DNA of 64,000 nucleotides from Buxus sempervirens. Taxonomy: Eukaryota > Streptophyta > Magnoliopsida > Buxales > Buxaceae. Positions 1 through 64,000 of the stretch are shown here, in pieces. The position numbers and the translations under genes were made by a program. Under the pieces are notes generated by a model that was given only the letters and a program-made list of their open reading frames with translations, searched no databases and had not been told where the DNA came from. The number at the start of each line of letters is the position of its first letter. Positions within the stretch are counted from its first letter, which is position 1. The stretch is taken from contig OX387184.1 in NCBI GenBank assembly GCA_947561395.2, forward strand, positions 32,540,766-32,604,765, read 5' to 3'.

Positions 1-112
1 AAAAGAAGTGCTAGAAACTATAAATTTTAAGTGAGGTGATTTAGGATAAAAGAAGGTTGAAATGTGTTCATTAGCTCACAATTAAAAATTAGCTGAATTG
101 ATAGTAGTGGAA

Positions 113-188
113 GTAAATGCATATATGGTTCACAGTCAGGTGCTGTCAATGTAAATGCATATATGGTTCACAGTCAGGTGCTGTAAAT
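113..188. repeat. two-copy 38-bp tandem duplication
   Basis: Two adjacent copies contain GCATATATGGTTCACAGTC and differ by single bases. They lie in the non-coding tail of the truncated chromovirus. They look like a local slippage duplication with no visible function. Confidence 0.7.
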
Positions 189-747
189 GTAGGTGATGAG
201 TTGAAGTAAATTTAGTTGGTTTGAGCTGAAAGATTATAGCTGATCGAGAAAGGTGGAGGAATAACAAGAGGCTGGAGATAGGTTTATATAAAAGGGGTTT
301 TGCCATAAAAAGAATAGGTGTTGTTAATGGAGCATGTATAAGTACTCTTATAACAATGGAATAACAAGAGTGATGGTTATAAATTTTTTTAAAATGAATT
401 CATATGTGAAATTATGTTGGCATATTAAAAGAGTATGCAGAAATTAAGCTAATTAATAGGTGGATAGTTTAGGCTTCCCATTTAGGTGTATTAGTAATCT
501 TAGAAGGGAAGAATTGTGAGTCATTTTGGATAAGGATGATTCTATTGGGAAAATATATTGTTGAAATTGGAAATGGGCAACACCAAGCTCATTGTATTAC
601 CAAAGTGAAGTCGGAATTTTCAAAGGGATCTAATTGAATGCTAATTTACTTAAGTGTTAATTTGAAGGAAAGGATGAGATGAAGGAGAAGTGCTTTGATT
701 TTGAGTTACTCCATTATATCTTAAATTTCGAGGACGAAATTTTTTTG

Positions 748-760
748 AAGGGGGGAAGAA
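748..760 (+). other. polypurine tract of the left-edge chromovirus
   Basis: AAGGGGGGAAGAA immediately precedes the LTR start. In LTR retroelements this RNase H-resistant purine run primes plus-strand DNA synthesis. Its position fixes the element as plus-strand and the following repeat as its 3' LTR. Confidence 0.75.
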
Positions 761-1091
761 TGTAAAACCCTGAATTTCTGTTCGTTTATTTTATGAGAAT
801 CAATAAGTCCGTGTGGTGAAATTTTAGAAATTGTGAAGCAAGGATGTATTGGAGTTCAAGACATTAGGCGTGAAGCAATATAAACAAGGTTAGTAGGGTG
901 CTGTTTTAATTAGAGTTATTATGCTGTTGTGCTTAGTCGTTAAATAAATGAATTTATGTGGGTGATTATGTAGGGAATAGTTTCATTAAATCAAACGGCT
1001 GGGAAGCCGCACATGTAGGGAGAAGCGTGGGCGAGAGTGCATTGAATCATGAGTTTTAAAATTCGTCGAGCGGCAAAGTGTTTATGGTAAG

Positions 1092-1099
1092 TATAAATA
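1092..1099 (+). promoter_or_regulatory. TATA box of LTR family 1
   Basis: TATAAATA lies about 330 bp into the LTR and about 220 bp before the proposed splice donor. That is a plausible U3/R arrangement. Not tested by transcript data. Confidence 0.5.
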
Positions 1100-2122
1100 C
1101 CTAATGTATTTAGATACGTAGGTTTCGTATACCTTGAGTTTAATGAGATTGCGGCTGGTTTTCTAGGGCTTTGGGGAGAAGAGAAGACGTTCGTGTTCCT
1201 GTCGATCAGAGGGCGTTCAGAAAGACCATAGTTACGACCAGAGAAGAGTTTTGGGCGAAGAGCGATAGTTTTCACTTCTAGTTCTCAGAGTTGCAGTGCA
1301 AGGACTTGAGCATATAAGAGGTGAGTAGAATCGTTTTTTATCTGTGTTTGTTTTGATCTCTACATTTAGTTGAAAAGCATGGTTTTGGGAAACATAGCTT
1401 TGCGAACGTGTTTTATTCAATGAGATTCAGGGTCGGTATATGAAGTTATTTAGATTAATCTCGAAACCTGTTGAAACGTGTTTTGGGGATGGTAGGAACA
1501 TAGAAAAGTTGTTACAGAGGGCAACAACTTGGTCAATCATGGAGTTCTAGAGTTAACAGAGAGTCGAAAATCGGGAGTTGGGTTCGCCGAGTTGCCGCCG
1601 ACCTATCTACTTCAGCGGCAGCTAAGTGCGAGATAGATTTTGATTTCCCTGAGTTCTTGCCTACCTAGCGTTCAGTGATTTGAGTTAGCACGAGACATTG
1701 TTTTGGTTTCGCCAACCTTGCGCCGACCTCGCGCCAAGTGCCAGAGGTCAGCGCACCCAACAGAATTTCTAGAAACGTGCGTCTGACCAATCCAAGCCAA
1801 GTTTTGAGACTTTGAGGCTTCAACCTCTTTGCCAAACACTAGATTAGGATGCTAGAGGTATTCTAAGTTACTCAAAACTCTTCGTAGATATAATTACATA
1901 AATTGTGGGTACTACAAGACAAGTTTGGGGAAACTTGTTGGGGTAACTTACTATTCCAAATGCCATGAATTAAGGATTTAGTTTTAAAGTATGTTTTACA
2001 TTTGTTTCCAGTTTATGAACTCGTTTAATCTAGGTTTGAGTGATTTCAAGTGCTGAACCGTATGTGTCAAATTATCTTTGTGCAAGTAGAAAAGAGTTAT
2101 TTTACTAGTGGACTTGTGTTGG

Positions 2123-2255
2123 GATGAGGTAACATAGGCCGTGTGGCTCCCTCATCGAGTGTTGTGTTGGGATGAGGTAACACAGGCTCCGTGTGGCTCC
2201 CTCATCGAGTATGGTATTGGGATGAGGTACATAGACCCGACGTGGTTCCCTCATC
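2123..2255 (+). repeat. three tandem hairpins in LTR family 1
   Basis: Three units of about 48-50 bp each carry GATGAGG and CCTCATC arms (the third slightly decayed) around a loop of about 19-22 bases containing a CACAGGC- or CATAGGC-like core. Units lie at 2123-2156, 2171-2206 and 2221-2255. They occupy the same relative place as hairpin arrays in families A and B. Confidence 0.7.
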
Positions 2256-2509
2256 AAGTTTGACATGAGATTGGCACTAGATTCATTTTATATTTGGGTT
2301 ATACGTGACTTTACGGCTATATGCACGATTTGATACCGACGGTATTGCTGGATTTACATGATGGATTTCCGCATTTTATATCACCTGGATTATTGGGATT
2401 CTATTGGATTACTCGGATTAGACGAGCTATCGGCATTGTATATGTGTTGCACCGTGTCATGTTTTTAGAACTAAACTAAATAGTTTTGTGCATGCATGTG
2501 CTGCTCACT

Positions 2510-2525
2510 GGGATATTCGTATCTC
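2510..2525 (+). other. conserved stem-loop before the LTR acceptor (family 1)
   Basis: GGGATATTCGTATCTC folds into a 6-bp stem (one G-T pair) closed by TTCG. It is preceded by GCATGCATGTG and followed by a T-rich tract and AG. The same block is present in families A, B and D. Confidence 0.6.
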
Positions 2526-2744
2526 ATTCCGTTTTTTTTTGTTTTGTTTTTAGCTGCTCTTGGAGAGGACGGTACTTGCGGGTAGTTCTTGGTCATGTGA
2601 GTTTTATTCCAGTTTGGGATTATTTTAGCGCACTCTGTTATATTCATGTTTTTCCTTCACTCTGATATTACGATCCTGTGTGATATATTAACCTCTGAAG
2701 ATGAGTTATGGTTTCTCTATGTGACTCGGATCCGGGGCGTTACA

Positions 2745-4337
2745 AACTAGGAATGATCAACCCAAAGGAAATACCCCTCCTCTATCTAGCTTAGCCTATG
2801 GATCCATATACAACTATGCCCGCTAGACACAACTCACACATATTACAATTTATTTTGTTTAAAATTAATTTGCCGATACATATGCACAATTCCATAATCC
2901 ATGATCTCAATTATAATAATTCAAAGTCAATTATCATATCTCATTCTCAGGTGATATACATATCTTAATCTCATTAATGCAAACGCATAGTAAATGCATC
3001 TCTAGTACGGGAGAATACACACTTCTACTATAGGAGGAATACACTCAACTCAACCACAGGAAGTAGTATCACTCAATCGAAATAGAACATAAAATCCATA
3101 TATTAACCCACAACTAAACCCTTTTAAGAAAACACATCCAAAACCACGATTAAATCTCCAAATCAAATTTCATAAATATTATCGTACATGAATCATGATT
3201 AGTAAGTTTAGACAAATTGTATTTCACATTCATAAGTAATTATAGGATTCTTAAGTATTGTCTGAAACTTCCATAATTAAATTACCTATTAATGCCCAAC
3301 TTCTATATTTAAAACTAAGGTTTTACATTTTGTAATTTTTGTTATCTTTCAATTCAAGCAATTCACACAGACCCATATTGAAGCTTAAGAGTTGGTTCTA
3401 ATCCCTAAATTTATGTTCAACTAGATCTAATCCACTATTTCCACAACCTTGCCCTTAAGACACCTATCTACATTCATCATTCCAAATTATTAGTCTTAAT
3501 TCCAAATTAAATTCCGTCAGTTCCTACACCTCAATTTAACCCCTATACAAGTGTTACAATAATTAAATTGCTAGGAAAATTATTAAATATTAATTTAGAC
3601 CTAAAGATCCTCAAATATTAAATCTAGCTTAGGTCACTTGACATGGGTGCTCGAGCGACTTGTTGAGCGCCCACCCAAATTCCAGCTAATTGCCAGATTT
3701 TCCAATTTTCTGAATTTTGTAATTTTTCTTTGATCTTTAATTGTTCTAAATTTATCTTTAATCTAAATTATCTCTACAATATTCTGAGCCTATTTTTATC
3801 AATTAATTACAGATTTATAGGTATCTACAAAAATCAACATAATCAAATCAATACTTTTCTATTTTTCTCTCAAGAACACGAAAACTTGTCGAGGAAACAA
3901 CCCAATCCCTGAAACATGTTTTAGTCTAATCAAATCAGTTAGAAACCAAATCAAAACACAGAAAACATGTAGTTCCTCAAGTTTTCAAGTGATTGCTACT
4001 TGCCTCAATACGCGAAATCCATATTTTCATTGAATCCGGAATTGAATCCAAATTTCTATTATTATCGCACCATCCTAGAGTTCTCCAAATGAGATCTCCA
4101 TTGTGCAGACTGTAGCCCTACTAGTCGTGAACAAAATTTCAAATTTGGGGTCGATCCGACGGTTGAATATCTCCCGATCTAACTTTGATGGGTGCTGGTC
4201 AGAGGTTTCTGAAACAACTCTTTCCTTTTGTAATCCTTTTATTTTCCCCTTTCTTTCTCTCTATACTCCCTAAACATGTGAGCTTCCTTTTTGTCCTCCT
4301 TTTCCTCTATATAATTTGATTAGAACCCGCTCTAAGG
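2745..4337 (-). mobile_element. old LTR-like debris, probably a reversed chromovirus LTR
   Basis: No open frame of note. The stretch has GC-rich words like those of the chromovirus LTRs (about 3650-3680, CTCGAGCGAC and GAGCGCCCACC). At about 4000-4020 a reversed donor-like motif is visible, and at 6884-6890 a reversed GTCTTAC end resembles family A ends. It resumes at 6884 after the solo LTR at 4338-6878. The identity is an inference from composition and these short motifs. Confidence 0.35.
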
Positions 4338-5838
4338 TGTGAAACCTCGTTCCAATATCCTTAGCACACCCTAATCAGTGAGCTTGATGTGTAGGCGAAA
4401 TTGGAGGAGCCCAAGCCTAAAGTCAGTGAAAGTGGCTATGCTCTAGCTTGTCAGTAGGCCAGGGAGGTGAGTAATCCTTAGATCCTTGAATAAGATTTCT
4501 TATTGTGAGATGAACAAGTTTAAAGAGCTAAGTGTTAGTATTGTGCAATGTAGGTGGAGTGGCAAACTTGTAAAATATAGTGTCTGGTGGAGGATGGCTT
4601 AAGTGAAGAGACACTAAGGGAGAGCCCCATTCGACCAACACCCTTTCCCAAACTCTTTCTCTCTTCAATTTCTTCTCTTCCCCTCTCATCTCTTCTTCAT
4701 CTTCTCTTTGTTCTTCCTCTCTCATCACATTCCATCCATTTCAAACCCATTGGAAGAGGTTGCTAGCAAGAAAAAGAAGAAGAACACCGAAGAAGGGCAT
4801 TCTCGTTTGGGAGCTTTGCTTGGAAAGTTGTGAGAAACCAACCAAGAACCAAGGAGGTGCTGGTTCGTGAGTTGCAAAGGGAGCTAGGAAACTTGCTCAA
4901 GTGATTGCAAGAGGTAAGCAACACCACCCCAACCCTTATTTCTCAATTTCGGCCAAATTCGTATGCTTTAGGTGAATGTTAGGGTTGAGACATGAAATCT
5001 TTCATTGGTGTAAATAGGAGGGATTTTTCTTAGGGGTTTTGTAGGAAATAGGTTTCCCCACATGCTAGGAGGAATTTAGAGCCCAAAAACACCCAAAACG
5101 AGTGAGATTTGAGAAAAACCAAAAATCCCAAAAGTTTGGATTTCACAAACCGCTGAGAAATCCCAGCCGCCTGAACAGCCGCTCGAGCGACTGCTCTAGT
5201 GACTTGCCTAAACAGAAGAACCCGAGAGCTAATTTTTGGCTGCTCGAAGCAAGCTCGAGCAACCTATCGAGCGCGCTGTACAGATTTCCCCATTTTTGAA
5301 TTTTTAGTCCATATTGAACTACCAATTGTTTTTGTTTAAATCCAACCTATGTATAAGTGAGAGTTAGGTGTCTAGGAGGTGTTCTAACTGGAAGTATCTA
5401 AAAATTCCAAATAACAAGGATTTTGGGTACGTTTTGCCAAAGAAGGTCTTATAGAAAGTTTCTGTCCCAAATTTCTGTAGAAGTAGGATATATTGAGTTT
5501 AACACTTCAAACACCTTCCAAATAACCCTTAGAAGTAGAATACAAGAGTCAATACCAATTTGTACAAGTATCAAAGAATTGAGGCTTGGGTTGCCAAAGT
5601 AAAGCTCGAAATACACATTGAACACCACGAAAATCATGTACACTTGATTTCTAAATCTAAGCATGCTATTTATTTAGGGTATTGACCCATTTTGTTTATC
5701 ATGCTAATTTATTATGCTATGTATTGTTAACATGATATGAGAAGGGCATTGGCTTGTATTGAATTGCATGATATGAAGGGCATTGGCCCATTATTGAGAT
5801 ATTGTGGTATGATTGGTATCAGTGGATAGCGTGTTACG

Positions 5839-6235
5839 GTCCACCTGAATTGGGGGTAGTGAACCATTGTTTACCTCGATTGGAGGTAGTGGATTAACCC
5901 CTTCCACAATAGTAAGTCTTAGTGGGTTGAGTATGCGGTTCATCTTGGTTTGGGGTATTGAACCATTGTTTACCCTGACCTGGAGATAAAGAATTAGCAT
6001 CCCCACAAAAGCATGGAAAATTGAGATACCTGGTATGATGAATAACTGGTTATATGATTACTGGTGGGTAATGTGTGCTGTTCACCTCAATTGGGGGTAG
6101 TGAACCATTGTTCATCTCAATTTGGGGGTAGTGAACTAGCCCCTCCACAGCAGTAAATCTTGGTGGTTAAATGGATCGGTTAATCTCGGTTGGGGGTAGT
6201 GGACCTTTGTTCACCCTGACCAGGAGATAGAGAAC
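5839..6235 (+). repeat. hairpin array of LTR family B, about eight units
   Basis: Repeated units have arms of GGTTCAC/GTGAACC type around loops of two sorts: CTCAATTGGGGGTA-like and CCTGACCAGGAGATA-like. The clearest is 6080-6105 with perfect 6-bp arms GTTCAC and GTGAAC. Others pair imperfectly. The same units occur reversed at 43438-43860. Confidence 0.7.
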
Positions 6236-6458
6236 TCGTATCCTTCACGCAAGCTTAGGATCTGTGACATTTGATATGATTATTATTGATTTTGATTGTT
6301 ATAAATTGATGAACTATACACTTATGCACAAGCATGCACCAATTGTATGGCATTGAGCTGTATTACATTAACTATGATTTTAAATACCCGCATGTCATGA
6401 TTTCATCGGATATTATTATCATGAACTGTGTTTTCCTGTGCATGCATGTGTTGCTTAC

Positions 6459-6474
6459 TGAGACATTCGTCTCA
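6459..6474 (+). other. conserved stem-loop before the LTR acceptor (family B)
   Basis: TGAGACATTCGTCTCA forms a 6-bp stem. Compared with TGAGATATTCGTATCTCA in family D, both strands of the stem have changed together, which keeps pairing. It is preceded by GCATGCATGTG and followed by a pyrimidine tract. Confidence 0.6.
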
Positions 6475-6883
6475 CAGTTGCTTCTTATCTTATTTTTCAG
6501 ATCCATCATCATCAGGTGTGAAGGACCGGGCTGAGAATAGAGGCAAAGAGAAAGCCATTGGGTATAGAGAGGAGGATTTCTATAGGCCTTAGGCTTTTCT
6601 TTTGTTATACATGTATAGTTTAAAATGGTAAAACCTTTACTTTTGAGAGGAGTGATTAGTCACCCATTATTTTGTTACCAACTCTTGTGTCTTATTATAT
6701 TTCAAATATATATACATGAACACACTTTTGATATGTACAAGTATAAATTGTTTATTACTTGCACTCGTTAGGAAAAAGTTTTAAATCCTTCGTATCTTAT
6801 CAAGTGCAATGGCCCACTTGCCACGGTCTGGGACGGGTTTGTGCCTTGGAGGGGCAGACCTGGTTCTGGGTTGTGACATAAGG

Positions 6884-7083
6884 TCTTACTTAAATATACT
6901 AACCTAATAGGAGTCCAATTAGGACTTGGAAACTTTCTAATTAATTCCACCTCTCTCCTTCTTCTAATTCTCTTTTTAGTACCTTATCTATTAAATCCCA
7001 TACAAGATAAACTCATACTTTTAATATATTTTCATCCATATTTTATATCTATTTCTAAATATTACCTAAACACCCTATTAAGT
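6884..7083. other. A/T-rich gene-free spacer
   Basis: This continues the debris interrupted by the solo LTR at 4338-6878 (the TSD TAAGG joins them) and then becomes plain A/T-rich DNA up to the reversed family B LTR. I see no gene or motif in it. Confidence 0.5.
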
Positions 7084-7950
7084 TGTCACGACCCAGAACC
7101 AAGCCTGCCTCTCCAAGGCACAATCAGTCCCAGACCGTGGCAAGTGGGCCATTATCTCTTTACAAAACGCGGGGGATTTAAAACTTTTTCATAACGAGTG
7201 CTAGTGCAGCAATTTATACATGTGCATATCAAAAGTGTTCATACATATATTTATATTTTGATGTGAAATAAAACATGAGAGTTTAGTTACAAAACACTAG
7301 GTGACTATATCACTCCTCTCAAAGTACAGGGCTACAATCCAAAACTATACACGTATTTCAAAATAAAAGCCTAAGGTCTACAGAAGTCCTCTCAATACCC
7401 AAAGGCTTTCTCTTTGCCTCTATCCCCAGCCCGGTCCTTCACACCGGACACTAATGGATCTAAAAAATAAGAAGTAAAGCAACTGTGAGACGAATGTCTT
7501 AGTAAGCAACACATGCATGCACGAGAAAACACAGTTTAGGCATATATCAATCGGTTAAATCATGACATGCGGTTTATTTGAAATCATAAATCAATTATCA
7601 AATTTAGTGTCATACAAATTGGTGCATGCTTGTGCGTCAGTGTACAGTTTATGCATTTAATACAATCTTCCATCCGATCTCACAATTGATCATGCAGGTA
7701 ATTTGGTATCTAAATATACATCATCAATATCCCCTTCTAGCTTCACCAATTACATGCGGTGGCTAGGCATCTATGCCGATCTTACGTGACGTAGGCATCT
7801 ACTACTATAGTTACATATATCATATGAATATCCATAGATGATTACCCAATAATACTTAGAGGGGTATTACAATATCGTCGAAAACATCAATCACAATTAT
7901 TCATCTAGCTTCACCGTCTAAGCATGGTGGCTAGGCATACATTACACATC

Positions 7951-8160
7951 TATTGTTTTCTACACATAAAAAATGGGCATCGGCCACTGAATACAAAGGG
8001 TGTCGGAAGAACAGATACATCCATTGTTGTCTACGCATAGCCAATGGGCGTCGGCTACCGAATACACAGGGTGCCGGAAGAACATATACCTCCATTGTTG
8101 TCTACACATAGTCAATGGGCATCGGCCACTGAATACACAGGGTGCTGGAAGAACATATTA
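7951..8160. repeat. three 71-bp tandem repeats in the reversed family B LTR
   Basis: Units begin at about 7951, 8022 and 8093. Each contains a CATTGTTGTCTAC start, a GGGCATCGGCCAC core and a GGAAGAACAT end. They lie where the plus-strand family B copy has its hairpin region, so this is a lineage-specific expansion. An open frame that crosses it has no similarity to a known protein and is probably a by-product. Confidence 0.7.
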
Positions 8161-9243
8161 TAATATGAACAGTAACCATGGCACTTGGCCATACACAATA
8201 TGTATGAACAAATCCTACTTGTATAACGTGGACAGTAGTAAGGTTACTTCCCATATCATGTGGTTCATGCACTCAAGCATGCCAGAGCTCAAGGGTGGCC
8301 TTTGGCCTTACCTGAGTCATTCTTGGGCCAAGCCCTTATTCATTACTCATGGATTCTGGGCCACTACCATCCATTCACTATCAATAATCTTGGGCCACTA
8401 CCCTCTTTTCAATGTCTGTATATGTATAACAATACCATGGAGCTACAGTCCCCTTTCACTTCATGCCACAAGTAGTGGGTCAATGCCTTTGGTATCTTAC
8501 AATTCACTACGGGCTAATGTCCTCCATGTCTTGTGCCAAATTCCAGGCCGAAGCCCGACATATCAAATGGGATGTACTCACCATAATGATCAAGGGGAAA
8601 ATGGTTGGCTTTTCCGAAAATTCCAATTTTCTAGTGTAATGCCCCGGATCCGTGTTGTTCAATAAAGATATAACACGTCTCACGGAGGTTAGGCAAGGAT
8701 CGTTAATCAATTTATGATCGCTGGATAATCATATAGCTATAACCTGACAGAGTGCACATTTCCATTTATGCAAAATTGTGACATTTAAACTGAACTAGAT
8801 TTGTATGGTTCAACCCCAATTAAACTTTAATACATCTCAATTTATTCAAAGTTCTCAAGTTCAGAACAGATAACCTACAAGTCTAAGGAAGGTAATAGTA
8901 ATCCTCCTCCCTATAAGCCTCAGCAGGATCTACCCCAGAAATCGCCTCACCACGAGTATCTGAAAAACAAACAAGATAAACAACGGAGTGAGATACGAAT
9001 ATCTCAGCGAGTAGCACATGCATGCAGAAATAGTTGATCGCAATTTAAACTATGCATCGACAAAACACTGAATACGGTTAAACAATCAACATCAATTCTC
9101 AAATCGAAATTCAAGACTAGTTCCAATCAAACAAATCACATCTCAGTTAAGTACGGTAACACATCGATTGGTCAATGTCAGGACTATCGTTTAGTTGATA
9201 AATTAAACATGCCAAGTAGACACTCCACACCTCCATGTACACA

Positions 9244-9364
9244 GTTCCGGCCTACTCAGGGTTTCGGAACTCTGAAATGACGGCCTACTCAGGGTTTCGT
9301 CATCCAATGCAGGCCTACTCCCCGGGTTTCTGCATTGACAACCAGGCCTACTCAGGGTTTCTGG
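9244..9364 (-). repeat. four constant-loop hairpins in LTR A1
   Basis: In plus-strand reading, four stem-loops follow one another with arms GTTCCG/CGGAAC, ATGACG/CGTCAT, AATGCAG/CTGCATT and CCAG/CTGG. Each surrounds the loop GCCTACTCAGGGTTT (the third has CCCCG in place of CAGG). The stems differ in sequence while the loop stays fixed. The same series is at 20405-20525 and 50803-50825 onward. Confidence 0.8.
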
Positions 9365-10301
9365 CTGCTCTACACCGGTCGTGGCAACACACAAGGCCAT
9401 GCAATTTCAACAACCAACAATAACATCACATTACTAAGCTTAAACATCTGGATCCAGGACAAGCTAGACCAAAACAGTAAAACATCGTATAATCTCAATA
9501 CCAATATCAAAGAAAAACCATTCATTTCATATCATGTAAAACTCATCACAATTCATCACCTGTCCCTCTGGACCAAGCAGTACCTCCAGTACATTCAGTA
9601 TTTTCTCATTTCCGTAACACAAGTCATATGAAAGTAAAACTCAATTCATTCATACCAAGGAAATCTTTACAATACATTTAAAGTTTCCAAACCAGTGAAA
9701 CCAGAATAGAATAACTCCTCAATCAAAACAGTGTATAAAACAGAGGAAATGTAACTAGTAACTCTTAGTAGTTTGGTATCCGGCATAACATTTATGAACA
9801 ACCTAAACTCAACTTCAAAGCTTTTAAGAAGTTCACTAAATTTTCCTCTAATAGTTTTCTAGGCAAAATAGATTCCCAGGGTTCCCAAACAAGTGAATAG
9901 TGAAGTGGTTTAATCCTCAAGTAACCCAAATACCCTTAGTTAATTCAAATCTCCAATTCAATAAGCAAAATAGGTCTGCCGCTCACCTCCTGAGGTGGGC
10001 GCGAGGTGAGCGCCGGTCGGCGGTGAAGAAAAGGGGTAAAATCGACCTACCGCTCACTCGACGCTAGGTGAGCGTGATGTAAAACCCCGAATTTTCCTTA
10101 AATAATAAATTAAATTAGTAAATAATATTACCCAGAGTTATGATTGATAGAAACATTTTAATATTGTAGGGGGTGATCAACTTAGCGGAGATCCAGAATT
10201 AGACGCAGATCTGACCGTCCGATCGTGAGATATCGAGGTATGTATTCTGATTGGGTAAGGTGTATAGAAGAGTTGCATGGGAGATGCATAGGATCAGGGG
10301 G

Positions 10302-10309
10302 TATAAATA
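10302..10309 (+). promoter_or_regulatory. TATA box of LTR family D
   Basis: TATAAATA lies about 225 bp into the LTR and about 200 bp before the proposed donor, the same layout as in family 1. Confidence 0.5.
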
Positions 10310-10510
10310 TGTATAAAGAATTAACCTAATTCTTATACATGTATTGTCGCGCGTATTGAAGAGCCGCAAGCGACGACTATTCAAACGACCAAGGGAAGAA
10401 GAAGGAGAAGAAGAAGGAAGGGTTGGGCGTGCGTTCATCGTCTAGAGGATTTCTCTGTGCAGGAGTTTCGCCATTGTGCAGAATAGAGAAGGAGGAATCA
10501 GCGTATAGAG

Positions 10511-11981
10511 GTAGGTGACACCGTTTTGGTTTTAACTTTCGGATTTACCTCTGTTTAATCGCAATGCATGTTTCTATGATATGTATAGTTGTATTTAGTT
10601 AGCTAAGCATGTTATAAATACATTAGAATGAGTTTAGACGAGAAAAATCGTGATTTATAACTGTTTCTGCTCGATTTGGTGAGACCGCCGACCTCGACTG
10701 TGCGAGGCGCTCATCGGCGATCTTAGGCGCTGGTTAAAGTTTTGAGGACGCCGTGGACCGCGGGACGACGGACCGTGGGTGCTCGAAATTGCACTACCGC
10801 CGACTGAAGACCGCCCGGAGCGATCCTGAGCAATCCCAGGCGCTCTCAGCAGAATTTCCAATTTTTCATAATTTCGAACCTAATTCAATTCTAAATTATT
10901 TTTAGACAATTTTAATGATTAATTAAGGTACTTTAAGACCAAAATAAACTACCTAAATCCCTGTTTTACAGAAAAACAAATTAGGGAGATATTTAGGACA
11001 TTAGTTGCCAAGTTTTGAAGGTATATGAGAAATGTGATTTTGGAAAAGCCTAACTACCATTTGATTATCTAAACACTTCTAAATGATATTATAAATCATA
11101 AGACATTATAAAGAGAATTCAGAATCCGAATGATGGAATAATGAAGTGAATGTACAGATATAACCATTATATGCCGCTAGGCACCAACCCTTATAGAAAT
11201 ATGATACTTTAGGGAATTTTGGAGTCTAGTGGGCATAGCTGGTTATGGATCCATAGTCGTAGCTAGATAGCTGAGGGATATGTCATTTGGGTTGAGTTAC
11301 TCCTATATGCGACGCGCTTCCTTTGCAAGTTAGTTTGTCTGGGAAGGTCCTATGTCTGGAGGGACACCCCGGTGAGCCTCTGGTGATTCCTTGTACATGT
11401 GGATAAGCAACCACCTCCATGTATTGATTCTGGTGCTGCATGCTGGTGGTACATGCCAACTTTGATGGGTACGTGTGCAATAAGTCGGTGACTACGGCTC
11501 TTGTCTAAGCTGCGCTGCATGGGGCTTGAGTATCATTAGTAGCATCGCTCCTAAGTTGCACGGTAGTATAGCAATTGGTTGAGAATCATCTCAAAAGGTT
11601 TATCTTACTTTGTGAGTCCTACAATGACACTGAAAACATAACACTTGATATGATTATTATTCTTATTGTGCACGTGCGGGATGCATGTGATTGGGATATT
11701 GGTTGGATGTGACTGCTTAGTACATCCTGGCAATGTATGGATTATGCTACTGATTTGGCTATTGAGTTCTTATATTAAAACTTGCTGAAAATTATATATA
11801 TAGAACTGTTTATCAAACTGTTTTGTGTTCATGAATGGTATAAATGATTATGCGAGCCTGATTTATCGATGTTGCTTAATCGTGCATGAAATGTTACTTT
11901 GCATATATTAACTGTTTAGTCACGCATGTGTTACCTACTGAGATATTCGTATCTCACCCTACTTCTATTCCATTTTTTCAG
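10511..11981 (+). other. putative intron inside LTR family D
   Basis: The donor TAGAG|GTAGGT at 10511 and the acceptor CATTTTTTCAG ending at 11981 fit plant consensus and correspond to those of families 1, A and B. Confidence 0.4.
11939..11956 (+). other. conserved stem-loop before the LTR acceptor (family D)
   Basis: TGAGATATTCGTATCTCA gives a perfect 7-bp stem around TTCG. It is preceded by CACGCATGTG and followed by a pyrimidine tract ending in CAG at 11981. Confidence 0.65.
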
Positions 11982-14900
11982 CTGATACGCGAGAGGGGGA
12001 TTTCTTAGACTTCCAGGGAGAGATAGCCGAGTATTCGCCGGAGGATTATTATTATCCAGATCTCATCTGAGGTGGATTGATGTTATAGATTTAGCATTTT
12101 GATTGGTTTATTATCATTTATATGGATTGATGTATGAGAGAGATGAGAGAGAGAGAGATAGTGACCCGTTCATTTTACCAGACTTTGATATTACTGACTA
12201 ATGGTCAAGCTTTATGCTTGTTTGAGGATTTTGATCTACACTTCCGCACATACTTGTTTCCGCAACTCTGATAGTTTAATATATGGATTGGATTTACTTT
12301 CTTTGGTCTGGTATGTTATTGATGTTGTAATTGATATGGGCCAGTAACACCTCGGATTTGGTTGTTGAACTAAATTCGGGTTGTTACAGTAGCGAACCGG
12401 GTTCGGGTCGGGTGCCGGTTTGCACTGACCCGGGTTCGGGGCGTTACACGTGAGCCGAGCGCGAGATTCGCGCGAGATGGGCGCATAGTTTTCCGCTGAG
12501 CGCGAGCTGAGCGGCAGCCAGGCGCGAGCTCGGCGGTGGGTCGTTTTTAACGGGGCGCCTACCTCTGAGGTGAGCGCCGATGAGCGCGAGGTGGGCGGAT
12601 ACCCCCTGTGATTTTTGTTTCTCTGTTATTCCAAGATCTACAAGACTGGCCTGTTTGTTTAGGTCTGTAATTGCTCCAATACACTCCTAATACTCCCAGA
12701 AGACTTCCCAACCATATTTGGAATTAATCTAAACACTTTTATTTTTAAAGATAAAATTCAGTTCGGAGACTCTGTTCAGGTCATTTCCCGAAAACCAAAA
12801 AAAACAGAAAACTCATACTATCACTTATTTTACAAACCATGCATCAGAATAAGCTCACAAAAACATCAAATACAAAACCCAGTTGTAAATCAGTGCTACT
12901 CACCTGAAATCGCTTATTCCGGAATACCCAAAACCTCAGCCGATCACCACTTCGGCCACGCACGCGAACCCAGAAACTACCCAACTAATTCGTCTCGAAC
13001 AGGGAGAAAGAACCCACTAAACTTCAACTCCGAAGCCCTTCTCTTACCCCTCGCGATACTGGTTCTTCACAAGCACAGAACCCTAGTCGCCACTCCAGCC
13101 GATTCTCCCGAGCTCCAAGTATCACACTAACCAATAATGTTTCCGTAAGTATGATAAGCGTATTCTCATAAACCCCAAAACCCTACTTACCATTTTTAGC
13201 ATATTTACCTTGATACATACGCCGCTCGATCCTTCTCCCATTTCCTTGATCCCATGCACGCCGGCCCACTGAAAACATCCTACATGTCTACCACTTAAGT
13301 TAACAAGTGCCCAAGCTATATCTATATATATTTTAATACTAATCCTAATATAATTTTTCAGAAAAATGGCTATATAATGCCTGTACATACGAGTATGGGC
13401 TAAGCCCTCAAATCACAAAATAACCTGATAAACACAGTTTATACATCAGAATAAATAACTAAATAATAAATAAATAACTCACAAAATCAGGGTCTTACAT
13501 CGAGTCTCACTCAGGCAACCTATGCCTTAATTCTTTGATACTTATACCACTGGGTCTTGGATCTTGATTTCTACTTCTAAAGGTCAATTGAAAGGTGCTT
13601 GAAAGGGTGGAATCAAGTTATCCCAATTCTGTAGTAATCTGGGACAGCAACTCTTTATAAGATCTCCCTTGGTAACACGTACCCAAAGTCCTTAGTACTT
13701 GGAATTTCGAGATACTACTACTTGGAACACTTCCTTTACATGAAATTCTAGCTTATCCATCTATTGGATTTGAATACAAACCATCGGTGGTTCGATCTGT
13801 GCTGAAATCCTCTTGTTGGAACTTTTCTTATATTTCATGACTCTACTTGGCAATCTATGCCTCAATCCTCTTGAAACTTATACAACTTAGGTTTGGTTCT
13901 TGTGTTCAACTTCCATAGGTTATTTGAAAGGTATTTGAAGTGGTGGAATCACTTTATCCCACTTCTATAAAAGTCTGGAACACAACTCTCTCTATGAGAC
14001 CTATTTTAGCAAAACGTACCCAAAATCTTTACTATTTGCAATTTGGTGACAACTCCAGTTGGAACACCTCCTAAACACTTAACTCTCACTTATACATGGA
14101 TTGGATTTGAATAAATTCAAATTGTAGTACAATTTGGGTTGAAACCTCAAAATTTGGGAAAATAGGTCAGGGCGCTCGATGGGTCGCTCGAACCGGCTTC
14201 GAGCGGCCATAATTTAACTCTCAGGTTCTTCTGTTAAAACAGGGCGCTAGAACAGTCGCTCGAGCATTTCTCGAGCGGCCATGCCTTAAATCTATGTCTA
14301 AAGCTACTCAACCCTACCGCCTGAGAGTTTTCTCAGCAGCTTGCGAAATCCGATTTTCTGGGATTTAGGGTTGTTCTCAAATCTCACTTGTTATAGGTGT
14401 TTTTGGGCTCGAAATCACTCCTAACATGTGTAGAAACTTACTACTTACAAAACTCCTCAAAGAAGACTCCTATTGGCCCTAGAACTCGTTTTCAAATATC
14501 AACCCTAACATTCATCTAACATACAAAAAATGGCCGAAATTGGAAAACAAGGGGAAGGGTGGTGTTGTTTACCTCTTGAAAACACTTAAGCAAGTCTTCT
14601 TGATTCCAAATCAACCCACGAGCAGCACTCTTGGTTGCTCTTGGTTGGTTTCACCACAAATCTCACCAAATGCTCCAAACGAAAATCACCTCTCTTGGTT
14701 TCTTCCTTTGTTTTCTTGCAAGGAAACACTTCTAATGGGTTCAAAATTGATGGGGGGACGAAATGGGGTGATGAGGGAAAGCAAATGAAGAGAAGTAGAT
14801 GAAGGAAAGGGGAGTGTGGGAGAGAGAAGAGAGGAAGAAAGGTTTCAAGCAAGGGTTTTGGTCGTGAATGGTCTTCCCTTGGGTTTTTCCTTCACTTAAG

Positions 14901-15609
14901 TGATTCTCCACCAACCAATTCACAATTTTGCCACTGCTCCCTATTTACACATAATACCACTCAACACTTAGCACATTTTGTCTCACATTAGAAATCTTAT
15001 TTAACCAAATAGGGATTACTCACCTTCGCGGGTTATTGCTAGCCCGGTTTAAGCACCTCATTTTTGCGCCCCCGGAAGAGCCGAAAATGCAAACCCTAGA
15101 TGGAAAGTCAAACCATTAGGGGTGAAAAGTTGACTTTTTGATTAAGTGGAAATTGGCCACCTTGATTTATCTCAATGGATAAAGAATCCTGACAAGGTTT
15201 CAACGCAGCTGAGCTTGCTGAAATCGGAGCCCAGATAAAGGATTTACAGGTCTGGCAAACTTGATGGGGAGCTGAAAGTTGACATCTGTTAAATCCCGAG
15301 TCAGGTGCTTACCCCTGTCCCATTGGATAGAGGACTCCTATACGGTTCTAACGCAACTGAGTTTGCTTAAATCGGAGTCTGGATGCAGAAGATATAAGTT
15401 GTTGAAGTTTCCGAGCAGCAAAACCCAAAAAACTTCACACGTGGCAGGAAACGCAGGAAAATATCTCGAAGGGCAATCCGTGAATATCCAAACATGCAAA
15501 ATATCTCAGGGACTAAATCATAAATTCGCAGGGACCAATTCTGTGAATATCCCAATGTATCAGGTGAATCTGCGAATATCCAGGGACCAAATCTGTAAAT
15601 ATCAGATTT

Positions 15610-15855
15610 GTATCCGACAATATATGTCAGACACACTTTTTATTATTCATATCCAACATTAAATGTCGGATACAAGAGATACGCTCGCTAGATTCGTGCG
15701 GATTTGCCGACAGATTTCCGACGGCAGTGAATTTTTCAAATAATGTTGTTTTGTATTCGACATTTAATGTCGGATACAAATAAGCCATAGTGTATCCAGC
15801 CTTGAAGGCCAGATACACATAGGATGTATTGTATCTAGCCTTCAAGGCCGGATAC
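15610..15855. repeat. palindrome array of LTR family C
   Basis: Five imperfect to perfect palindromes of about 25 bp lie at 15610-15634, 15648-15673, 15753-15777, 15792-15816 and 15831-15855. The first three have GTATCCGACAT-type arms, the last two GTATC(C/T)AGCC with GGCC(A/G)GATAC. The best (15753-15777) pairs almost fully. The array ends 12 bp before the TATA box. Confidence 0.8.
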
Positions 15856-15867
15856 AAATGGTTTTTT

Positions 15868-15874
15868 TATAAAA
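15868..15874 (+). promoter_or_regulatory. TATA box of LTR family C
   Basis: TATAAAA lies directly after the palindrome array and before the hairpin at 15875-15909. The reversed family copy has the same TATA next to its palindromes (60861-60870). Confidence 0.65.
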
Positions 15875-15909
15875 GGCCAGCAACCCCCCCTGGCCGAGGG
15901 TTGCTGGCC
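15875..15909 (+). other. 12-bp-arm hairpin just downstream of the family C TATA box
   Basis: GGCCAGCAACCC and GGGTTGCTGGCC are perfect complements separated by 11 bases. Counting 25-35 bp from the TATA box, transcription would start within or just before it, so it may be a cap-proximal hairpin. The reversed copy lacks an equally clear version. Confidence 0.6.
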
Positions 15910-18900
15910 TTAATCTTTTTTCCCCACCTTGTTTGGTCGAACCTCCTTCTCCTCAGCTCCCTTTGCCCTCATTACCTTCCCACTCTCTCCCAAGACCATC
16001 CCACCCATGTTTTCTTCTTCTTCTTCACTTTCTTGCTAAAACAATAAGAGGCTTGTTGCTGTTGAAGTGAAGCTTGAGCACCAAGGGGCTCTCCAGCTGC
16101 TGTCCGGCCTCCAGGAGGTGTCTCCACCTTGCACAAGTATCCAAGAACCATCAGGTATTACTTCTTATTGACTTCTACCTCACATATATGAAAATGAGGG
16201 TCTTTGGAGCATGATAATGAGTTGGGTTTTCTCCCTGCTGTAAGCTTGTTCTAGTGTTGGTATTTGCATGCATTCTTTCTTTTTTTTTGGTAACATAGAG
16301 GTCTCCAGAGGTAAGGGAGACCCCATGCACGACCCCATGGGAGGATGAGAAGTTTTATTGCTTCATTTGGGGTCATTCAAGCTACTGTTTTGGGCTTTGC
16401 TTGAGTTATTTGTGGGGGAGCATGTTCCCCTTGGTATGGAGATCTAATGTACCCCCAAGTAACCCCCCATTCCCCTTCTGAATCTGATTTTCTGTTTAGC
16501 TTTTCCCTTGCTTTTTCATCACTTTTTTTGGGTTTTTCATGCTGGCCGTACCCTTCTTTGGCTTGCTGTTCTGGGCTGTAACTTCAGCATGCTCCCTAGT
16601 TCCCCCACTTTAATATGTTGTCATCTTGCTCAGTAACATGCTCCCCATAGCTAGTGCATCACCATGTATACTACTGTTTTTTGGATGCTAATATGTCTCC
16701 CCCCGTCCTCCCTCTTAAAATCTGTAGTTTCGAGCACCAGTGGCAGTTTTGTTCTCTTTATGAATGTGTGAAGCCTGCTTCCTTGCTTGGGTGTTTTATA
16801 TGCATGGTTGATCAAGTTTTGGATATATACTAGCTACTGTTTTCATGTATGTGCATATATTTTCGGGTGCTGAAAAGCATCTTATAAATCCCATGCATGG
16901 CATTTGTTGGAGCCAAAGGTATGGCCATTTGCTTGTCCCCCAATCCTAAGGTGCCTCCATGTAGATATTTGAGCATGAGTTCTCTCATGAGGTTTTTTGG
17001 TAGTTTTGGGGATGAAAAATACTCGCTGTATTTTTTGTATGCCAACACCCTACATACCCAGCCATTGTCATGCTCCCCGTACCCCCTTTTGTCTACTGAT
17101 TTACATTAGTAAGCATGCTTCCCCACCCCACTTTCCCACCATTTCTAGCCCCCCTTTTGCATGTGTAAACCCCTTAGGTTTGCTGTTGTTCCTAATATTT
17201 ACAGCATGATTTTTCTTCCGTTTGATTGTTCACACGTGCCATGTTTTTATTTGACTGTTTTGAATGCATATATATGCACATGTTAGCTACTGTTTTTACC
17301 AAGCCAACCTACCACTGTCGTGTGTACCAACCCATCCCTAGTTGCCCCTCTAGCTTACGGTTTTTAGGTTTCAATACATGCTCCCCTCACCCCCTACAAC
17401 ACCTCCCTGTTATGGCGTGTATGCTATTCTTGCCTTCCGTTTAACACCCTTCCCCATGCCTAAAACCCCCACCACAGTGGCTGTCCCAGCTTCTCTACAG
17501 CATTTTCCTTTACTTTCTTTCCTTACTTCTTGTATGCATAAACATGTTAATTTGCTTGCTTAGTTAGTTTGCTGTTTTGGGTGCTGATATGCTTCCTCTT
17601 CCCCCCCAATCTCCATGCCTTTCCATTCCATTCTAGCTGGCCTAAAACCCCAGGATAGTTGCTGTTCCCAGCAGATTTGTTCGCTTGTTATGCTCCTAAA
17701 CCCAACCATTTGGGCATTAGACATGCATGCACCCCCTCACCTGATCTCCATGCACCTCCCACCCTCATTGGCATGTCCGAATCTTCCCTAATGGTTGCTG
17801 CCCTGTGCATTTGCAGCAGGTTTTATTACTTGCTTTCATCGATATATAAGTGACATGCTTGGTGGTGTAGCTTTCTTGAGTGCATGCAATACGTATACGC
17901 AATCCCCATGAGTCCCTCCCTCACTTAATGTGTTATAGTCTTTTCATATTAGTTGCAATTCCCATTCTTGTATTGATTGCTATTCCATGATGTTACAACA
18001 TTGTGTGCTTGTGCTAGAGCAATGTAATATGATAGACCTTGCTGTTGGGCTTTAGTTGCTCATTGTTCAGTGAGGTGTAGACACCCAGCTAGCGGTGCTA
18101 AGATCCCTATCCCACTGCTGCATGTTGCTGGGAAGAGATGAGGGGCAGCAGCCCCAATGCCCCCTTGCCTTTGCTGGGAAATCCCAAAGGGAGCCAAAGT
18201 GATGAGTCCCCTACATCTGAACCAATGTGGGCCCTCTCATGGGCCCACACAACTTGTAGAAACCCCCTAGGAAGGCCTTGAAACAACCTCAATTGCAAAA
18301 CCCCGAAAAAGTGCAATTGTAAGGTGATCCGGCAACTCAGGTCGGATCACTTATGGCTTGTGTGTAGCCGACAGGGCAAGCCGGATACATAACAAAAGTG
18401 CTATTTTGTGTGCTCTTTGGTATTGCTGTATTTGAAGGAAGTTTTCAATAAGACCAAGTGAACCAATAGGGTTTCTGGGTGACCCGGCAACCCAACATGG
18501 GACATAGATCATCGGTCCAACCAGGAACATTAGTGGGCCTTCCAACAGGGCCCACCAAGCCCAATGAGCCCTTTTGCATGTAAAATAAGCAACATAAGTG
18601 AATTAACTAACCAAGCCGGGCGGGCCAAACCTAATGCGGCCCACCCGAACCCATTTTGTGAAGCATGATCCATAACTTAGCATGGTTTGGTCGAGACCAA
18701 GGGCAAGGGCCTACCGGGCCCGCCAAGCCCATTAACCCAGAAAGTAAAGGTTCAAGACCCTAACTTCACATAACCTGGGCTTTCAAGCCCAAATCTGGAC
18801 TACGGGCCCCAAGCCCAACGTCCAAATCACTTTTGCAAACTTAAGCAAGATCATTAAAAATCTTTCGGTCACCACTGTGAGGCCCACCCAGGGGCCCGCA

Positions 18901-19536
18901 AACCAATACAGGCACACTTTTGCATGAAAGCCAATTAAAACTCCAAATTTGAACAAATAAGTAAAATCAATATACTTAACCAAAGCACAAAGGGCCACCT
19001 AGGCTATACAGAGGCCCACCAAAGGCATGTGGGCTTAAACAAGCCTACCAAGGACACTGTAGGCCTTCCAACGGGGCCCACCCAATCAGACTCAGACCAC
19101 TTAAATTAAGCAAGATAAAAACAATTAAAGGGACCCACACCACTTAGGCGGTCCCGCCAGACTTAACCCAATTGCATGCCAGATTAGGAATCGGGAGAGA
19201 AATCAGTGAGTTGACTCAAACCAGGAGGAACCTACGGGACCCGTCAACCGACGAGGCGGACCGGGGTGTCTACGGACTTCCCCGGACCGTAACCGAGACC
19301 TTACCTAGAATCTCAAGCCGCAGACCAGCCCAATAGACTAACTTAGGCACCCAAGAGTCCGCCTACACCCCATCAGGCGGTGGCGACTCCAAATTTTCCT
19401 GTGCTACGATTTCACCATGCGCACACCCGGGGCTTAGTCACTTTGACTGGCTTTGGGCTTTAGGCTTCCCCAGCTTTACCTACACATCACACTCTCTGGT
19501 TAGGGTGTGCTAAGAGTATTGGGACGGGGTTTCACA

Positions 19537-19556
19537 TTCTACCCTCCTAGAAAGAA
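19537..19556 (-). other. polypurine tract of the minus-strand chromovirus
   Basis: On the minus strand the bases before the LTR read AGGAGGGTAGAA, a purine run next to TGTGAAACC. It marks the boundary between element body and 3' LTR. Confidence 0.65.
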
Positions 19557-19566
19557 AATTTCATCC

Positions 19567-19797
19567 TCAAAATTTACCTTGTGATTCACTCAAGAGTACA
19601 GGGTACTTCCTTCTCATTTTGACTTCGTTCTCCCATTTAGTTTCCTCTACCATATGGTGTTTCCACAAAACTTTTACCAACAACACCGTCTTGGTGTGGA
19701 CAACTTGCTCTATTCTATCAAGGATTTAGATAGGACACTCTTCAAGCGTCCCATCTTCACGAACCTTCAATAGTTCAAGATCAAAGATATGGCTAGG
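19567..19797 (-). pseudogene. chromovirus integrase C-terminus with chromodomain-like tail (part 1)
   Basis: Minus-strand translation gives a recognisable Tekay-type ending: an EQVVHTKTV segment, a VKVLWKHHMVEE segment with WE, as in the chromodomain-like tail, and a TGA stop at 19567-19569. A frame change is present near 19730. The reading continues, after the inserted LTR A2, at 43379-43437, where LRRYAPNP follows. The chromodomain of such integrases binds histone marks and guides insertion into heterochromatin. This copy is dead. Confidence 0.7.
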
Positions 19798-20404
19798 TGT
19801 AACACCCCGGATCCGTGTTGTTCAATAAAGATATAACACGTCTCACGGAGGTTAGGCAAGGATCGTTAATCAATTTATGATCGCTGGATAATCATATAGC
19901 TATAACCAGACAGAGTGCACATTTCCATTTATGCAAAATTGTAACATTTAAACTGAACTAGAATCGTATGGTTCAACCCCAATTAAACTTTAATACATCT
20001 CAATTTATTCAAAGTTCTCAAATTCAGAACAGATAACCTACTAGTCTAAGGAAGGTAATAGTAATCCTCCTCCCTATAAGGCTCAGCAGGATCTACCCCA
20101 GTAACCGCCTCACCACGAGTATCTGAAAAACAACAAGACAAACAACGGAGTGAGATACGAATATCTCAGTGAGTAGCACATGCATGCAGAAATAGTTGAT
20201 CACAATTTAAACTATGCATCGACAAACGCTGAATACGGTTAAACAATCAACATCAATTCTCAAATCGAAATTCAAGACTGGTTCTAATCAAACAAATCAC
20301 ATCTCAGTTAAGTACGGTAACACATCGATTGGTCAATGTCATGACTATCGTTTAGTTGATAAATTAAACATGCCAAGTAGACACTCCACACCTCCATGTA
20401 CACA

Positions 20405-20525
20405 GTTCCAGCCTACTCAGGGTTTCGGAACTTTGAAATGACGGCCTACTCAGGGTTTCGTCATCCAATGCAGGCCTACTCCCCGGGTTTCTGCATTGAC
20501 AACCAGGCCTACTCAGGGTTTCTGG
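20405..20525 (-). repeat. four constant-loop hairpins in LTR A2
   Basis: This is the same series as at 9244-9364. The first stem has one mismatch (GTTCCA against CGGAAC); the other three pair as in A1 and A3. Confidence 0.75.
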
Positions 20526-21358
20526 CTGCTCTACACCGGTCGTGGCAACACACAAGGCCATGCAATTCCAACAACCAACAATAACATCACATTACTAAGC
20601 TTAAACATCTGGATCCAGGACAAGCTAGACCAAAACAGTAAAACATCGTATAATCTCAATTCCAATATCAAAATAAAATCATTCATTCCACATCATGTAA
20701 AACTCATCACAATTCATCACCTGTCCCTCTGGACCAAGCAGTACCTCAAGTACTTTCAGTATTTTCTCATTTCCGTAACACATGTCATTTGAAAGTAAAA
20801 CTCAATTCAGTCATACCAAGGAAATCTTTACAATACATTTAAAGTTTCCAAACCAGTGAAACCAGAATAGAATAACTCCTCAATCAAAACAGTGTATAAA
20901 ACAGAGGAAATGTAACTAGTAACTCTTAGTGGTTTGGTATCCGGCATAACATTCATGAATAACCTAAACTCAACTTGAAAGCTTTTAAGAAGTTCACTAA
21001 ATTTTCCTCTAATAGTTTCCAAGGCAAAATAGATTCCCAGGGTTCCCAAACAAGTGAATAGTGAAGTGGTTTAATCCTCAAGTAACCCAAATACTCTTAG
21101 TTAAATCAAATCTCCAATTCAGTAAGCAAAATAGGGTCAGCCGCTCACTTCCTGAGGTGGGCGCGAGGTGAGCGCCGGTCGGCGGTGAAGAAATGGAGTA
21201 AAATCGACCTACCGCTCACTCGACGCTAGGTGAGCGTGAGCCGAGCGCGAGATGGGCGTGAGGTGGGCGCGAGATGAGCGCAGGGTTTTCTGCTGAGTGC
21301 GAGATGAGCGCCAGCCGGGCGTGAGCTTGGCGGTGGGTCGTGTTTAACGGGGCGCCTA

Positions 21359-23162
21359 TGTGAGACATGGGAAAAAATCAAATCCAATGATTTCCTCAAT
21401 CATCACACGGGATCAAATTAAACAAAGAGTCGCCACCATTCAATTGAGGTGTGAATGGACACCAAAATATTAAATAAGCACAAAAGGCAAATTTTAGGGC
21501 AAAATATCCCTCCTAAAAAAAAACAACCAGAGATGAGTAAGGGGATTAGGTTATGAACAGGGGAAGGTGTTAGGCACCCCTATTCATCCACACAAGGTGG
21601 TTGCCAGGTATTGTTCATGTTTAAATAAAGGAAAAAGCTTGCTATAAAAATCACACAAAATCACAAAAAAAAGCAAAAATATATGGTTTTTTCATATGAA
21701 TAGTCTGATTGATCCAGAACTATCAAACATGATCATACCATTCCTAGGGTTTCATGATCAAAATAAAATTGAGATAAAATCCAATAAAATCAATTTAAAG
21801 TGAAAAATCCAAAAATCTGGCTTCAAGTCAAATTCTAGAAATCTAGAAAAATATGATTTTTATAAAATATTTCAAAATTGAACTTGAATAGTCCAAGATA
21901 TAGATAAAGCTCAAATTTCACATTAAATTTGAAAATCAAAACCAAAAATACCCACGTTTATGAAAAACACCAAAAGGGGAGAATTTAGACCGTAGGGTCT
22001 TCTCTCAATAATGAAAAACAATTTAAAAATCATCTCATGAAACCCTAGAATTTATTTTTAGGCTTCTTGATTCAGATCTACCATATTGATCATGATAAAT
22101 CCAAGATCCTAGCCTAAAATCACAAAAATCACGAAAACAGTGCTGTAGGTGCAAATATGTGAAAAATCCAAATTTTATCAAAAAGTGGGGATCTCATGCT
22201 ATAAACATCATAGATTCATGTTATTCATTCAGATATATCATAAAAAGCATTAAAACATGATCAGGATATTTAAAACAGCCATATCTCACAAATTAGAGCA
22301 CAAGGGGGCCTACCCTACGGATCCACCTGGTCCCTTTTCCCCTAGTTCTCTCTTCACGTTTTACGGCTAGAGAGACTCTTGAGGTACTTAGAGATAGGTT
22401 TGGTTACACAAACACAATCACAGGCTTTATTCTATGAAAAAGGAAAAAAAACAGATATGGGGTTCTATTCTAGGGATCCACCTGTTCCCCTTTCCCCTAG
22501 TTCTCTCTTCACGTTTTACGGCTAGAGAGACCCTTGAGGTACTTAGAGACAAGTTTAGGAATACAAAAACAGATATGGCCTTATTCTACAACAATAGAGA
22601 TGATCCTATTACATCTAAAATAAAAGACAGAAAAATAAAAGGGATAGGAGACTTACCTGGATTTAGCAGGCAGAGCAGCAGGGATTCTTCTCTTGTAGCT
22701 TCTTAGGATTCCTTAGACTCAAAATTTCGTGGCCCTAAGCTAGAGGAATGAGCCTCTATTTATAGACACACCCCAGGGGCAAGGTTGGTCCAGAAGGATA
22801 TATCCTGATTCTCAGGATAGAGTGAAATATAGAGATAATGCCCATCCATAGTGGCTTCAGCGAATAAAATACTTAATTCCTCGTTTAAAGATATATTGGA
22901 CTTCAAATAAAGCTCGGAAATCGAGAGAAGGACCAAACTTGCACGTGTCTGTAATGCCCGTAAATGATTTACGGTCCAATGGTGACCGTATTGGTACTAC
23001 GGGCGCGCCTGCCCGTAGATATTTTGCGGGCGAGATAGGCCCGTGAAGCCAATACGGGCAAAGCCTGTTCTTTCTATTTTTAGGCTTTTTTGACCTGTTT
23101 TAAGCTCTAATTACATGTTTTTATTATTTTCTCATTTGGCAGTGCAATTTGGGGTGTCTACA
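21359..23162 (-). repeat. 3' LTR of the Tat element (left end, 1,804 bp)
   Basis: The LTR sense strand is minus: it starts TGTAGACACCCC at 23162 and ends CATGTCTCACA at 21359. Against the right copy I see one base of length change in an A-run near 21520 and changes near 22520, 22588 and 23011. A TATA box reads CTATAAATAG on the minus strand (plus 22756-22765), with a palindrome array upstream of it (22956-23059). Small plus-strand frames inside are unsupported. Confidence 0.95.
22956..23059. repeat. palindrome array A, 3' LTR copy
   Basis: About four palindromes built from GCCCGTA and TACGGGC. The first (22958-22974) is perfect, CCGTAAA and TTTACGG around TGA. The array lies in U3, about 200 bp upstream of the LTR TATA box. 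Confidence 0.8.
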
Positions 23163-23177
23163 GCTGCCCCCTCTTTG
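23163..23177 (-). other. polypurine tract of the Tat element
   Basis: The minus-strand sequence AAAGAGGGGGCAGC directly precedes the 3' LTR start TGTAGACACC. It is the expected plus-strand primer. Confidence 0.8.
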
Positions 23178-23513
23178 CTGGTAATTGGAACCAATTACAA
23201 GCAGAGAGCAAAAAGACCCGCCAATTGCACTTTCTGAGATTCTTGTATAATCAATTGCACTTTGCAAGGATTAAAGGGATGATTTTTGAAAAAAAATAAT
23301 TGATTGTGGAAGATTTGCTAAGAAATCCCTCAGCTTAAGGGCCAAATCTTCCTCTCTCCTCTCACTGAGCACTTGTGGGCTATGAAGTGAGATTTGAGAC
23401 AAAATTTTTAAACAAAAGTGGGTAAGGTGGCAATCCTTGCAACTTACAACTAATATGTACATTAATCTCTTAAAAATGTGAGAAAATGATAAAAATATGC
23501 AATTTTTGGCTTC
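23178..23513. other. gene-free 3' untranslated stretch of the Tat element
   Basis: This lies between the polypurine tract and palindrome array B. It contains two copies of a CAATTGCACTTT motif (about 23221 and 23249) and A/T-rich DNA. No gene is visible. Confidence 0.5.
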
Positions 23514-23615
23514 GCCCGTATGGTGCTTACGGACAGACCCTGCCCGTAGAGGTTTCACGGGTAACTGGGACCGTAGGGGTTTTACGGGCGTCTGAAGCCC
23601 GTACTGAGTTTACGG
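23514..23615. repeat. palindrome array B, upstream of the antisense PMD gene
   Basis: Four palindromic units of the type CCCGTA(7-8)TTACGG lie about 26-28 bp apart, the same core as in the LTR array. They are about 380 bp upstream of the proposed first splice donor (23992) of the plus-strand gene that starts at 24767. No clear TATA box follows; a CTCTCTTCTT initiator-like tract does. Confidence 0.75.
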
Positions 23616-24766
23616 ATTTTACTCTCTTCTTAAGACTCGCGACCGCGGCCTTTCTTCATTTCTGCTCGTATTTGGCCCTAATTTCTTCTTGACCGTGCTT
23701 TCTTCTCCGGCCTCTTCTCCTTCTTCCTCAATAGTCCCTCCGACGATCATTGTTCTCCGGCGAGCTTCTCATTTTTTTCCGGCGATTCTCACTGTTCTCC
23801 GGTGACCATTGTTCCTTCGGTGAGCACTGTTCCTTCGGCGACTGTTGCTCTTCTCCCATTATCTGAACATTGCTTGCTCCCTTGGGTGATCCTTTGAAGC
23901 AGTAACCGACAGTGGACGGCTCCTGTGATTGAGCAACTCCTTGCTCTGGTGAGACCAAGCTCACATTCTTTTTTCGAAATTCAGATAAACAGGTATGTCT
24001 CTTTTTAGATTTTTCTGTTCATTAATGAGCTATTCCATTTCCTGTTTTGATTCTCTATCCTTGATTGTAGAAATTCTGAACTGTCTCATGATTCAACATC
24101 TGATTCTTATGCTAATACCCTTTTTTGAAAATTCTCATGACTATCGGCTAATCTTCAATGCATATTCGATCCATACTTGAGCTATTTAAATTGCTGAAAT
24201 TCTGATTATGGAGAATCCCTGTTTTGATCTTTGAATTGTTGTATTTGCTTCATGATTTAATGCCCAATTGTTCTGTCCATGATTCACCTGAGGCTTGTTA
24301 CCTATGTGTTTGCATGATTTTGAATGCCATGTGAGAATGCGTTCCTTTTATGCAATTTCCTGTTCTTGAGCATGACGCATATTCCCAAATTTTTGAAGTG
24401 CTTTAATATCTGTCTTTTTCGAAACTTGTCGTTTGTATCTGTATGGACTTTGAGAACATATTCCAAATTCCCATTTAATTCATAACTGATTATTCTGCAG
24501 ACAATGAGAACGTGAACTTCTTGTCCTTAATCTATCCAAATGTTGAATCATCCTGGTTAAAGCAGATGCCACCAAATAGAACAATAAAATTTCTTAAAAT
24601 AAACTCCTTTAGGGGATTCATGATTTGATCAGGAGTTTCTGAAACACTTTTCTTTCATTTCCCAATTTTTCCTTTTTCCTGCCAATCAATTAAACTTGGT
24701 TAGAATAAAGATCAAACAATAAAATTTTAACAAGAATAATTAACATCTCCCTGATTTGAACCGTAG
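23616..24766 (+). promoter_or_regulatory. 5' untranslated exon and intron of the antisense PMD gene
   Basis: After array B comes a GC-richer transcribed-looking stretch with repeated TTCTCCGGCGA-like words (23703-23850), ending in a good donor AACAG|GTATGT at 23992. A 775-bp T-rich stretch without a long open frame follows. It ends GAACCGTAG at 24766, directly before ATGGCC. A 5' UTR intron is common in plant genes and places the start codon at the first base of the next exon. The transcription start is not resolved. Confidence 0.5.
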
Positions 24767-27666
24767 ATGGCCCGCCTTAGATCAGCTTCTAGGGATCCTG
24801 CGGATGAGCCTTCCTCTTCGAGAGTTAGGCGTGATCCTGCTGATGTGGCCTCGTCTTCGAGGGCAGAGAGGGATTCAGATTCTGATGTCCCAGATCTCCC
24901 TTCTGGGGATTCGCGTGAGGCGACCCCAGAGGTATTCTCTAATCCTTCTGAATTTAACATTCTTTTACAAAAAACATCTCCTTGATCCTTTTCTTCTTTC
25001 CAATTGTTCCTTTAGCCGACAGTTGAGGCTTCGGGCAGAGATAGAAGCCGTATCAGACGCAGAGCTAGAGGCAGAGATGGAGGCCATGATGATGGCCATA
25101 GAGGAGGCCGCAGAGGGGGCCGTGGCAGAGATGAGGCCAGGACCAGGGTTGAGATCCCTGAGGAGGTGGCTGCCCAGATTAGGGATACCGATCTTCTGCA
25201 TGGTTTGAGGACTCATCCCTCAGCATGTGTTAGGGCGGATATCCCTTTGGAGTATCCGATGTCCCATTATAGGGGGAGCTGGGCCAGCTTCACTAGATTT
25301 TTGAGAGCTTGTAGTTCGGCCTATCGTCGGGAGCTAGGATTGTATGGTTTTGGTATGTTTATCACCATCCCGGACGTACGCTTAGATCGAGCCCTCATTG
25401 CTGCATTGTTGGAGAGGTTTTTCCTAGAGACATTGAGCTTCCACTTTCCAGATATTGAGATTGGGATCCGGCCTTCTGATTTCACACTCATCACCGGGAT
25501 TAGGATGATCGGTGATGTTATTACTGAGATGACTATGCCAGAGGCTGATGAGATTGCAGCTTATCTTGGATATATTGTGCTGCCTCCTGAGGCATGGGAT
25601 CGGGGGAGAGCTAGATTGTCTCTGACATGGCTGAGAGAGACTTTTAGTAGGAGGCAGTTTGGCCAGCTTGCTACCGGTGACCATGTGTTCCCCTTCGCCT
25701 TCCGATTTCTTTTTCTGTATATGATGGGATCCTGCTTCTTCCCAGAGGACACGACTTCAGTTAGTCCTCACTTCTTGAGTCTTCTGGGAGATTTGCAGCG
25801 GGCGAGGAGGTACGCCTGGGGCCCACTCATATTTGGTACTATTCTGGCTGGCCTGCGCCGATCAGTGAGTGGCCTCTCTACTTCCAGAGGGGCTGGAGTT
25901 GGGTGCAGGTTCTTCTGGCCCTTCTTGCAGGTGAACCTTATTTCCCTTCTTTTTCTTTATCTCTTTTATTTCTCATTTTATATTCTTCTGACTATTTTCT
26001 TCTTTCTTGCAGTTTTTTGCTAGGGTTTATATTCCCTATTTCCGCCCTACCTCTACGATGCCTGAGGAGACGTATCCCATGGCACTTAGATGGTGTCATG
26101 TAGAGCACGACTCTGAAAAGAGTCGTCCCAGGTCCGTCCGGGCCCACTTAGACAGGTTATACCGGTCTGAGGTAATCTTCTTTAATTTCTCTACTTTCTT
26201 CTTTTCTTTTCTTCCTGGATCGCATATCTGATGTCTTGTTCTGTTTTTCAGCTATTTGTCCCCAGGATGGAGGACATTCATGAGGTGCTAGCCCTGCAGG
26301 CAGCCAGAGATGATGCATTTGTCCCTGACCAGAGACGACAGAGATACCATTTCTTTATTGGTCAGCTGGGCAGCATCTGGTATTGCGGCAAGCGCTTCTT
26401 CTTTCAGCATGTGGGAGAGCCACGGATTCCTGCCATCCCGCCAGATACTACTCCTCTCTATCCTCCTATGCTTGTTGATCCTGCCCAGTTCTTAGATTGG
26501 ACTGAGGCAGAGACATTATTGGAGGAGGGTGACTATGATGCATGGTTCAGGCGATCTTCTGTTGGGTGCCTCATGTCACCCATGCCTGTCCGTGGCGGAG
26601 TCACGGAGATAGGAGGGGTAGTGATTAGGGCCTACGACACCACGGTATGCTTTCTTCTTTTGTGATCTTCTATTTCTATTTCATCTGTCGTTAGCATTTT
26701 TCTGACTTCTTTCTTCTCTATTTCAGGAGGCTCAGTTGGCAGAGATCCGGTCTCGCTATGCTGATCTAGAGCGCCAGCGTGACGCCGCGATCGCCGAGCG
26801 GGATGCCCTCTATATTACCATCTCAGATCTCCGGGGGCAGCTAGCCAGAACCCAGGGCCAGGAGGGTCCATCTGATGTACATGATCAGGCGGGTCCATCT
26901 GATGCACAGGACCAGGCGGGTCCATCTGATACTCAGGTTAATTTCTTCTTTTATTTCCATTCCTGCTTTTGTATTTGTTTGTCTTGTTCTAACTGAATTT
27001 TTCTCTTAGTTTCAGGCGTACACAGCTGGCCCTTCTTCACCTGCTTCACCCGTGCCTATGCATTTCCGGGATGAGGTGTTTTCTGTGGCACGGGTGGAGT
27101 TCGTGACGTCTCCTAGTCCAGTGGAGGTTCCTGCAGCAGAGCCTGAGGTCGAGGCTGATATTGTACCTGCTGCTGCTGATGTGCCAGAGTCTGCCCCAGT
27201 AGCTGAGACGGCTCCTGCTACATCTGCTGATGTTGATATGGATTCGGCTGTGGACGCCGCTGTGGTAGAGCCTACCGTGGAGACTGCGGTGATGGCGGAG
27301 GCTACAGCTGATCCTGTAGAGCCTGGGGTAGAGATGACTGCTACTGAGCCTGAGACCTCTGCCCTTGCTAGTCCTACTATGGAGGATATCGAGGAGACGC
27401 ATGCTGCTGTGGATACGTCAGAGGAGTCTTCCCGTACTGATTCTGATGTAGATACTTCAGGGTATGTCCCTCCTGATCATCCCACTGCTGGCCTTGTACC
27501 TTTATATATGTGGCATGATGTTCAGTCTGTTTTGAGCAGGATGCCGCGTAGCACAGCCCGCAATGTGGTGCGGCATGTCTTTGAGCGCAGGCGATCTTCA
27601 GGCCGAGGACGAAGCAGAGGACGAGGCCGTGGCAGTAGGGTCGGACCTGCATGGTCATTAGATTAG
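24767..27666 (+). CDS. antisense plant mobile domain (PMD) protein, spliced, 830 codons
   Basis: Exons 24767-24931, 25016-25930, 26013-26171, 26252-26644, 26727-26936 and 27016-27666 join into one open frame. All five coding introns are 79-84 bp, have GT...AG ends and fall between codons. Order along the protein: Asp/Ser/Arg-rich N-terminus (1-55); Gly/Arg-rich linker (about 65-95); PMD-like helical region (about 110-530), with marks such as LLERFFLETLSFHFPD, LSLTWLRETF and RARRYAWGPL; coiled coil (about 545-580); three GPSD repeats ending DQA or TQ; acidic Ala/Val/Glu-rich tail; RGRGRSRGRGRG end. PMD proteins in plants include the nuclear factors MAIN and MAIL1, which act in transposon silencing, and TE-borne relatives are known. 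It lies opposite to gag-pol in a young element with no disablement, so it is probably functional. Its biochemical activity is unknown. Confidence 0.8.
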
Positions 27667-27869
27667 GATTATTCATATACACTTGTATTTTTTGGTAAAA
27701 GTGATGTAAACATTCATGTATATAAAAGAAGTTTGATTTATTTTCATTTGTGTTCTTTCTTCTTTATTTATAGTATTTATTACCTGATGAATGTTAAAAC
27801 AGGGACAGGTGAAGCTTAGAAAACTAAGGAAATTAAAAATTCCCATTTTTTTGCATTTTTTCGAAGGAA
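27667..27869 (+). other. 3' flank of the PMD gene
   Basis: A/T-rich sequence between the TAG stop and array C, with GTATTTTTTGGTAAAAG and TGTATATAAAAG words usable as plant poly(A) signals. It is too short to hold another gene. Confidence 0.45.
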
Positions 27870-27997
27870 CCGTATTTATACTACGAGCAAGCCGTGCCCG
27901 TAAAATTACTACGGGCGTACCTTGCCCGTGAGGTTTTCACGGTCAGGCGTGTCCGTAATGCCTATACGGGCGCGCCTTGCCCGTAATATAATTACGG
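27870..27997. repeat. palindrome array C, upstream of the second antisense gene
   Basis: Five units follow at about 24-30 bp spacing, including GCCCGTA/TACGGGC arms, GCCCGTGA/TCACGG, and CCGTAAT/ATTACGG. The array ends 24 bp before a TATA box (28022-28029), so it sits in the proximal promoter. Confidence 0.85.
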
Positions 27998-28021
27998 AAT
28001 TTACTGCCTTGCGATTTTTTC

Positions 28022-28029
28022 TATATAAA
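28022..28029 (+). promoter_or_regulatory. TATA box of the second antisense gene
   Basis: TATATAAA lies 92 bp upstream of the first ATG (28121), giving a short leader of about 60 bases without another ATG. Palindrome array C is immediately upstream. Confidence 0.7.
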
Positions 28030-28120
28030 CTCCTAGGGAACGTCATTGTGACACTTTTATTGATTGGAAAACTCTCTGAGCACGTCTTTTCTCGCTTTCC
28101 TTGGCTTCTTTGGCGCTTCC

Positions 28121-29800
28121 ATGGCTTCCCCTACGCCGCTTTCTCCTGCCGTTGAATCTCCTCCTGCAAGACAACCTGTTAGATCAAAACCTCCTAATCT
28201 TACCAGGTACAATATTGTGGATTCCTTTTATGATAGATGGGTTAACTCCATGACCCTTGATGAGGAGATTCGTTGGGATTCCATCCACTTAGGACACATC
28301 CTACACCTCCCTAAAATTCCCTTTAAGTGGGAAATCATTGAAGCTTTGATAGGCCATTGGGTACCTGAGCTGAATCTCTTCCGTTTTGATGATAAAGAGA
28401 TGACTCCTACCATAGAAGAGATTGAAACCATCCTTGGCCTTAGATTTTCTGAAAAAGTTGTGAACCCACCCCTAAAGCTTAGTTATAAAAAAGAGGCTTC
28501 CACTTTCTTGGGTATAGGGAAGAAGGACTTAGGAAATTCTGATGCACTGTTGACCTTGTCCAAGACCTTTTTGACTGAAAAACTTCTGATGAGTAATGAC
28601 AAGGACTCTAGGTTTAATGCATTGACCCTGATAGTGGTCAATCAGCTGCTTTTTCCACGGGGTGATGACCAGGTTGACTTGGCTCTTATCTCAGTTATCT
28701 GTCAGGTTAGGGAACGTGAGAGGTTGGCCCCTATGATCCTAGCAGAGATATATCAGGCTCTTACTGATTGTTATTTCAGGAAGAAGAAACGCTTCCTTGC
28801 CTGCGCCCCTATCCTACAGGTAAAATATGCATGTATTTTTTTTTTTTTTTTTCTTCTCTCTTTTTTTCTTTTTGGAAATAAATTGAAATACTCCCTTTTT
28901 CTGCAGCTTTGGTTGCTTGACCATCTTAGCCAAGTTGAAGAAATAACTCGCCGCTTCTTTCCAAGATTGAAAGTTCCTGTTTTGATGAGCAATAGGGGAT
29001 GTCCTAACATCCAAGGTGGCAAGCAAGGCTGGTTCGCTTTCTTGGGTACTCTCCAGGATGATCAAGTGAGATGGCCTGGCACTTATCAGCCCACTCCAGA
29101 GACAGTGATCAGCTTTAGAGATAAAAACTTTCTGGTCTTAGCAGGCTTGAAATCTGCTGTTCTCTATCTTCCTTTGAGGGTTCTTCGGCAATTTGGAGCG
29201 ACCCAGGGAATTATGATTCCCACAGGTTATGAGAGCTTTATAGGGCCACTTACTTCAGCCACCATGGGGCTAAATGCTCAATTAATGAAAGAGTGGTCCT
29301 ATGTTTGCTTTCTGCGGGGTCCAGTCTTTTCTGAGTCCCATGTGAAGGACTATCACTTCTGGATCAAGGAACAGGTGCAGAGTCATGCCCCAGTACCAGA
29401 GGATCCTCCTGCAATTCTTCCTCCTACTTATGAGGACATTCTGGAGTCAGAAAGGGCAACCCATAAGCGGCTTCAACAAATATGGGTACGGGAGGCTCAA
29501 GAACTTAGGATAAAAGTCCTTGTTCTGGAGAGGAAGCTTGAAGAGCAGAAGTCTGGCCGCATTGCCATGGAGAAGAAACTTGAAGAACAAAGGCAGGCTC
29601 GTCGCTTTGAAGTCCGTGTGATGCGGAAGAAGTATCAGGATTCCTTGGCTGACCTTAGGGCGTTGAAGATCAAACTTTCTTTTTCAGATGAGGTCATCTC
29701 CTTTTTGAGTGATCCTGATGCAGAGGGTGCTTCTGGAATCATTGCAACTCAGGCAGCTAGGATTAGAGAGCTTGAGGAGCAGTTAGGGAGTAGGGATTAG
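28121..29800 (+). CDS. antisense DUF7745/PMD-like protein with C-terminal coiled coil, 530 codons spliced
   Basis: The start is the first ATG after the TATA box, in context CCATGGCT. Exons 28121-28819 and 28907-29800 are separated by an 87-bp GT...AG intron that falls between codons. Residues about 25-120 show the pattern of plant transposon-associated DUF7745/PMD-like domains (FYDRWVNSM, LIGHWVPELNLFRF, TPTIEEIETILGLRF). The middle is helical with WFAFLGTLQDD and FRDKNFLVLAGL. The last 100 or so residues are a long charged coiled coil (LVLERKLEEQ, MEKKLEEQRQ). It has no catalytic motif that I recognise. The gene is opposite to gag-pol and converges on pol. There is no stop or frameshift, which suggests a functional gene. 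The family name is from memory of the motif pattern. Confidence 0.75.
   Translation: MASPTPLSPAVESPPARQPVRSKPPNLTRYNIVDSFYDRWVNSMTLDEEIRWDSIHLGHILHLPKIPFKWEIIEALIGHWVPELNLFRFDDKEMTPTIEEIETILGLRFSEKVVNPPLKLSYKKEASTFLGIGKKDLGNSDALLTLSKTFLTEKLLMSNDKDSRFNALTLIVVNQLLFPRGDDQVDLALISVICQVRERERLAPMILAEIYQALTDCYFRKKKRFLACAPILQVKYACIFFFFFLLSFFLFGNKLKYSLFLQLWLLDHLSQVEEITRRFFPRLKVPVLMSNRGCPNIQGGKQGWFAFLGTLQDDQVRWPGTYQPTPETVISFRDKNFLVLAGLKSAVLYLPLRVLRQFGATQGIMIPTGYESFIGPLTSATMGLNAQLMKEWSYVCFLRGPVFSESHVKDYHFWIKEQVQSHAPVPEDPPAILPPTYEDILESERATHKRLQQIWVREAQELRIKVLVLERKLEEQKSGRIAMEKKLEEQRQARRFEVRVMRKKYQDSLADLRALKIKLSFSDEVISFLSDPDAEGASGIIATQAARIRELEEQLGSRD
28820..28906 (+). other. 87-bp intron without stop codon in the second antisense gene
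   Basis: The donor ACAG|GTAAAA and acceptor TTTCTGCAG bracket a T-rich tract. Its length is a multiple of three and it has no stop. If retained it adds 29 residues that include a run of Phe, Leu and Ile long enough for a membrane segment. Confidence 0.65.
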
Positions 29801-30871
29801 ATTCTTTCATCATTTTTTTTTTCTTTCATTTTTTCCATACCTTTTTTACAAAAGCAAACTCCATTAGTGGAAAGATATTAGATTTAATTCAAAAATAGGT
29901 TTTATATTATTGGCCTCAGAATTCTCAGATGCTTATAAAAACAGAAGTTTTATGAAAAAGTATTTGATTTCTCATCACTGGCCAAAGTATAGTTTTTTTT
30001 TTTTTTTTTGAAAGCTGATCCAAAACACTTAATCACATATAATTAAAGGAATTAAAATCAGGTTGAATAATGAAAAGGGTAGTCCAACCAATAGGGAAAG
30101 ACCAAATTTGTCTACCCCGTGACCTTTAGAATCATCCCCTAATGATTTTTCCTTCATGATTGGCCTTGCTAATCTGCTCAGTTTCCAGTGCTCATGCTGA
30201 TTTGAAACTTAGACCCCATGATCAACTCAACCCTTGATTCTTTTCTTCTTTTTTTTTTTTCTTTTTTTCTTTTTTTTTTTTTTCTTTTTTTTTTCTTTTT
30301 TTTTTTCTTGCCCTTCTCGCCCCTAGTGCCAATTACGGTTTTCACTAGGGTTGGCCTCTGCATTCCGTCATCACCAATCCTACTCTGAAAGTTGAATGAA
30401 TATACTAAAATCACCGAGGTCTTAATAATAGGACGAAACAAAGGCTAGGTTCGGTTTATGAAAGAAAAGGTATTAAAGGCTCAAAATTTTCTAAGTGTGA
30501 AAATGGGTCAACTGGACTTACAGTCATGGTGAATTCAATCTCATTCCCCTTCTTTTGTATTTGGCATTTATTTGCCCCTATTTTTTTCTTTTTCTTTTTT
30601 TTTTTTCAAATTTTTTCTTCTCTTTTTTTTTTTCTTTTTGCCCCTCTTGGCCTTGCCCTTATTGGCTTTGCCCCAGTATAAGGCTGTAAGTCCAGTTTGG
30701 GTTTAACAAAAAAATACGAACAGGCTCAAATTGGTTTGACTAGGGATTCAAATTTTGGGATATAAAGAACAATGGCCTCAGATCCTTTCCTAGTAATATT
30801 CATTCATGGAAAATATCTCTTTACTACATCAGAGTTAATTGGCTCAGGAAAATCCTTCCCATCCATTTCTG
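29801..30871. other. gene-free T-rich region between convergent transcripts
   Basis: This lies between the plus-strand gene's stop and the end of pol on the minus strand. It contains several long T runs (for example 29994-30009, 30244-30310 and 30582-30640). Two related blocks (around 30240-30380 and 30570-30700) share a pyrimidine run followed by TGCCC(T/C)TCTCG- or TGCCCCTCTTGG-like words. It probably serves as 3' UTR for both sides. The short minus-strand frame in the T-run is compositional. Confidence 0.5.
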
Positions 30872-33800
30872 TTAAGATGAGAGCACCCCCTGATAGACTT
30901 TCTTGACCACATAAGGTCCTTCCCAATTTGGTTTGAACTTTCCACGAGGATCTTCCAAAAAGGGTAAAATCTTCTTTAATACCAAATTTCCTTCTTGGAA
31001 AGTTCTGGGCTTCACTTTTTTATTGTAAGCCCTAGCCATCCTCTTCCGATATAATTGGCCATGACTAAGTGCCTTCAAACGTTTTTCTTCTATTAAATTG
31101 AGTTGATCATGTCTAGACTGTATCCATTCAGCTTCTTCTAATTCTGCTTCCATTAGCACTCTTAGTGAAGGTATTTCCACTTCCACTGGTAAAACTGCTT
31201 CCATTCCATAGACTAAGGAGTATGGGGTTGCCCCTGTAGAAGTCCGGATTGAGGTTCTGTAAGCATGTAGAGCAAGTGGCAGCATTTCATGCCAATCTTT
31301 AAAACTCACTACCATTTTCTGAATAATCTTCTTTATATTCTTATTCGCTGCTTCCACTGCCCCATTCATCTTCGGTCTGTAAGGTGCTGACTTGTGGTGG
31401 GTAATCTGAAATTGTTCACACATCTTCCTCATGTCTTTGTTCTTAAGGTTTGAAGCATTGTCTGTTACTATGGCACTTGGCAAACCATAGCGGCAAATGA
31501 TGTTGTGCTTCAAAAACTTAAGAACATGGCTACTCGTAATGTTTGCATAAGAAGCCGCTTCTACCCACTTGGTGAAGTAATCAATTGCTACAAGTATAAA
31601 CCTGTGTCCATTTGATGCCTTTGGAGAGATCATTCCAATGACATCTATACCCCACATAGAAAAAGGCCACGGAGATGTCATACTGTGTAATTCACTTGGG
31701 GGCGCATGCTTGTTATCCGCGTACACTTGGCATAAATGACACCTTTTAACGTGCATATAGCAATCATGCTCCATAGTCGACCAGTAATATCCCAATCGCA
31801 GAATCTTCTTGGCAAGCATATGCCCATTCATATGGGGTCCACACACTCCTCCATGTACGGTTTCAACTATCCTCTCTGACTCAGTTTTTGCAACACATCT
31901 AAGTAGTATATCATTGTGTGATCTTTTGTACAACTGCCCACCACTTAGTAAGAACTGTCCTGCCAGCCTCTGTATTGTTCTTTTTTCTGTAGAGGTGACA
32001 TTTTCTGGTAAACTTCGATCATTCAGAAAGTTCTTAATGTCTTGAAACCATGGTACTTCTTCTTCTGGGGTTTCTTCTAGAACAAGGCAGTAAGCTGGTT
32101 CATCCCTGACTTCAATTTCTAATGGTCTAATATCAACCCCTTCTGGCATACTGACCATTGAAGCCAATGTTGCTAGAGCATCTGCAAACTGGTTTTTGGC
32201 CCTTGGCATATAATTGAAGGAAATTCGAGTAAACTTGGTGCTTATTTCTTCCAAATACTGGTGATAGGGGATCAATTTGTGATCCTTGGTCTTCCATTCA
32301 CCAGTTGTTTGGAAGATGATAAGACTCGAATCCCCATATACGTCAAGTTCCTCTACTTCATGATCTAAGGCTGCTTGTAACCCAATTATGCATGCTTCAT
32401 ACTCTGCTATATTGTTTGTGCATTGGAACCTTAACTTCACTGCGATCGGGATATGTGCCCCATCTGGCTTGATCAATACAGCCCCTATTCCATTTCCATT
32501 CATATTGGCGGCCCCATCAAAAAACATTTGCCATGAGCTTTCACCTTCTTCCTCTTCAGCAAACAGGATTGCCTCATCAGGGAAGTTGGTCTTTAAGGGT
32601 TGGTATTCTGGTAAAGGGTGTGCGGCTAAGTGATCTGCAATAGCTTGACCCTTAATGGCCTTCTGTGTGATATAGGTGAGGTCAAATTCAGAGAGTAACA
32701 ACTGCCACTTTGCTGTTCTGCCAGTTAAAGCCGGTTTCTCAAATAGATACTTCAAAGGGTCCATGCGGGATATCAATAAGGTGGAATGACTAAGGAAATA
32801 GTGCCTTAGTCTCTGAGTTGCCCATACTAAAGCACAACAAGTCTTCTCTAAGGGGGAATACTTTGCTTCATATTCTGTAAATTTCTTGCTTAGGTAGTAA
32901 ATCGCCCTCTCCTTTCTGCCTGTATCGTCATGCTGTCCTAAGACACACCCCATTGATGTCTCCAAAACAGACAAGTATAGAATTAATGGCCTTCCTGGAG
33001 TTGGTGGCACTAGCACAGGTGGGTTCAATAAGTACTCCTTTATTGTGTCAAAGGCTTCTTGGCAATCATCATTCCAGACTGTCGGGTTATTCTTTCTTAA
33101 AAGTTTGAAAATTGGTTCACAGATAGCGGTGAGCTGTGCTATGAACCGGCTTATATACTGAATCCTTCCAAGAAAGCCCCGAACTTCCCTCTCGGTTCTA
33201 GGTGATGGCATTTCAATGATGGCTTTAGCTTTAGCTGGGTCAATCTCAATTCCTCTTCTGCTTACTATAAAACCCAATAATTTTCCTGACGTAGCCCCAA
33301 AGACACACTTAGCAGGGTTAAGCCTTAGACTGTATTTCCTAAGCCGGTCAAATACCTTCTTCAAGCTGATCAAGTGGTCTTCTTCTTCACATGATTTGGC
33401 TATCATATCATCCACATAAACCTCCATCTCCTTATGGATCATATCATGGAATAAGGCTGTCATGGCCCTCTGGTAGGTTGCCCCAGCGTTCTTAAGTCCA
33501 AATGGCATGACAGTGTAGTGGAAGGTACCCCAAGGGGTGATAAAGGCTGTCTTCTCCTGATCTTCCTTAGCCATCTTAATCTGATTGTACCCAGAAAACC
33601 CGTCCATGAATGAGAACAAGCTATGTACAGCGGTGTTATCCACCAAGATGTCAATGTGTGGAAGTGGAAAATCATCCTTTGGACTTGCCTTATTCAAATC
33701 TCTATAATCTACGCACATTCTGACCTTTCCATCCTTCTTTGGTACTGGCACTATATTTGCAAGCCATTCGGGGTATGTGGAAACTGCTAAGAATCCAGCT

Positions 33801-34390
33801 TGGAATTGCTTAACCACTTCATCTTTAACCTTCAATGTCCATTCAGGTTTTAACCTTCTCAGTTTCTGCTTAACTGGCTTAGAGTCTGGTAGAATGGGTA
33901 GCCTGTGCACCACCATATCTGTGTCTAACCCCGGCATATCCCGATATGACCATGCAAACACATCTTCATAATCAGCCAAAAATCGTATCATTTCATCCCG
34001 CTGTACCTCAGATAGGCATACCCCAATCTTCACTATTTTTGGGTCATCTTCGGTCCCTAGGTTGATTGATATGGTCTCTTCAATATTGGGTTGGACCCCC
34101 TTTTCATGACGCTCTAATTGATATGTGATTTCTTTTGGAACGTCGTCTTCTTCGTCCTCGGTCTCTTCTTCAACCCCCATTAGGTCAAAGTCGAGCTCAA
34201 GGTCGAAGTCATACTCATCCTGATCAAATTCCGTTTGTTTATATGGTTCATAAATGGTTTGGACCTTTTTGAAAACTTTATCTTTTCTAGAAAAAACTGA
34301 AAAATCTTTTTGTGTTTTTTGAGAGCCTTCTACAAAATCTTTCCCTGAAGACGAAGGCTCATTAAAGCTTTCAGGAAAAGGGCATTCCAC
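30872..34390 (-). CDS. pol: Tat pol: reverse transcriptase, RNase H, archaeal-type RNase H, integrase
   Basis: Open frame of 1,172 codons with no ATG at its start; it begins where the gag-protease frame ends, in the -1 frame. An acidic spacer (1-160) is followed by RT (about 165-360, active site YVDD near 326). A degenerate first RNase H follows (about 470-590) in which the expected catalytic Asp after LILYL is absent. A second, complete RNase H (about 622-745) has FFDGAAN, NIAEYEA, YGDSS and FADAL. Integrase (about 840-1110) has an HHCC finger, then Asp in WGIDVIG, Asp in VTDNAS and Glu in GAVEAAN. A second RNase H of archaeal type is a Tat hallmark. The frame stops early at 30872 next to a run of five C at 30886-30890; similarity to family C-termini appears to continue in another frame to about 30800, so this copy has probably lost its last two dozen or so residues. 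Confidence 0.92.
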   Translation of the reverse strand: MECPFPESFNEPSSSGKDFVEGSQKTQKDFSVFSRKDKVFKKVQTIYEPYKQTEFDQDEYDFDLELDFDLMGVEEETEDEEDDVPKEITYQLERHEKGVQPNIEETISINLGTEDDPKIVKIGVCLSEVQRDEMIRFLADYEDVFAWSYRDMPGLDTDMVVHRLPILPDSKPVKQKLRRLKPEWTLKVKDEVVKQFQAGFLAVSTYPEWLANIVPVPKKDGKVRMCVDYRDLNKASPKDDFPLPHIDILVDNTAVHSLFSFMDGFSGYNQIKMAKEDQEKTAFITPWGTFHYTVMPFGLKNAGATYQRAMTALFHDMIHKEMEVYVDDMIAKSCEEEDHLISLKKVFDRLRKYSLRLNPAKCVFGATSGKLLGFIVSRRGIEIDPAKAKAIIEMPSPRTEREVRGFLGRIQYISRFIAQLTAICEPIFKLLRKNNPTVWNDDCQEAFDTIKEYLLNPPVLVPPTPGRPLILYLSVLETSMGCVLGQHDDTGRKERAIYYLSKKFTEYEAKYSPLEKTCCALVWATQRLRHYFLSHSTLLISRMDPLKYLFEKPALTGRTAKWQLLLSEFDLTYITQKAIKGQAIADHLAAHPLPEYQPLKTNFPDEAILFAEEEEGESSWQMFFDGAANMNGNGIGAVLIKPDGAHIPIAVKLRFQCTNNIAEYEACIIGLQAALDHEVEELDVYGDSSLIIFQTTGEWKTKDHKLIPYHQYLEEISTKFTRISFNYMPRAKNQFADALATLASMVSMPEGVDIRPLEIEVRDEPAYCLVLEETPEEEVPWFQDIKNFLNDRSLPENVTSTEKRTIQRLAGQFLLSGGQLYKRSHNDILLRCVAKTESERIVETVHGGVCGPHMNGHMLAKKILRLGYYWSTMEHDCYMHVKRCHLCQVYADNKHAPPSELHSMTSPWPFSMWGIDVIGMISPKASNGHRFILVAIDYFTKWVEAASYANITSSHVLKFLKHNIICRYGLPSAIVTDNASNLKNKDMRKMCEQFQITHHKSAPYRPKMNGAVEAANKNIKKIIQKMVVSFKDWHEMLPLALHAYRTSIRTSTGATPYSLVYGMEAVLPVEVEIPSLRVLMEAELEEAEWIQSRHDQLNLIEEKRLKALSHGQLYRKRMARAYNKKVKPRTFQEGNLVLKKILPFLEDPRGKFKPNWEGPYVVKKVYQGVLSS

Positions 34391-37300
34391 TAATGGAGTT
34401 TTTTTTTTTTAGAAGCCATGTCTGTTTGCCAAACAAACGCGGCTTCAAAAGTAAGGGGAGTTTCCTCCCAATTATTCAGAATGAAAGAATCTGGGGCAGG
34501 GATACAAGCCTGCTCCTCGAGCTCATGGTCTGCATCAGAAATCACCAATACTGGGTGAGTTGCATTGCCTGCTTCTTCGGTAGGGCCAGTTCCAGATGGA
34601 ATTTCTACTGCAGCCCAGTCAATAAAAGGTAGCTCCTCTGCTACTTTTTCTTGGTTGCCTTCTGTCATGGCAAAGAATGCCCCTACGTCCTCAGAAAAAT
34701 CCTGCTTTTGTTCGGCTTGTGGCCCAGGCCCCCCAGATGCTTGTGGAGGTGGAGGTGGAACATATGGTTGTATTGTGGAGGGTTTGGGTTTCTGGAATGG
34801 GTTGACATTGTAGTATGGAGGTTTAGACTGATCCTCAGGAGGAGACAGCTGAATCATGTGAGACGGCTTAGGAAAAGTTTCCCTGATGTGTGGGAATTTC
34901 ATAGCTTCTATCTGCCCCTGACTTTTCCATTTCCTTGGCTTGGACCCCAATCCTGCTCTGTGAACCATCTTCTTAACCTGAACTGGTTCTATCCTTCCTT
35001 GTAGGTTAATCCCCAGACCTTTTCCAGGGTGAAAATGGTACTTTTCTAATACATTTTTGACCATTTTTTCAGCACAGGTCAATTTTCCTTCTTTTTGCTG
35101 ATACCCCCCAGGTATATAATTCACAGCTTCAAATTGAAAAGAGTGAAACGCCATTTTATCTGCTGTCATTTCCGTGTTAATGCAGGGTACATCAGGGGAC
35201 CACATGGGGGGAACCAAATTTTCGGCCAGGACGGTAATCACCTTTTGCCCTCTAATATACTTGACTCTTTGGTGGAGGGTAGATGGTATGGCCCTAGCCG
35301 TATGAATCCACGGCCTTCCTAGGAGTAGGTTGAAAGCCGCAGGTATATCCATCACTTCAAATGTGATGTTGAAAATATACGGTCCAATTGTGACCGGCAG
35401 TTCAACCTCCCCTAGGGAGTGTGTCTTAGAGCTGTCAAATGCTCTTATAATTCTTCCATTTTGTTTTATTTTGTTTCGCTCCAGATTGAGCTTAACAAAG
35501 GTTACTAATGGGCAGACATTGAGGGCTGACCCATTATCAATCAAGACCCGGGCTATCATGCAGCCCTTACTGAGCACAGCAATGTGCAATGGATCCACAT
35601 GATGGTATCCTGCTGGACTAATTTCCGTTTCAGAAAAGGTTATAACATTATGAGATAATATTTGCCCAACCATCCGGCCTAGTTGGTCTGGTTCAATGTT
35701 TTTAGGTACATGGGCCCCCTGGAGTATTCTTAACAAGGAGTCCCTATGTTTTTCTGAGTTTAACAATAGGCCCAGTATTGAGATCTGGGCAGGGACTTTG
35801 TTCAACTGTTCGATGACATTGAACTCACTCTTTTTTATTACCTTAATGAGGTCAGCAGCCTCACTGTCAACTACCTGGGGGGTATCTTCCCCTACCTTGG
35901 CCTTTCCTTTATTTTTTCCTTCTTCTTTATCCTTCTCTGTTTCTTTCTGTTTTTCTTCCACCCCTACACACTTTCCTGACCTCATCATAAGGTTTACTTC
36001 TTCCTTGCTTTCAACTGCAGGGCATGTAGTGGTGAATGCTTCACTGTAGTTCCATGGTACAGCCGATTCAATGTAGGAAGGCTTAGGGACGTTTACCACC
36101 AATGGGGGAAGTTTGGAATTGGCAATGGAAGTCTGAGTAATGGGAACATTAACAACCAATGGAGGAAGTTGTTTTGGTTGTGGGTTTGCAGAAGTGACTG
36201 ATGCACTAAGGGGGTCACAATTTATGACCAATGGTGGCTTAGACTGAATGGGCGGAGTAAAAGTGGATGGATTATAATTAACGACCAAAGGTGGGTTGGC
36301 AATGTTCATCTGGGCCATGAGGGATGAGACCCGGTCCAAAGATGAGCTAATGTTCTTTGCAGCACCATCATTCCCCTTTGAAATCATGTTTATTTCTTTG
36401 CCTTCACTTCTCTTGTCAAAATATACTTTGACTGTTGTCCCTATGGGAGCAATTAATTGAGATGGGTCAAAGGTTATTTTGTCAGAAGAGATGACTCCTA
36501 TGACATTAGATGGGCCTGTCCCGTGATGTTGGGGCAGTGGGTTTTGTCCAATATCTGTTCTTGGAGGATTGGAAGCCCCTGTATTGAAAGACAGGGTATT
36601 CTGGTCTAGTAAATCCTGAATGGCATGTTTCAAAGGCCAGCACTTGTCTGTAGGGTGCCCAGGTGCACCCATATGGTAATCACAAGTGGTGGAGGGGTCA
36701 AAATTTCTCCCCTTAGATGCATTAGGATTAGGTTCTCTTAAGGTGATATACCCTCCTTGCAATAAAGTGGGCAGCAATTGAGAGGGAGTCATTGGAATAG
36801 GGGTAAAAACCCTATTTCTCCTTGCTGCAAAATAGGCATCCTTTTCCTCTTTGGTAAAAACCCTTTTTTGGTCTGAAGGTGCTGTTGGAACATTAACCCT
36901 CATAGGGGCCTGGGTAGGTGGAGATGGAGTAGGAAAATGAGCCGGTACATTGATTTGTATGGGTTTGTTAGGGCCAGATGGTGGCTGTACCATGTTTACC
37001 TCACCCTCCTTCTTGTTCCCATTCTTTTTTGTTCCGCTTCCTTTCTTTAGGTTGGGGTCATGCTGGCTAATCATGGCAGAGTGGTCAATTATCTTGCCTG
37101 ACCTTATTCCATCCTCAATTCGGTCAGCCACCTGAACCAAAGCTGCAAAATTAGTGGTGGTCTGACCCACCAAGTGGCTGTAGAATGGTTGACCCAAAGT
37201 GCTTATGAAGGTAGAAATCATTTCCTGTTCTAGCATGGGTGGCCTGACCTGGGAGGCTGTCTCCCTCCACCTCTTGGCATATTGCCTTACAGTTTCTTCC

Positions 37301-38085
37301 CTTCCTTTGCTCATTCTCATGACGTCGTACCTATCTGGCATGATCTCTGAATTGAACCGGTATTGAGCTAGGAAGGCATCGGCTAGGTCCTTCCATCTTT
37401 TGATCTTCCCATGGTCCAGAGTGGCGAACCATCTTAATGCGGTTCCTGTCAGGCTCCTTTGGAAAAGTTGGATCAAGATGCCCTCATCCTGCCCGAACTG
37501 GCATAGGGCACCGCAATACAACTTTAGGTGGCTCATGGGGCAACCAGTGCCATCATACTTGTCCAAGTCTGGACACTTAAACTTAGCCGGCAGGTTAACA
37601 TTGGGGTATAGGCACAGGTCTTCAAAATTGGTGCCTCCAAAGTTGTTTACCCCTTTGACTTCCCTAAGTTCATCTTGGATCATTTCTAGCTTATGCATGA
37701 ACTTTCTTTCAACCTCTTCCCTTATCCTTTCCTTTTCCTTAGCCTTGTTTGATTCAGCTGTCTCATCCCTGGTCAGTATAGGTTCAGGGGTGGGTTCATA
37801 GACAGGTTCAGGAGTTGGTTGCACTGGAGGTGGAACATTGACTTGGGGTGGAGGTGCAGGGTTGGATGTGGATGCCTGGTTCTGGGCCTGCATTTGTTGG
37901 GCCTGCACTTGTTGGGCCTGTACTGACAGTATGTTCTCTAGCATTCGGGCTAGTCCTGCCACTTGTTCTTGGAGTAGAACGACATCAGGATGAGGAGCAT
38001 CAACTTCATCTTCAATGGGATTCATGGCTCGAGCTCTTGATCTGGTTACAGGAGCTATGATTGCGAGTGTATTAGTACCTGGCAA
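34390..38085 (-). CDS. gag: Tat gag-protease polyprotein with G-patch, 1,231 codons
   Basis: Starts at ATG (MPGTNTLA) and is intact. An N-terminal coiled coil with QAQQ repeats (35-75) and Pro-rich spacer lead to a Retrotrans_gag capsid domain (about 165-300, with LTGTALRWFATL and YAKRWRE). A modified zinc knuckle CDYHMGAPGHPTDKC is near 468. Next come repeated PPLVVN motifs (about 590-670) and a retropepsin-like protease with DNGSALNV near 850 and LLGRPWIH near 922. A G-patch-like segment GKGLGINLQG follows near 1015-1030. It assembles the particle and matures the polyproteins. It ends at a TAG just after 12 A; pol follows in the -1 frame. Confidence 0.92.
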   Translation of the reverse strand: MPGTNTLAIIAPVTRSRARAMNPIEDEVDAPHPDVVLLQEQVAGLARMLENILSVQAQQVQAQQMQAQNQASTSNPAPPPQVNVPPPVQPTPEPVYEPTPEPILTRDETAESNKAKEKERIREEVERKFMHKLEMIQDELREVKGVNNFGGTNFEDLCLYPNVNLPAKFKCPDLDKYDGTGCPMSHLKLYCGALCQFGQDEGILIQLFQRSLTGTALRWFATLDHGKIKRWKDLADAFLAQYRFNSEIMPDRYDVMRMSKGREETVRQYAKRWRETASQVRPPMLEQEMISTFISTLGQPFYSHLVGQTTTNFAALVQVADRIEDGIRSGKIIDHSAMISQHDPNLKKGSGTKKNGNKKEGEVNMVQPPSGPNKPIQINVPAHFPTPSPPTQAPMRVNVPTAPSDQKRVFTKEEKDAYFAARRNRVFTPIPMTPSQLLPTLLQGGYITLREPNPNASKGRNFDPSTTCDYHMGAPGHPTDKCWPLKHAIQDLLDQNTLSFNTGASNPPRTDIGQNPLPQHHGTGPSNVIGVISSDKITFDPSQLIAPIGTTVKVYFDKRSEGKEINMISKGNDGAAKNISSSLDRVSSLMAQMNIANPPLVVNYNPSTFTPPIQSKPPLVINCDPLSASVTSANPQPKQLPPLVVNVPITQTSIANSKLPPLVVNVPKPSYIESAVPWNYSEAFTTTCPAVESKEEVNLMMRSGKCVGVEEKQKETEKDKEEGKNKGKAKVGEDTPQVVDSEAADLIKVIKKSEFNVIEQLNKVPAQISILGLLLNSEKHRDSLLRILQGAHVPKNIEPDQLGRMVGQILSHNVITFSETEISPAGYHHVDPLHIAVLSKGCMIARVLIDNGSALNVCPLVTFVKLNLERNKIKQNGRIIRAFDSSKTHSLGEVELPVTIGPYIFNITFEVMDIPAAFNLLLGRPWIHTARAIPSTLHQRVKYIRGQKVITVLAENLVPPMWSPDVPCINTEMTADKMAFHSFQFEAVNYIPGGYQQKEGKLTCAEKMVKNVLEKYHFHPGKGLGINLQGRIEPVQVKKMVHRAGLGSKPRKWKSQGQIEAMKFPHIRETFPKPSHMIQLSPPEDQSKPPYYNVNPFQKPKPSTIQPYVPPPPPQASGGPGPQAEQKQDFSEDVGAFFAMTEGNQEKVAEELPFIDWAAVEIPSGTGPTEEAGNATHPVLVISDADHELEEQACIPAPDSFILNNWEETPLTFEAAFVWQTDMASKKKKLH
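34399..34410 (-). promoter_or_regulatory. 12-A run at the gag-protease/pol junction, candidate frameshift site
   Basis: On the minus strand twelve A residues occur three codons before the gag-protease stop, and pol is open in the -1 frame across the junction. Such a homopolymer permits ribosomal or transcriptional slippage, giving less pol than gag. No pseudoknot was modelled. Confidence 0.6.
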
Positions 38086-38298
38086 AATAAAGATAAAATA
38101 TCAGTGCCAATTTAATCTCATTCACATGTCTAGGTATACTTATGTGCAAGCTGGGTGAACACGAGTTTGGATTTTTTTATTTATTTATTTATTTGCTTCT
38201 TTTTTTTTATTTTTTTTATTTTATTTTATTTTATTTTTTTGAATTGAATTGTTGGAATATTCTAGGGCTTCCCACAGATCCCACAAAAGAGAGAAAGG
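38086..38298 (-). other. short leader between minisatellite and gag start
   Basis: It holds a run of ATTT and TTTTA repeats at 38170-38240 (plus strand) and the approach to the gag ATG. There is no other gene. Confidence 0.5.
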
Positions 38299-39110
38299 TC
38301 TGAAATTCAAAGGCTTTCAGAGGCCCGGGTTTTTTTTTTTTTTTTTTTTAAAAGGTCTGAAATTCAGAGGCTTTCAGAGGCCCAGGGATATTTTTGGAAA
38401 AGGTCTGAAATTCAGAGGCTTTCAGAGGCCCAGGGATGTTTTGATGAAAGTCTGAAATTCAAAGGCTTTCAGAGGCCCAAAAGGAAAAGGTCTGAAATTC
38501 AAAGGCTTTCAGAGGCCCAAAAGTTCTGAAATTCAAAGGCTTTCAGAGGCCCAAAAGATCTGAAATTCAAAGGCTTTCAGAGGCCCAAAAGTTCTGAAAT
38601 TCAAAGGCTTTCAGAGGCCCAAAAGAAAAAGGTCTGAAATTCAAAGGCTTTCAGAGGCCCAAAAATTCTGAAATTCAAAGGCTTTCAGAGGCCCAAAAGA
38701 AAAAGGTCTGAAATTCAAAGGCTTTCAGAGGCCCAAAAGTTCTGAAATTCAAAGGCTTTCAGAGGCCCAAAAGAAAAAGGTCTGAAATTCAAAGGCTTTC
38801 AGAGGCCCAAAAGTTCTGAAATTCAAAGGCTTTCAGAGGCCCAGAAGATCTGAAATTCAAAGGCTTTCAGAGGCCCAGGGATTTTTGAGAAAAAGTCTGA
38901 AATTCAAAGGCTTTCAGAGGCCCAGGGATTTTTTGAGAAAAAGTCTGAAATTCAAAGGCTTTCAGAGGCCCAGGGATTTTTGAGAAAAATCTGAAATTCA
39001 AAGGCTTTCAGAGGCCCAGGATTTTTTTTGAAAAATCTGAAATTCAAAGGCTTTCAGAGGCCCAAGAGTTTTGAAAAAGTCTGAAATTCAAAGGCTTTCA
39101 GAAGCCCAAG
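38299..39110. repeat. 20-copy minisatellite of hairpin-forming units in the Tat leader
   Basis: Twenty copies of a core of about 27 bp, TCTGAAATTCAAAGGCTTTC followed by AGAGGCCC, are separated by 3 to 25 variable bases (AAAAG, AGGGATTTTTGAGAAAA and similar). Within each core TCTGAAA and TTTCAGA are perfect inverted arms around nine bases. The middle copies have the shortest spacing (33-40 bp). The array lies in the untranslated leader upstream of gag. It is not a CRISPR array. Confidence 0.92.
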
Positions 39111-39234
39111 GAACCTTTCTCTCACATTTTTTTTTTGAAGCATTTTATTCAAACTTGTTTCTCTTTATCATTATTTAAAGGTTAAAAGAATATTTTAGTG
39201 GGAAAAACTGATTAAAGTTGAATATTCCGAGAAA

Positions 39235-39371
39235 CCGTATACACAGTACGGTCCAGCCCTGCCCGTATTCAAATTACGAGCAAGCCGTGACCGTATGGAA
39301 AACACGGGCGAGCCCAGCCCGTATAGGTTATACGGGCAAGCCCAGCCCGTGTACTAAATGCGGTTTTACGG
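39235..39371. repeat. palindrome array D, in the Tat leader
   Basis: Five units of the GCCCGTA/TACGGGC family. The best is at 39317-39337 with 9-bp perfect arms GCCCGTATA and TATACGGGC around GGT. The array lies just upstream (minus-strand sense) of the minisatellite and about 1.15 kb before gag. Confidence 0.85.
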
Positions 39372-40604
39372 AACTCTGTTATATTTTTCCAGTTTTTACA
39401 TGGTTTGATCACTTTAATTGCTCATCCAAACGTACGGTTCACCCATTGCAGAGCTTCTAAACTGTCCCAAAGTGGACCTTGGCCTATTTGTAAAAACACA
39501 TGCTTGGGAGGGCACATGTACCCTCCAAATTGACACCATACTCAAGAATTTGGTACCCTTTTGTTGACTCTTGTATGAACATCGGGTAGGATTGATTCTA
39601 AACAGAGTTAGAGACTCTTCCTATGGGCTGTACCAATTTTAAAAACATGCATATTTTGGGACCAATTTTATCCCGAACCAATGGGTACCATGACACCCCT
39701 ATGACATGAAAATAATGTAAAACAATAGGGTTACCTTGTTACCTTGTTTACCTTCAATATAGCATCCGCATTATGCCCTGGTTTGTAAGCCATGCATACG
39801 GCCTTCCCACAATCATACAAACCCCATATTCCCACGTAATTGTGTAATTTAGCCAAAAACGTGTAACTCCACCTTCAAGCGTAGGGGTTTTGGGTTTTGG
39901 CTTAATGGCAACTTAGCACTCAAGCCTAATGATGACCAGAATCCCAGATCCACGTTATCATCACATCATTAGCTCAAAGTTCTAAGGTGAATGTTTTCAC
40001 TTTCGCTTTCCGAAGTATCGACCTCGGTGCGCCAAGCTACACACATTCTTGTTCAACTTCCTATAGGTGATAGGTAGGCCGTGTAAAAAAATAAAAGGTG
40101 CACAGTGCATTGTAAACATAGGTCACATTCACAACGTCCCAGACCCTTGCCACTCTTTTCGCAGCCATGCATAAACAAACCAAGGCATAATAGGAAAGCA
40201 TATTTTAAATAAACAAGTAAATAAAGCAATCCTATAGCACCCAAAACATGCTCATAAAAAATCATCCAAATCATGTCAACATATGCTCATATTATATATC
40301 CAAAATACACCATAGAAAGCATGCTGAAAATTAGAACATGCATATTAAAATACAGCAAGAAATAAGCATGGTTTATCAAAATAAACCTCCCCTATGCATG
40401 TTTCTAGAAACAATCCTATGAATCAGAATTAAGCATGTTTCTACCCCCATGGATTCTTAAGCAATAAATCAGATTTACAACCTATCCCACATGCTTAAGA
40501 ACACCAAACAGCAAGCAAAACAAAGACATGCTAAAAACACAAAATAGCAAGCAAATCAAAAAAATCAAAAACATGAACAAACACCAAAAAGGCTCAAATC
40601 CACA
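39372..40604 (-). other. untranslated 5' leader of the Tat element
   Basis: There is no convincing open frame on either strand; some Ogre elements have an extra ORF here, but I do not see one. The stretch is A/T-rich with several GCATG words. Confidence 0.55.
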
Positions 40605-40624
40605 AGTCCCCAGCAGAGTCGCCA
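40605..40624 (-). other. primer binding site of the Tat element
   Basis: On the minus strand, two bases after the LTR end, the sequence reads TGGCGACTCTGCTGGGGAC. This is a primer-site form I recall from Tat/Ogre elements, for which an arginine-tRNA primer has been proposed. The tRNA was not checked here. Confidence 0.75.
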
Positions 40625-42022
40625 GTTGTGAGACATGGGAAAAAATCAAATCCAATGATTTCCTCAATCATCACACGGGATCAAATTAAACAAAGAGTCG
40701 CCACCATTCAATTGAGGTGTGAATGGACACCAAAATATTAAATAAGCACAAAAGGCAAATTTTAGGGCAAAATATCCCTCCTAAAAAAAAAAACCAGAGA
40801 TGAGTAAGGGGATTAGGTTATGAACAGGGGAAGGTGTTAGGCACCCCTATTCATCCACACAAGGTGGTTGCCAGGTATTGTTCATGTTTAAATAAAGGAA
40901 AAAGCTTGCTATAAAAATCACACAAAATCACAAAAAAAAGCAAAAATATATGGTTTTTTCATATGAATAGTCTGATTGATCCAGAACTATCAAACATGAT
41001 CATACCATTCCTAGGGTTTCATGATCAAAATAAAATTGAGATAAAATCCAATAAAATCAATTTAAAGTGAAAAATCCAAAAATCTGGCTTCAAGTCAAAT
41101 TCTAGAAATCTAGAAAAATATGATTTTTATAAAATATTTCAAAATTGAACTTGAATAGTCCAAGATATAGATAAAGCTCAAATTTCACATTAAATTTGAA
41201 AATCAAAACCAAAAATACCCACGTTTATGAAAAACACCAAAAGGGGAGAATTTAGACCGTAGGGTCTTCTCTCAATAATGAAAAACAATTTAAAAATCAT
41301 CTCATGAAACCCTAGAATTTATTTTTAGGCTTCTTGATTCAGATCTACCATATTGATCATGATAAATCCAAGATCCTAGCCTAAAATCACAAAAATCACG
41401 AAAACAGTGCTGTAGGTGCAAATATGTGAAAAATCCAAATTTTATCAAAAAGTGGGGATCTCATGCTATAAACATCATAGATTCATGTTATTCATTCAGA
41501 TATATCATAAAAAGCATTAAAACATGATCAGGATATTTAAAACAGCCATATCTCACAAATTAGAGCACAAGGGGGCCTACCCTACGGATCCACCTGGTCC
41601 CTTTTCCCCTAGTTCTCTCTTCACGTTTTACGGCTAGAGAGACTCTTGAGGTACTTAGAGATAGGTTTGGTTACACAAACACAATCACAGGCTTTATTCT
41701 ATGAAAAAGGAAAAAAAACAGATATGGGGTTCTATTCTAGGGATCCACCTGTTCCCCTTTCCCCTAGTTCTCTCTTCACGTTTTACGGCTAAAGAGACCC
41801 TTGAGGTACTTAGAGACAAGTTTAGGAATACAAAAACAGATATGGCCTTATTCTACAGCAATAGAGATGATCCTATTACATCTAAAATAAAAGACAGAAA
41901 AATAAAAGGGATAGGAGACTTACCTGGATTTAGCAGGCAGAGCAGCAGGGATTCTTCTCTTGTAGCTTCTTAGGATTCCTTAGACTCAAAATTTCGTGGC
42001 CCTAAGCTAGAGGAATGAGCCT

Positions 42023-42032
42023 CTATTTATAG
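42023..42032 (-). promoter_or_regulatory. TATA box of the Tat 5' LTR
   Basis: CTATAAATAG on the minus strand, about 400 bp into the LTR and about 190 bp downstream of palindrome array A. Confidence 0.65.
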
Positions 42033-42222
42033 ACACACCCCAGGGGCAAGGTTGGTCCAGAAGGATATATCCTGATTCTCAGGATAGAGTGAAATATAGA
42101 GATAATGCCCATCCATAGTGGCTTCAGCGAATAAAATACTTAATTCCTCGTTTAAAGATATATTGGACTTCAAATAAAGCTCGGAAATCGAGAGAAGGAC
42201 CAAACTTGCACGTGTCTGTAAT

Positions 42223-42326
42223 GCCCGTAAATGATTTACGGTCCAATGGTGACCGTATTGGTACTACGGGCGCGCCTGCTCGTAGATATTTTGCGGGCGA
42301 GATAGGCCCGTGAAGCCAATACGGGC
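42223..42326. repeat. palindrome array A, 5' LTR copy
   Basis: Same as 22956-23059 with one base changed in the third unit. It begins with the perfect CCGTAAA/TTTACGG palindrome at 42225-42241. Confidence 0.8.
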
Positions 42327-43378
42327 AAAGCCTGTTCTTTCTATTTTTAGGCTTTTTTGACCTGTTTTAAGCTCTAATTACATGTTTTTATTATTTTCTC
42401 ATTTGGCAGTGCAATTTGGGGTGTCTACAGCCTACCTCTTAGGTGAGCGCCGATGAGCGCGAGGTGAGCGGATACCCCCTGTGATTTTCATTTCTCTGTT
42501 ATTCCAAGATCTACATGACTGGCCGGTTTGTTTATGTCTGTAATTGTTCCACTACACTCCTAATACTCCCAGAAGACTTCCCAACCATATTTGGATTTAA
42601 TCTAAATATATTTAATCTCAAGATAAATTTCGGTCTCCGACTCTGTTTCATGCCATTCCAGAAAACTAAAAGAAAACTCAAGAGATCATTTAAACTACAA
42701 CCATGCATCAGAATAATCTCGAGAAAACATAAAACACAAAAACCCAGTTGTAAATCAGTGCTACTCACCTGAATGCGCTTATTCCAAAGTATAGCAAAAC
42801 CTCGGCCGATCACCACTCCGGCCACGCACGCGAACACAGAAACTACCCAACCAATTCGTCTCGAACAGGGAGAAAGAACCCACTCAACTTCAACTCCGAA
42901 GCCCTTCTCTTACCCCTCGCGATACTTATTCTTCACGAGCACAGAACCCTAGTCGCCACTCTCTCCAGCCAATTCTCCTGAGCTCCTGAGTATTAGACTA
43001 ACAACAATATTTCCGTAAGTACATACGCGTATTCTCTTAAACCTAAAACCCTACTTTCCCTATTTGTACATTACCTTGCGAGATACATATGCCGCTCGAT
43101 CACCCCTTTTAACCCCTTGATCCTATGCATGCTCGCCCACCGGAAACACTACATGTTCCGCATCCATTTATGTTAATAAGCACATAACTATACTTTAATA
43201 ATAATAATGATAATAATATGATTTTTCGGAAAAATGGCTATATAACGCCTGTACATACGAGTATGGGCTAAGCCCTCAAACCACAAAATAACCTGATAAA
43301 CACAGTTTATAAATAACTAAATAAATAACTAAATAAATAAATAAATAAATAACTCACAAAAAAAATCAGGGTCTTACA

Positions 43379-43437
43379 CTAGGATTCGGTGCATAACGAC
43401 GAAGTATGGATATGTGAAATACATCATGTACAGTTCA
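43379..43437 (-). pseudogene. chromovirus integrase C-terminus (part 2)
   Basis: Continues 19567-19797 across the LTR A2 insertion. Minus-strand reading gives the LRRYAPNP motif typical of the integrase C-terminal region in Tekay elements. Confidence 0.65.
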
Positions 43438-43860
43438 TCAATTGCAATCAATAAACATTATAATAACTGTAGTGGATCCCAAGCTTGCGTGGAGGATACG
43501 AGTTCTCTATCTCCAAGCCAGGGTGAACAAGGGTCCACTACCCCCAATCGAGATGAACCGATCCATCTACCCACCAAGACTTAATGCTGTGGAAGAGCTT
43601 GTTCACTACCCCCAAATTGAGGTGAACACAATACATTACCAATAAATATTCTGTGTCATGGTGAAGCCAGTTCACTACCCCCTAAATTGAGGTGAACAAT
43701 GGTTCACTACTCCCAATTGAGGTGAACTGCATACACGATTTGCCAAATATTCACTTTTGTGATGGGGCCAGTTCACTACACTCAAATTGAGGTGAACAAT
43801 AGTTCACTACCCCCAATTGAGGTGAACTGCCCAAGTAGAATTCCAAACACAAGGGCCAAT
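43438..43860 (-). repeat. LTR-derived hairpin segment (family B type) inside the integrase region
   Basis: Reversed units with GTTCAC and GTGAAC arms around ACTACCCCCAATTGAG-type loops match 5839-6235. It sits where the integrase core and C-terminal linker should be, so an LTR fragment has replaced part of the gene or been joined by deletion. No TG...CA ends or TSD are visible. Confidence 0.65.
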
Positions 43861-44195
43861 GCCCTAATTAATTCTCATGAACTTCTAGAGTTTGTATTGT
43901 ATGTTCTGATTGTTCATCTGTCTACAATAACACAAATGAAATCCTGCTTCCTCACTGTCCTAGGCAAACTGGAAACAAAGTCCATCGCTATATGCTCTCA
44001 TTTCCATTCAGGAATAGGAAGTGGTTGCAATAACCCAGGTGGGCTCTTGTGTTCAGCCTTCACTTGCTGACACACCAACCACTTCGATACTAATTCAGCA
44101 ATTTCTCTTTTCTCATTCCAGACCACCCATAATTATCTCTAAGGTTTTTATACATCTCGGTGCTTCCGTTGCGTACAACATATCGTGATCTGTGT
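43861..44195 (-). pseudogene. chromovirus integrase N-terminal region remnant
   Basis: Minus-strand reading shows the finger-proximal QQVKAEHKSPPGLLQPL and the core start WEHIAMDFV, then LPRTVRKQDF, all typical of Ty3/gypsy integrase. Upstream YKNLRDNY corresponds to the segment before the zinc finger. Stops and frame changes make it inactive. It is cut by the copia insertion at 44196 and resumes at 57323. Confidence 0.75.
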
Positions 44196-44328
44196 TGTAA
44201 GTGTGAAACTCACACTCCTTATATGGCAAATGTTTGACAAATTATATCTTCTAATAATCTTCAAGATGTGCAGAATCAAAATGTAAGTTCTGTGAATTTA
44301 GAAAAGAGGAAGGTGATGCTGCCACATA

Positions 44329-44760
44329 GCTACCACTTCGCTGGTAGCTCAAGGAAATGTAAAGTTTTCTAAATAAAGAATATTTTGTAAAGGCACTTGC
44401 GAGGAACAACGCCGCTACCACTCCGCTGGCAGCGCATAAGTGAAATAGCGCATTGAAAATAAAGAGCGCGCACCTGCGTCGTAAGGCGACGCTGATACGC
44501 CGCTGATAGCGCATGAGTCATGTAGTGCTTTGAAAGTAAAGAACGCGCACCTGCATCGTAAGAGAAGCCGACACGCCGCTGGTAGCGTAGAGCAAGATTG
44601 AAGAATCTAAAAATCAGTTGTGCACATGCCGCGTTCCCTCTCGCTAGCAGCGCGCTGCCAGCGCGCCCTTAACTGAGTCAATTTGGATTTGAGGGGGACT
44701 TGAGTTCTCTTCCAGCCGTCTACCCCGATCGCAAGGCGACGCCACCAGCGCTCGATGCGA
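44329..44760. repeat. palindromic motif cluster in the copia U3 region
   Basis: Examples: 44329-44348 with arms GCTACCA and TGGTAGC; GCTACCACTCCGCTGGCAGC at about 44412-44431; GCGTCG/CGACGC arms around TAAGG at about 44477-44493; and GCTAGCAGCGCGCTGCCAGC near 44643-44662. All are upstream of the TATA-like box. Confidence 0.75.
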
Positions 44761-45060
44761 TTTGAGTTTTTCTTCTTTAAATAGACGAGCTGTATTTTTT
44801 AGAAAGCACTTTTTCTTTTGATCAATTCGATTTGGATCTTGAGGTGTTCGAGATTCAATCAATTCATCTTTAGAGAGTCGGTGATCGAGTGAGGGGGAGA
44901 TCTGAGAGAGATCTCCTGGAATTGAAGTTTGAGGATTCTTCTTCATTTCGGAACTTCACATGATCGTATGATCTCCTGGATTGGTGATCGAGCTTTATGG
45001 ATGCATAGGTGGATTCCTATTGCATTGGATCATCTCAGTGGGCTCTGAGGTGATTGTTAC

Positions 45061-45336
45061 GATCTGGATTGATCGTGAATTGCAGCTTGTGGATTCAAGT
45101 TGTGTTACAGCTCGTGGATTCGAGCTGTGGATCTGGATTGATCGTGAATTGCAGCTTGTGGATTCAAGTTGTGTTACAGCTCGTGGATTCGAGCTGTGGA
45201 TCTGGATTGATCGTGAATTGCAGCTTGTGGATTCAAGTTGTGTTACAGTTCGTGGAGTCGAGCTATGGATCTGGATTGATCGTGAATTGCAGCTTGTGGA
45301 TTCAAGTTGTGTTACAGTTCGTGGATTCGAGCTGTG
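45061..45336 (+). repeat. four 69-bp tandem repeats in the copia 5' LTR
   Basis: Units start at 45061, 45130, 45199 and 45268, each with GATCTGGATTGATCGTG and a GTGGATTCAAGTTGTG core. The period is a multiple of three, which makes spurious long frames. The solo copia LTR at 57801-58986 has only two, longer units (period 93). Confidence 0.9.
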
Positions 45337-45566
45337 GATTGCTGTTGAGTGAGTTCAATTGTAAAGGTTAAGTGTGTTTTCCTTTGTAATTACTTTTCAT
45401 TTAATAGTGGAGATTCTAAGGGTTAGTCACCTCATATAGACTCGAGGTTTTTCCTGGATCTGGATTCAGGTTTCCTCGTATAAATTCTGTGTGTATGTTT
45501 CCGTATTGTTAAGATCAAAATTGTTGTTGATCGAGGACCTGTAGAGTAGTCTCCTACTCTTTCAAT

Positions 45567-45580
45567 TGGTATCAGAGCCT
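45567..45580 (+). other. primer binding site of the copia element
   Basis: TGGTATCAGAGCCT, two bases after the LTR, is the classic plant copia primer site complementary to initiator methionine tRNA. Confidence 0.9.
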
Positions 45581-48500
45581 ATTCACTTTGAATTGTTATA
45601 CAAAGTGAGATCTAGATCTATAGCATGGACTTTGAAAAAGAAGGAGGATCTGCCTCTAGACCTCCATTATTCGAAGGTAACAATTATCCTTACTGGAAAG
45701 CAAGGATGAGAGCTTACCTGAAATCTATCGATGAGCATGTCTGGCTCTCGGTATGTAATGGTTATCATCCACTAGAAATCACAACAGAAGGAGGTGTTGT
45801 GATGCCTAAACCTCATGATCAGTGGAGTAAAGCTGAATTTGATCTATGTGGATGGAACAACAAGGCAATGGATGCCTTATTTTGTGCTGTAAGTGTTGAG
45901 GAATTTAGGAGAATTTCCTCATGTGAAGTAGGTAAGGAAGCTTGGGACATTCTTGAGGTCACTCATGAAGGAACCTCAGCTGTCAAGCTGTCTAGACTTC
46001 AAAGACTTACAACATCTTTCGAAACTCTATACATGAAAGATGATGAATCCTTTGATGAATTTTATGCTAGACTTTCGGATATTGTTAATTCGAGCATTAA
46101 CCTTGGAGAAAATATCTCTACATCCAAGGTTGTTAGAAAGATCTTGAGATCTTTGCCTGAAAAATTCAGACCAAAAGTTACTGCCATTCAAGAGGCAAAA
46201 GATGTGGATACCATGAGAATTGAAGATCTTGTAGGATCTTTACAGACTTATGAGCTAGATCTGAATATTCCTAAAAGGAGTAAAGGAATAGCTCTAAAAT
46301 CTGTAAATAATGAAGAATCAGATGATTCTGAATTAGATCTGGATGAATTAGTTCTCTTAGCTAAAAAGTTCAAGAGAATGTTTAAAAAGAGACAATCTAA
46401 TCCTTTATTATCCATGGACAGATCTAATAGAAGATCTGATAAGAAAATTTCTGATCTAAGAAAGGAGAAGAAATTTTCTCAGAACAATGAAGTTCAATGC
46501 TATAAATGTAGAGGATTTGGACATGTTGCTTCTAAATGTCCCTCAAAGGATAAAAAGAAAAATACAAATTATCAGGTTACTTTGGATGACAGTAATACTG
46601 ATAATTCTTCACAATCAGATGGGGATATTTCTGCTAATTTTACTGCTTTCAATTCCTTTTACTCATCTTCTTCTGGTAGTTCAATCTCTGACATTGTAGG
46701 AGATAATAAAGAAAGTTTATCAGATGATGAAGAAGAATTACAAGAAGCCTACAATCAACTATATAAGGAATTCAATAGAGCTCAGAAGAAAGTCAAGAAA
46801 CTGAGTAAAAAATTGAAGGAGTCAGAAACAGAGAAAAATAAAGCTTTTGCAGAAATAGATTCAATAAACAAGAAGATACTTGAAAGACATGTCAAAGAAA
46901 ATTTTCTGGTAACTTCTTTGACTGAAAAAACTGAAAAATTAAAAGAAAAGGAAGTTCAGATTTCTGCACTTCAGGTAAAGTTATTGAACTTGAGAAATTG
47001 TCAAATTCAATTAAATCTAATGCTTCAAATTTCTCTGCAGGAAATCATCAAATTGATGAGGAATCAACTTCAAAGGAAGTTACTGAAAGCTCAAATTCTG
47101 CTGAAAAGAGAATGATTGAAAAGCTTGATGTAAGTAATCAAAATAAGGAATTTTCACAGAAAATTTCTGCTGGAGAAGTAAGCTCAACAGGTAAATCTTC
47201 AAAATCCGAAAAATCTAAATCTGTACAATTTAGAAATACTATCAAATCTGGAAAATTTGATTCTTCTGAATATAGGTTCATACCTGTGTGCCATCATTGT
47301 AATAAAAGAGGTCATATAAGACCAAATTGTCATGTTTTGCATGGTTTTCCCAAGGGATATTTTGACAGTAAGAGGAAAGTAAATCAAAGTCAGTCCTTGG
47401 ATTTACATAACAGATTTGATTCCTTGTTAAAATTGACTGAATCATTAAATAAGGAAGTTACAAATCTGTCAAAGAAACTTCCTTCAAAATCTCAAGTTGT
47501 TGATGAAGGTACTTCTCAGAAAACATATGAAAAACAGATTTGGGTTAGAAAAGACTTCTTAGTTGCAAATGTGGTTCATATAGCTTGAAAGTTCATGATG
47601 TCAACATGTGGTACTTGGATAGTGGTTGTTCAAGACATATGTGCGGACATAAGTCTATGTTTAGTACCTTTGAAGAATATTTTGGTGGAAGTGTAACATT
47701 TGGTGATGGAAGCACTTCTCAAGTCAAAGGTAAAGGAATAGTAACTGGTCCTAATGGAGTTTGTATAAAGAATGTGTTATTTGTATCTGGTTTGAAGGCA
47801 AACTTAATTAGTATTAGCCAGTTATGTGATTCAAGATTGTTTGTCAACTTTACCACAAAAGAATGTAAAATTTTGGATAATTCTGGTAGAACAGTTCTTA
47901 TAGGTGTAAGAACAAGTGACAATGGTTATGGAATCATTGGAAACAATGAAAGCTCTTTAAAATCCTCTATATGCAATGAAATTGATTTGTGGCATAGAAG
48001 ACTTGGTCACATTAACTATAGAGATTTGTCAAAAATCTCCAAGTCTGAATTGGTTAGAGGAATTCCCAAGTTTGGGAACAATAAAAAGAAAGGAATGTGT
48101 GGTCCTTGCAATCAAGGAAAGCAAATCAAAGCCACACACAAGAAAACCAACATTGTAGGAACCTCTAGACCATTAGAACTGATTCATATGGACTTGATGG
48201 GATCTACAAAGACTGAAAGTCTTGGAGGAAAGAGGTATATCTTTGTTGCTGTAGATGACTACAGTAGATACACCTGGGTAAATTTTCTAACAGAAAAATC
48301 TGAATGTTTTGATTGCTTTAAACAATTGTGCTGTTAAATTCAAGTTGAAAAGAACTTGCAAATAGGGAGGATTGTTAGAATAAGATCTGATCATGGGACA
48401 GAATTTGAAAATCAGATGTTTTCCAAGTTTTGTGAAGAACAAGGAATTAAACATGAATTTTCTGCTCCTAAGACCCCACAACAAAATGGAGTTGTGGAAA

Positions 48501-49179
48501 GGAAGAATAGAGTTTTGCAAGAAATGGCTAGAACCATGATGATAGCCAAGAAAGTGTCAACAAAATTCTGAGCTGAAGCAATAAATACTGCCTGTTATAT
48601 AAGTAACAGAGTATATATCAGATCTGGGTGGAAACAAACTCCTTATGAAATTTGGAAAGGAAAACAGCCAAACTTGAAATATTTTAGAGTTTTTGGAAAT
48701 AAATGTTATATCCTAAGGGACAGAGAAAATCTAGGAAAATTTGATTCTAGAAGTGATGAAGGAATTTTTCTAGGATATTCCTCTTCAAGTAGAGCATACA
48801 GAGTTTTTAACTTGCAAAAATCTGTTGTAATGGAGTCTATTAATGTGTTAATAGATGATGAAGGAATTGGATGTGAATTTTTGCAGGTTGTAGATGAAGA
48901 GGATGAAATCAGAGATGCTTCCTCAAGCAATGAAGTTGTTCCTCTGACAAAAACTCTCAAAGACCACCCAACTGAGCAAATTGTTGGAAATATTTCAGAT
49001 GGAGTAAGAACATGTAAGACCCTGATTTTTGTGAGTTATTTATTTATTTATTTAGTTATTTATTTTGATGTATAAACTGTGTTTATCAGGTTATTTTGTG
49101 GTTTGAGGGCTTAGCCCATACTCGTATGTACAGGCGTTATATAGCCATTTTTCTGGAAAATTATATTATTATTAGTAAA

Positions 49180-49183
<4 letters not shown>

Positions 49184-49218
<35 letters not shown>
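49184..49218. repeat. AT-dinucleotide microsatellite in LTR A3
   Basis: About 17 TA repeats. The A1 copy has only a short TATATATA at the matching place (about 13320), so this tract has expanded after insertion or varies between copies. Confidence 0.85.
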
Positions 49219-50802
49219 CTTGGGCACTTGTTAACTTAAGTGGTCGGAACATGTAGGATGTTTTCAGTGGGCCGGCGTGCATGGGACCAAGGAAATGGGA
49301 GAAGGATCGAGCGGCGTATGTATCAAGGTAAATATACTAAAAAGGGTAAGTAGGGTTTTGGGGTTTATGAGAATACGCCTATCATACTTACGGAAACATT
49401 GTTCGTTAGTCTGATACTTGGAGCTCAGGAGAATCGGCTGGAGTGGCGACTAGGGTTCTGTGCTTGTGAAGAACAAGGATCGCAAGGGGTAAGAGAAGGG
49501 TTTCAGAGTTGGAGTTGAGTGGGTTATTTCTCCCTGCTCGAGACGAATTGTTTGGGTAGATTCTGTACTCGCGTGCGTGGCCGGAGTGGTGATCGGCCGG
49601 GGTTTTGGTATTCTGGAATAAGCGATTTCAGGTGAGTAGCACTGATTTACAACTGGGGTTTTGTGTTTTATGTTTTCTCGAGATTATTCTGATGCATGGG
49701 TTGTAGTTTAAATGATCTCTTGAGTTTTCTTTTAGTTTTCTGGAATGGCATGAAACAGAGTCGGAGACCGAAATTTATCTTGAGATTAAATGTATTTAGA
49801 TTAAATCCAAATATGGTTGGGAAGTCTTCTGGGAGTATTAGGAGTGTAGTAGAACAATTACAGAGGTAAACAAACCGGCCAGTCTTGTAGATCTTGGAAT
49901 AACAGAGAAACAAAAATCACAGGGGGTATCCGCCCACCTCGCGCTCACCTAAGAGGTAGGCGCCCCGTTAAACACGACCCATCGCCGAGCTCACGCCCGG
50001 CTGGCACTCAGCTCGCGCTCAGCAGAAAACCTTGCGCTCATCTCGCGCGAATCTCGCGCCCACCTCACGCCCGTCTCGCGCTCAGCTCACGCTCACCTAG
50101 CGTCGAGTGAGCAGTAGGTTGATTTTACCCCATTTCTTCATCGCCGACCGGCGCTCACCTCGCGCCCACCTCAAGAAGTGAGCGGCAGACCCTATTTTGC
50201 TTACTGAATTGGAGATTTGATTTAACTAAGGGTATTTGGGTTACTTGAGGATTAAACCACCTCACTATTCACTTGTTTGGGAACCCTGGGAATCTATTTT
50301 GCCTAGGAAACTATTAGAGGAAAATTTAGTGAACTTCTTAAAAGCTTTCAAGTTGAGTTTAGGTTATTCACGAATGTTATGCCGGATACCAAACCACTAA
50401 GAGTTACTAGTTACATTTCCTCTGTTTTATACACTGTTTTGATTGAGGAGTTATTCTATTTCTGGTTTCACTGGTTTGGAAACTTTAAATGTATTGTAAA
50501 GATTTCCTTGGTATGAATGAATTGAGTTTTACTTTCAAATGACTTGTGTTACGGAAATGAGAAAAATACTGAAAGTACTTGAGGTACTGCTTGGTCCAGA
50601 GGGACAGGTGATGACTTGTGATGGGTTTTACACGATGTGGAATGAATGGTTTTATTTTGATATTGGAATTGAGATTATACGATGTTTTACTGTTTTGGTC
50701 TAGCTTGTCCTGGATCCAGATGTTTAAGCTTAGTAATGTGATGTTATTGTTGGTTGTTGGAATTGCATGGCCTTGTGTGTTGCCACGACCGGTGTAGAGC
50801 AG

Positions 50803-50923
50803 CCAGAAACCCTGAGTAGGCCTGGTTGTCAATGCAGAAACCCGGGGAGTAGGCCTGCATTGGATGACGAAACCCTGAGTAGGCCGTCATTTCAGAGTTC
50901 CGAAACCCTGAGTAGGCCGGAAC
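50803..50923 (+). repeat. four constant-loop hairpins in LTR A3
   Basis: Stems CCAG/CTGG (50803-50825), AATGCAG/CTGCATT (50831-50861), ATGACG/CGTCAT (50864-50890) and GTTCCG/CGGAAC (50897-50923). Loops 1, 3 and 4 are identical, AAACCCTGAGTAGGC; loop 2 is AAACCCGGGGAGTAGGC. All stems are perfect. Confidence 0.85.
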
Positions 50924-51159
50924 TGTGTACATGGAGGTGTGGAGTGTCTACTTGGCATGTTTAATTTATCAACTAAACGATAGTCCTGACATTGACCAAT
51001 CGATGTGTTACGGTACTTAACTGAGATGTGATTTGTTTGATTAGAACCAGTCTTGAATTTCGATTTGAAAATTGATGTTGATTGTTTAACCGTATTCAGC
51101 GTTTGTCGATGCATAGTTTAAATTGTGATCAACTATTTCTGCATGCATGTGCTACTCGC

Positions 51160-51177
51160 TGAGATATTCATATCTCA
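51160..51177 (+). other. conserved stem-loop before the LTR acceptor (family A)
   Basis: TGAGATATTCATATCTCA is a perfect palindrome, preceded by GCATGCATGTG and followed 27 bases later by the acceptor. Confidence 0.65.
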
Positions 51178-53113
51178 CTCCGTTGTTTGTCTTGTTTGTT
51201 TTTCAGATACTCGTGGTGAGGCGATTTCTGGGGTAGATCCTGCTGAGGCTTATAGGGAGGAGGATTACTATTACCTTCCTTAGACTAGTAGGTTATCTGT
51301 TCTGAATTTGAGAACTTTGAATAAATTGAGATGTATTAAAGTTTAATGGGGGTTGAACCATACGATTCTAGTTCAGTTTAAATGTTACAATTTGCATAAA
51401 TGGAAATGTGCACTCTGTCAGGTTATAGCTATATGATTATCTAGCGATCATAAATTGATTAACGATCCTTGCCTAACCTCCGTGAGACGTGTTATATCTT
51501 TATTGAACAACACGGATCGGGGGCGTTACAGAACAAGACATCAATTACATAATGAGGTAAGATTTTCTTCTTATTTATCTCAATTTGAGCCAAAATCTTA
51601 TAAAGATGCCTTATTGGATGACTCTTGGTTAAATGCTATGCATGAAGAACTAAACCAATTTACTAGAAATAATGTATGGGAATTGGTTGAAAGACCCTCT
51701 AATCTGAATGTGATAGGAACCAAATGGATTTTTAAGAACAAATCTGACGAGAATGGGGTTGTAACCAGAAATAAAGCTAGGCTTGTTGCTCAGGGATACA
51801 CCCAAGTAGAAGGAATAGATTTTGATGAAACCTTTGCTCCTGTAGCTAGGTTAGAGTCAATCAGGTTGCTTTTGTCTATTGCATGCTATTTGAAGTTTAA
51901 ACTGTTTCAAATGGATGTTAAGAGTGCATTCTTGAATGGATATCTGAATGAAGAGGTTTATGTAGAGCAACCTAAAGGATTTGAGGACTCAAATTATCCT
52001 AAACATGTTTATAAGCTGAACAAGGCCTTGTATGGACTCAAACAAGCTCCTAGAGCTTGGTATGAGAGACTCACCTCCTTCTTACTTGAATCTGGATTTA
52101 TGAGAGGAAATGTGGACAAAACTCTCTTTATTCAAAGAGAGTCCAAGCATATTTTGATTGCTCAAATCTATGTTGATGATATAGTGTTTGGATCTACTTC
52201 TGAAACTCATGCTCATTCCTTTGGAGACTTAATGAAGAGTGAATTTGAGATGAGTATGATGGGTGAACTGAATTTTTTCTTAGGACTTCAGATTTATCAA
52301 TCTAAACAAGGGATGTTTATCTCTCAAGCAAAATATGCAAGAAATCTAGTCAAGAGATTCAGTTTAATTCATGCAAAACATGCTAGGACTCCTATGAGTA
52401 CTAGCTTAAAGCTTGGAAAAGATGAATCTGGGAAGGATATATATCCTACCTTGTACAGAGGGATGATTGGAAGTCTTCTGTACTTAATAGCAAGTAGACC
52501 TGATATAAGTTTTAGTGTTGGAGTTTGTGCAAGATATCAGGCTAATCCTAAAGAATCTCATCTAAATGTTGTGAAAAGGATTATAAAGTATGTAAATGGA
52601 ACTGTTGATCTGGGAATTTGGTTCTCCAAAGAAACAAACCCATATCTTACTGGATATACTGATGCTGATTGCTCTGGGTGTATGGATGATAGAAAAAGCA
52701 CCTCTGGTGGTTGCTTTTATATGGGTAATAACCTCATTGCTTTGTTAAGCAAAAAGCAAAACTCAGTTTCACTGAGTACAGCTGAAGCAGAGTACATTGC
52801 TGCAGGTAGCAGCTGTACTCAACTAATTTGGATGAAACAAATGCTATCTGATTATGGTTTAGATCAGGATCAAATGATTCTCTTCTGTGACAATCAAAGT
52901 GCCATAAATATTTCCAAAAATCCTGTTCAACACTCAAGGACTAAACATATAGACATCAGGCATCACTTTATAAGAGAGTTAATTGAAGACAAAACTGTTA
53001 TGATTGAATATATATCTACTGAAAAACAGTTGGCTGATATTTTCACTAAACCTTTAGATCAGAACAGATTTGAAACTCTTAGGAAATCCCTAGGAGTATG
53101 CTCTCAAAACTAA

Positions 53114-53963
53114 AAATCAGGTTCTATTTTGAGTTAATTTAGATGTAAAATGATTTACATGTCTGTTCAAAATGAACTTATGTGTTCTTGATACTAAAAT
53201 CTTAATTCAGGAAGCTTGAGTCTATGCATATTGATAGAAATGTCTTGTAATCAACTATCAATTTTGTCTTAAACACCTTTGTGTATTGAAGTTTATTGTG
53301 TGTTGAAGCTTGGGATCTATAGGCTATCACCTTTATGAAAAGAAAAGTTTTGGAAATGGCTGCCATAGAGATTAGAGTGAAAGCCACTGTAATTCTCAAA
53401 AATAAAAAGAGAAAGAAGGTATATTCTTGGAATGAACTGTAAACTCAGGTTTTTTAAGGGTCAATGCCTTCTACAAAAAGAAAAGGAAAAGATATCAGAA
53501 AAGGCTACCTATCTCTGATGTGCGAAAGCCACCAAAATGAAGTTTGGGGTATGTCTATACTTTCCAAGTATGATTACACTAAAATAGCCTTCCATATGTA
53601 TAAAGTGTAAAAGTCAAAAATGTATTTCACACACTACACAAGCATTGATTCATTGATATGCATGTGTGCTCAATATCTTGAAGAAAATTTATAGTATGAG
53701 AAACCATGAAGGAAATTTTTGCCATAGATAGGAAATGTATCACATCTGAATTAACCTTGATAGGTTCTTCAAAATCAGTTTTGTGATGATTACTTCTTGG
53801 ATTGAATAAAAGTTGATCATCTGGATGATTTTTAGTTCAGTTAAAATCTTAGCTTTGTGTTTAGATGTATGAATTTTTCATGAAGAATAGTTCAAACTCT
53901 TTTTATAAATTTTTGCCTTGTGATTGTATTTTTTCCTGATTGTGCATGTGCCCCTTCTACGTC
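53114..53963. other. gene-free stretch between copia pol and the extra gene's promoter
   Basis: A/T-rich with repeated phrases such as GAAAGCCAC and AAAGTTTTGGAAATGGC-like words, and no open frame that resembles a protein. It may be part of the pol 3' UTR. Confidence 0.5.
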
Positions 53964-54070
53964 GCTAGAAGCGTGCTGGTAGCACTCTCCTTTCTTTCGT
54001 GCTTTGGCACCTGCCATGTTAAGCGTCACTGGATGCACGCTGGCAGTGAAATCTTTTTGCCTATAAAAAG
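53964..54070 (+). promoter_or_regulatory. promoter of the copia extra gene with LTR-type palindromes
   Basis: Two palindromic units like those in the LTR U3 occur: GCTAGAAGCGTGCTGGTAGC (53964-53983), and CTGCCA (54011-54016) paired with TGGCAG (54041-54046). They end 16 bp before a TATA box TATAAAAAG (54062-54070). The start codon is 308 bp further on, with a possible 58-bp intron in the leader (54194-54251, CAG|GTAAAA to TTGCAG). Confidence 0.65.
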
Positions 54071-54377
54071 GGAAATCTGTTTCACTTTTTACCTCTGTTT
54101 TTTTTGTCTTTGTCTGCGATTCACCTCGCTCCTCGCGTCGTGGTGCTTCGTTGCCTTCGTTCTTCCCTTCCTTCTCCTTGTCAAACTGTTCAGGTAAAAA
54201 ATTTTTTTACTGTCTTCGTCTTGCTTCTTCATTTTCTTCTTCCAATTGCAGTGTTCTTCTCTCGTTCTTTTAAGTTAGGGTTTGATAGATTGTTCTGCCA
54301 TTAGGGCTTTGTCGTGCGTTGCTTGTTTCTGTTTGTTTGTTCTCTTTCTTCGATTTTTTTACTCCTGTATCTTCATC

Positions 54378-55694
54378 ATGCCTCCCAAGAAAAAGCCTAG
54401 GACTGATTCTCCTTCCAGCTCTTCTCCTCCGGTGAGAACCACTTCTGCTACATCTTCTCCACCAGTGAGAACCTCTCCGATTGTCTCTTCTCCACCGGTG
54501 AGACCCCCATCACCTTCATCTGAACCATTCATTGGAAATGGTTTGTCTAATTATAATGATTTCTTCAAGCACAGGCCACTCCTCTTGGAAAGGGCCATTA
54601 AGCTTGACTCCTTCTCTGACACTCCGCTCTTCTCCTTGTTTTCGGACAATGGATGGAAGAAATTTGCTCTGATAAATGGTTTTGCTTATCAAGACCTGGT
54701 TCGAGAGTTCTATTCGAACCTCCACCATCTTCATCTTGCAAATCAAGGCTTCGTCAAAGCCTATGTCCGGGGCATCTCTTTCGACTTCTCGAAAGAACTT
54801 ATCTCCTCTCTTCTGGAACTGCCCATTGTTGAATCTCCTTCCTTTGACTTTCTAGCCTCTCACTCTGATCCTCCCATGGAGTCAATAATTTCTTCCCTTA
54901 TTGTTCAGGGTGCTCCCACCTCCATCAAAAATAAGCCAAACTATCTTCCTCATGGCTCTCTCCAAGATCTTCTCAGGATCTTGAATCTGTTCATTTGTGC
55001 TTCTCTTGTTCCCTCAGATCATCATTCTGAGATTTCTCACTCTCGAGCAAGACTCCTTCATGCTCTATGGAACAGAGAGCGCGTCTGTCTCCCTTCCATC
55101 ATCTTCAATCAGATCATCCAGTCTAGGAATTTGAAATCCAAGACTTCTACTCTTCCCTTTGGGATTTTCATCACTTACTTGTGCATTCACCAAGGGATCC
55201 TACCTAATCCTGTTGAATTGATCCTTCACCCCAAACCTCCCATTGATGCCTCCATCCTTACCAAAAGCAAAAGAGCGAATCCCTTTCGGTTGGCTTCTTC
55301 GGAGCCTTCTTCTTCTCAATCCTCCTTGTCCAGTTCTGATGCTATGGCAATCATGGACAAGTTGAATTCCATGCAAGCCTCCCATGAGGCTTTCAATTCT
55401 GAAGTAAGGGCTCACATGCTCATGATGAGCATGTTCAAATCCGAGACCCAAGCGAAGCTGGATAAGCTTGAAAAGGATGTAGATTTTGTCTGTGGAGAGG
55501 TGCAAAGGGATGTTGCTGCGCAGCAACGCATGCAAAATGAAGCTGATCATTTTTTGGGTAGCATTCGAAGAACCCAGTTGGAGATGGATAACAAGTTGTG
55601 TTGGCTGCACTCCCGGTCCCAAGATGCGTACAGGCATTATTCAAGAACTTGGGAACCAAAACCACCTCCCAGAAAGGGGGAGTTTTTTGGTTGA
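54378..55694 (+). CDS. copia extra 3' gene, plant transposon-associated protein, 438 codons
   Basis: Begins ATG at 54378 (MPPKKKPRTD), a likely nuclear localisation signal, then a Ser/Pro-rich stretch with three PPVR repeats (15-60). Residues about 65-300 resemble the domain called putative plant transposon protein (PF20167-type), with LVREFYSNL, YVRGISFDFS, SRARLLHALW and FGIFITYLCIHQG. The last 100 residues form a coiled coil (MDKLNSMQASHEAF, LDKLEKDVDF). It has no signal peptide or membrane segment, so it is not a typical envelope protein, although it occupies the place of the env-like ORF of SIRE elements. The frame is intact in an element whose gag-pol is broken. The domain name is by recall of pattern. 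Confidence 0.75.
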   Translation: MPPKKKPRTDSPSSSSPPVRTTSATSSPPVRTSPIVSSPPVRPPSPSSEPFIGNGLSNYNDFFKHRPLLLERAIKLDSFSDTPLFSLFSDNGWKKFALINGFAYQDLVREFYSNLHHLHLANQGFVKAYVRGISFDFSKELISSLLELPIVESPSFDFLASHSDPPMESIISSLIVQGAPTSIKNKPNYLPHGSLQDLLRILNLFICASLVPSDHHSEISHSRARLLHALWNRERVCLPSIIFNQIIQSRNLKSKTSTLPFGIFITYLCIHQGILPNPVELILHPKPPIDASILTKSKRANPFRLASSEPSSSQSSLSSSDAMAIMDKLNSMQASHEAFNSEVRAHMLMMSMFKSETQAKLDKLEKDVDFVCGEVQRDVAAQQRMQNEADHFLGSIRRTQLEMDNKLCWLHSRSQDAYRHYSRTWEPKPPPRKGEFFG

Positions 55695-55940
55695 TGAGGC
55701 TGCTGGTTGATGATCACAAGTTTTGTTTGTTTTGTTGTTTTTGTGTTTTCTGGAAGTTGGTTTAAGAGGGAGATTTTTTGGTTGAATGTATATATATCTT
55801 CTAAACAATGTATATTTTTTTTGGAAATGAATGAAATTCTGAGTTCTCCCTTATCATTGTGTTTTGAATTTTCAAATGGAAATCAATATTATCTGAATTT
55901 GATATTAAGCACTGTTTTAAGTTTGTTGTCAGGCATTTGC

Positions 55941-55952
55941 CAAGGGGGAGAT
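55941..55952 (+). other. polypurine tract of the copia element
   Basis: CAAGGGGGAGAT lies immediately before the 3' LTR start TGTAAGTG. Confidence 0.85.
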
Positions 55953-57322
55953 TGTAAGTGTGAAAACTCACACTCCTTATATGGCAAATGTTTGACAAAT
56001 TATATCTTCTAATAATCTTCAAGATGTGCAGAATCAAAATGTAAGTTCTGTGAATTTAGAAAAGAGGAAGGTGATGCTGCCACACAGCTACCACTTCGCT
56101 GGTAGCTCAAGGAAATGTAAGGTTTTCTAAATAAAGAATATTTCGTAAAGGCACTTGCGAGGAACAACGCCGCTACCACTCCGCTGGCAACGCATAAGTG
56201 AAATAGCGCATTGAAAATAAAGAGCACGCACCTGCGTCGTAAGGCGACGCTAATATGCCACTGACAGCGCATGAGTCATGCAATGCTTTGAAAGTAAAGA
56301 ACGCGCACCTGCGTCGTAAGACAAGCCGACATGCCGCTGGTAGCGCAAAGCAAGATTGAAGAATCTAAAAATCAGTTGTGCACATGCTGTGTTCCCTCCC
56401 GCTAGCAGCGCGCTGGCAGCGCGCCCTTAACTGGGTCAATTTGGATTTGAGCGGGACTTGAGTTCGCTTCCAGCCGTCTACCCCGATCGCAAGGCGACGC
56501 CACCAGCGCTCGATGCGATCTGAGTTTTTCTTCTTTAAATAGACGAGCTGTATTTTTAAGAAAGCACTTTTTCTTTTGATCAATTCGATTTGGATCTTGA
56601 GGTGTTCGAGATTCAATCAATTCATCTTTAGAGAGTCGGTGATCGAGTGAGGGGGAGATCTGAGAGAGATCTCCTGGAATTGAAGTTTGAGGATTCTTCT
56701 TCATTTCGGAACTTCACATGATCGTATGATCTCCTGGATTGGTGATCGAGCTTGATGGATGCATAGGTTGATTCCTATTGCATTGGATCATCTCAGTGGG
56801 CTCTGAGGTGATTGTTACGATCTGGATTGATCGTGAATTGCAGCTTGTGGATTCAAGTTGTGTTACAGCTCGTGGATTCGAGCTGTGGATCTGGATTGAT
56901 CGTGAATTGCAGCTTGTGGATTCAAGTTGTGTTACAGCTCGTGGATTCGAGCTGTGGATCTAGATTGATCGTGAATTGCAGCTTGTGGATTCAAGTTGTG
57001 TTACAGTTCGTGGAGTCGAGCTATGGATCTGGATTGATCGTGAATTGTAGCTTGTGGATTCAAGTTGTGTTACAGTTCGTGGATTCGAGCTGTGGATTGC
57101 TGTTGAGTGAGTTCAATTGTAAAGGTTAAGTGTGTTTTCCTTTGTAATTACTTTTCATTTAATAGTGGAGATTCTAAGGGTTAGTCGCCTCATATAGACT
57201 CGAGGTTTTTCCTGGATCTGGATTCAGGTTTCCTCGTATAAATTCTGTGTGTATGTTTCCGTATTGTTAAGATCAAAATTGTTGTAGATCGAGGACTTGT
57301 AGAGTAGTCTCCTACTCTTTCA
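55953..57322 (+). repeat. 3' LTR of the copia element
   Basis: Same layout as the 5' LTR, with TATA-like TTTAAATAG at 56534-56542 and four 69-bp repeats at 56819-57094. Differences from the 5' LTR cluster in the CG-rich palindromes of U3. Confidence 0.92.
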
Positions 57323-57490
57323 ATCCTTTCTCTAGGATTAGCCTTTTGATATCATCATCATTGGGTACTTAAACTCTACCTCTAATTCTCAGTACACCAT
57401 CATTAGTGCTGCCTGTCTCTGATTCTTCATATAGGATTTGGCTCATCAATCCATTAGGATTACTGGGGTATTCATCAACCCATATGGCAT
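57323..57490 (-). pseudogene. chromovirus RNase H-integrase linker remnant
   Basis: Minus-strand reading gives LRIRGRV, VPNDDDIKRLILEK, the usual linker before the integrase finger in Ty3/gypsy elements. It continues 43861-44195 across the copia insertion. Confidence 0.7.
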
Positions 57491-57800
57491 TGTGCGCACC
57501 TGTTTCCGGGTCGCACTGGAAAAAATGGGAATTTGGAGTCGCCACTGCCTGATGGGGTGCAGGCGGACACCTGGGTGCCTAGATTTTCTATTAGGCTTGG
57601 TCTTCGGCTTGAGATTCTAAGTAAGTTCTCGATTGCGGTCTGGGGAAGTCCGTAGACACCCCAGTCCATCCCGTTGGATGACGGGTCCCGTAGTTTTCCC
57701 TAGTTTGAGTCAACTTTTGGTCTTTCACCCACCCGATTCCTAGTCCGATATGCAGTTTTTGGTTAAGTCTGGTCAGGACTGCCTGATTGGTGTGAATCCC

Positions 57801-58986
57801 TATAGGTGTGAAAACTCACACTCCTTTTATGGCAAATGTTTGACAAATTATGTCTTCTAATAATCTTCAAGATGTGCAGAATAAATAATGAAAATTCAGT
57901 GAATTTAGTAAAGAATAAGAAGACGATGCTACCACATAGCTACCACGCCGCTGGTAGCTCAAGGAAATGAAAGATTGTCTAAATAAAGCATCTCTTGTAA
58001 AGGCACTTGCGGGGAACAACGCCGCTACCACTCCGCTGGCAGCGCATAAGTGAAACAGTGCTTTGAAAGTAAGGCACGTGCACTAGCGTCGTAAGGCGAC
58101 GCCGACATGCCGCTGGTAGCGCAGAGCGAGATTGAAGATTCTATGATCAGCTGTGCACATGCCGCGTTCCCTCCCGCTAGCAGCGCGCTGGCAGCGCGCC
58201 CTTAACTGAGTCAACTTGTTTTGAGCGGGACTTGAGTTCGCTTCCAGCCGTCTACCCCGATCGCACCACGACGCCACCAGCACTCGACGCGATCTGAGTT
58301 TTCTTCTTTAAATAGACGTGCTGTAATTTTTAGTAATGACTTTTTTCTTTGGATCAATTTGATTTTGGATCTTGAGGTGTTCGAGATTCGATCAATTCTT
58401 CTTTAGAGAGTCGGTGATCGAGTGAGGGGGAGATCTGAGATAGATCGCCTGGAATTGAAGTTTGAGGATTCTTCTTCAATTCGGAACTTCACCTGATCGT
58501 GTGATCGCCTGGATTGGTGATTGACTTTGTTGGATGCATAGGTGGATTCCTACTGCATTAGATCGTCTCAGTGGACTCTGAGGTGATTGTTGCGATCTGG
58601 ATTGATCATGTTTTGCAGCTTGTGGATTCAAGCTGTGTTGCAGTTCGTGGATTCGAACTGTGGATCACTGTTGAGTGATTGTTTGTGATCTGGATTGATC
58701 GTGTTTTGCAGCTTGTGGATTCAAGCTGTGTTGCAGTTCGTGGATTCGAGCTGTGGATTGCTGTTGAGTGAGTTCAATTGTAAAGGTTAAGTGTGTGCTC
58801 CTTTGTAATTGTTTTTTTCATTCAATAGTGGAAATTTGAAGGGTTAATCGCCTCATATAGACTCGAGGTTTTTCCTGGATCTGGATTCAGGTTTCCTCGT
58901 ATAATTCTCTGTGTGTATGTTTCCGCACTGTTAAGTTCTTAATTGTTGTAGATCGTGGACCTGTAGAGTAGTCCTCTACTCTTTCA
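57801..58986 (+). mobile_element. solo LTR of the copia family (1,186 bp)
   Basis: Begins TATAGGTGTGAAAAC (a decayed TGTAAGTGTGAAAAC) and ends CTACTCTTTCA, with TSD ATCCC (57796-57800 and 58987-58991). It is related to but clearly diverged from the LTRs at 44196 and 55953. It has two repeat units (58594 and 58687) instead of four. Confidence 0.9.
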
Positions 58987-60880
58987 ATCCCTTTACTTGA
59001 TTTTATCCTTTTTAACCTGAGTGATCTGGGTCTGGTGTGTGGGCCCCGTTGGAAGGCCCACGGGATGCCAATTTGAGCTTTAGTGGAAGCCCAAGTCCCG
59101 TTTGGGGTTACGTTGGATAACCCCTTTTGGGCTTTGGTTGATTTGATGGATTTTATTTAAAGTTCAAATTGGGATTTTAAGTATTTCTTATGCAAAAAGT
59201 GGGTCTGGATGGTTTCGTGGGCCCCTGAGTGGGCCACACAATGGTTGTCAAGTATTTTGGCTTATCTTGTTAAGTTTGCCGGAAGGAGATGGATAATGGG
59301 CTTGGGGCCCATGGTCCAGACTTGGGCTGGAAAGCCCAAGGTTTCCTGGGTTAGGGTTTTGAACCCTATCCTTGTACGGTTGTGGGCTTGGCAGGCCCTT
59401 GCCCATGGTCTCGGCCAAACCACAACTTAAACTTCACATGCATGTCCCAAATTGGGCTTTTAGTGGGCCTTAAATGGTTCGGCCCACTGGGTTCAATTTA
59501 TTTTGTTTATTTAAAACAAACGAGCTTGTCAAGCTTGGTGGGCCCCGTTGGAAGGCCCACAGAGAGTCAAGTTGGACCGGTGGCCCAAGTCCCATCTTGG
59601 GTTTCCGGTTGACCCGGAAACCCTTCTAGTTCACTCAATTCGATTGGAAAAGTAAAGATTTGCACAAAATCAAGAAAAATGAGAAAAAATGAAATTCGGC
59701 AGTGTAACCGGCCTGAGATGCCAGCTACGCATACAGGCCCGTGTATCCGGTGTTCTCCGCCGGTTACAAACAGGTCTCTGTTGATCCGACCTGAGTTGTC
59801 GGATCAACATACAGAGGCTATTTTTTGGATTTTTGACAATGGGGTGGGGTTTCTAGGCTTCATGGGGTGCTCCGGGATTGCGGCAGGGACCTGAGTGTCC
59901 CTGTTTGGGTCTTCATCTTTCATATATGAATGAATAAAACATGCAAATGCAGCTCTACTAATCCAATCTAGCATGCATCTAAGCCATTATAAACACATGC
60001 ATTTTTACGGAGTTTCTGCACATGGACAGAGTGTGTGAGGGGGTGGGCATGCTTGGTGTACGTGTGTGTGTCAGGAGGGAGAGCACGCCTGCTATTTACA
60101 AGGGGCTGGAGGGTACTAATGTGAGGACAACAATGAGCCCTCGTCACCCATGAACATACATGCATATTCTAACCTAAACATGCCAACAACCACTAGCATT
60201 ATCTTCATGCTCTAACAACACACCAAAACGCTTAATAAGATGCTTTAGAGAAGGGAAAGAGGGGGCTTGCATGGGGGTACAAAGGAACTGAGATTAAAGG
60301 GAACAAGCTCCCTAGTCAAATAAGATAACTTAATGATCAAGCGATGCTTTAAATACCATGGAAAACAAGCATGAAGTGGGAACTCTCCCTCCCTTGGAGC
60401 TGTACGAATGGCTCCCCTTACCATGGGAGGTGTCTCATGTGGAGAAAATGAAGGGAAGTCACATGAAAAATCAGATTAAAAGATACCTTCTAGATAATAC
60501 ATACAAGACTCCGGGGACATGCTTGGAATTAGTTCCTTTTCATATATGTGAAATATCCAGTGGTAGGAAGCCATACCTTGGGGTTAAACAACCCTTGTGT
60601 GGTGTGGTTGAGGTTCCTTGGAGCCCAACAGCAGCTGGAGCACCTTCCTTCTTGCACCAAGAGTAGCAGGCCTTCTTCTTGCTTGTGAGGAAATGGAGAA
60701 GAAGAAGGGAAGAGAGAGTGGGAGAGCCTTGAAGTAAGGCTTGGAGAGTTTGGGGAGCCAAAGAGGGGTAAGAAGAGGAGGTTTCGGAGCTGGAACAGAG
60801 GGGGAAGAAAGGGGAAAACAGCAAAAGAAAAGCCAACCCCCGAAATGGGGCTGCTATTGCCTTTTTATAGAAAAATTAAT

Positions 60881-61126
60881 GTATCCGGCATTTAATGTCG
60901 GATACACTACACTTCCTTTGTATCCGGCATATTATGTCGGATACACTGCACCTCCTTTGTATCCGGCATATTATATCGGATACAAACACAATCATTTCCA
61001 AAATTTAATTTTCTGCGCGTATCTGTCAGCGAATTCACGCGAATCTCGCGGGCGAATCCCTTGTGTCCGGCAATATATGTCGGATATGAAGAAAAGCATG
61101 TGTATCCGACATATATGATCGGATAC
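60881..61126. repeat. palindrome array of the reversed family C LTR
   Basis: Five palindromes at 60881-60905, 60920-60944, 60959-60983, 61063-61087 and 61102-61126. Most have GTATCCGGCAT-type and ATGTCGGATAC-type arms. The first three are 39 bp apart and joined by CACTTCCTTT-like spacers. Confidence 0.85.
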
Positions 61127-61737
61127 AAGCGAGATATTTATAGATTTGCCCCTCGACTTGATCGATTTGACCGATTTGACACTTTTGGATATTCGCAGAT
61201 TGCCCCGTACGATTTTTGGTTTAGTCCCTGAGATATTTGGCAAATTTTAGATATTTAGGGATCGCCCCCCGAGATATTTTTCTGCATTCACTGCCACGCG
61301 TGCAGTTTCTTTGCCACGTGTGCAACTTCCGGCTTTGCTGCTTGGGACCTTCAACTACTCATATCTTCTTCATCCGGACTCCGATTTGGGCAAACTTAAT
61401 TGCGTTAGAACCGTATCGGAGTCCTCTATTCATTGGAAATGGGTTAGGCAGTTGAATCGAGGTTTAGCAGAAAGTCAATTTTCGGCTCCCCCTTAAGTTT
61501 GACCGGTCCACAGATCCTTCATCCGGACTCCGATTCCAGCAAACTCAGTTGCGTTGGAACCGTGTCGAGATTCTCTATGCATTGAGATAGGGCAAGGTGA
61601 CCAATTTTCTCTTGATCAAAAAGTCAATTTTGGACCCCTCAGGGTTTGACTTTTTTGCTGTCTTTTAGCACACATTTTTTTGTTTTCTTCTTCTTTTTTT
61701 TTTCTTTTTTGGTTTGATCAAAATTTGGGTGCTTACA

Positions 61738-62433
61738 GGCATCACCAAAACTCAAAGTGACCGCATCTCGTATGACATGCTATTTCCTCTACATCCTCTA
61801 GAGCTACTCTCAACTGGTGACAACCTGATCTCAGGTCTATCCTAGAAAACCAGGAGGCTTTCTTCAACTAATCAAAAGATCATCTAATCCTTGGAAATGG
61901 ATACTTATTCTAGACAGTGATTAGATTCAACTGTCTGTAGTCTATGCATAACCTCATACTGCTATCTTTCTTCCTTAAAATTAACATCTGCGCACTCTAA
62001 GGCGATGCACTGCGCCTAACAAATCCCTTAACAAATAAATCATCTAGAATACATCCGCAATTCACGGACTATTGGTACTTCCTCAATACTCGGTTCCTTG
62101 CCTTTCGTTGGTTCTACTTCAATCGAAGCGACCAAACTACTACAGGTGTTCAATCCTTGGCTCATGAAACAATGGATTGGACTATCAAGTTACTGACTGT
62201 GAGTGACTTGTTATAACAGTCAATGATCACATGGTGTCTTGACAATCAGTCCATGCCTAAAATCACATCATATCCACTAAAGTCCAAACTAATCAAATCT
62301 CCAGGCAACTCCATCTTGCCTAGTCTAACCATACTATCTTTCTACAGACAGTCCCCACATGACTTATCTCACCCAATAGTGTATAAATAAACAATGCATT
62401 TCTCTAAACAACGAGGGTCTAACCCAATATAAC
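61738..62433 (-). pseudogene. chromovirus protease region and downstream remnant
   Basis: Minus-strand reading at about 62210-62320 gives GDLISLDFSGYDVILGMD followed by LSRHHVIID after a stop, the conserved end of the Ty3/gypsy protease domain. The rest (61738-62200) is too decayed to assign, and most of RT seems missing. The upstream part is replaced by the LTR at 62434. Confidence 0.65.
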
Positions 62434-64000
62434 TGTAAAACCCCGATTTTTTCTAAGCTTTTATTTATTTATTATTTATTAAAATTCATTATGTGTACAT
62501 ATTAACTTAAGTAGATGCGGGTATACGTAGGGATTTCGGTGGACGAGCGTACATGGAATCAATGATTTTCAAAGGTTGTCAAGTGGCAATACGTATGGAA
62601 GGTATATATACTAAAGGGGAAATTAGGTCTTTGGTTTTCGAATACTCGTATCGTATACTTTTGGTAATTGAAGACATTTGGCGATTTGGCGATTTGCGGC
62701 AACTGGTGTGGCGATTAGGGTTTCGCTGGGAAGAGACGAGTGAGAGCTCCGACTGGATTTGTGGTGTCGGTGATCCAGATTTCAGAAGGCTTTTCCACTT
62801 GCAAACAGGGGATCATTTCGACGACATTCGCAGGCACGCAGCCGTACAATTGGTGATCGGCCGGGGTTTCAAATAGTATTGTTGCTGGGATATAAGCATG
62901 CAAGTGAGTAGCATTGTTTTAAAACTGAGGTTTTGTGTTTAGTCATGAGTTTATTCGGATGCATGAATGATTTCTGAGTTTCTAGAAGAAGCATGTGTGA
63001 TATCAGTTTCTGAAAACCTTCGTCCGAGCATGAGTTATTATGACTGAATGAATGATAAATAAAAATATGTTTAGATTAAATTCAAAACTATTTTGGAAGT
63101 GTTCTGGGAAGATTAGGAGTCTAAATAAGTAGTTACAGACCGAAAAAGATCGGTCAGAGTTGGAGATCTGAAAATAATAGAGAGTCGGAAATCGAAGTGA
63201 GCATTCGCCCACTTGGCGCTCACTGGCGCTCACTTCAGGTAGTAGGCGCATGTTAAATATGCACCATCCACCGAGCTAGCGCCCACTTGGCGCTCAGCTC
63301 GCGCTCACTTAAAACTATACGCGATTCTCGCGCGAAGCTGGCGCCCACTTCACGCCCACTTCGCGCTCACTTGAAATCGAGTGGGCGCGTACCCAAATTT
63401 TAACCTAGAACCATCCGCCGACCTTGCGCTCACTTCAGTAGGTGAGCGCATTGTCAAATAAACTTGCCGAATTTTGTTTTTGGCTAAACCAAGTGGTTTT
63501 TGATGATTTGAGGGTTAAACCACTTAACCAATCATTTGTTTTTGGACTTTGGAACCTAGATTACATATTCAATTAATAAAGGAAAATTTAGTGGAAATTC
63601 TTAAAGGTTCCCAAGGTTAAGTTTAGGTTATTTGTAAGTGGTGTACTGGGTACCAAACCACTAGGAGTTCCTAGTTAGTTTCCCCTTTGTTTTTACACAC
63701 TGTTTTGATTGAGAAATTATTAAATTCTGGTTTCACTTGTTTGGAAAATTCTGAATGTATTGTAAAGATTTTCTTGGTATGAATAACTGAGTTTTATTTC
63801 CAAAGGGCATGTGTTACGAAAATGAGAAAATACTGGGAGTACTTGAGGTACTGTTTGGTCCAGAGGGACAGGTGGTGAACTGTGATGTGTTATACAGGAT
63901 GTGGAATGTATTGTTTTATTTTGATGTTGGAATTGAGATTATATGATGATTTACTGTTTTGGTTTAGCTTGTCCTGGATCCAGAGTCTAAGCTTAGTAAT
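62434..64000 (+). mobile_element. partial LTR related to family A (runs off the window)
   Basis: Starts TGTAAAACCCCGATTT and follows the family A layout: donor-like GTGAGTAGC near 62904, GC-rich GGCGCTCACTT tract (63200-63450), then the segment matching 50200-50740. It is clearly more diverged from A1, A2 and A3 than those are from each other. The hairpin array would lie beyond the right edge. Whether it is a solo LTR or part of a full element cannot be told. Confidence 0.8.

Follow-up and report, generated by a model that had tools for sequence, protein, structure and literature searches.

Palindrome arrays as candidate operators in an Ogre-type Tat retrotransposon with antisense plant mobile domain genes in Buxus sempervirens

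A 21-bp palindrome, GCCCGTA-N7-TACGGGC, is present in 22 units that form five arrays (4+4+4+5+5 units; 18 without the second LTR copy) with a period of 27 to 28 bp in an Ogre-type retrotransposon within the window, the 64-kb stretch of DNA that was analyzed. We judge the chances about even that these arrays are operators through which a dimeric DNA-binding factor acts on the LTR, the antisense promoters, and the leader, and that this factor is the element's own plant mobile domain (PMD) protein. The operator would be family-wide, and its binder is somewhat more likely to be one PMD protein of the element than a host factor.

The element (21359-42429) is a large, recent insertion of an Ogre-type Tat retrotransposon (Ty3/gypsy) with two intron-bearing antisense PMD genes (Table 1). 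It lies on the minus strand between copies of the target duplication GCCTA at 21354-21358 and 42430-42434, and its LTRs (termini TG..CA) are 3 substitutions and 1 indel apart over 1804/1803 bp. The domains of the pol ORF are RT (222-382), RH (445-575), RVT_3 (630-748), and integrase (841-1012), with an additional RNase H between RH and integrase as described for Ogre and Retand in an excerpt of PMC6317226. The plant mobile domain extra ORF, which the same excerpt gives for 57% of Ogre elements, is represented by PF10536 in both antisense genes.

Table 1. Coordinates of the element's features and palindrome arrays in the window
Feature	Position	Strand	Remarks
3' LTR	21359..23162	-	From LTR pair comparison; TATA (minus) at 22764
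Array in 3' LTR	22956..23059	.	4 units; start-to-start 28, 27, 28
Polypurine tract	23163..23174	-	
Array upstream of antisense gene 1	23514..23617	.	4 units; spacing 28, 27, 28
Antisense gene 1	24767..27666	+	7 coding exons; protein of about 805 aa with a plant mobile domain (PF10536)
Array at promoter of antisense gene 2	27868..27999	.	5 units; spacing 28, 28, 27, 28
Antisense gene 2	28121..29800	+	530 aa without 87-bp intron (28820-28906); DUF7745/PMD
pol: RT, RNase H, additional RNase H, integrase	30872..34408	-	
gag ORF with G-patch domain	34390..38100	-	
Array in gag leader	39233..39365	.	5 units; spacing 28 x 4
Primer binding site TGGCGACTCTGCTGGGGA	40607..40624	-	
5' LTR	40627..42429	-	TATA (minus) at 42031; splice donor CAG/GTAAGT at 41925
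Array in 5' LTR	42223..42326	.	4 units; start-to-start 28, 27, 28

The window contains GCCCGTA 20 times, compared to 1.81 ± 1.55 times in 100 dinucleotide shuffles, and 18 of the 20 occurrences fall within arrays. When at least 12 of the 14 arm positions had to match, 19 window sites were found, 18 of them in arrays, against an average of 0.01 and at most 1 in 100 shuffles. In leave-one-array-out models, all 22 units outranked every other place in the window (held-out scores of 15.9 to 26.5 bits; best other place, 14.8). The full model found 22 sites at gap 7, one at gap 25, and none at gaps 0 to 6 and 8 to 24 in the window. In-register slots flanking the arrays scored -7.7 or less, indicating that the array edges are sharp, with no decaying units there. 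The five clusters listed in an earlier sequence-only reading are present at, or a few bases off, the positions it gave; its looser figures for unit size (17 to 21 bp) and spacing (24 to 30 bp) give way to the fixed values above. Its further claim that the motif occurs nowhere else holds within the window except for an isolated 12/14 site at 18787, outside the element, but fails for the genome, where other LTR copies and families carry the motif in abundance. Ordinary repeat finders largely miss the arrays; of the five, only the one in the leader was detected by Tandem Repeats Finder at score 50.

The arrays had been said to mark every transcription unit. Their upstream location was confirmed; a position at a promoter was not, for the leader and gene 1 arrays. 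In the LTR, the array is upstream of the TATA, as in that reading, at a distance of 192 bp, and the 5' and 3' copies show a single C-to-T difference (42280 against 23013). The gene 2 array is indeed close to a TATA box, ending 22 bp rather than 24 bp before TATATAAA at 28022. The gene 1 array precedes the ATG at 24767 by 1150 bp, and no TATA box was seen. The leader array has no known promoter beside it, since it probably sits in an intron (donor at 41925), with about 1.15 kb separating it from the downstream gag ORF. An additional half-site at 39367 is out of register with this array, and another, imperfect palindrome, TCTGAAA-N9-TTTCAGA, recurs 20 times in the leader at 38299..39102.

Identity between the 18 units was 81% in the arms, 90% in the cores, and 32% in the centres (29% in shuffled centres), with arm conservation partly circular because the units were chosen by similarity. 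C4G5 was retained in 36/36 half-sites, and the CpG observed/expected ratio was 1.07 to 1.71 in arrays versus 0.36 in the remainder of the element. Palindromes of this kind might also act as hairpins in genomic RNA, for packaging, stability, or splicing control. Folded as sense RNA, the arrays did better than shuffles, with z scores of -8.5 for the leader, -5.5 for the LTR, -2.6 for gene 1, and -9.5 for gene 2, and a genome RNA with its start at the LTR TATA would include the leader array. However, strong folding is expected of any inverted repeat, and the arm pairs of the 18 units show no covariation (25 one-sided versus 2 two-sided changes), no compensation between mirrored positions (pairing of 86.5% versus 87.5% shuffled; 414/500), and no preference for wobble among the 25 mismatches (8 on one strand, 9 on the other). 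Among 131 related units, symmetry exceeded that of shuffled units at arm position 2 alone of 7 (position 2/20; 76 against 61, P=0.004). The arrays of gene 2 and of an LTR-like repeat described below, repeat X, are moreover just upstream of TATA boxes. Hairpins are an improbable explanation. That the arrays are DNA sites rather than RNA stems is well supported by the unit comparisons, because the arms are constrained, the 7-bp centres are nearly random, and mirrored positions are uncompensated.

In the 677-Mb genome, the perfect site was found 11,266 times at gap 7 and 13 times at gaps 8 to 14 together; the reversed control motif was found 0 times. A search among family copies showed that the cores are conserved. 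In nine relatives of the window LTR, changes affected 34/360 core positions (9%), 124/252 centre positions (49%), and 1216/4131 flank positions (29%), as well as 45/144 outer-arm and 87/180 spacer positions; in 4/9, one half-site of unit 3 was altered from CGG to CAG. Three leader relatives had changes at 5/150 core, 18/105 centre, and 158/1125 flank positions. In repeat X, the array lies 13 bp from CTATTTATAG, a TATA box, in 8/8 copies examined, and unit number varies there in steps of whole 28-bp units. The contrast is weaker in X, as pairwise differences were 161/1680 in the core and 297/1176 in the centre (flank, 20258/64144). The motif is therefore not element-specific, as had been proposed, but common to related copies, at least one other LTR-like repeat, and gene-less derivatives. 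Operator arrays common to the LTR and both antisense genes stand as DNA sites, given the rigid spacing, the constraint on half-site cores, and the fixed TATA position in X.

Unit number shifts by whole 28-bp units in the repeat copies L024, L034, and L036, as would be expected of a neutral minisatellite, palindromic by chance and spread by recombination, and centres are slightly more alike within arrays (38%) than between them (30%). We regard this origin as very unlikely, as cores and spacing are fixed while centres are near random in both the element and its relatives, and the genome-wide preference for gap 7 over gaps 8 to 14 also argues against it.

Two relatives have lost genes. L032/L033 is a young copy (LTRs 99.2% identical; target duplication ATTAT) in which RT, integrase, and PMD were all undetected; its LTR and leader arrays are kept, and the gene 1 and gene 2 arrays were lost along with the genes. 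L057 lacks gene 1 as well as some 600 bp of gene 2 (the bulk of its PMD part) and keeps its arrays, indicating that arrays remain even where no working PMD genes are present in cis. One deletion in L057 ends at or near arrays. This would suit a role in silencing or chromosome function, with the arrays as a small-RNA target, an insulator, or an integrase or recombination site; tandem repeats can be RdDM targets, according to part of PMC10398659, and the half-sites contain CG and CHG cytosines. Such a role is nevertheless unlikely in view of the TATA boxes next to the gene 2 and X arrays and of the pattern of array loss in L032/L033.

Operators of this type could be bound by a host transcription factor, for example of the NAC/VOZ class, with host input borrowed for the LTR and accessory promoters. 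The half-sites read CCGT[A/G] in 32/36 cases and face inward, as do the CGT[A/G] half-sites of NAC/VOZ palindromes, for which an excerpt of PMC6321167 gives a NAC core CGT[GA] and a VOZ site GCGT-N7-ACGC. The short distances to TATA boxes (22 bp for gene 2; 13 bp for X, 8/8 copies examined) would fit an ordinary activator. However, the gap and flanks differ from those of NAC/VOZ palindromes, as does the arrangement in arrays of 4 to 5 with a fixed period. NAC palindromes have a gap of N5, whereas the spacing here is CGT-N9-ACG, neither N5 nor the N7 of VOZ. The pattern CGT[AG]..[CT]ACG in the element has N9 in 20/20 cases and is absent at N3, N5, N7, and N11; the whole window holds CGT-N7-ACG 2 times and the N5 form 0 times, none in the element. 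Nearly all arrays in 19 array-bearing stretches could be assigned to two LTR groups (one L017 array and those in L022 weakly), which may also speak against a host factor, the survey consisting of 20 stretches at the first matches listed on one contig. On the other hand, a host factor would account for PMD-less copies keeping the motif and for its absence near other PMD genes: 19/20 sampled elsewhere in the genome had no array in roughly 1.3 kb upstream (1/20 had one), a stretch that gene 1's own array would escape. These results indicate that PMD and the motif are not generally tied, and the same 19 upstream stretches (about 1.3 kb each) held no other palindrome arrays. A host binder is a possibility that we take seriously but doubt.

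In neither antisense protein was a DNA-binding fold recognized. The gene 1 exon chain is GT..AG in one open frame (8 possible boundary choices, a few residues apart; introns 33% GC), with a PMD match at E=9.9e-24. By eye, its protein has an acidic stretch, Arg-Gly-rich ends, and a heptad-like stretch. Gene 2, with its intron read through, matches PF24924 (1.6e-25) and PF10536 (7.3e-16); the intron is evident from alignment to 12 homologues, and a long C-terminal helix is predicted at 437-521 (pLDDT 73-89 over 441-520). A domain search found no known DNA-binding domain in either protein. The structure models (mean pLDDT 40.9 and 51.1) are too weak to read the PMD fold, and Foldseek gave no PDB match (best E=2).

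If the arrays are operators bound by a PMD protein, each 21-bp palindrome would be the site of a dimer, and the 27- to 28-bp setting would make half-sites alternate in direction every 13 to 15 bp. Such half-sites could hold a row of dimers, and the factor would probably be cooperative. The promoters of the LTR and of both antisense genes, the gag leader, and other site-bearing copies, including gene-less ones, would then all be targets of this one factor. As one of the element's two PMD proteins, it would control its own gene together with the LTR. It would probably activate or counter silencing, recognizing its own family as VANC proteins do.

In the Mutator-like VANDAL elements of Arabidopsis, the accessory protein VANC binds a short motif in noncoding tandem repeats of its own family, and repeat copies are gained and lost (PMC5735166 and PMC10398659, in part). 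That system differs in being a DNA transposon with a 9-bp nonpalindromic motif, whereas the present one is a retrotransposon with PMD proteins and a 21-bp palindrome of fixed 7-bp gap and 27- to 28-bp period. Foamy virus Tas is likewise a single retroelement-encoded factor on the LTR and an internal promoter (excerpt of PMC4929722), but the present element has two accessory genes, both antisense. Grande gene23 and Retand TRP28 are antisense accessory genes between pol and the 3' LTR, gene23 being nuclear with its own antisense promoter; Retand has TRP28 in place of PMD, and the available portions of PMC7264820 and PMC11963269 mention no operator common to LTR and antisense promoter. Loss of the PMD proteins MAIN and MAIL1 lowers genes with a common promoter motif ('DOWN', CATGCAGTTT in the MORC1 promoter); these are host PMD-C genes with an unrelated motif, and direct DNA binding is unproven for them as well in the parts of PMC7156037 and PMC9899485 at hand.

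We tentatively propose a self-recognition regulon in Ogre/Tat elements, in which the antisense-made PMD protein would bind family-specific palindrome arrays as a cooperative row of dimers, drive or de-silence the LTR and both accessory promoters, and serve gene-less derivatives in trans. To our knowledge, no function is known so far for the antisense accessory genes of Tat/Ogre elements. A regulatory role has been proposed (excerpts of PMC7264820 and PMC11963269). With a candidate operator in the LTR and ahead of each antisense gene, their function becomes a simple binding question, one that also bears on what the host proteins MAIN and MAIL1 do. If the regulon is real, PMD would add a new class to the known sequence-specific DNA-binding domains and be the retrotransposon counterpart of VANC.

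The sequence-only reading had claimed a palindrome family with the core GCCCGTA...TACGGGC at both LTRs, upstream of two antisense genes and in the gag leader of the Tat retrotransposon in the window, and had proposed it as an operator that an element-encoded protein possibly binds; the observation was confirmed and proved stronger than stated. Each unit consists of two 7-bp arms flanking a 7-bp centre (21 bp in total). Units start 28, 27, and 28 bp apart in the LTR and gene 1 arrays, 28, 28, 27, and 28 bp apart in the gene 2 array, and 28 bp apart four times in succession in the leader array, and half-site direction alternates along the arrays at steps of 13, 14 or 15 bp. Sites with at least 12 of 14 arm matches were seen 19 times (18 in arrays) versus 0.01 in shuffles. 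With leave-one-array-out models, all held-out units outranked the rest of the window, the lowest scoring 15.9 versus 14.8 for the best non-array place, at 18787. The full model found 22 sites in the window at gap 7 and one at gap 25, with none at gaps 0 to 6 and 8 to 24. The in-register slots adjoining each array scored -7.7 to -25.5 bits, indicating that the arrays end abruptly; one further half-site, at 39367, falls outside the register of the leader array. A second imperfect palindrome, TCTGAAA-N9-TTTCAGA, is present in 20 copies, 34 to 57 bp apart, at 38299-39102 in the leader and is absent from the rest of the window. Long tandem arrays adjoin the leader regions of three stretches fetched from the genome (L025, L028, and L033). 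Elsewhere, the window holds plus-strand copia element fragments and a separate Transposase_32 (PF20167) ORF (45616-53113 and 54279-55694), and a 69-bp tandem array that occurs twice, about 11.8 kb apart (45061-45339 and 56819-57097; 96-97% regular).

The LTRs of the window element, 1804 and 1803 bp long, are separated by 3 substitutions and 1 indel. At 1.3e-8, a substitution rate in common use for plants, this divergence gives an insertion age on the scale of 60,000 years. The pol domains are ordered RT, RNase H, second RNase H, and integrase. By the criteria in the available part of PMC6317226, the element falls in the Ogre/Retand branch; the presence of genes with a plant mobile domain (PMD), rather than a tree, points to Ogre. 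The gag and pol ORFs overlap, each in its own frame, which requires a frameshift or a splice. A strong splice donor lies at 41925 on the minus strand, some 100 bp past the TATA box of the LTR; immediately before gag, at about 38080 on the same strand, there is an acceptor-like CAG. Together they suggest that the long leader, including both palindrome arrays, is an intron of the gag mRNA. Close copies are abundant: among 2181 candidate LTR matches, the best 40 show 98-100% identity and include 13 pairs spaced 19.1-19.7 kb, the window pair among them.

Coordinates of the window element, its genes, two derivatives and a separate group of PMD genes (window positions unless a stretch, L, or genome contig, C, is named)
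Feature	Location	Strand	Characteristics
LTR retrotransposon	21359-42429	minus	LTR pair, TSD (GCCTA), PBS, PPT
Gene 1	24767-27666	plus	Seven coding exons, GT..AG introns, single open frame, about 805 aa, PMD
Gene 2	28121-29800	plus	87-bp intron, DUF7745/PMD, long C-terminal helix
pol ORF	30872-34408	minus	
gag ORF	34390-38100	minus	G-patch domain
Derivative (a)	L032:2854 to L033:5225		12.3 kb, young; TSD ATTAT; LTRs, gag region, leader, arrays kept
Derivative (b)	L057:6600-8180		Lacks gene 1 and some 600 bp of gene 2
Tandem PMD pairs	C12:33557562 and 33560985; C10:32400939 and 32404363; C9:33187484 and 33190929		

The introns of genes 1 and 2 follow the plus-strand orientation, which suggests that both genes would be transcribed antisense to the genome RNA. 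Protein homology searches returned 12 distant proteins for gene 2, 11 of them named Nicotiana or Solanum, and a single match, a MAIN-like protein of soybean, for a gene 1 exon; a profile search added no homologues. The gene 2 intron is absent when aligned with its 12 homologues. The two proteins share only 22% identity over 170 residues. No gene 2 relative was confirmed in viral_contigs or found by PDB sequence search, and AlphaFold models of the antisense proteins, both too weak, gave no Foldseek match in the PDB below E=2.

We compared 18 units, omitting the second LTR array (4 units), which is a near-identical copy. Identity was 90% in cores, 81% in arms, and 32% in centres (29% in shuffled units; P = 0.036). 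Half-site positions C4 and G5 are invariant (36/36), and CpG o/e is 0.36 in the element outside the arrays. Left and right arms vary independently of each other. This pattern of constraint with independent arms is that of a dimer binding site and not of an RNA stem. Folded as RNA, the arrays are strongly structured (z, -2.6 to -9.5), as any inverted repeats would be. Among 131 distinct, related units from all fetched copies, arm position 2/20 was symmetric in 76 versus 61 shuffled (P = 0.004), and this excess speaks against a clean DNA-site reading; the other six arm and three centre positions showed no excess (lowest P, 0.067). The operator part of the earlier claim is well supported: the arrays very probably act as DNA operators and are subject to purifying selection.

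In the 676,531,615-bp assembly containing the window, there are 11,266 exact copies of the palindrome and none of a reversed control; gaps of 8 to 14 combined gave 13 occurrences. A first sample comprised 20 stretches around the first listed matches on contig 1, all counted. Arrays whose units are separated by 27-28 bp, or by multiples of that, were present in 19 of these stretches, which had been chosen for matches; L021 had no array. Nearly all fall into two groups, Y (the window element's own LTR kind, 74-94% identical to the window LTR) and X, with one L017 array and the L022 arrays placed weakly. The array keeps its place in all nine group Y LTRs compared, L029 being without unit 1. Two of the nine come from a single element (L032 and L033) and two from L024; the set excludes partial matches in L020, L029 (849-1162), L033 (second), and L035 (second). 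Relative to the window LTR, changes numbered 34/360 in the core, 45/144 in the outer arm, 124/252 in the centre, 87/180 in the spacer, and 1216/4131 in the flank. One half-site of LTR unit 3 is changed in four of the nine copies, and additional 28-bp units are present in L024. Three leader relatives showed changes at 5/150 core, 18/105 centre, 7/84 spacer, and 158/1125 flank positions.

Group X, a repeat of 2.4 kb, has TG..CA ends like those of an LTR and carries three arrays; it was seen as a repeat and not as a complete two-LTR element. It had no blastn match of 100 bp to the searched window pieces outside the arrays. One X array begins 13 bp from CTATTTATAG (a TATA box when read on the opposite strand) in all eight copies examined, a count without the L017 and L022 partial copies and the second one in L020. 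Array length differs in whole units in L034 and L036. Pairwise differences in X were 161/1680 in the core, 110/672 in the outer arm, 297/1176 in the centre, 108/588 in the spacer, and 20258/64144 in the flank, and the contrast is weaker than in Y. A DUF7745 ORF and a PMD ORF lie near X in L017-L018. In bacterial and viral collections, a two-unit pattern was found 0 times in viral_contigs and at 12 loci in genome_contigs. The latter were taken as chance; five have no unit at the model threshold, and the other seven have 1 to 4 units, several overlapping by 9-bp steps in GC-rich DNA. Searches of the open-licence PMC literature brought up no paper whose title or abstract opening describes arrays of this kind.

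Two derivatives bear on which protein binds the arrays. In derivative (a), the L032/L033 copy, the two LTRs show 14 mismatches (99.17% identity). A tblastn search found gag and no RT, integrase or PMD piece; enzymes from elsewhere therefore spread it. Both LTR arrays and the leader array are retained, and the part resembling the gene 1 promoter region stops just short of the expected gene 1 array. Either its sites can serve in trans or the PMD proteins are dispensable for movement. In derivative (b), L057, the RT pieces are 91.5 and 94.5% and the integrase 89% identical to those of the window element. Gene 1 is absent, a gene-1-type array lies 34 bp upstream of the ATG of gene 2, and gene 2 has lost positions 44-643, most of its PMD part; gene 2 as the likelier binder was dropped for this loss. 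In both derivatives the arrays outlast working PMD genes in cis, and a factor acting in trans and a host factor fit this equally well.

Other PMD genes were sampled by scoring 117 of 8448 candidates and hand-picking 20, all counted, for each of which about 1.3 kb of upstream sequence was examined. In this small, score-biased sample, an array was present in one stretch (L042), and this scarcity speaks against the element's PMD proteins as binder. The gene 1 array itself lies >1.3 kb upstream of the gene 1 PMD match, beyond the reach of such stretches. A scan of limited sensitivity, demanding three like-armed units within 170 bp, found no other palindrome arrays in the remaining 19 (shuffles, 0 of 100). 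In a separate PMD group the genes are paired in tandem at a distance of about 3.4 kb and have open frames of 534-590 aa; one of six 1.3-kb stretches at these pairs has an array (L042), and five have no palindrome array.

The other part of the operator claim, that an element-encoded protein is the binder, comes down to a best guess. The window element's own PMD protein would bind the arrays; we hold this, with middling confidence, as the best single guess and the best explanation as a whole. It is favoured because the arrays sit upstream of both PMD genes and because VANC is a precedent for an element-encoded binder of its own family, according to the available portions of PMC5735166 and PMC10398659. 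The proposed PMD factor can be likened to foamy virus Tas, described in the accessible text of PMC4929722 as acting on the LTR and an internal promoter. PMD-A clades are reportedly Gypsy-encoded exclusively (PMC5418596, in part). Binding by a host factor is a less probable but serious alternative: the CCGT[A/G] half-sites resemble the NAC core, and the VOZ site is GCGT-N7-ACGC (both from the part of PMC6321167 available). By VOZ counting, however, the array gap is N9 and not N7, and the flanks also differ.

The arrays are very probably operators common to the LTR, the accessory genes, the leader, and related repeats. If the element's own PMD proteins bind them, the arrays may form a self-recognition regulon, a reading we advance tentatively, in which the PMD would be a new DNA-binding class serving gene-less derivatives in trans.
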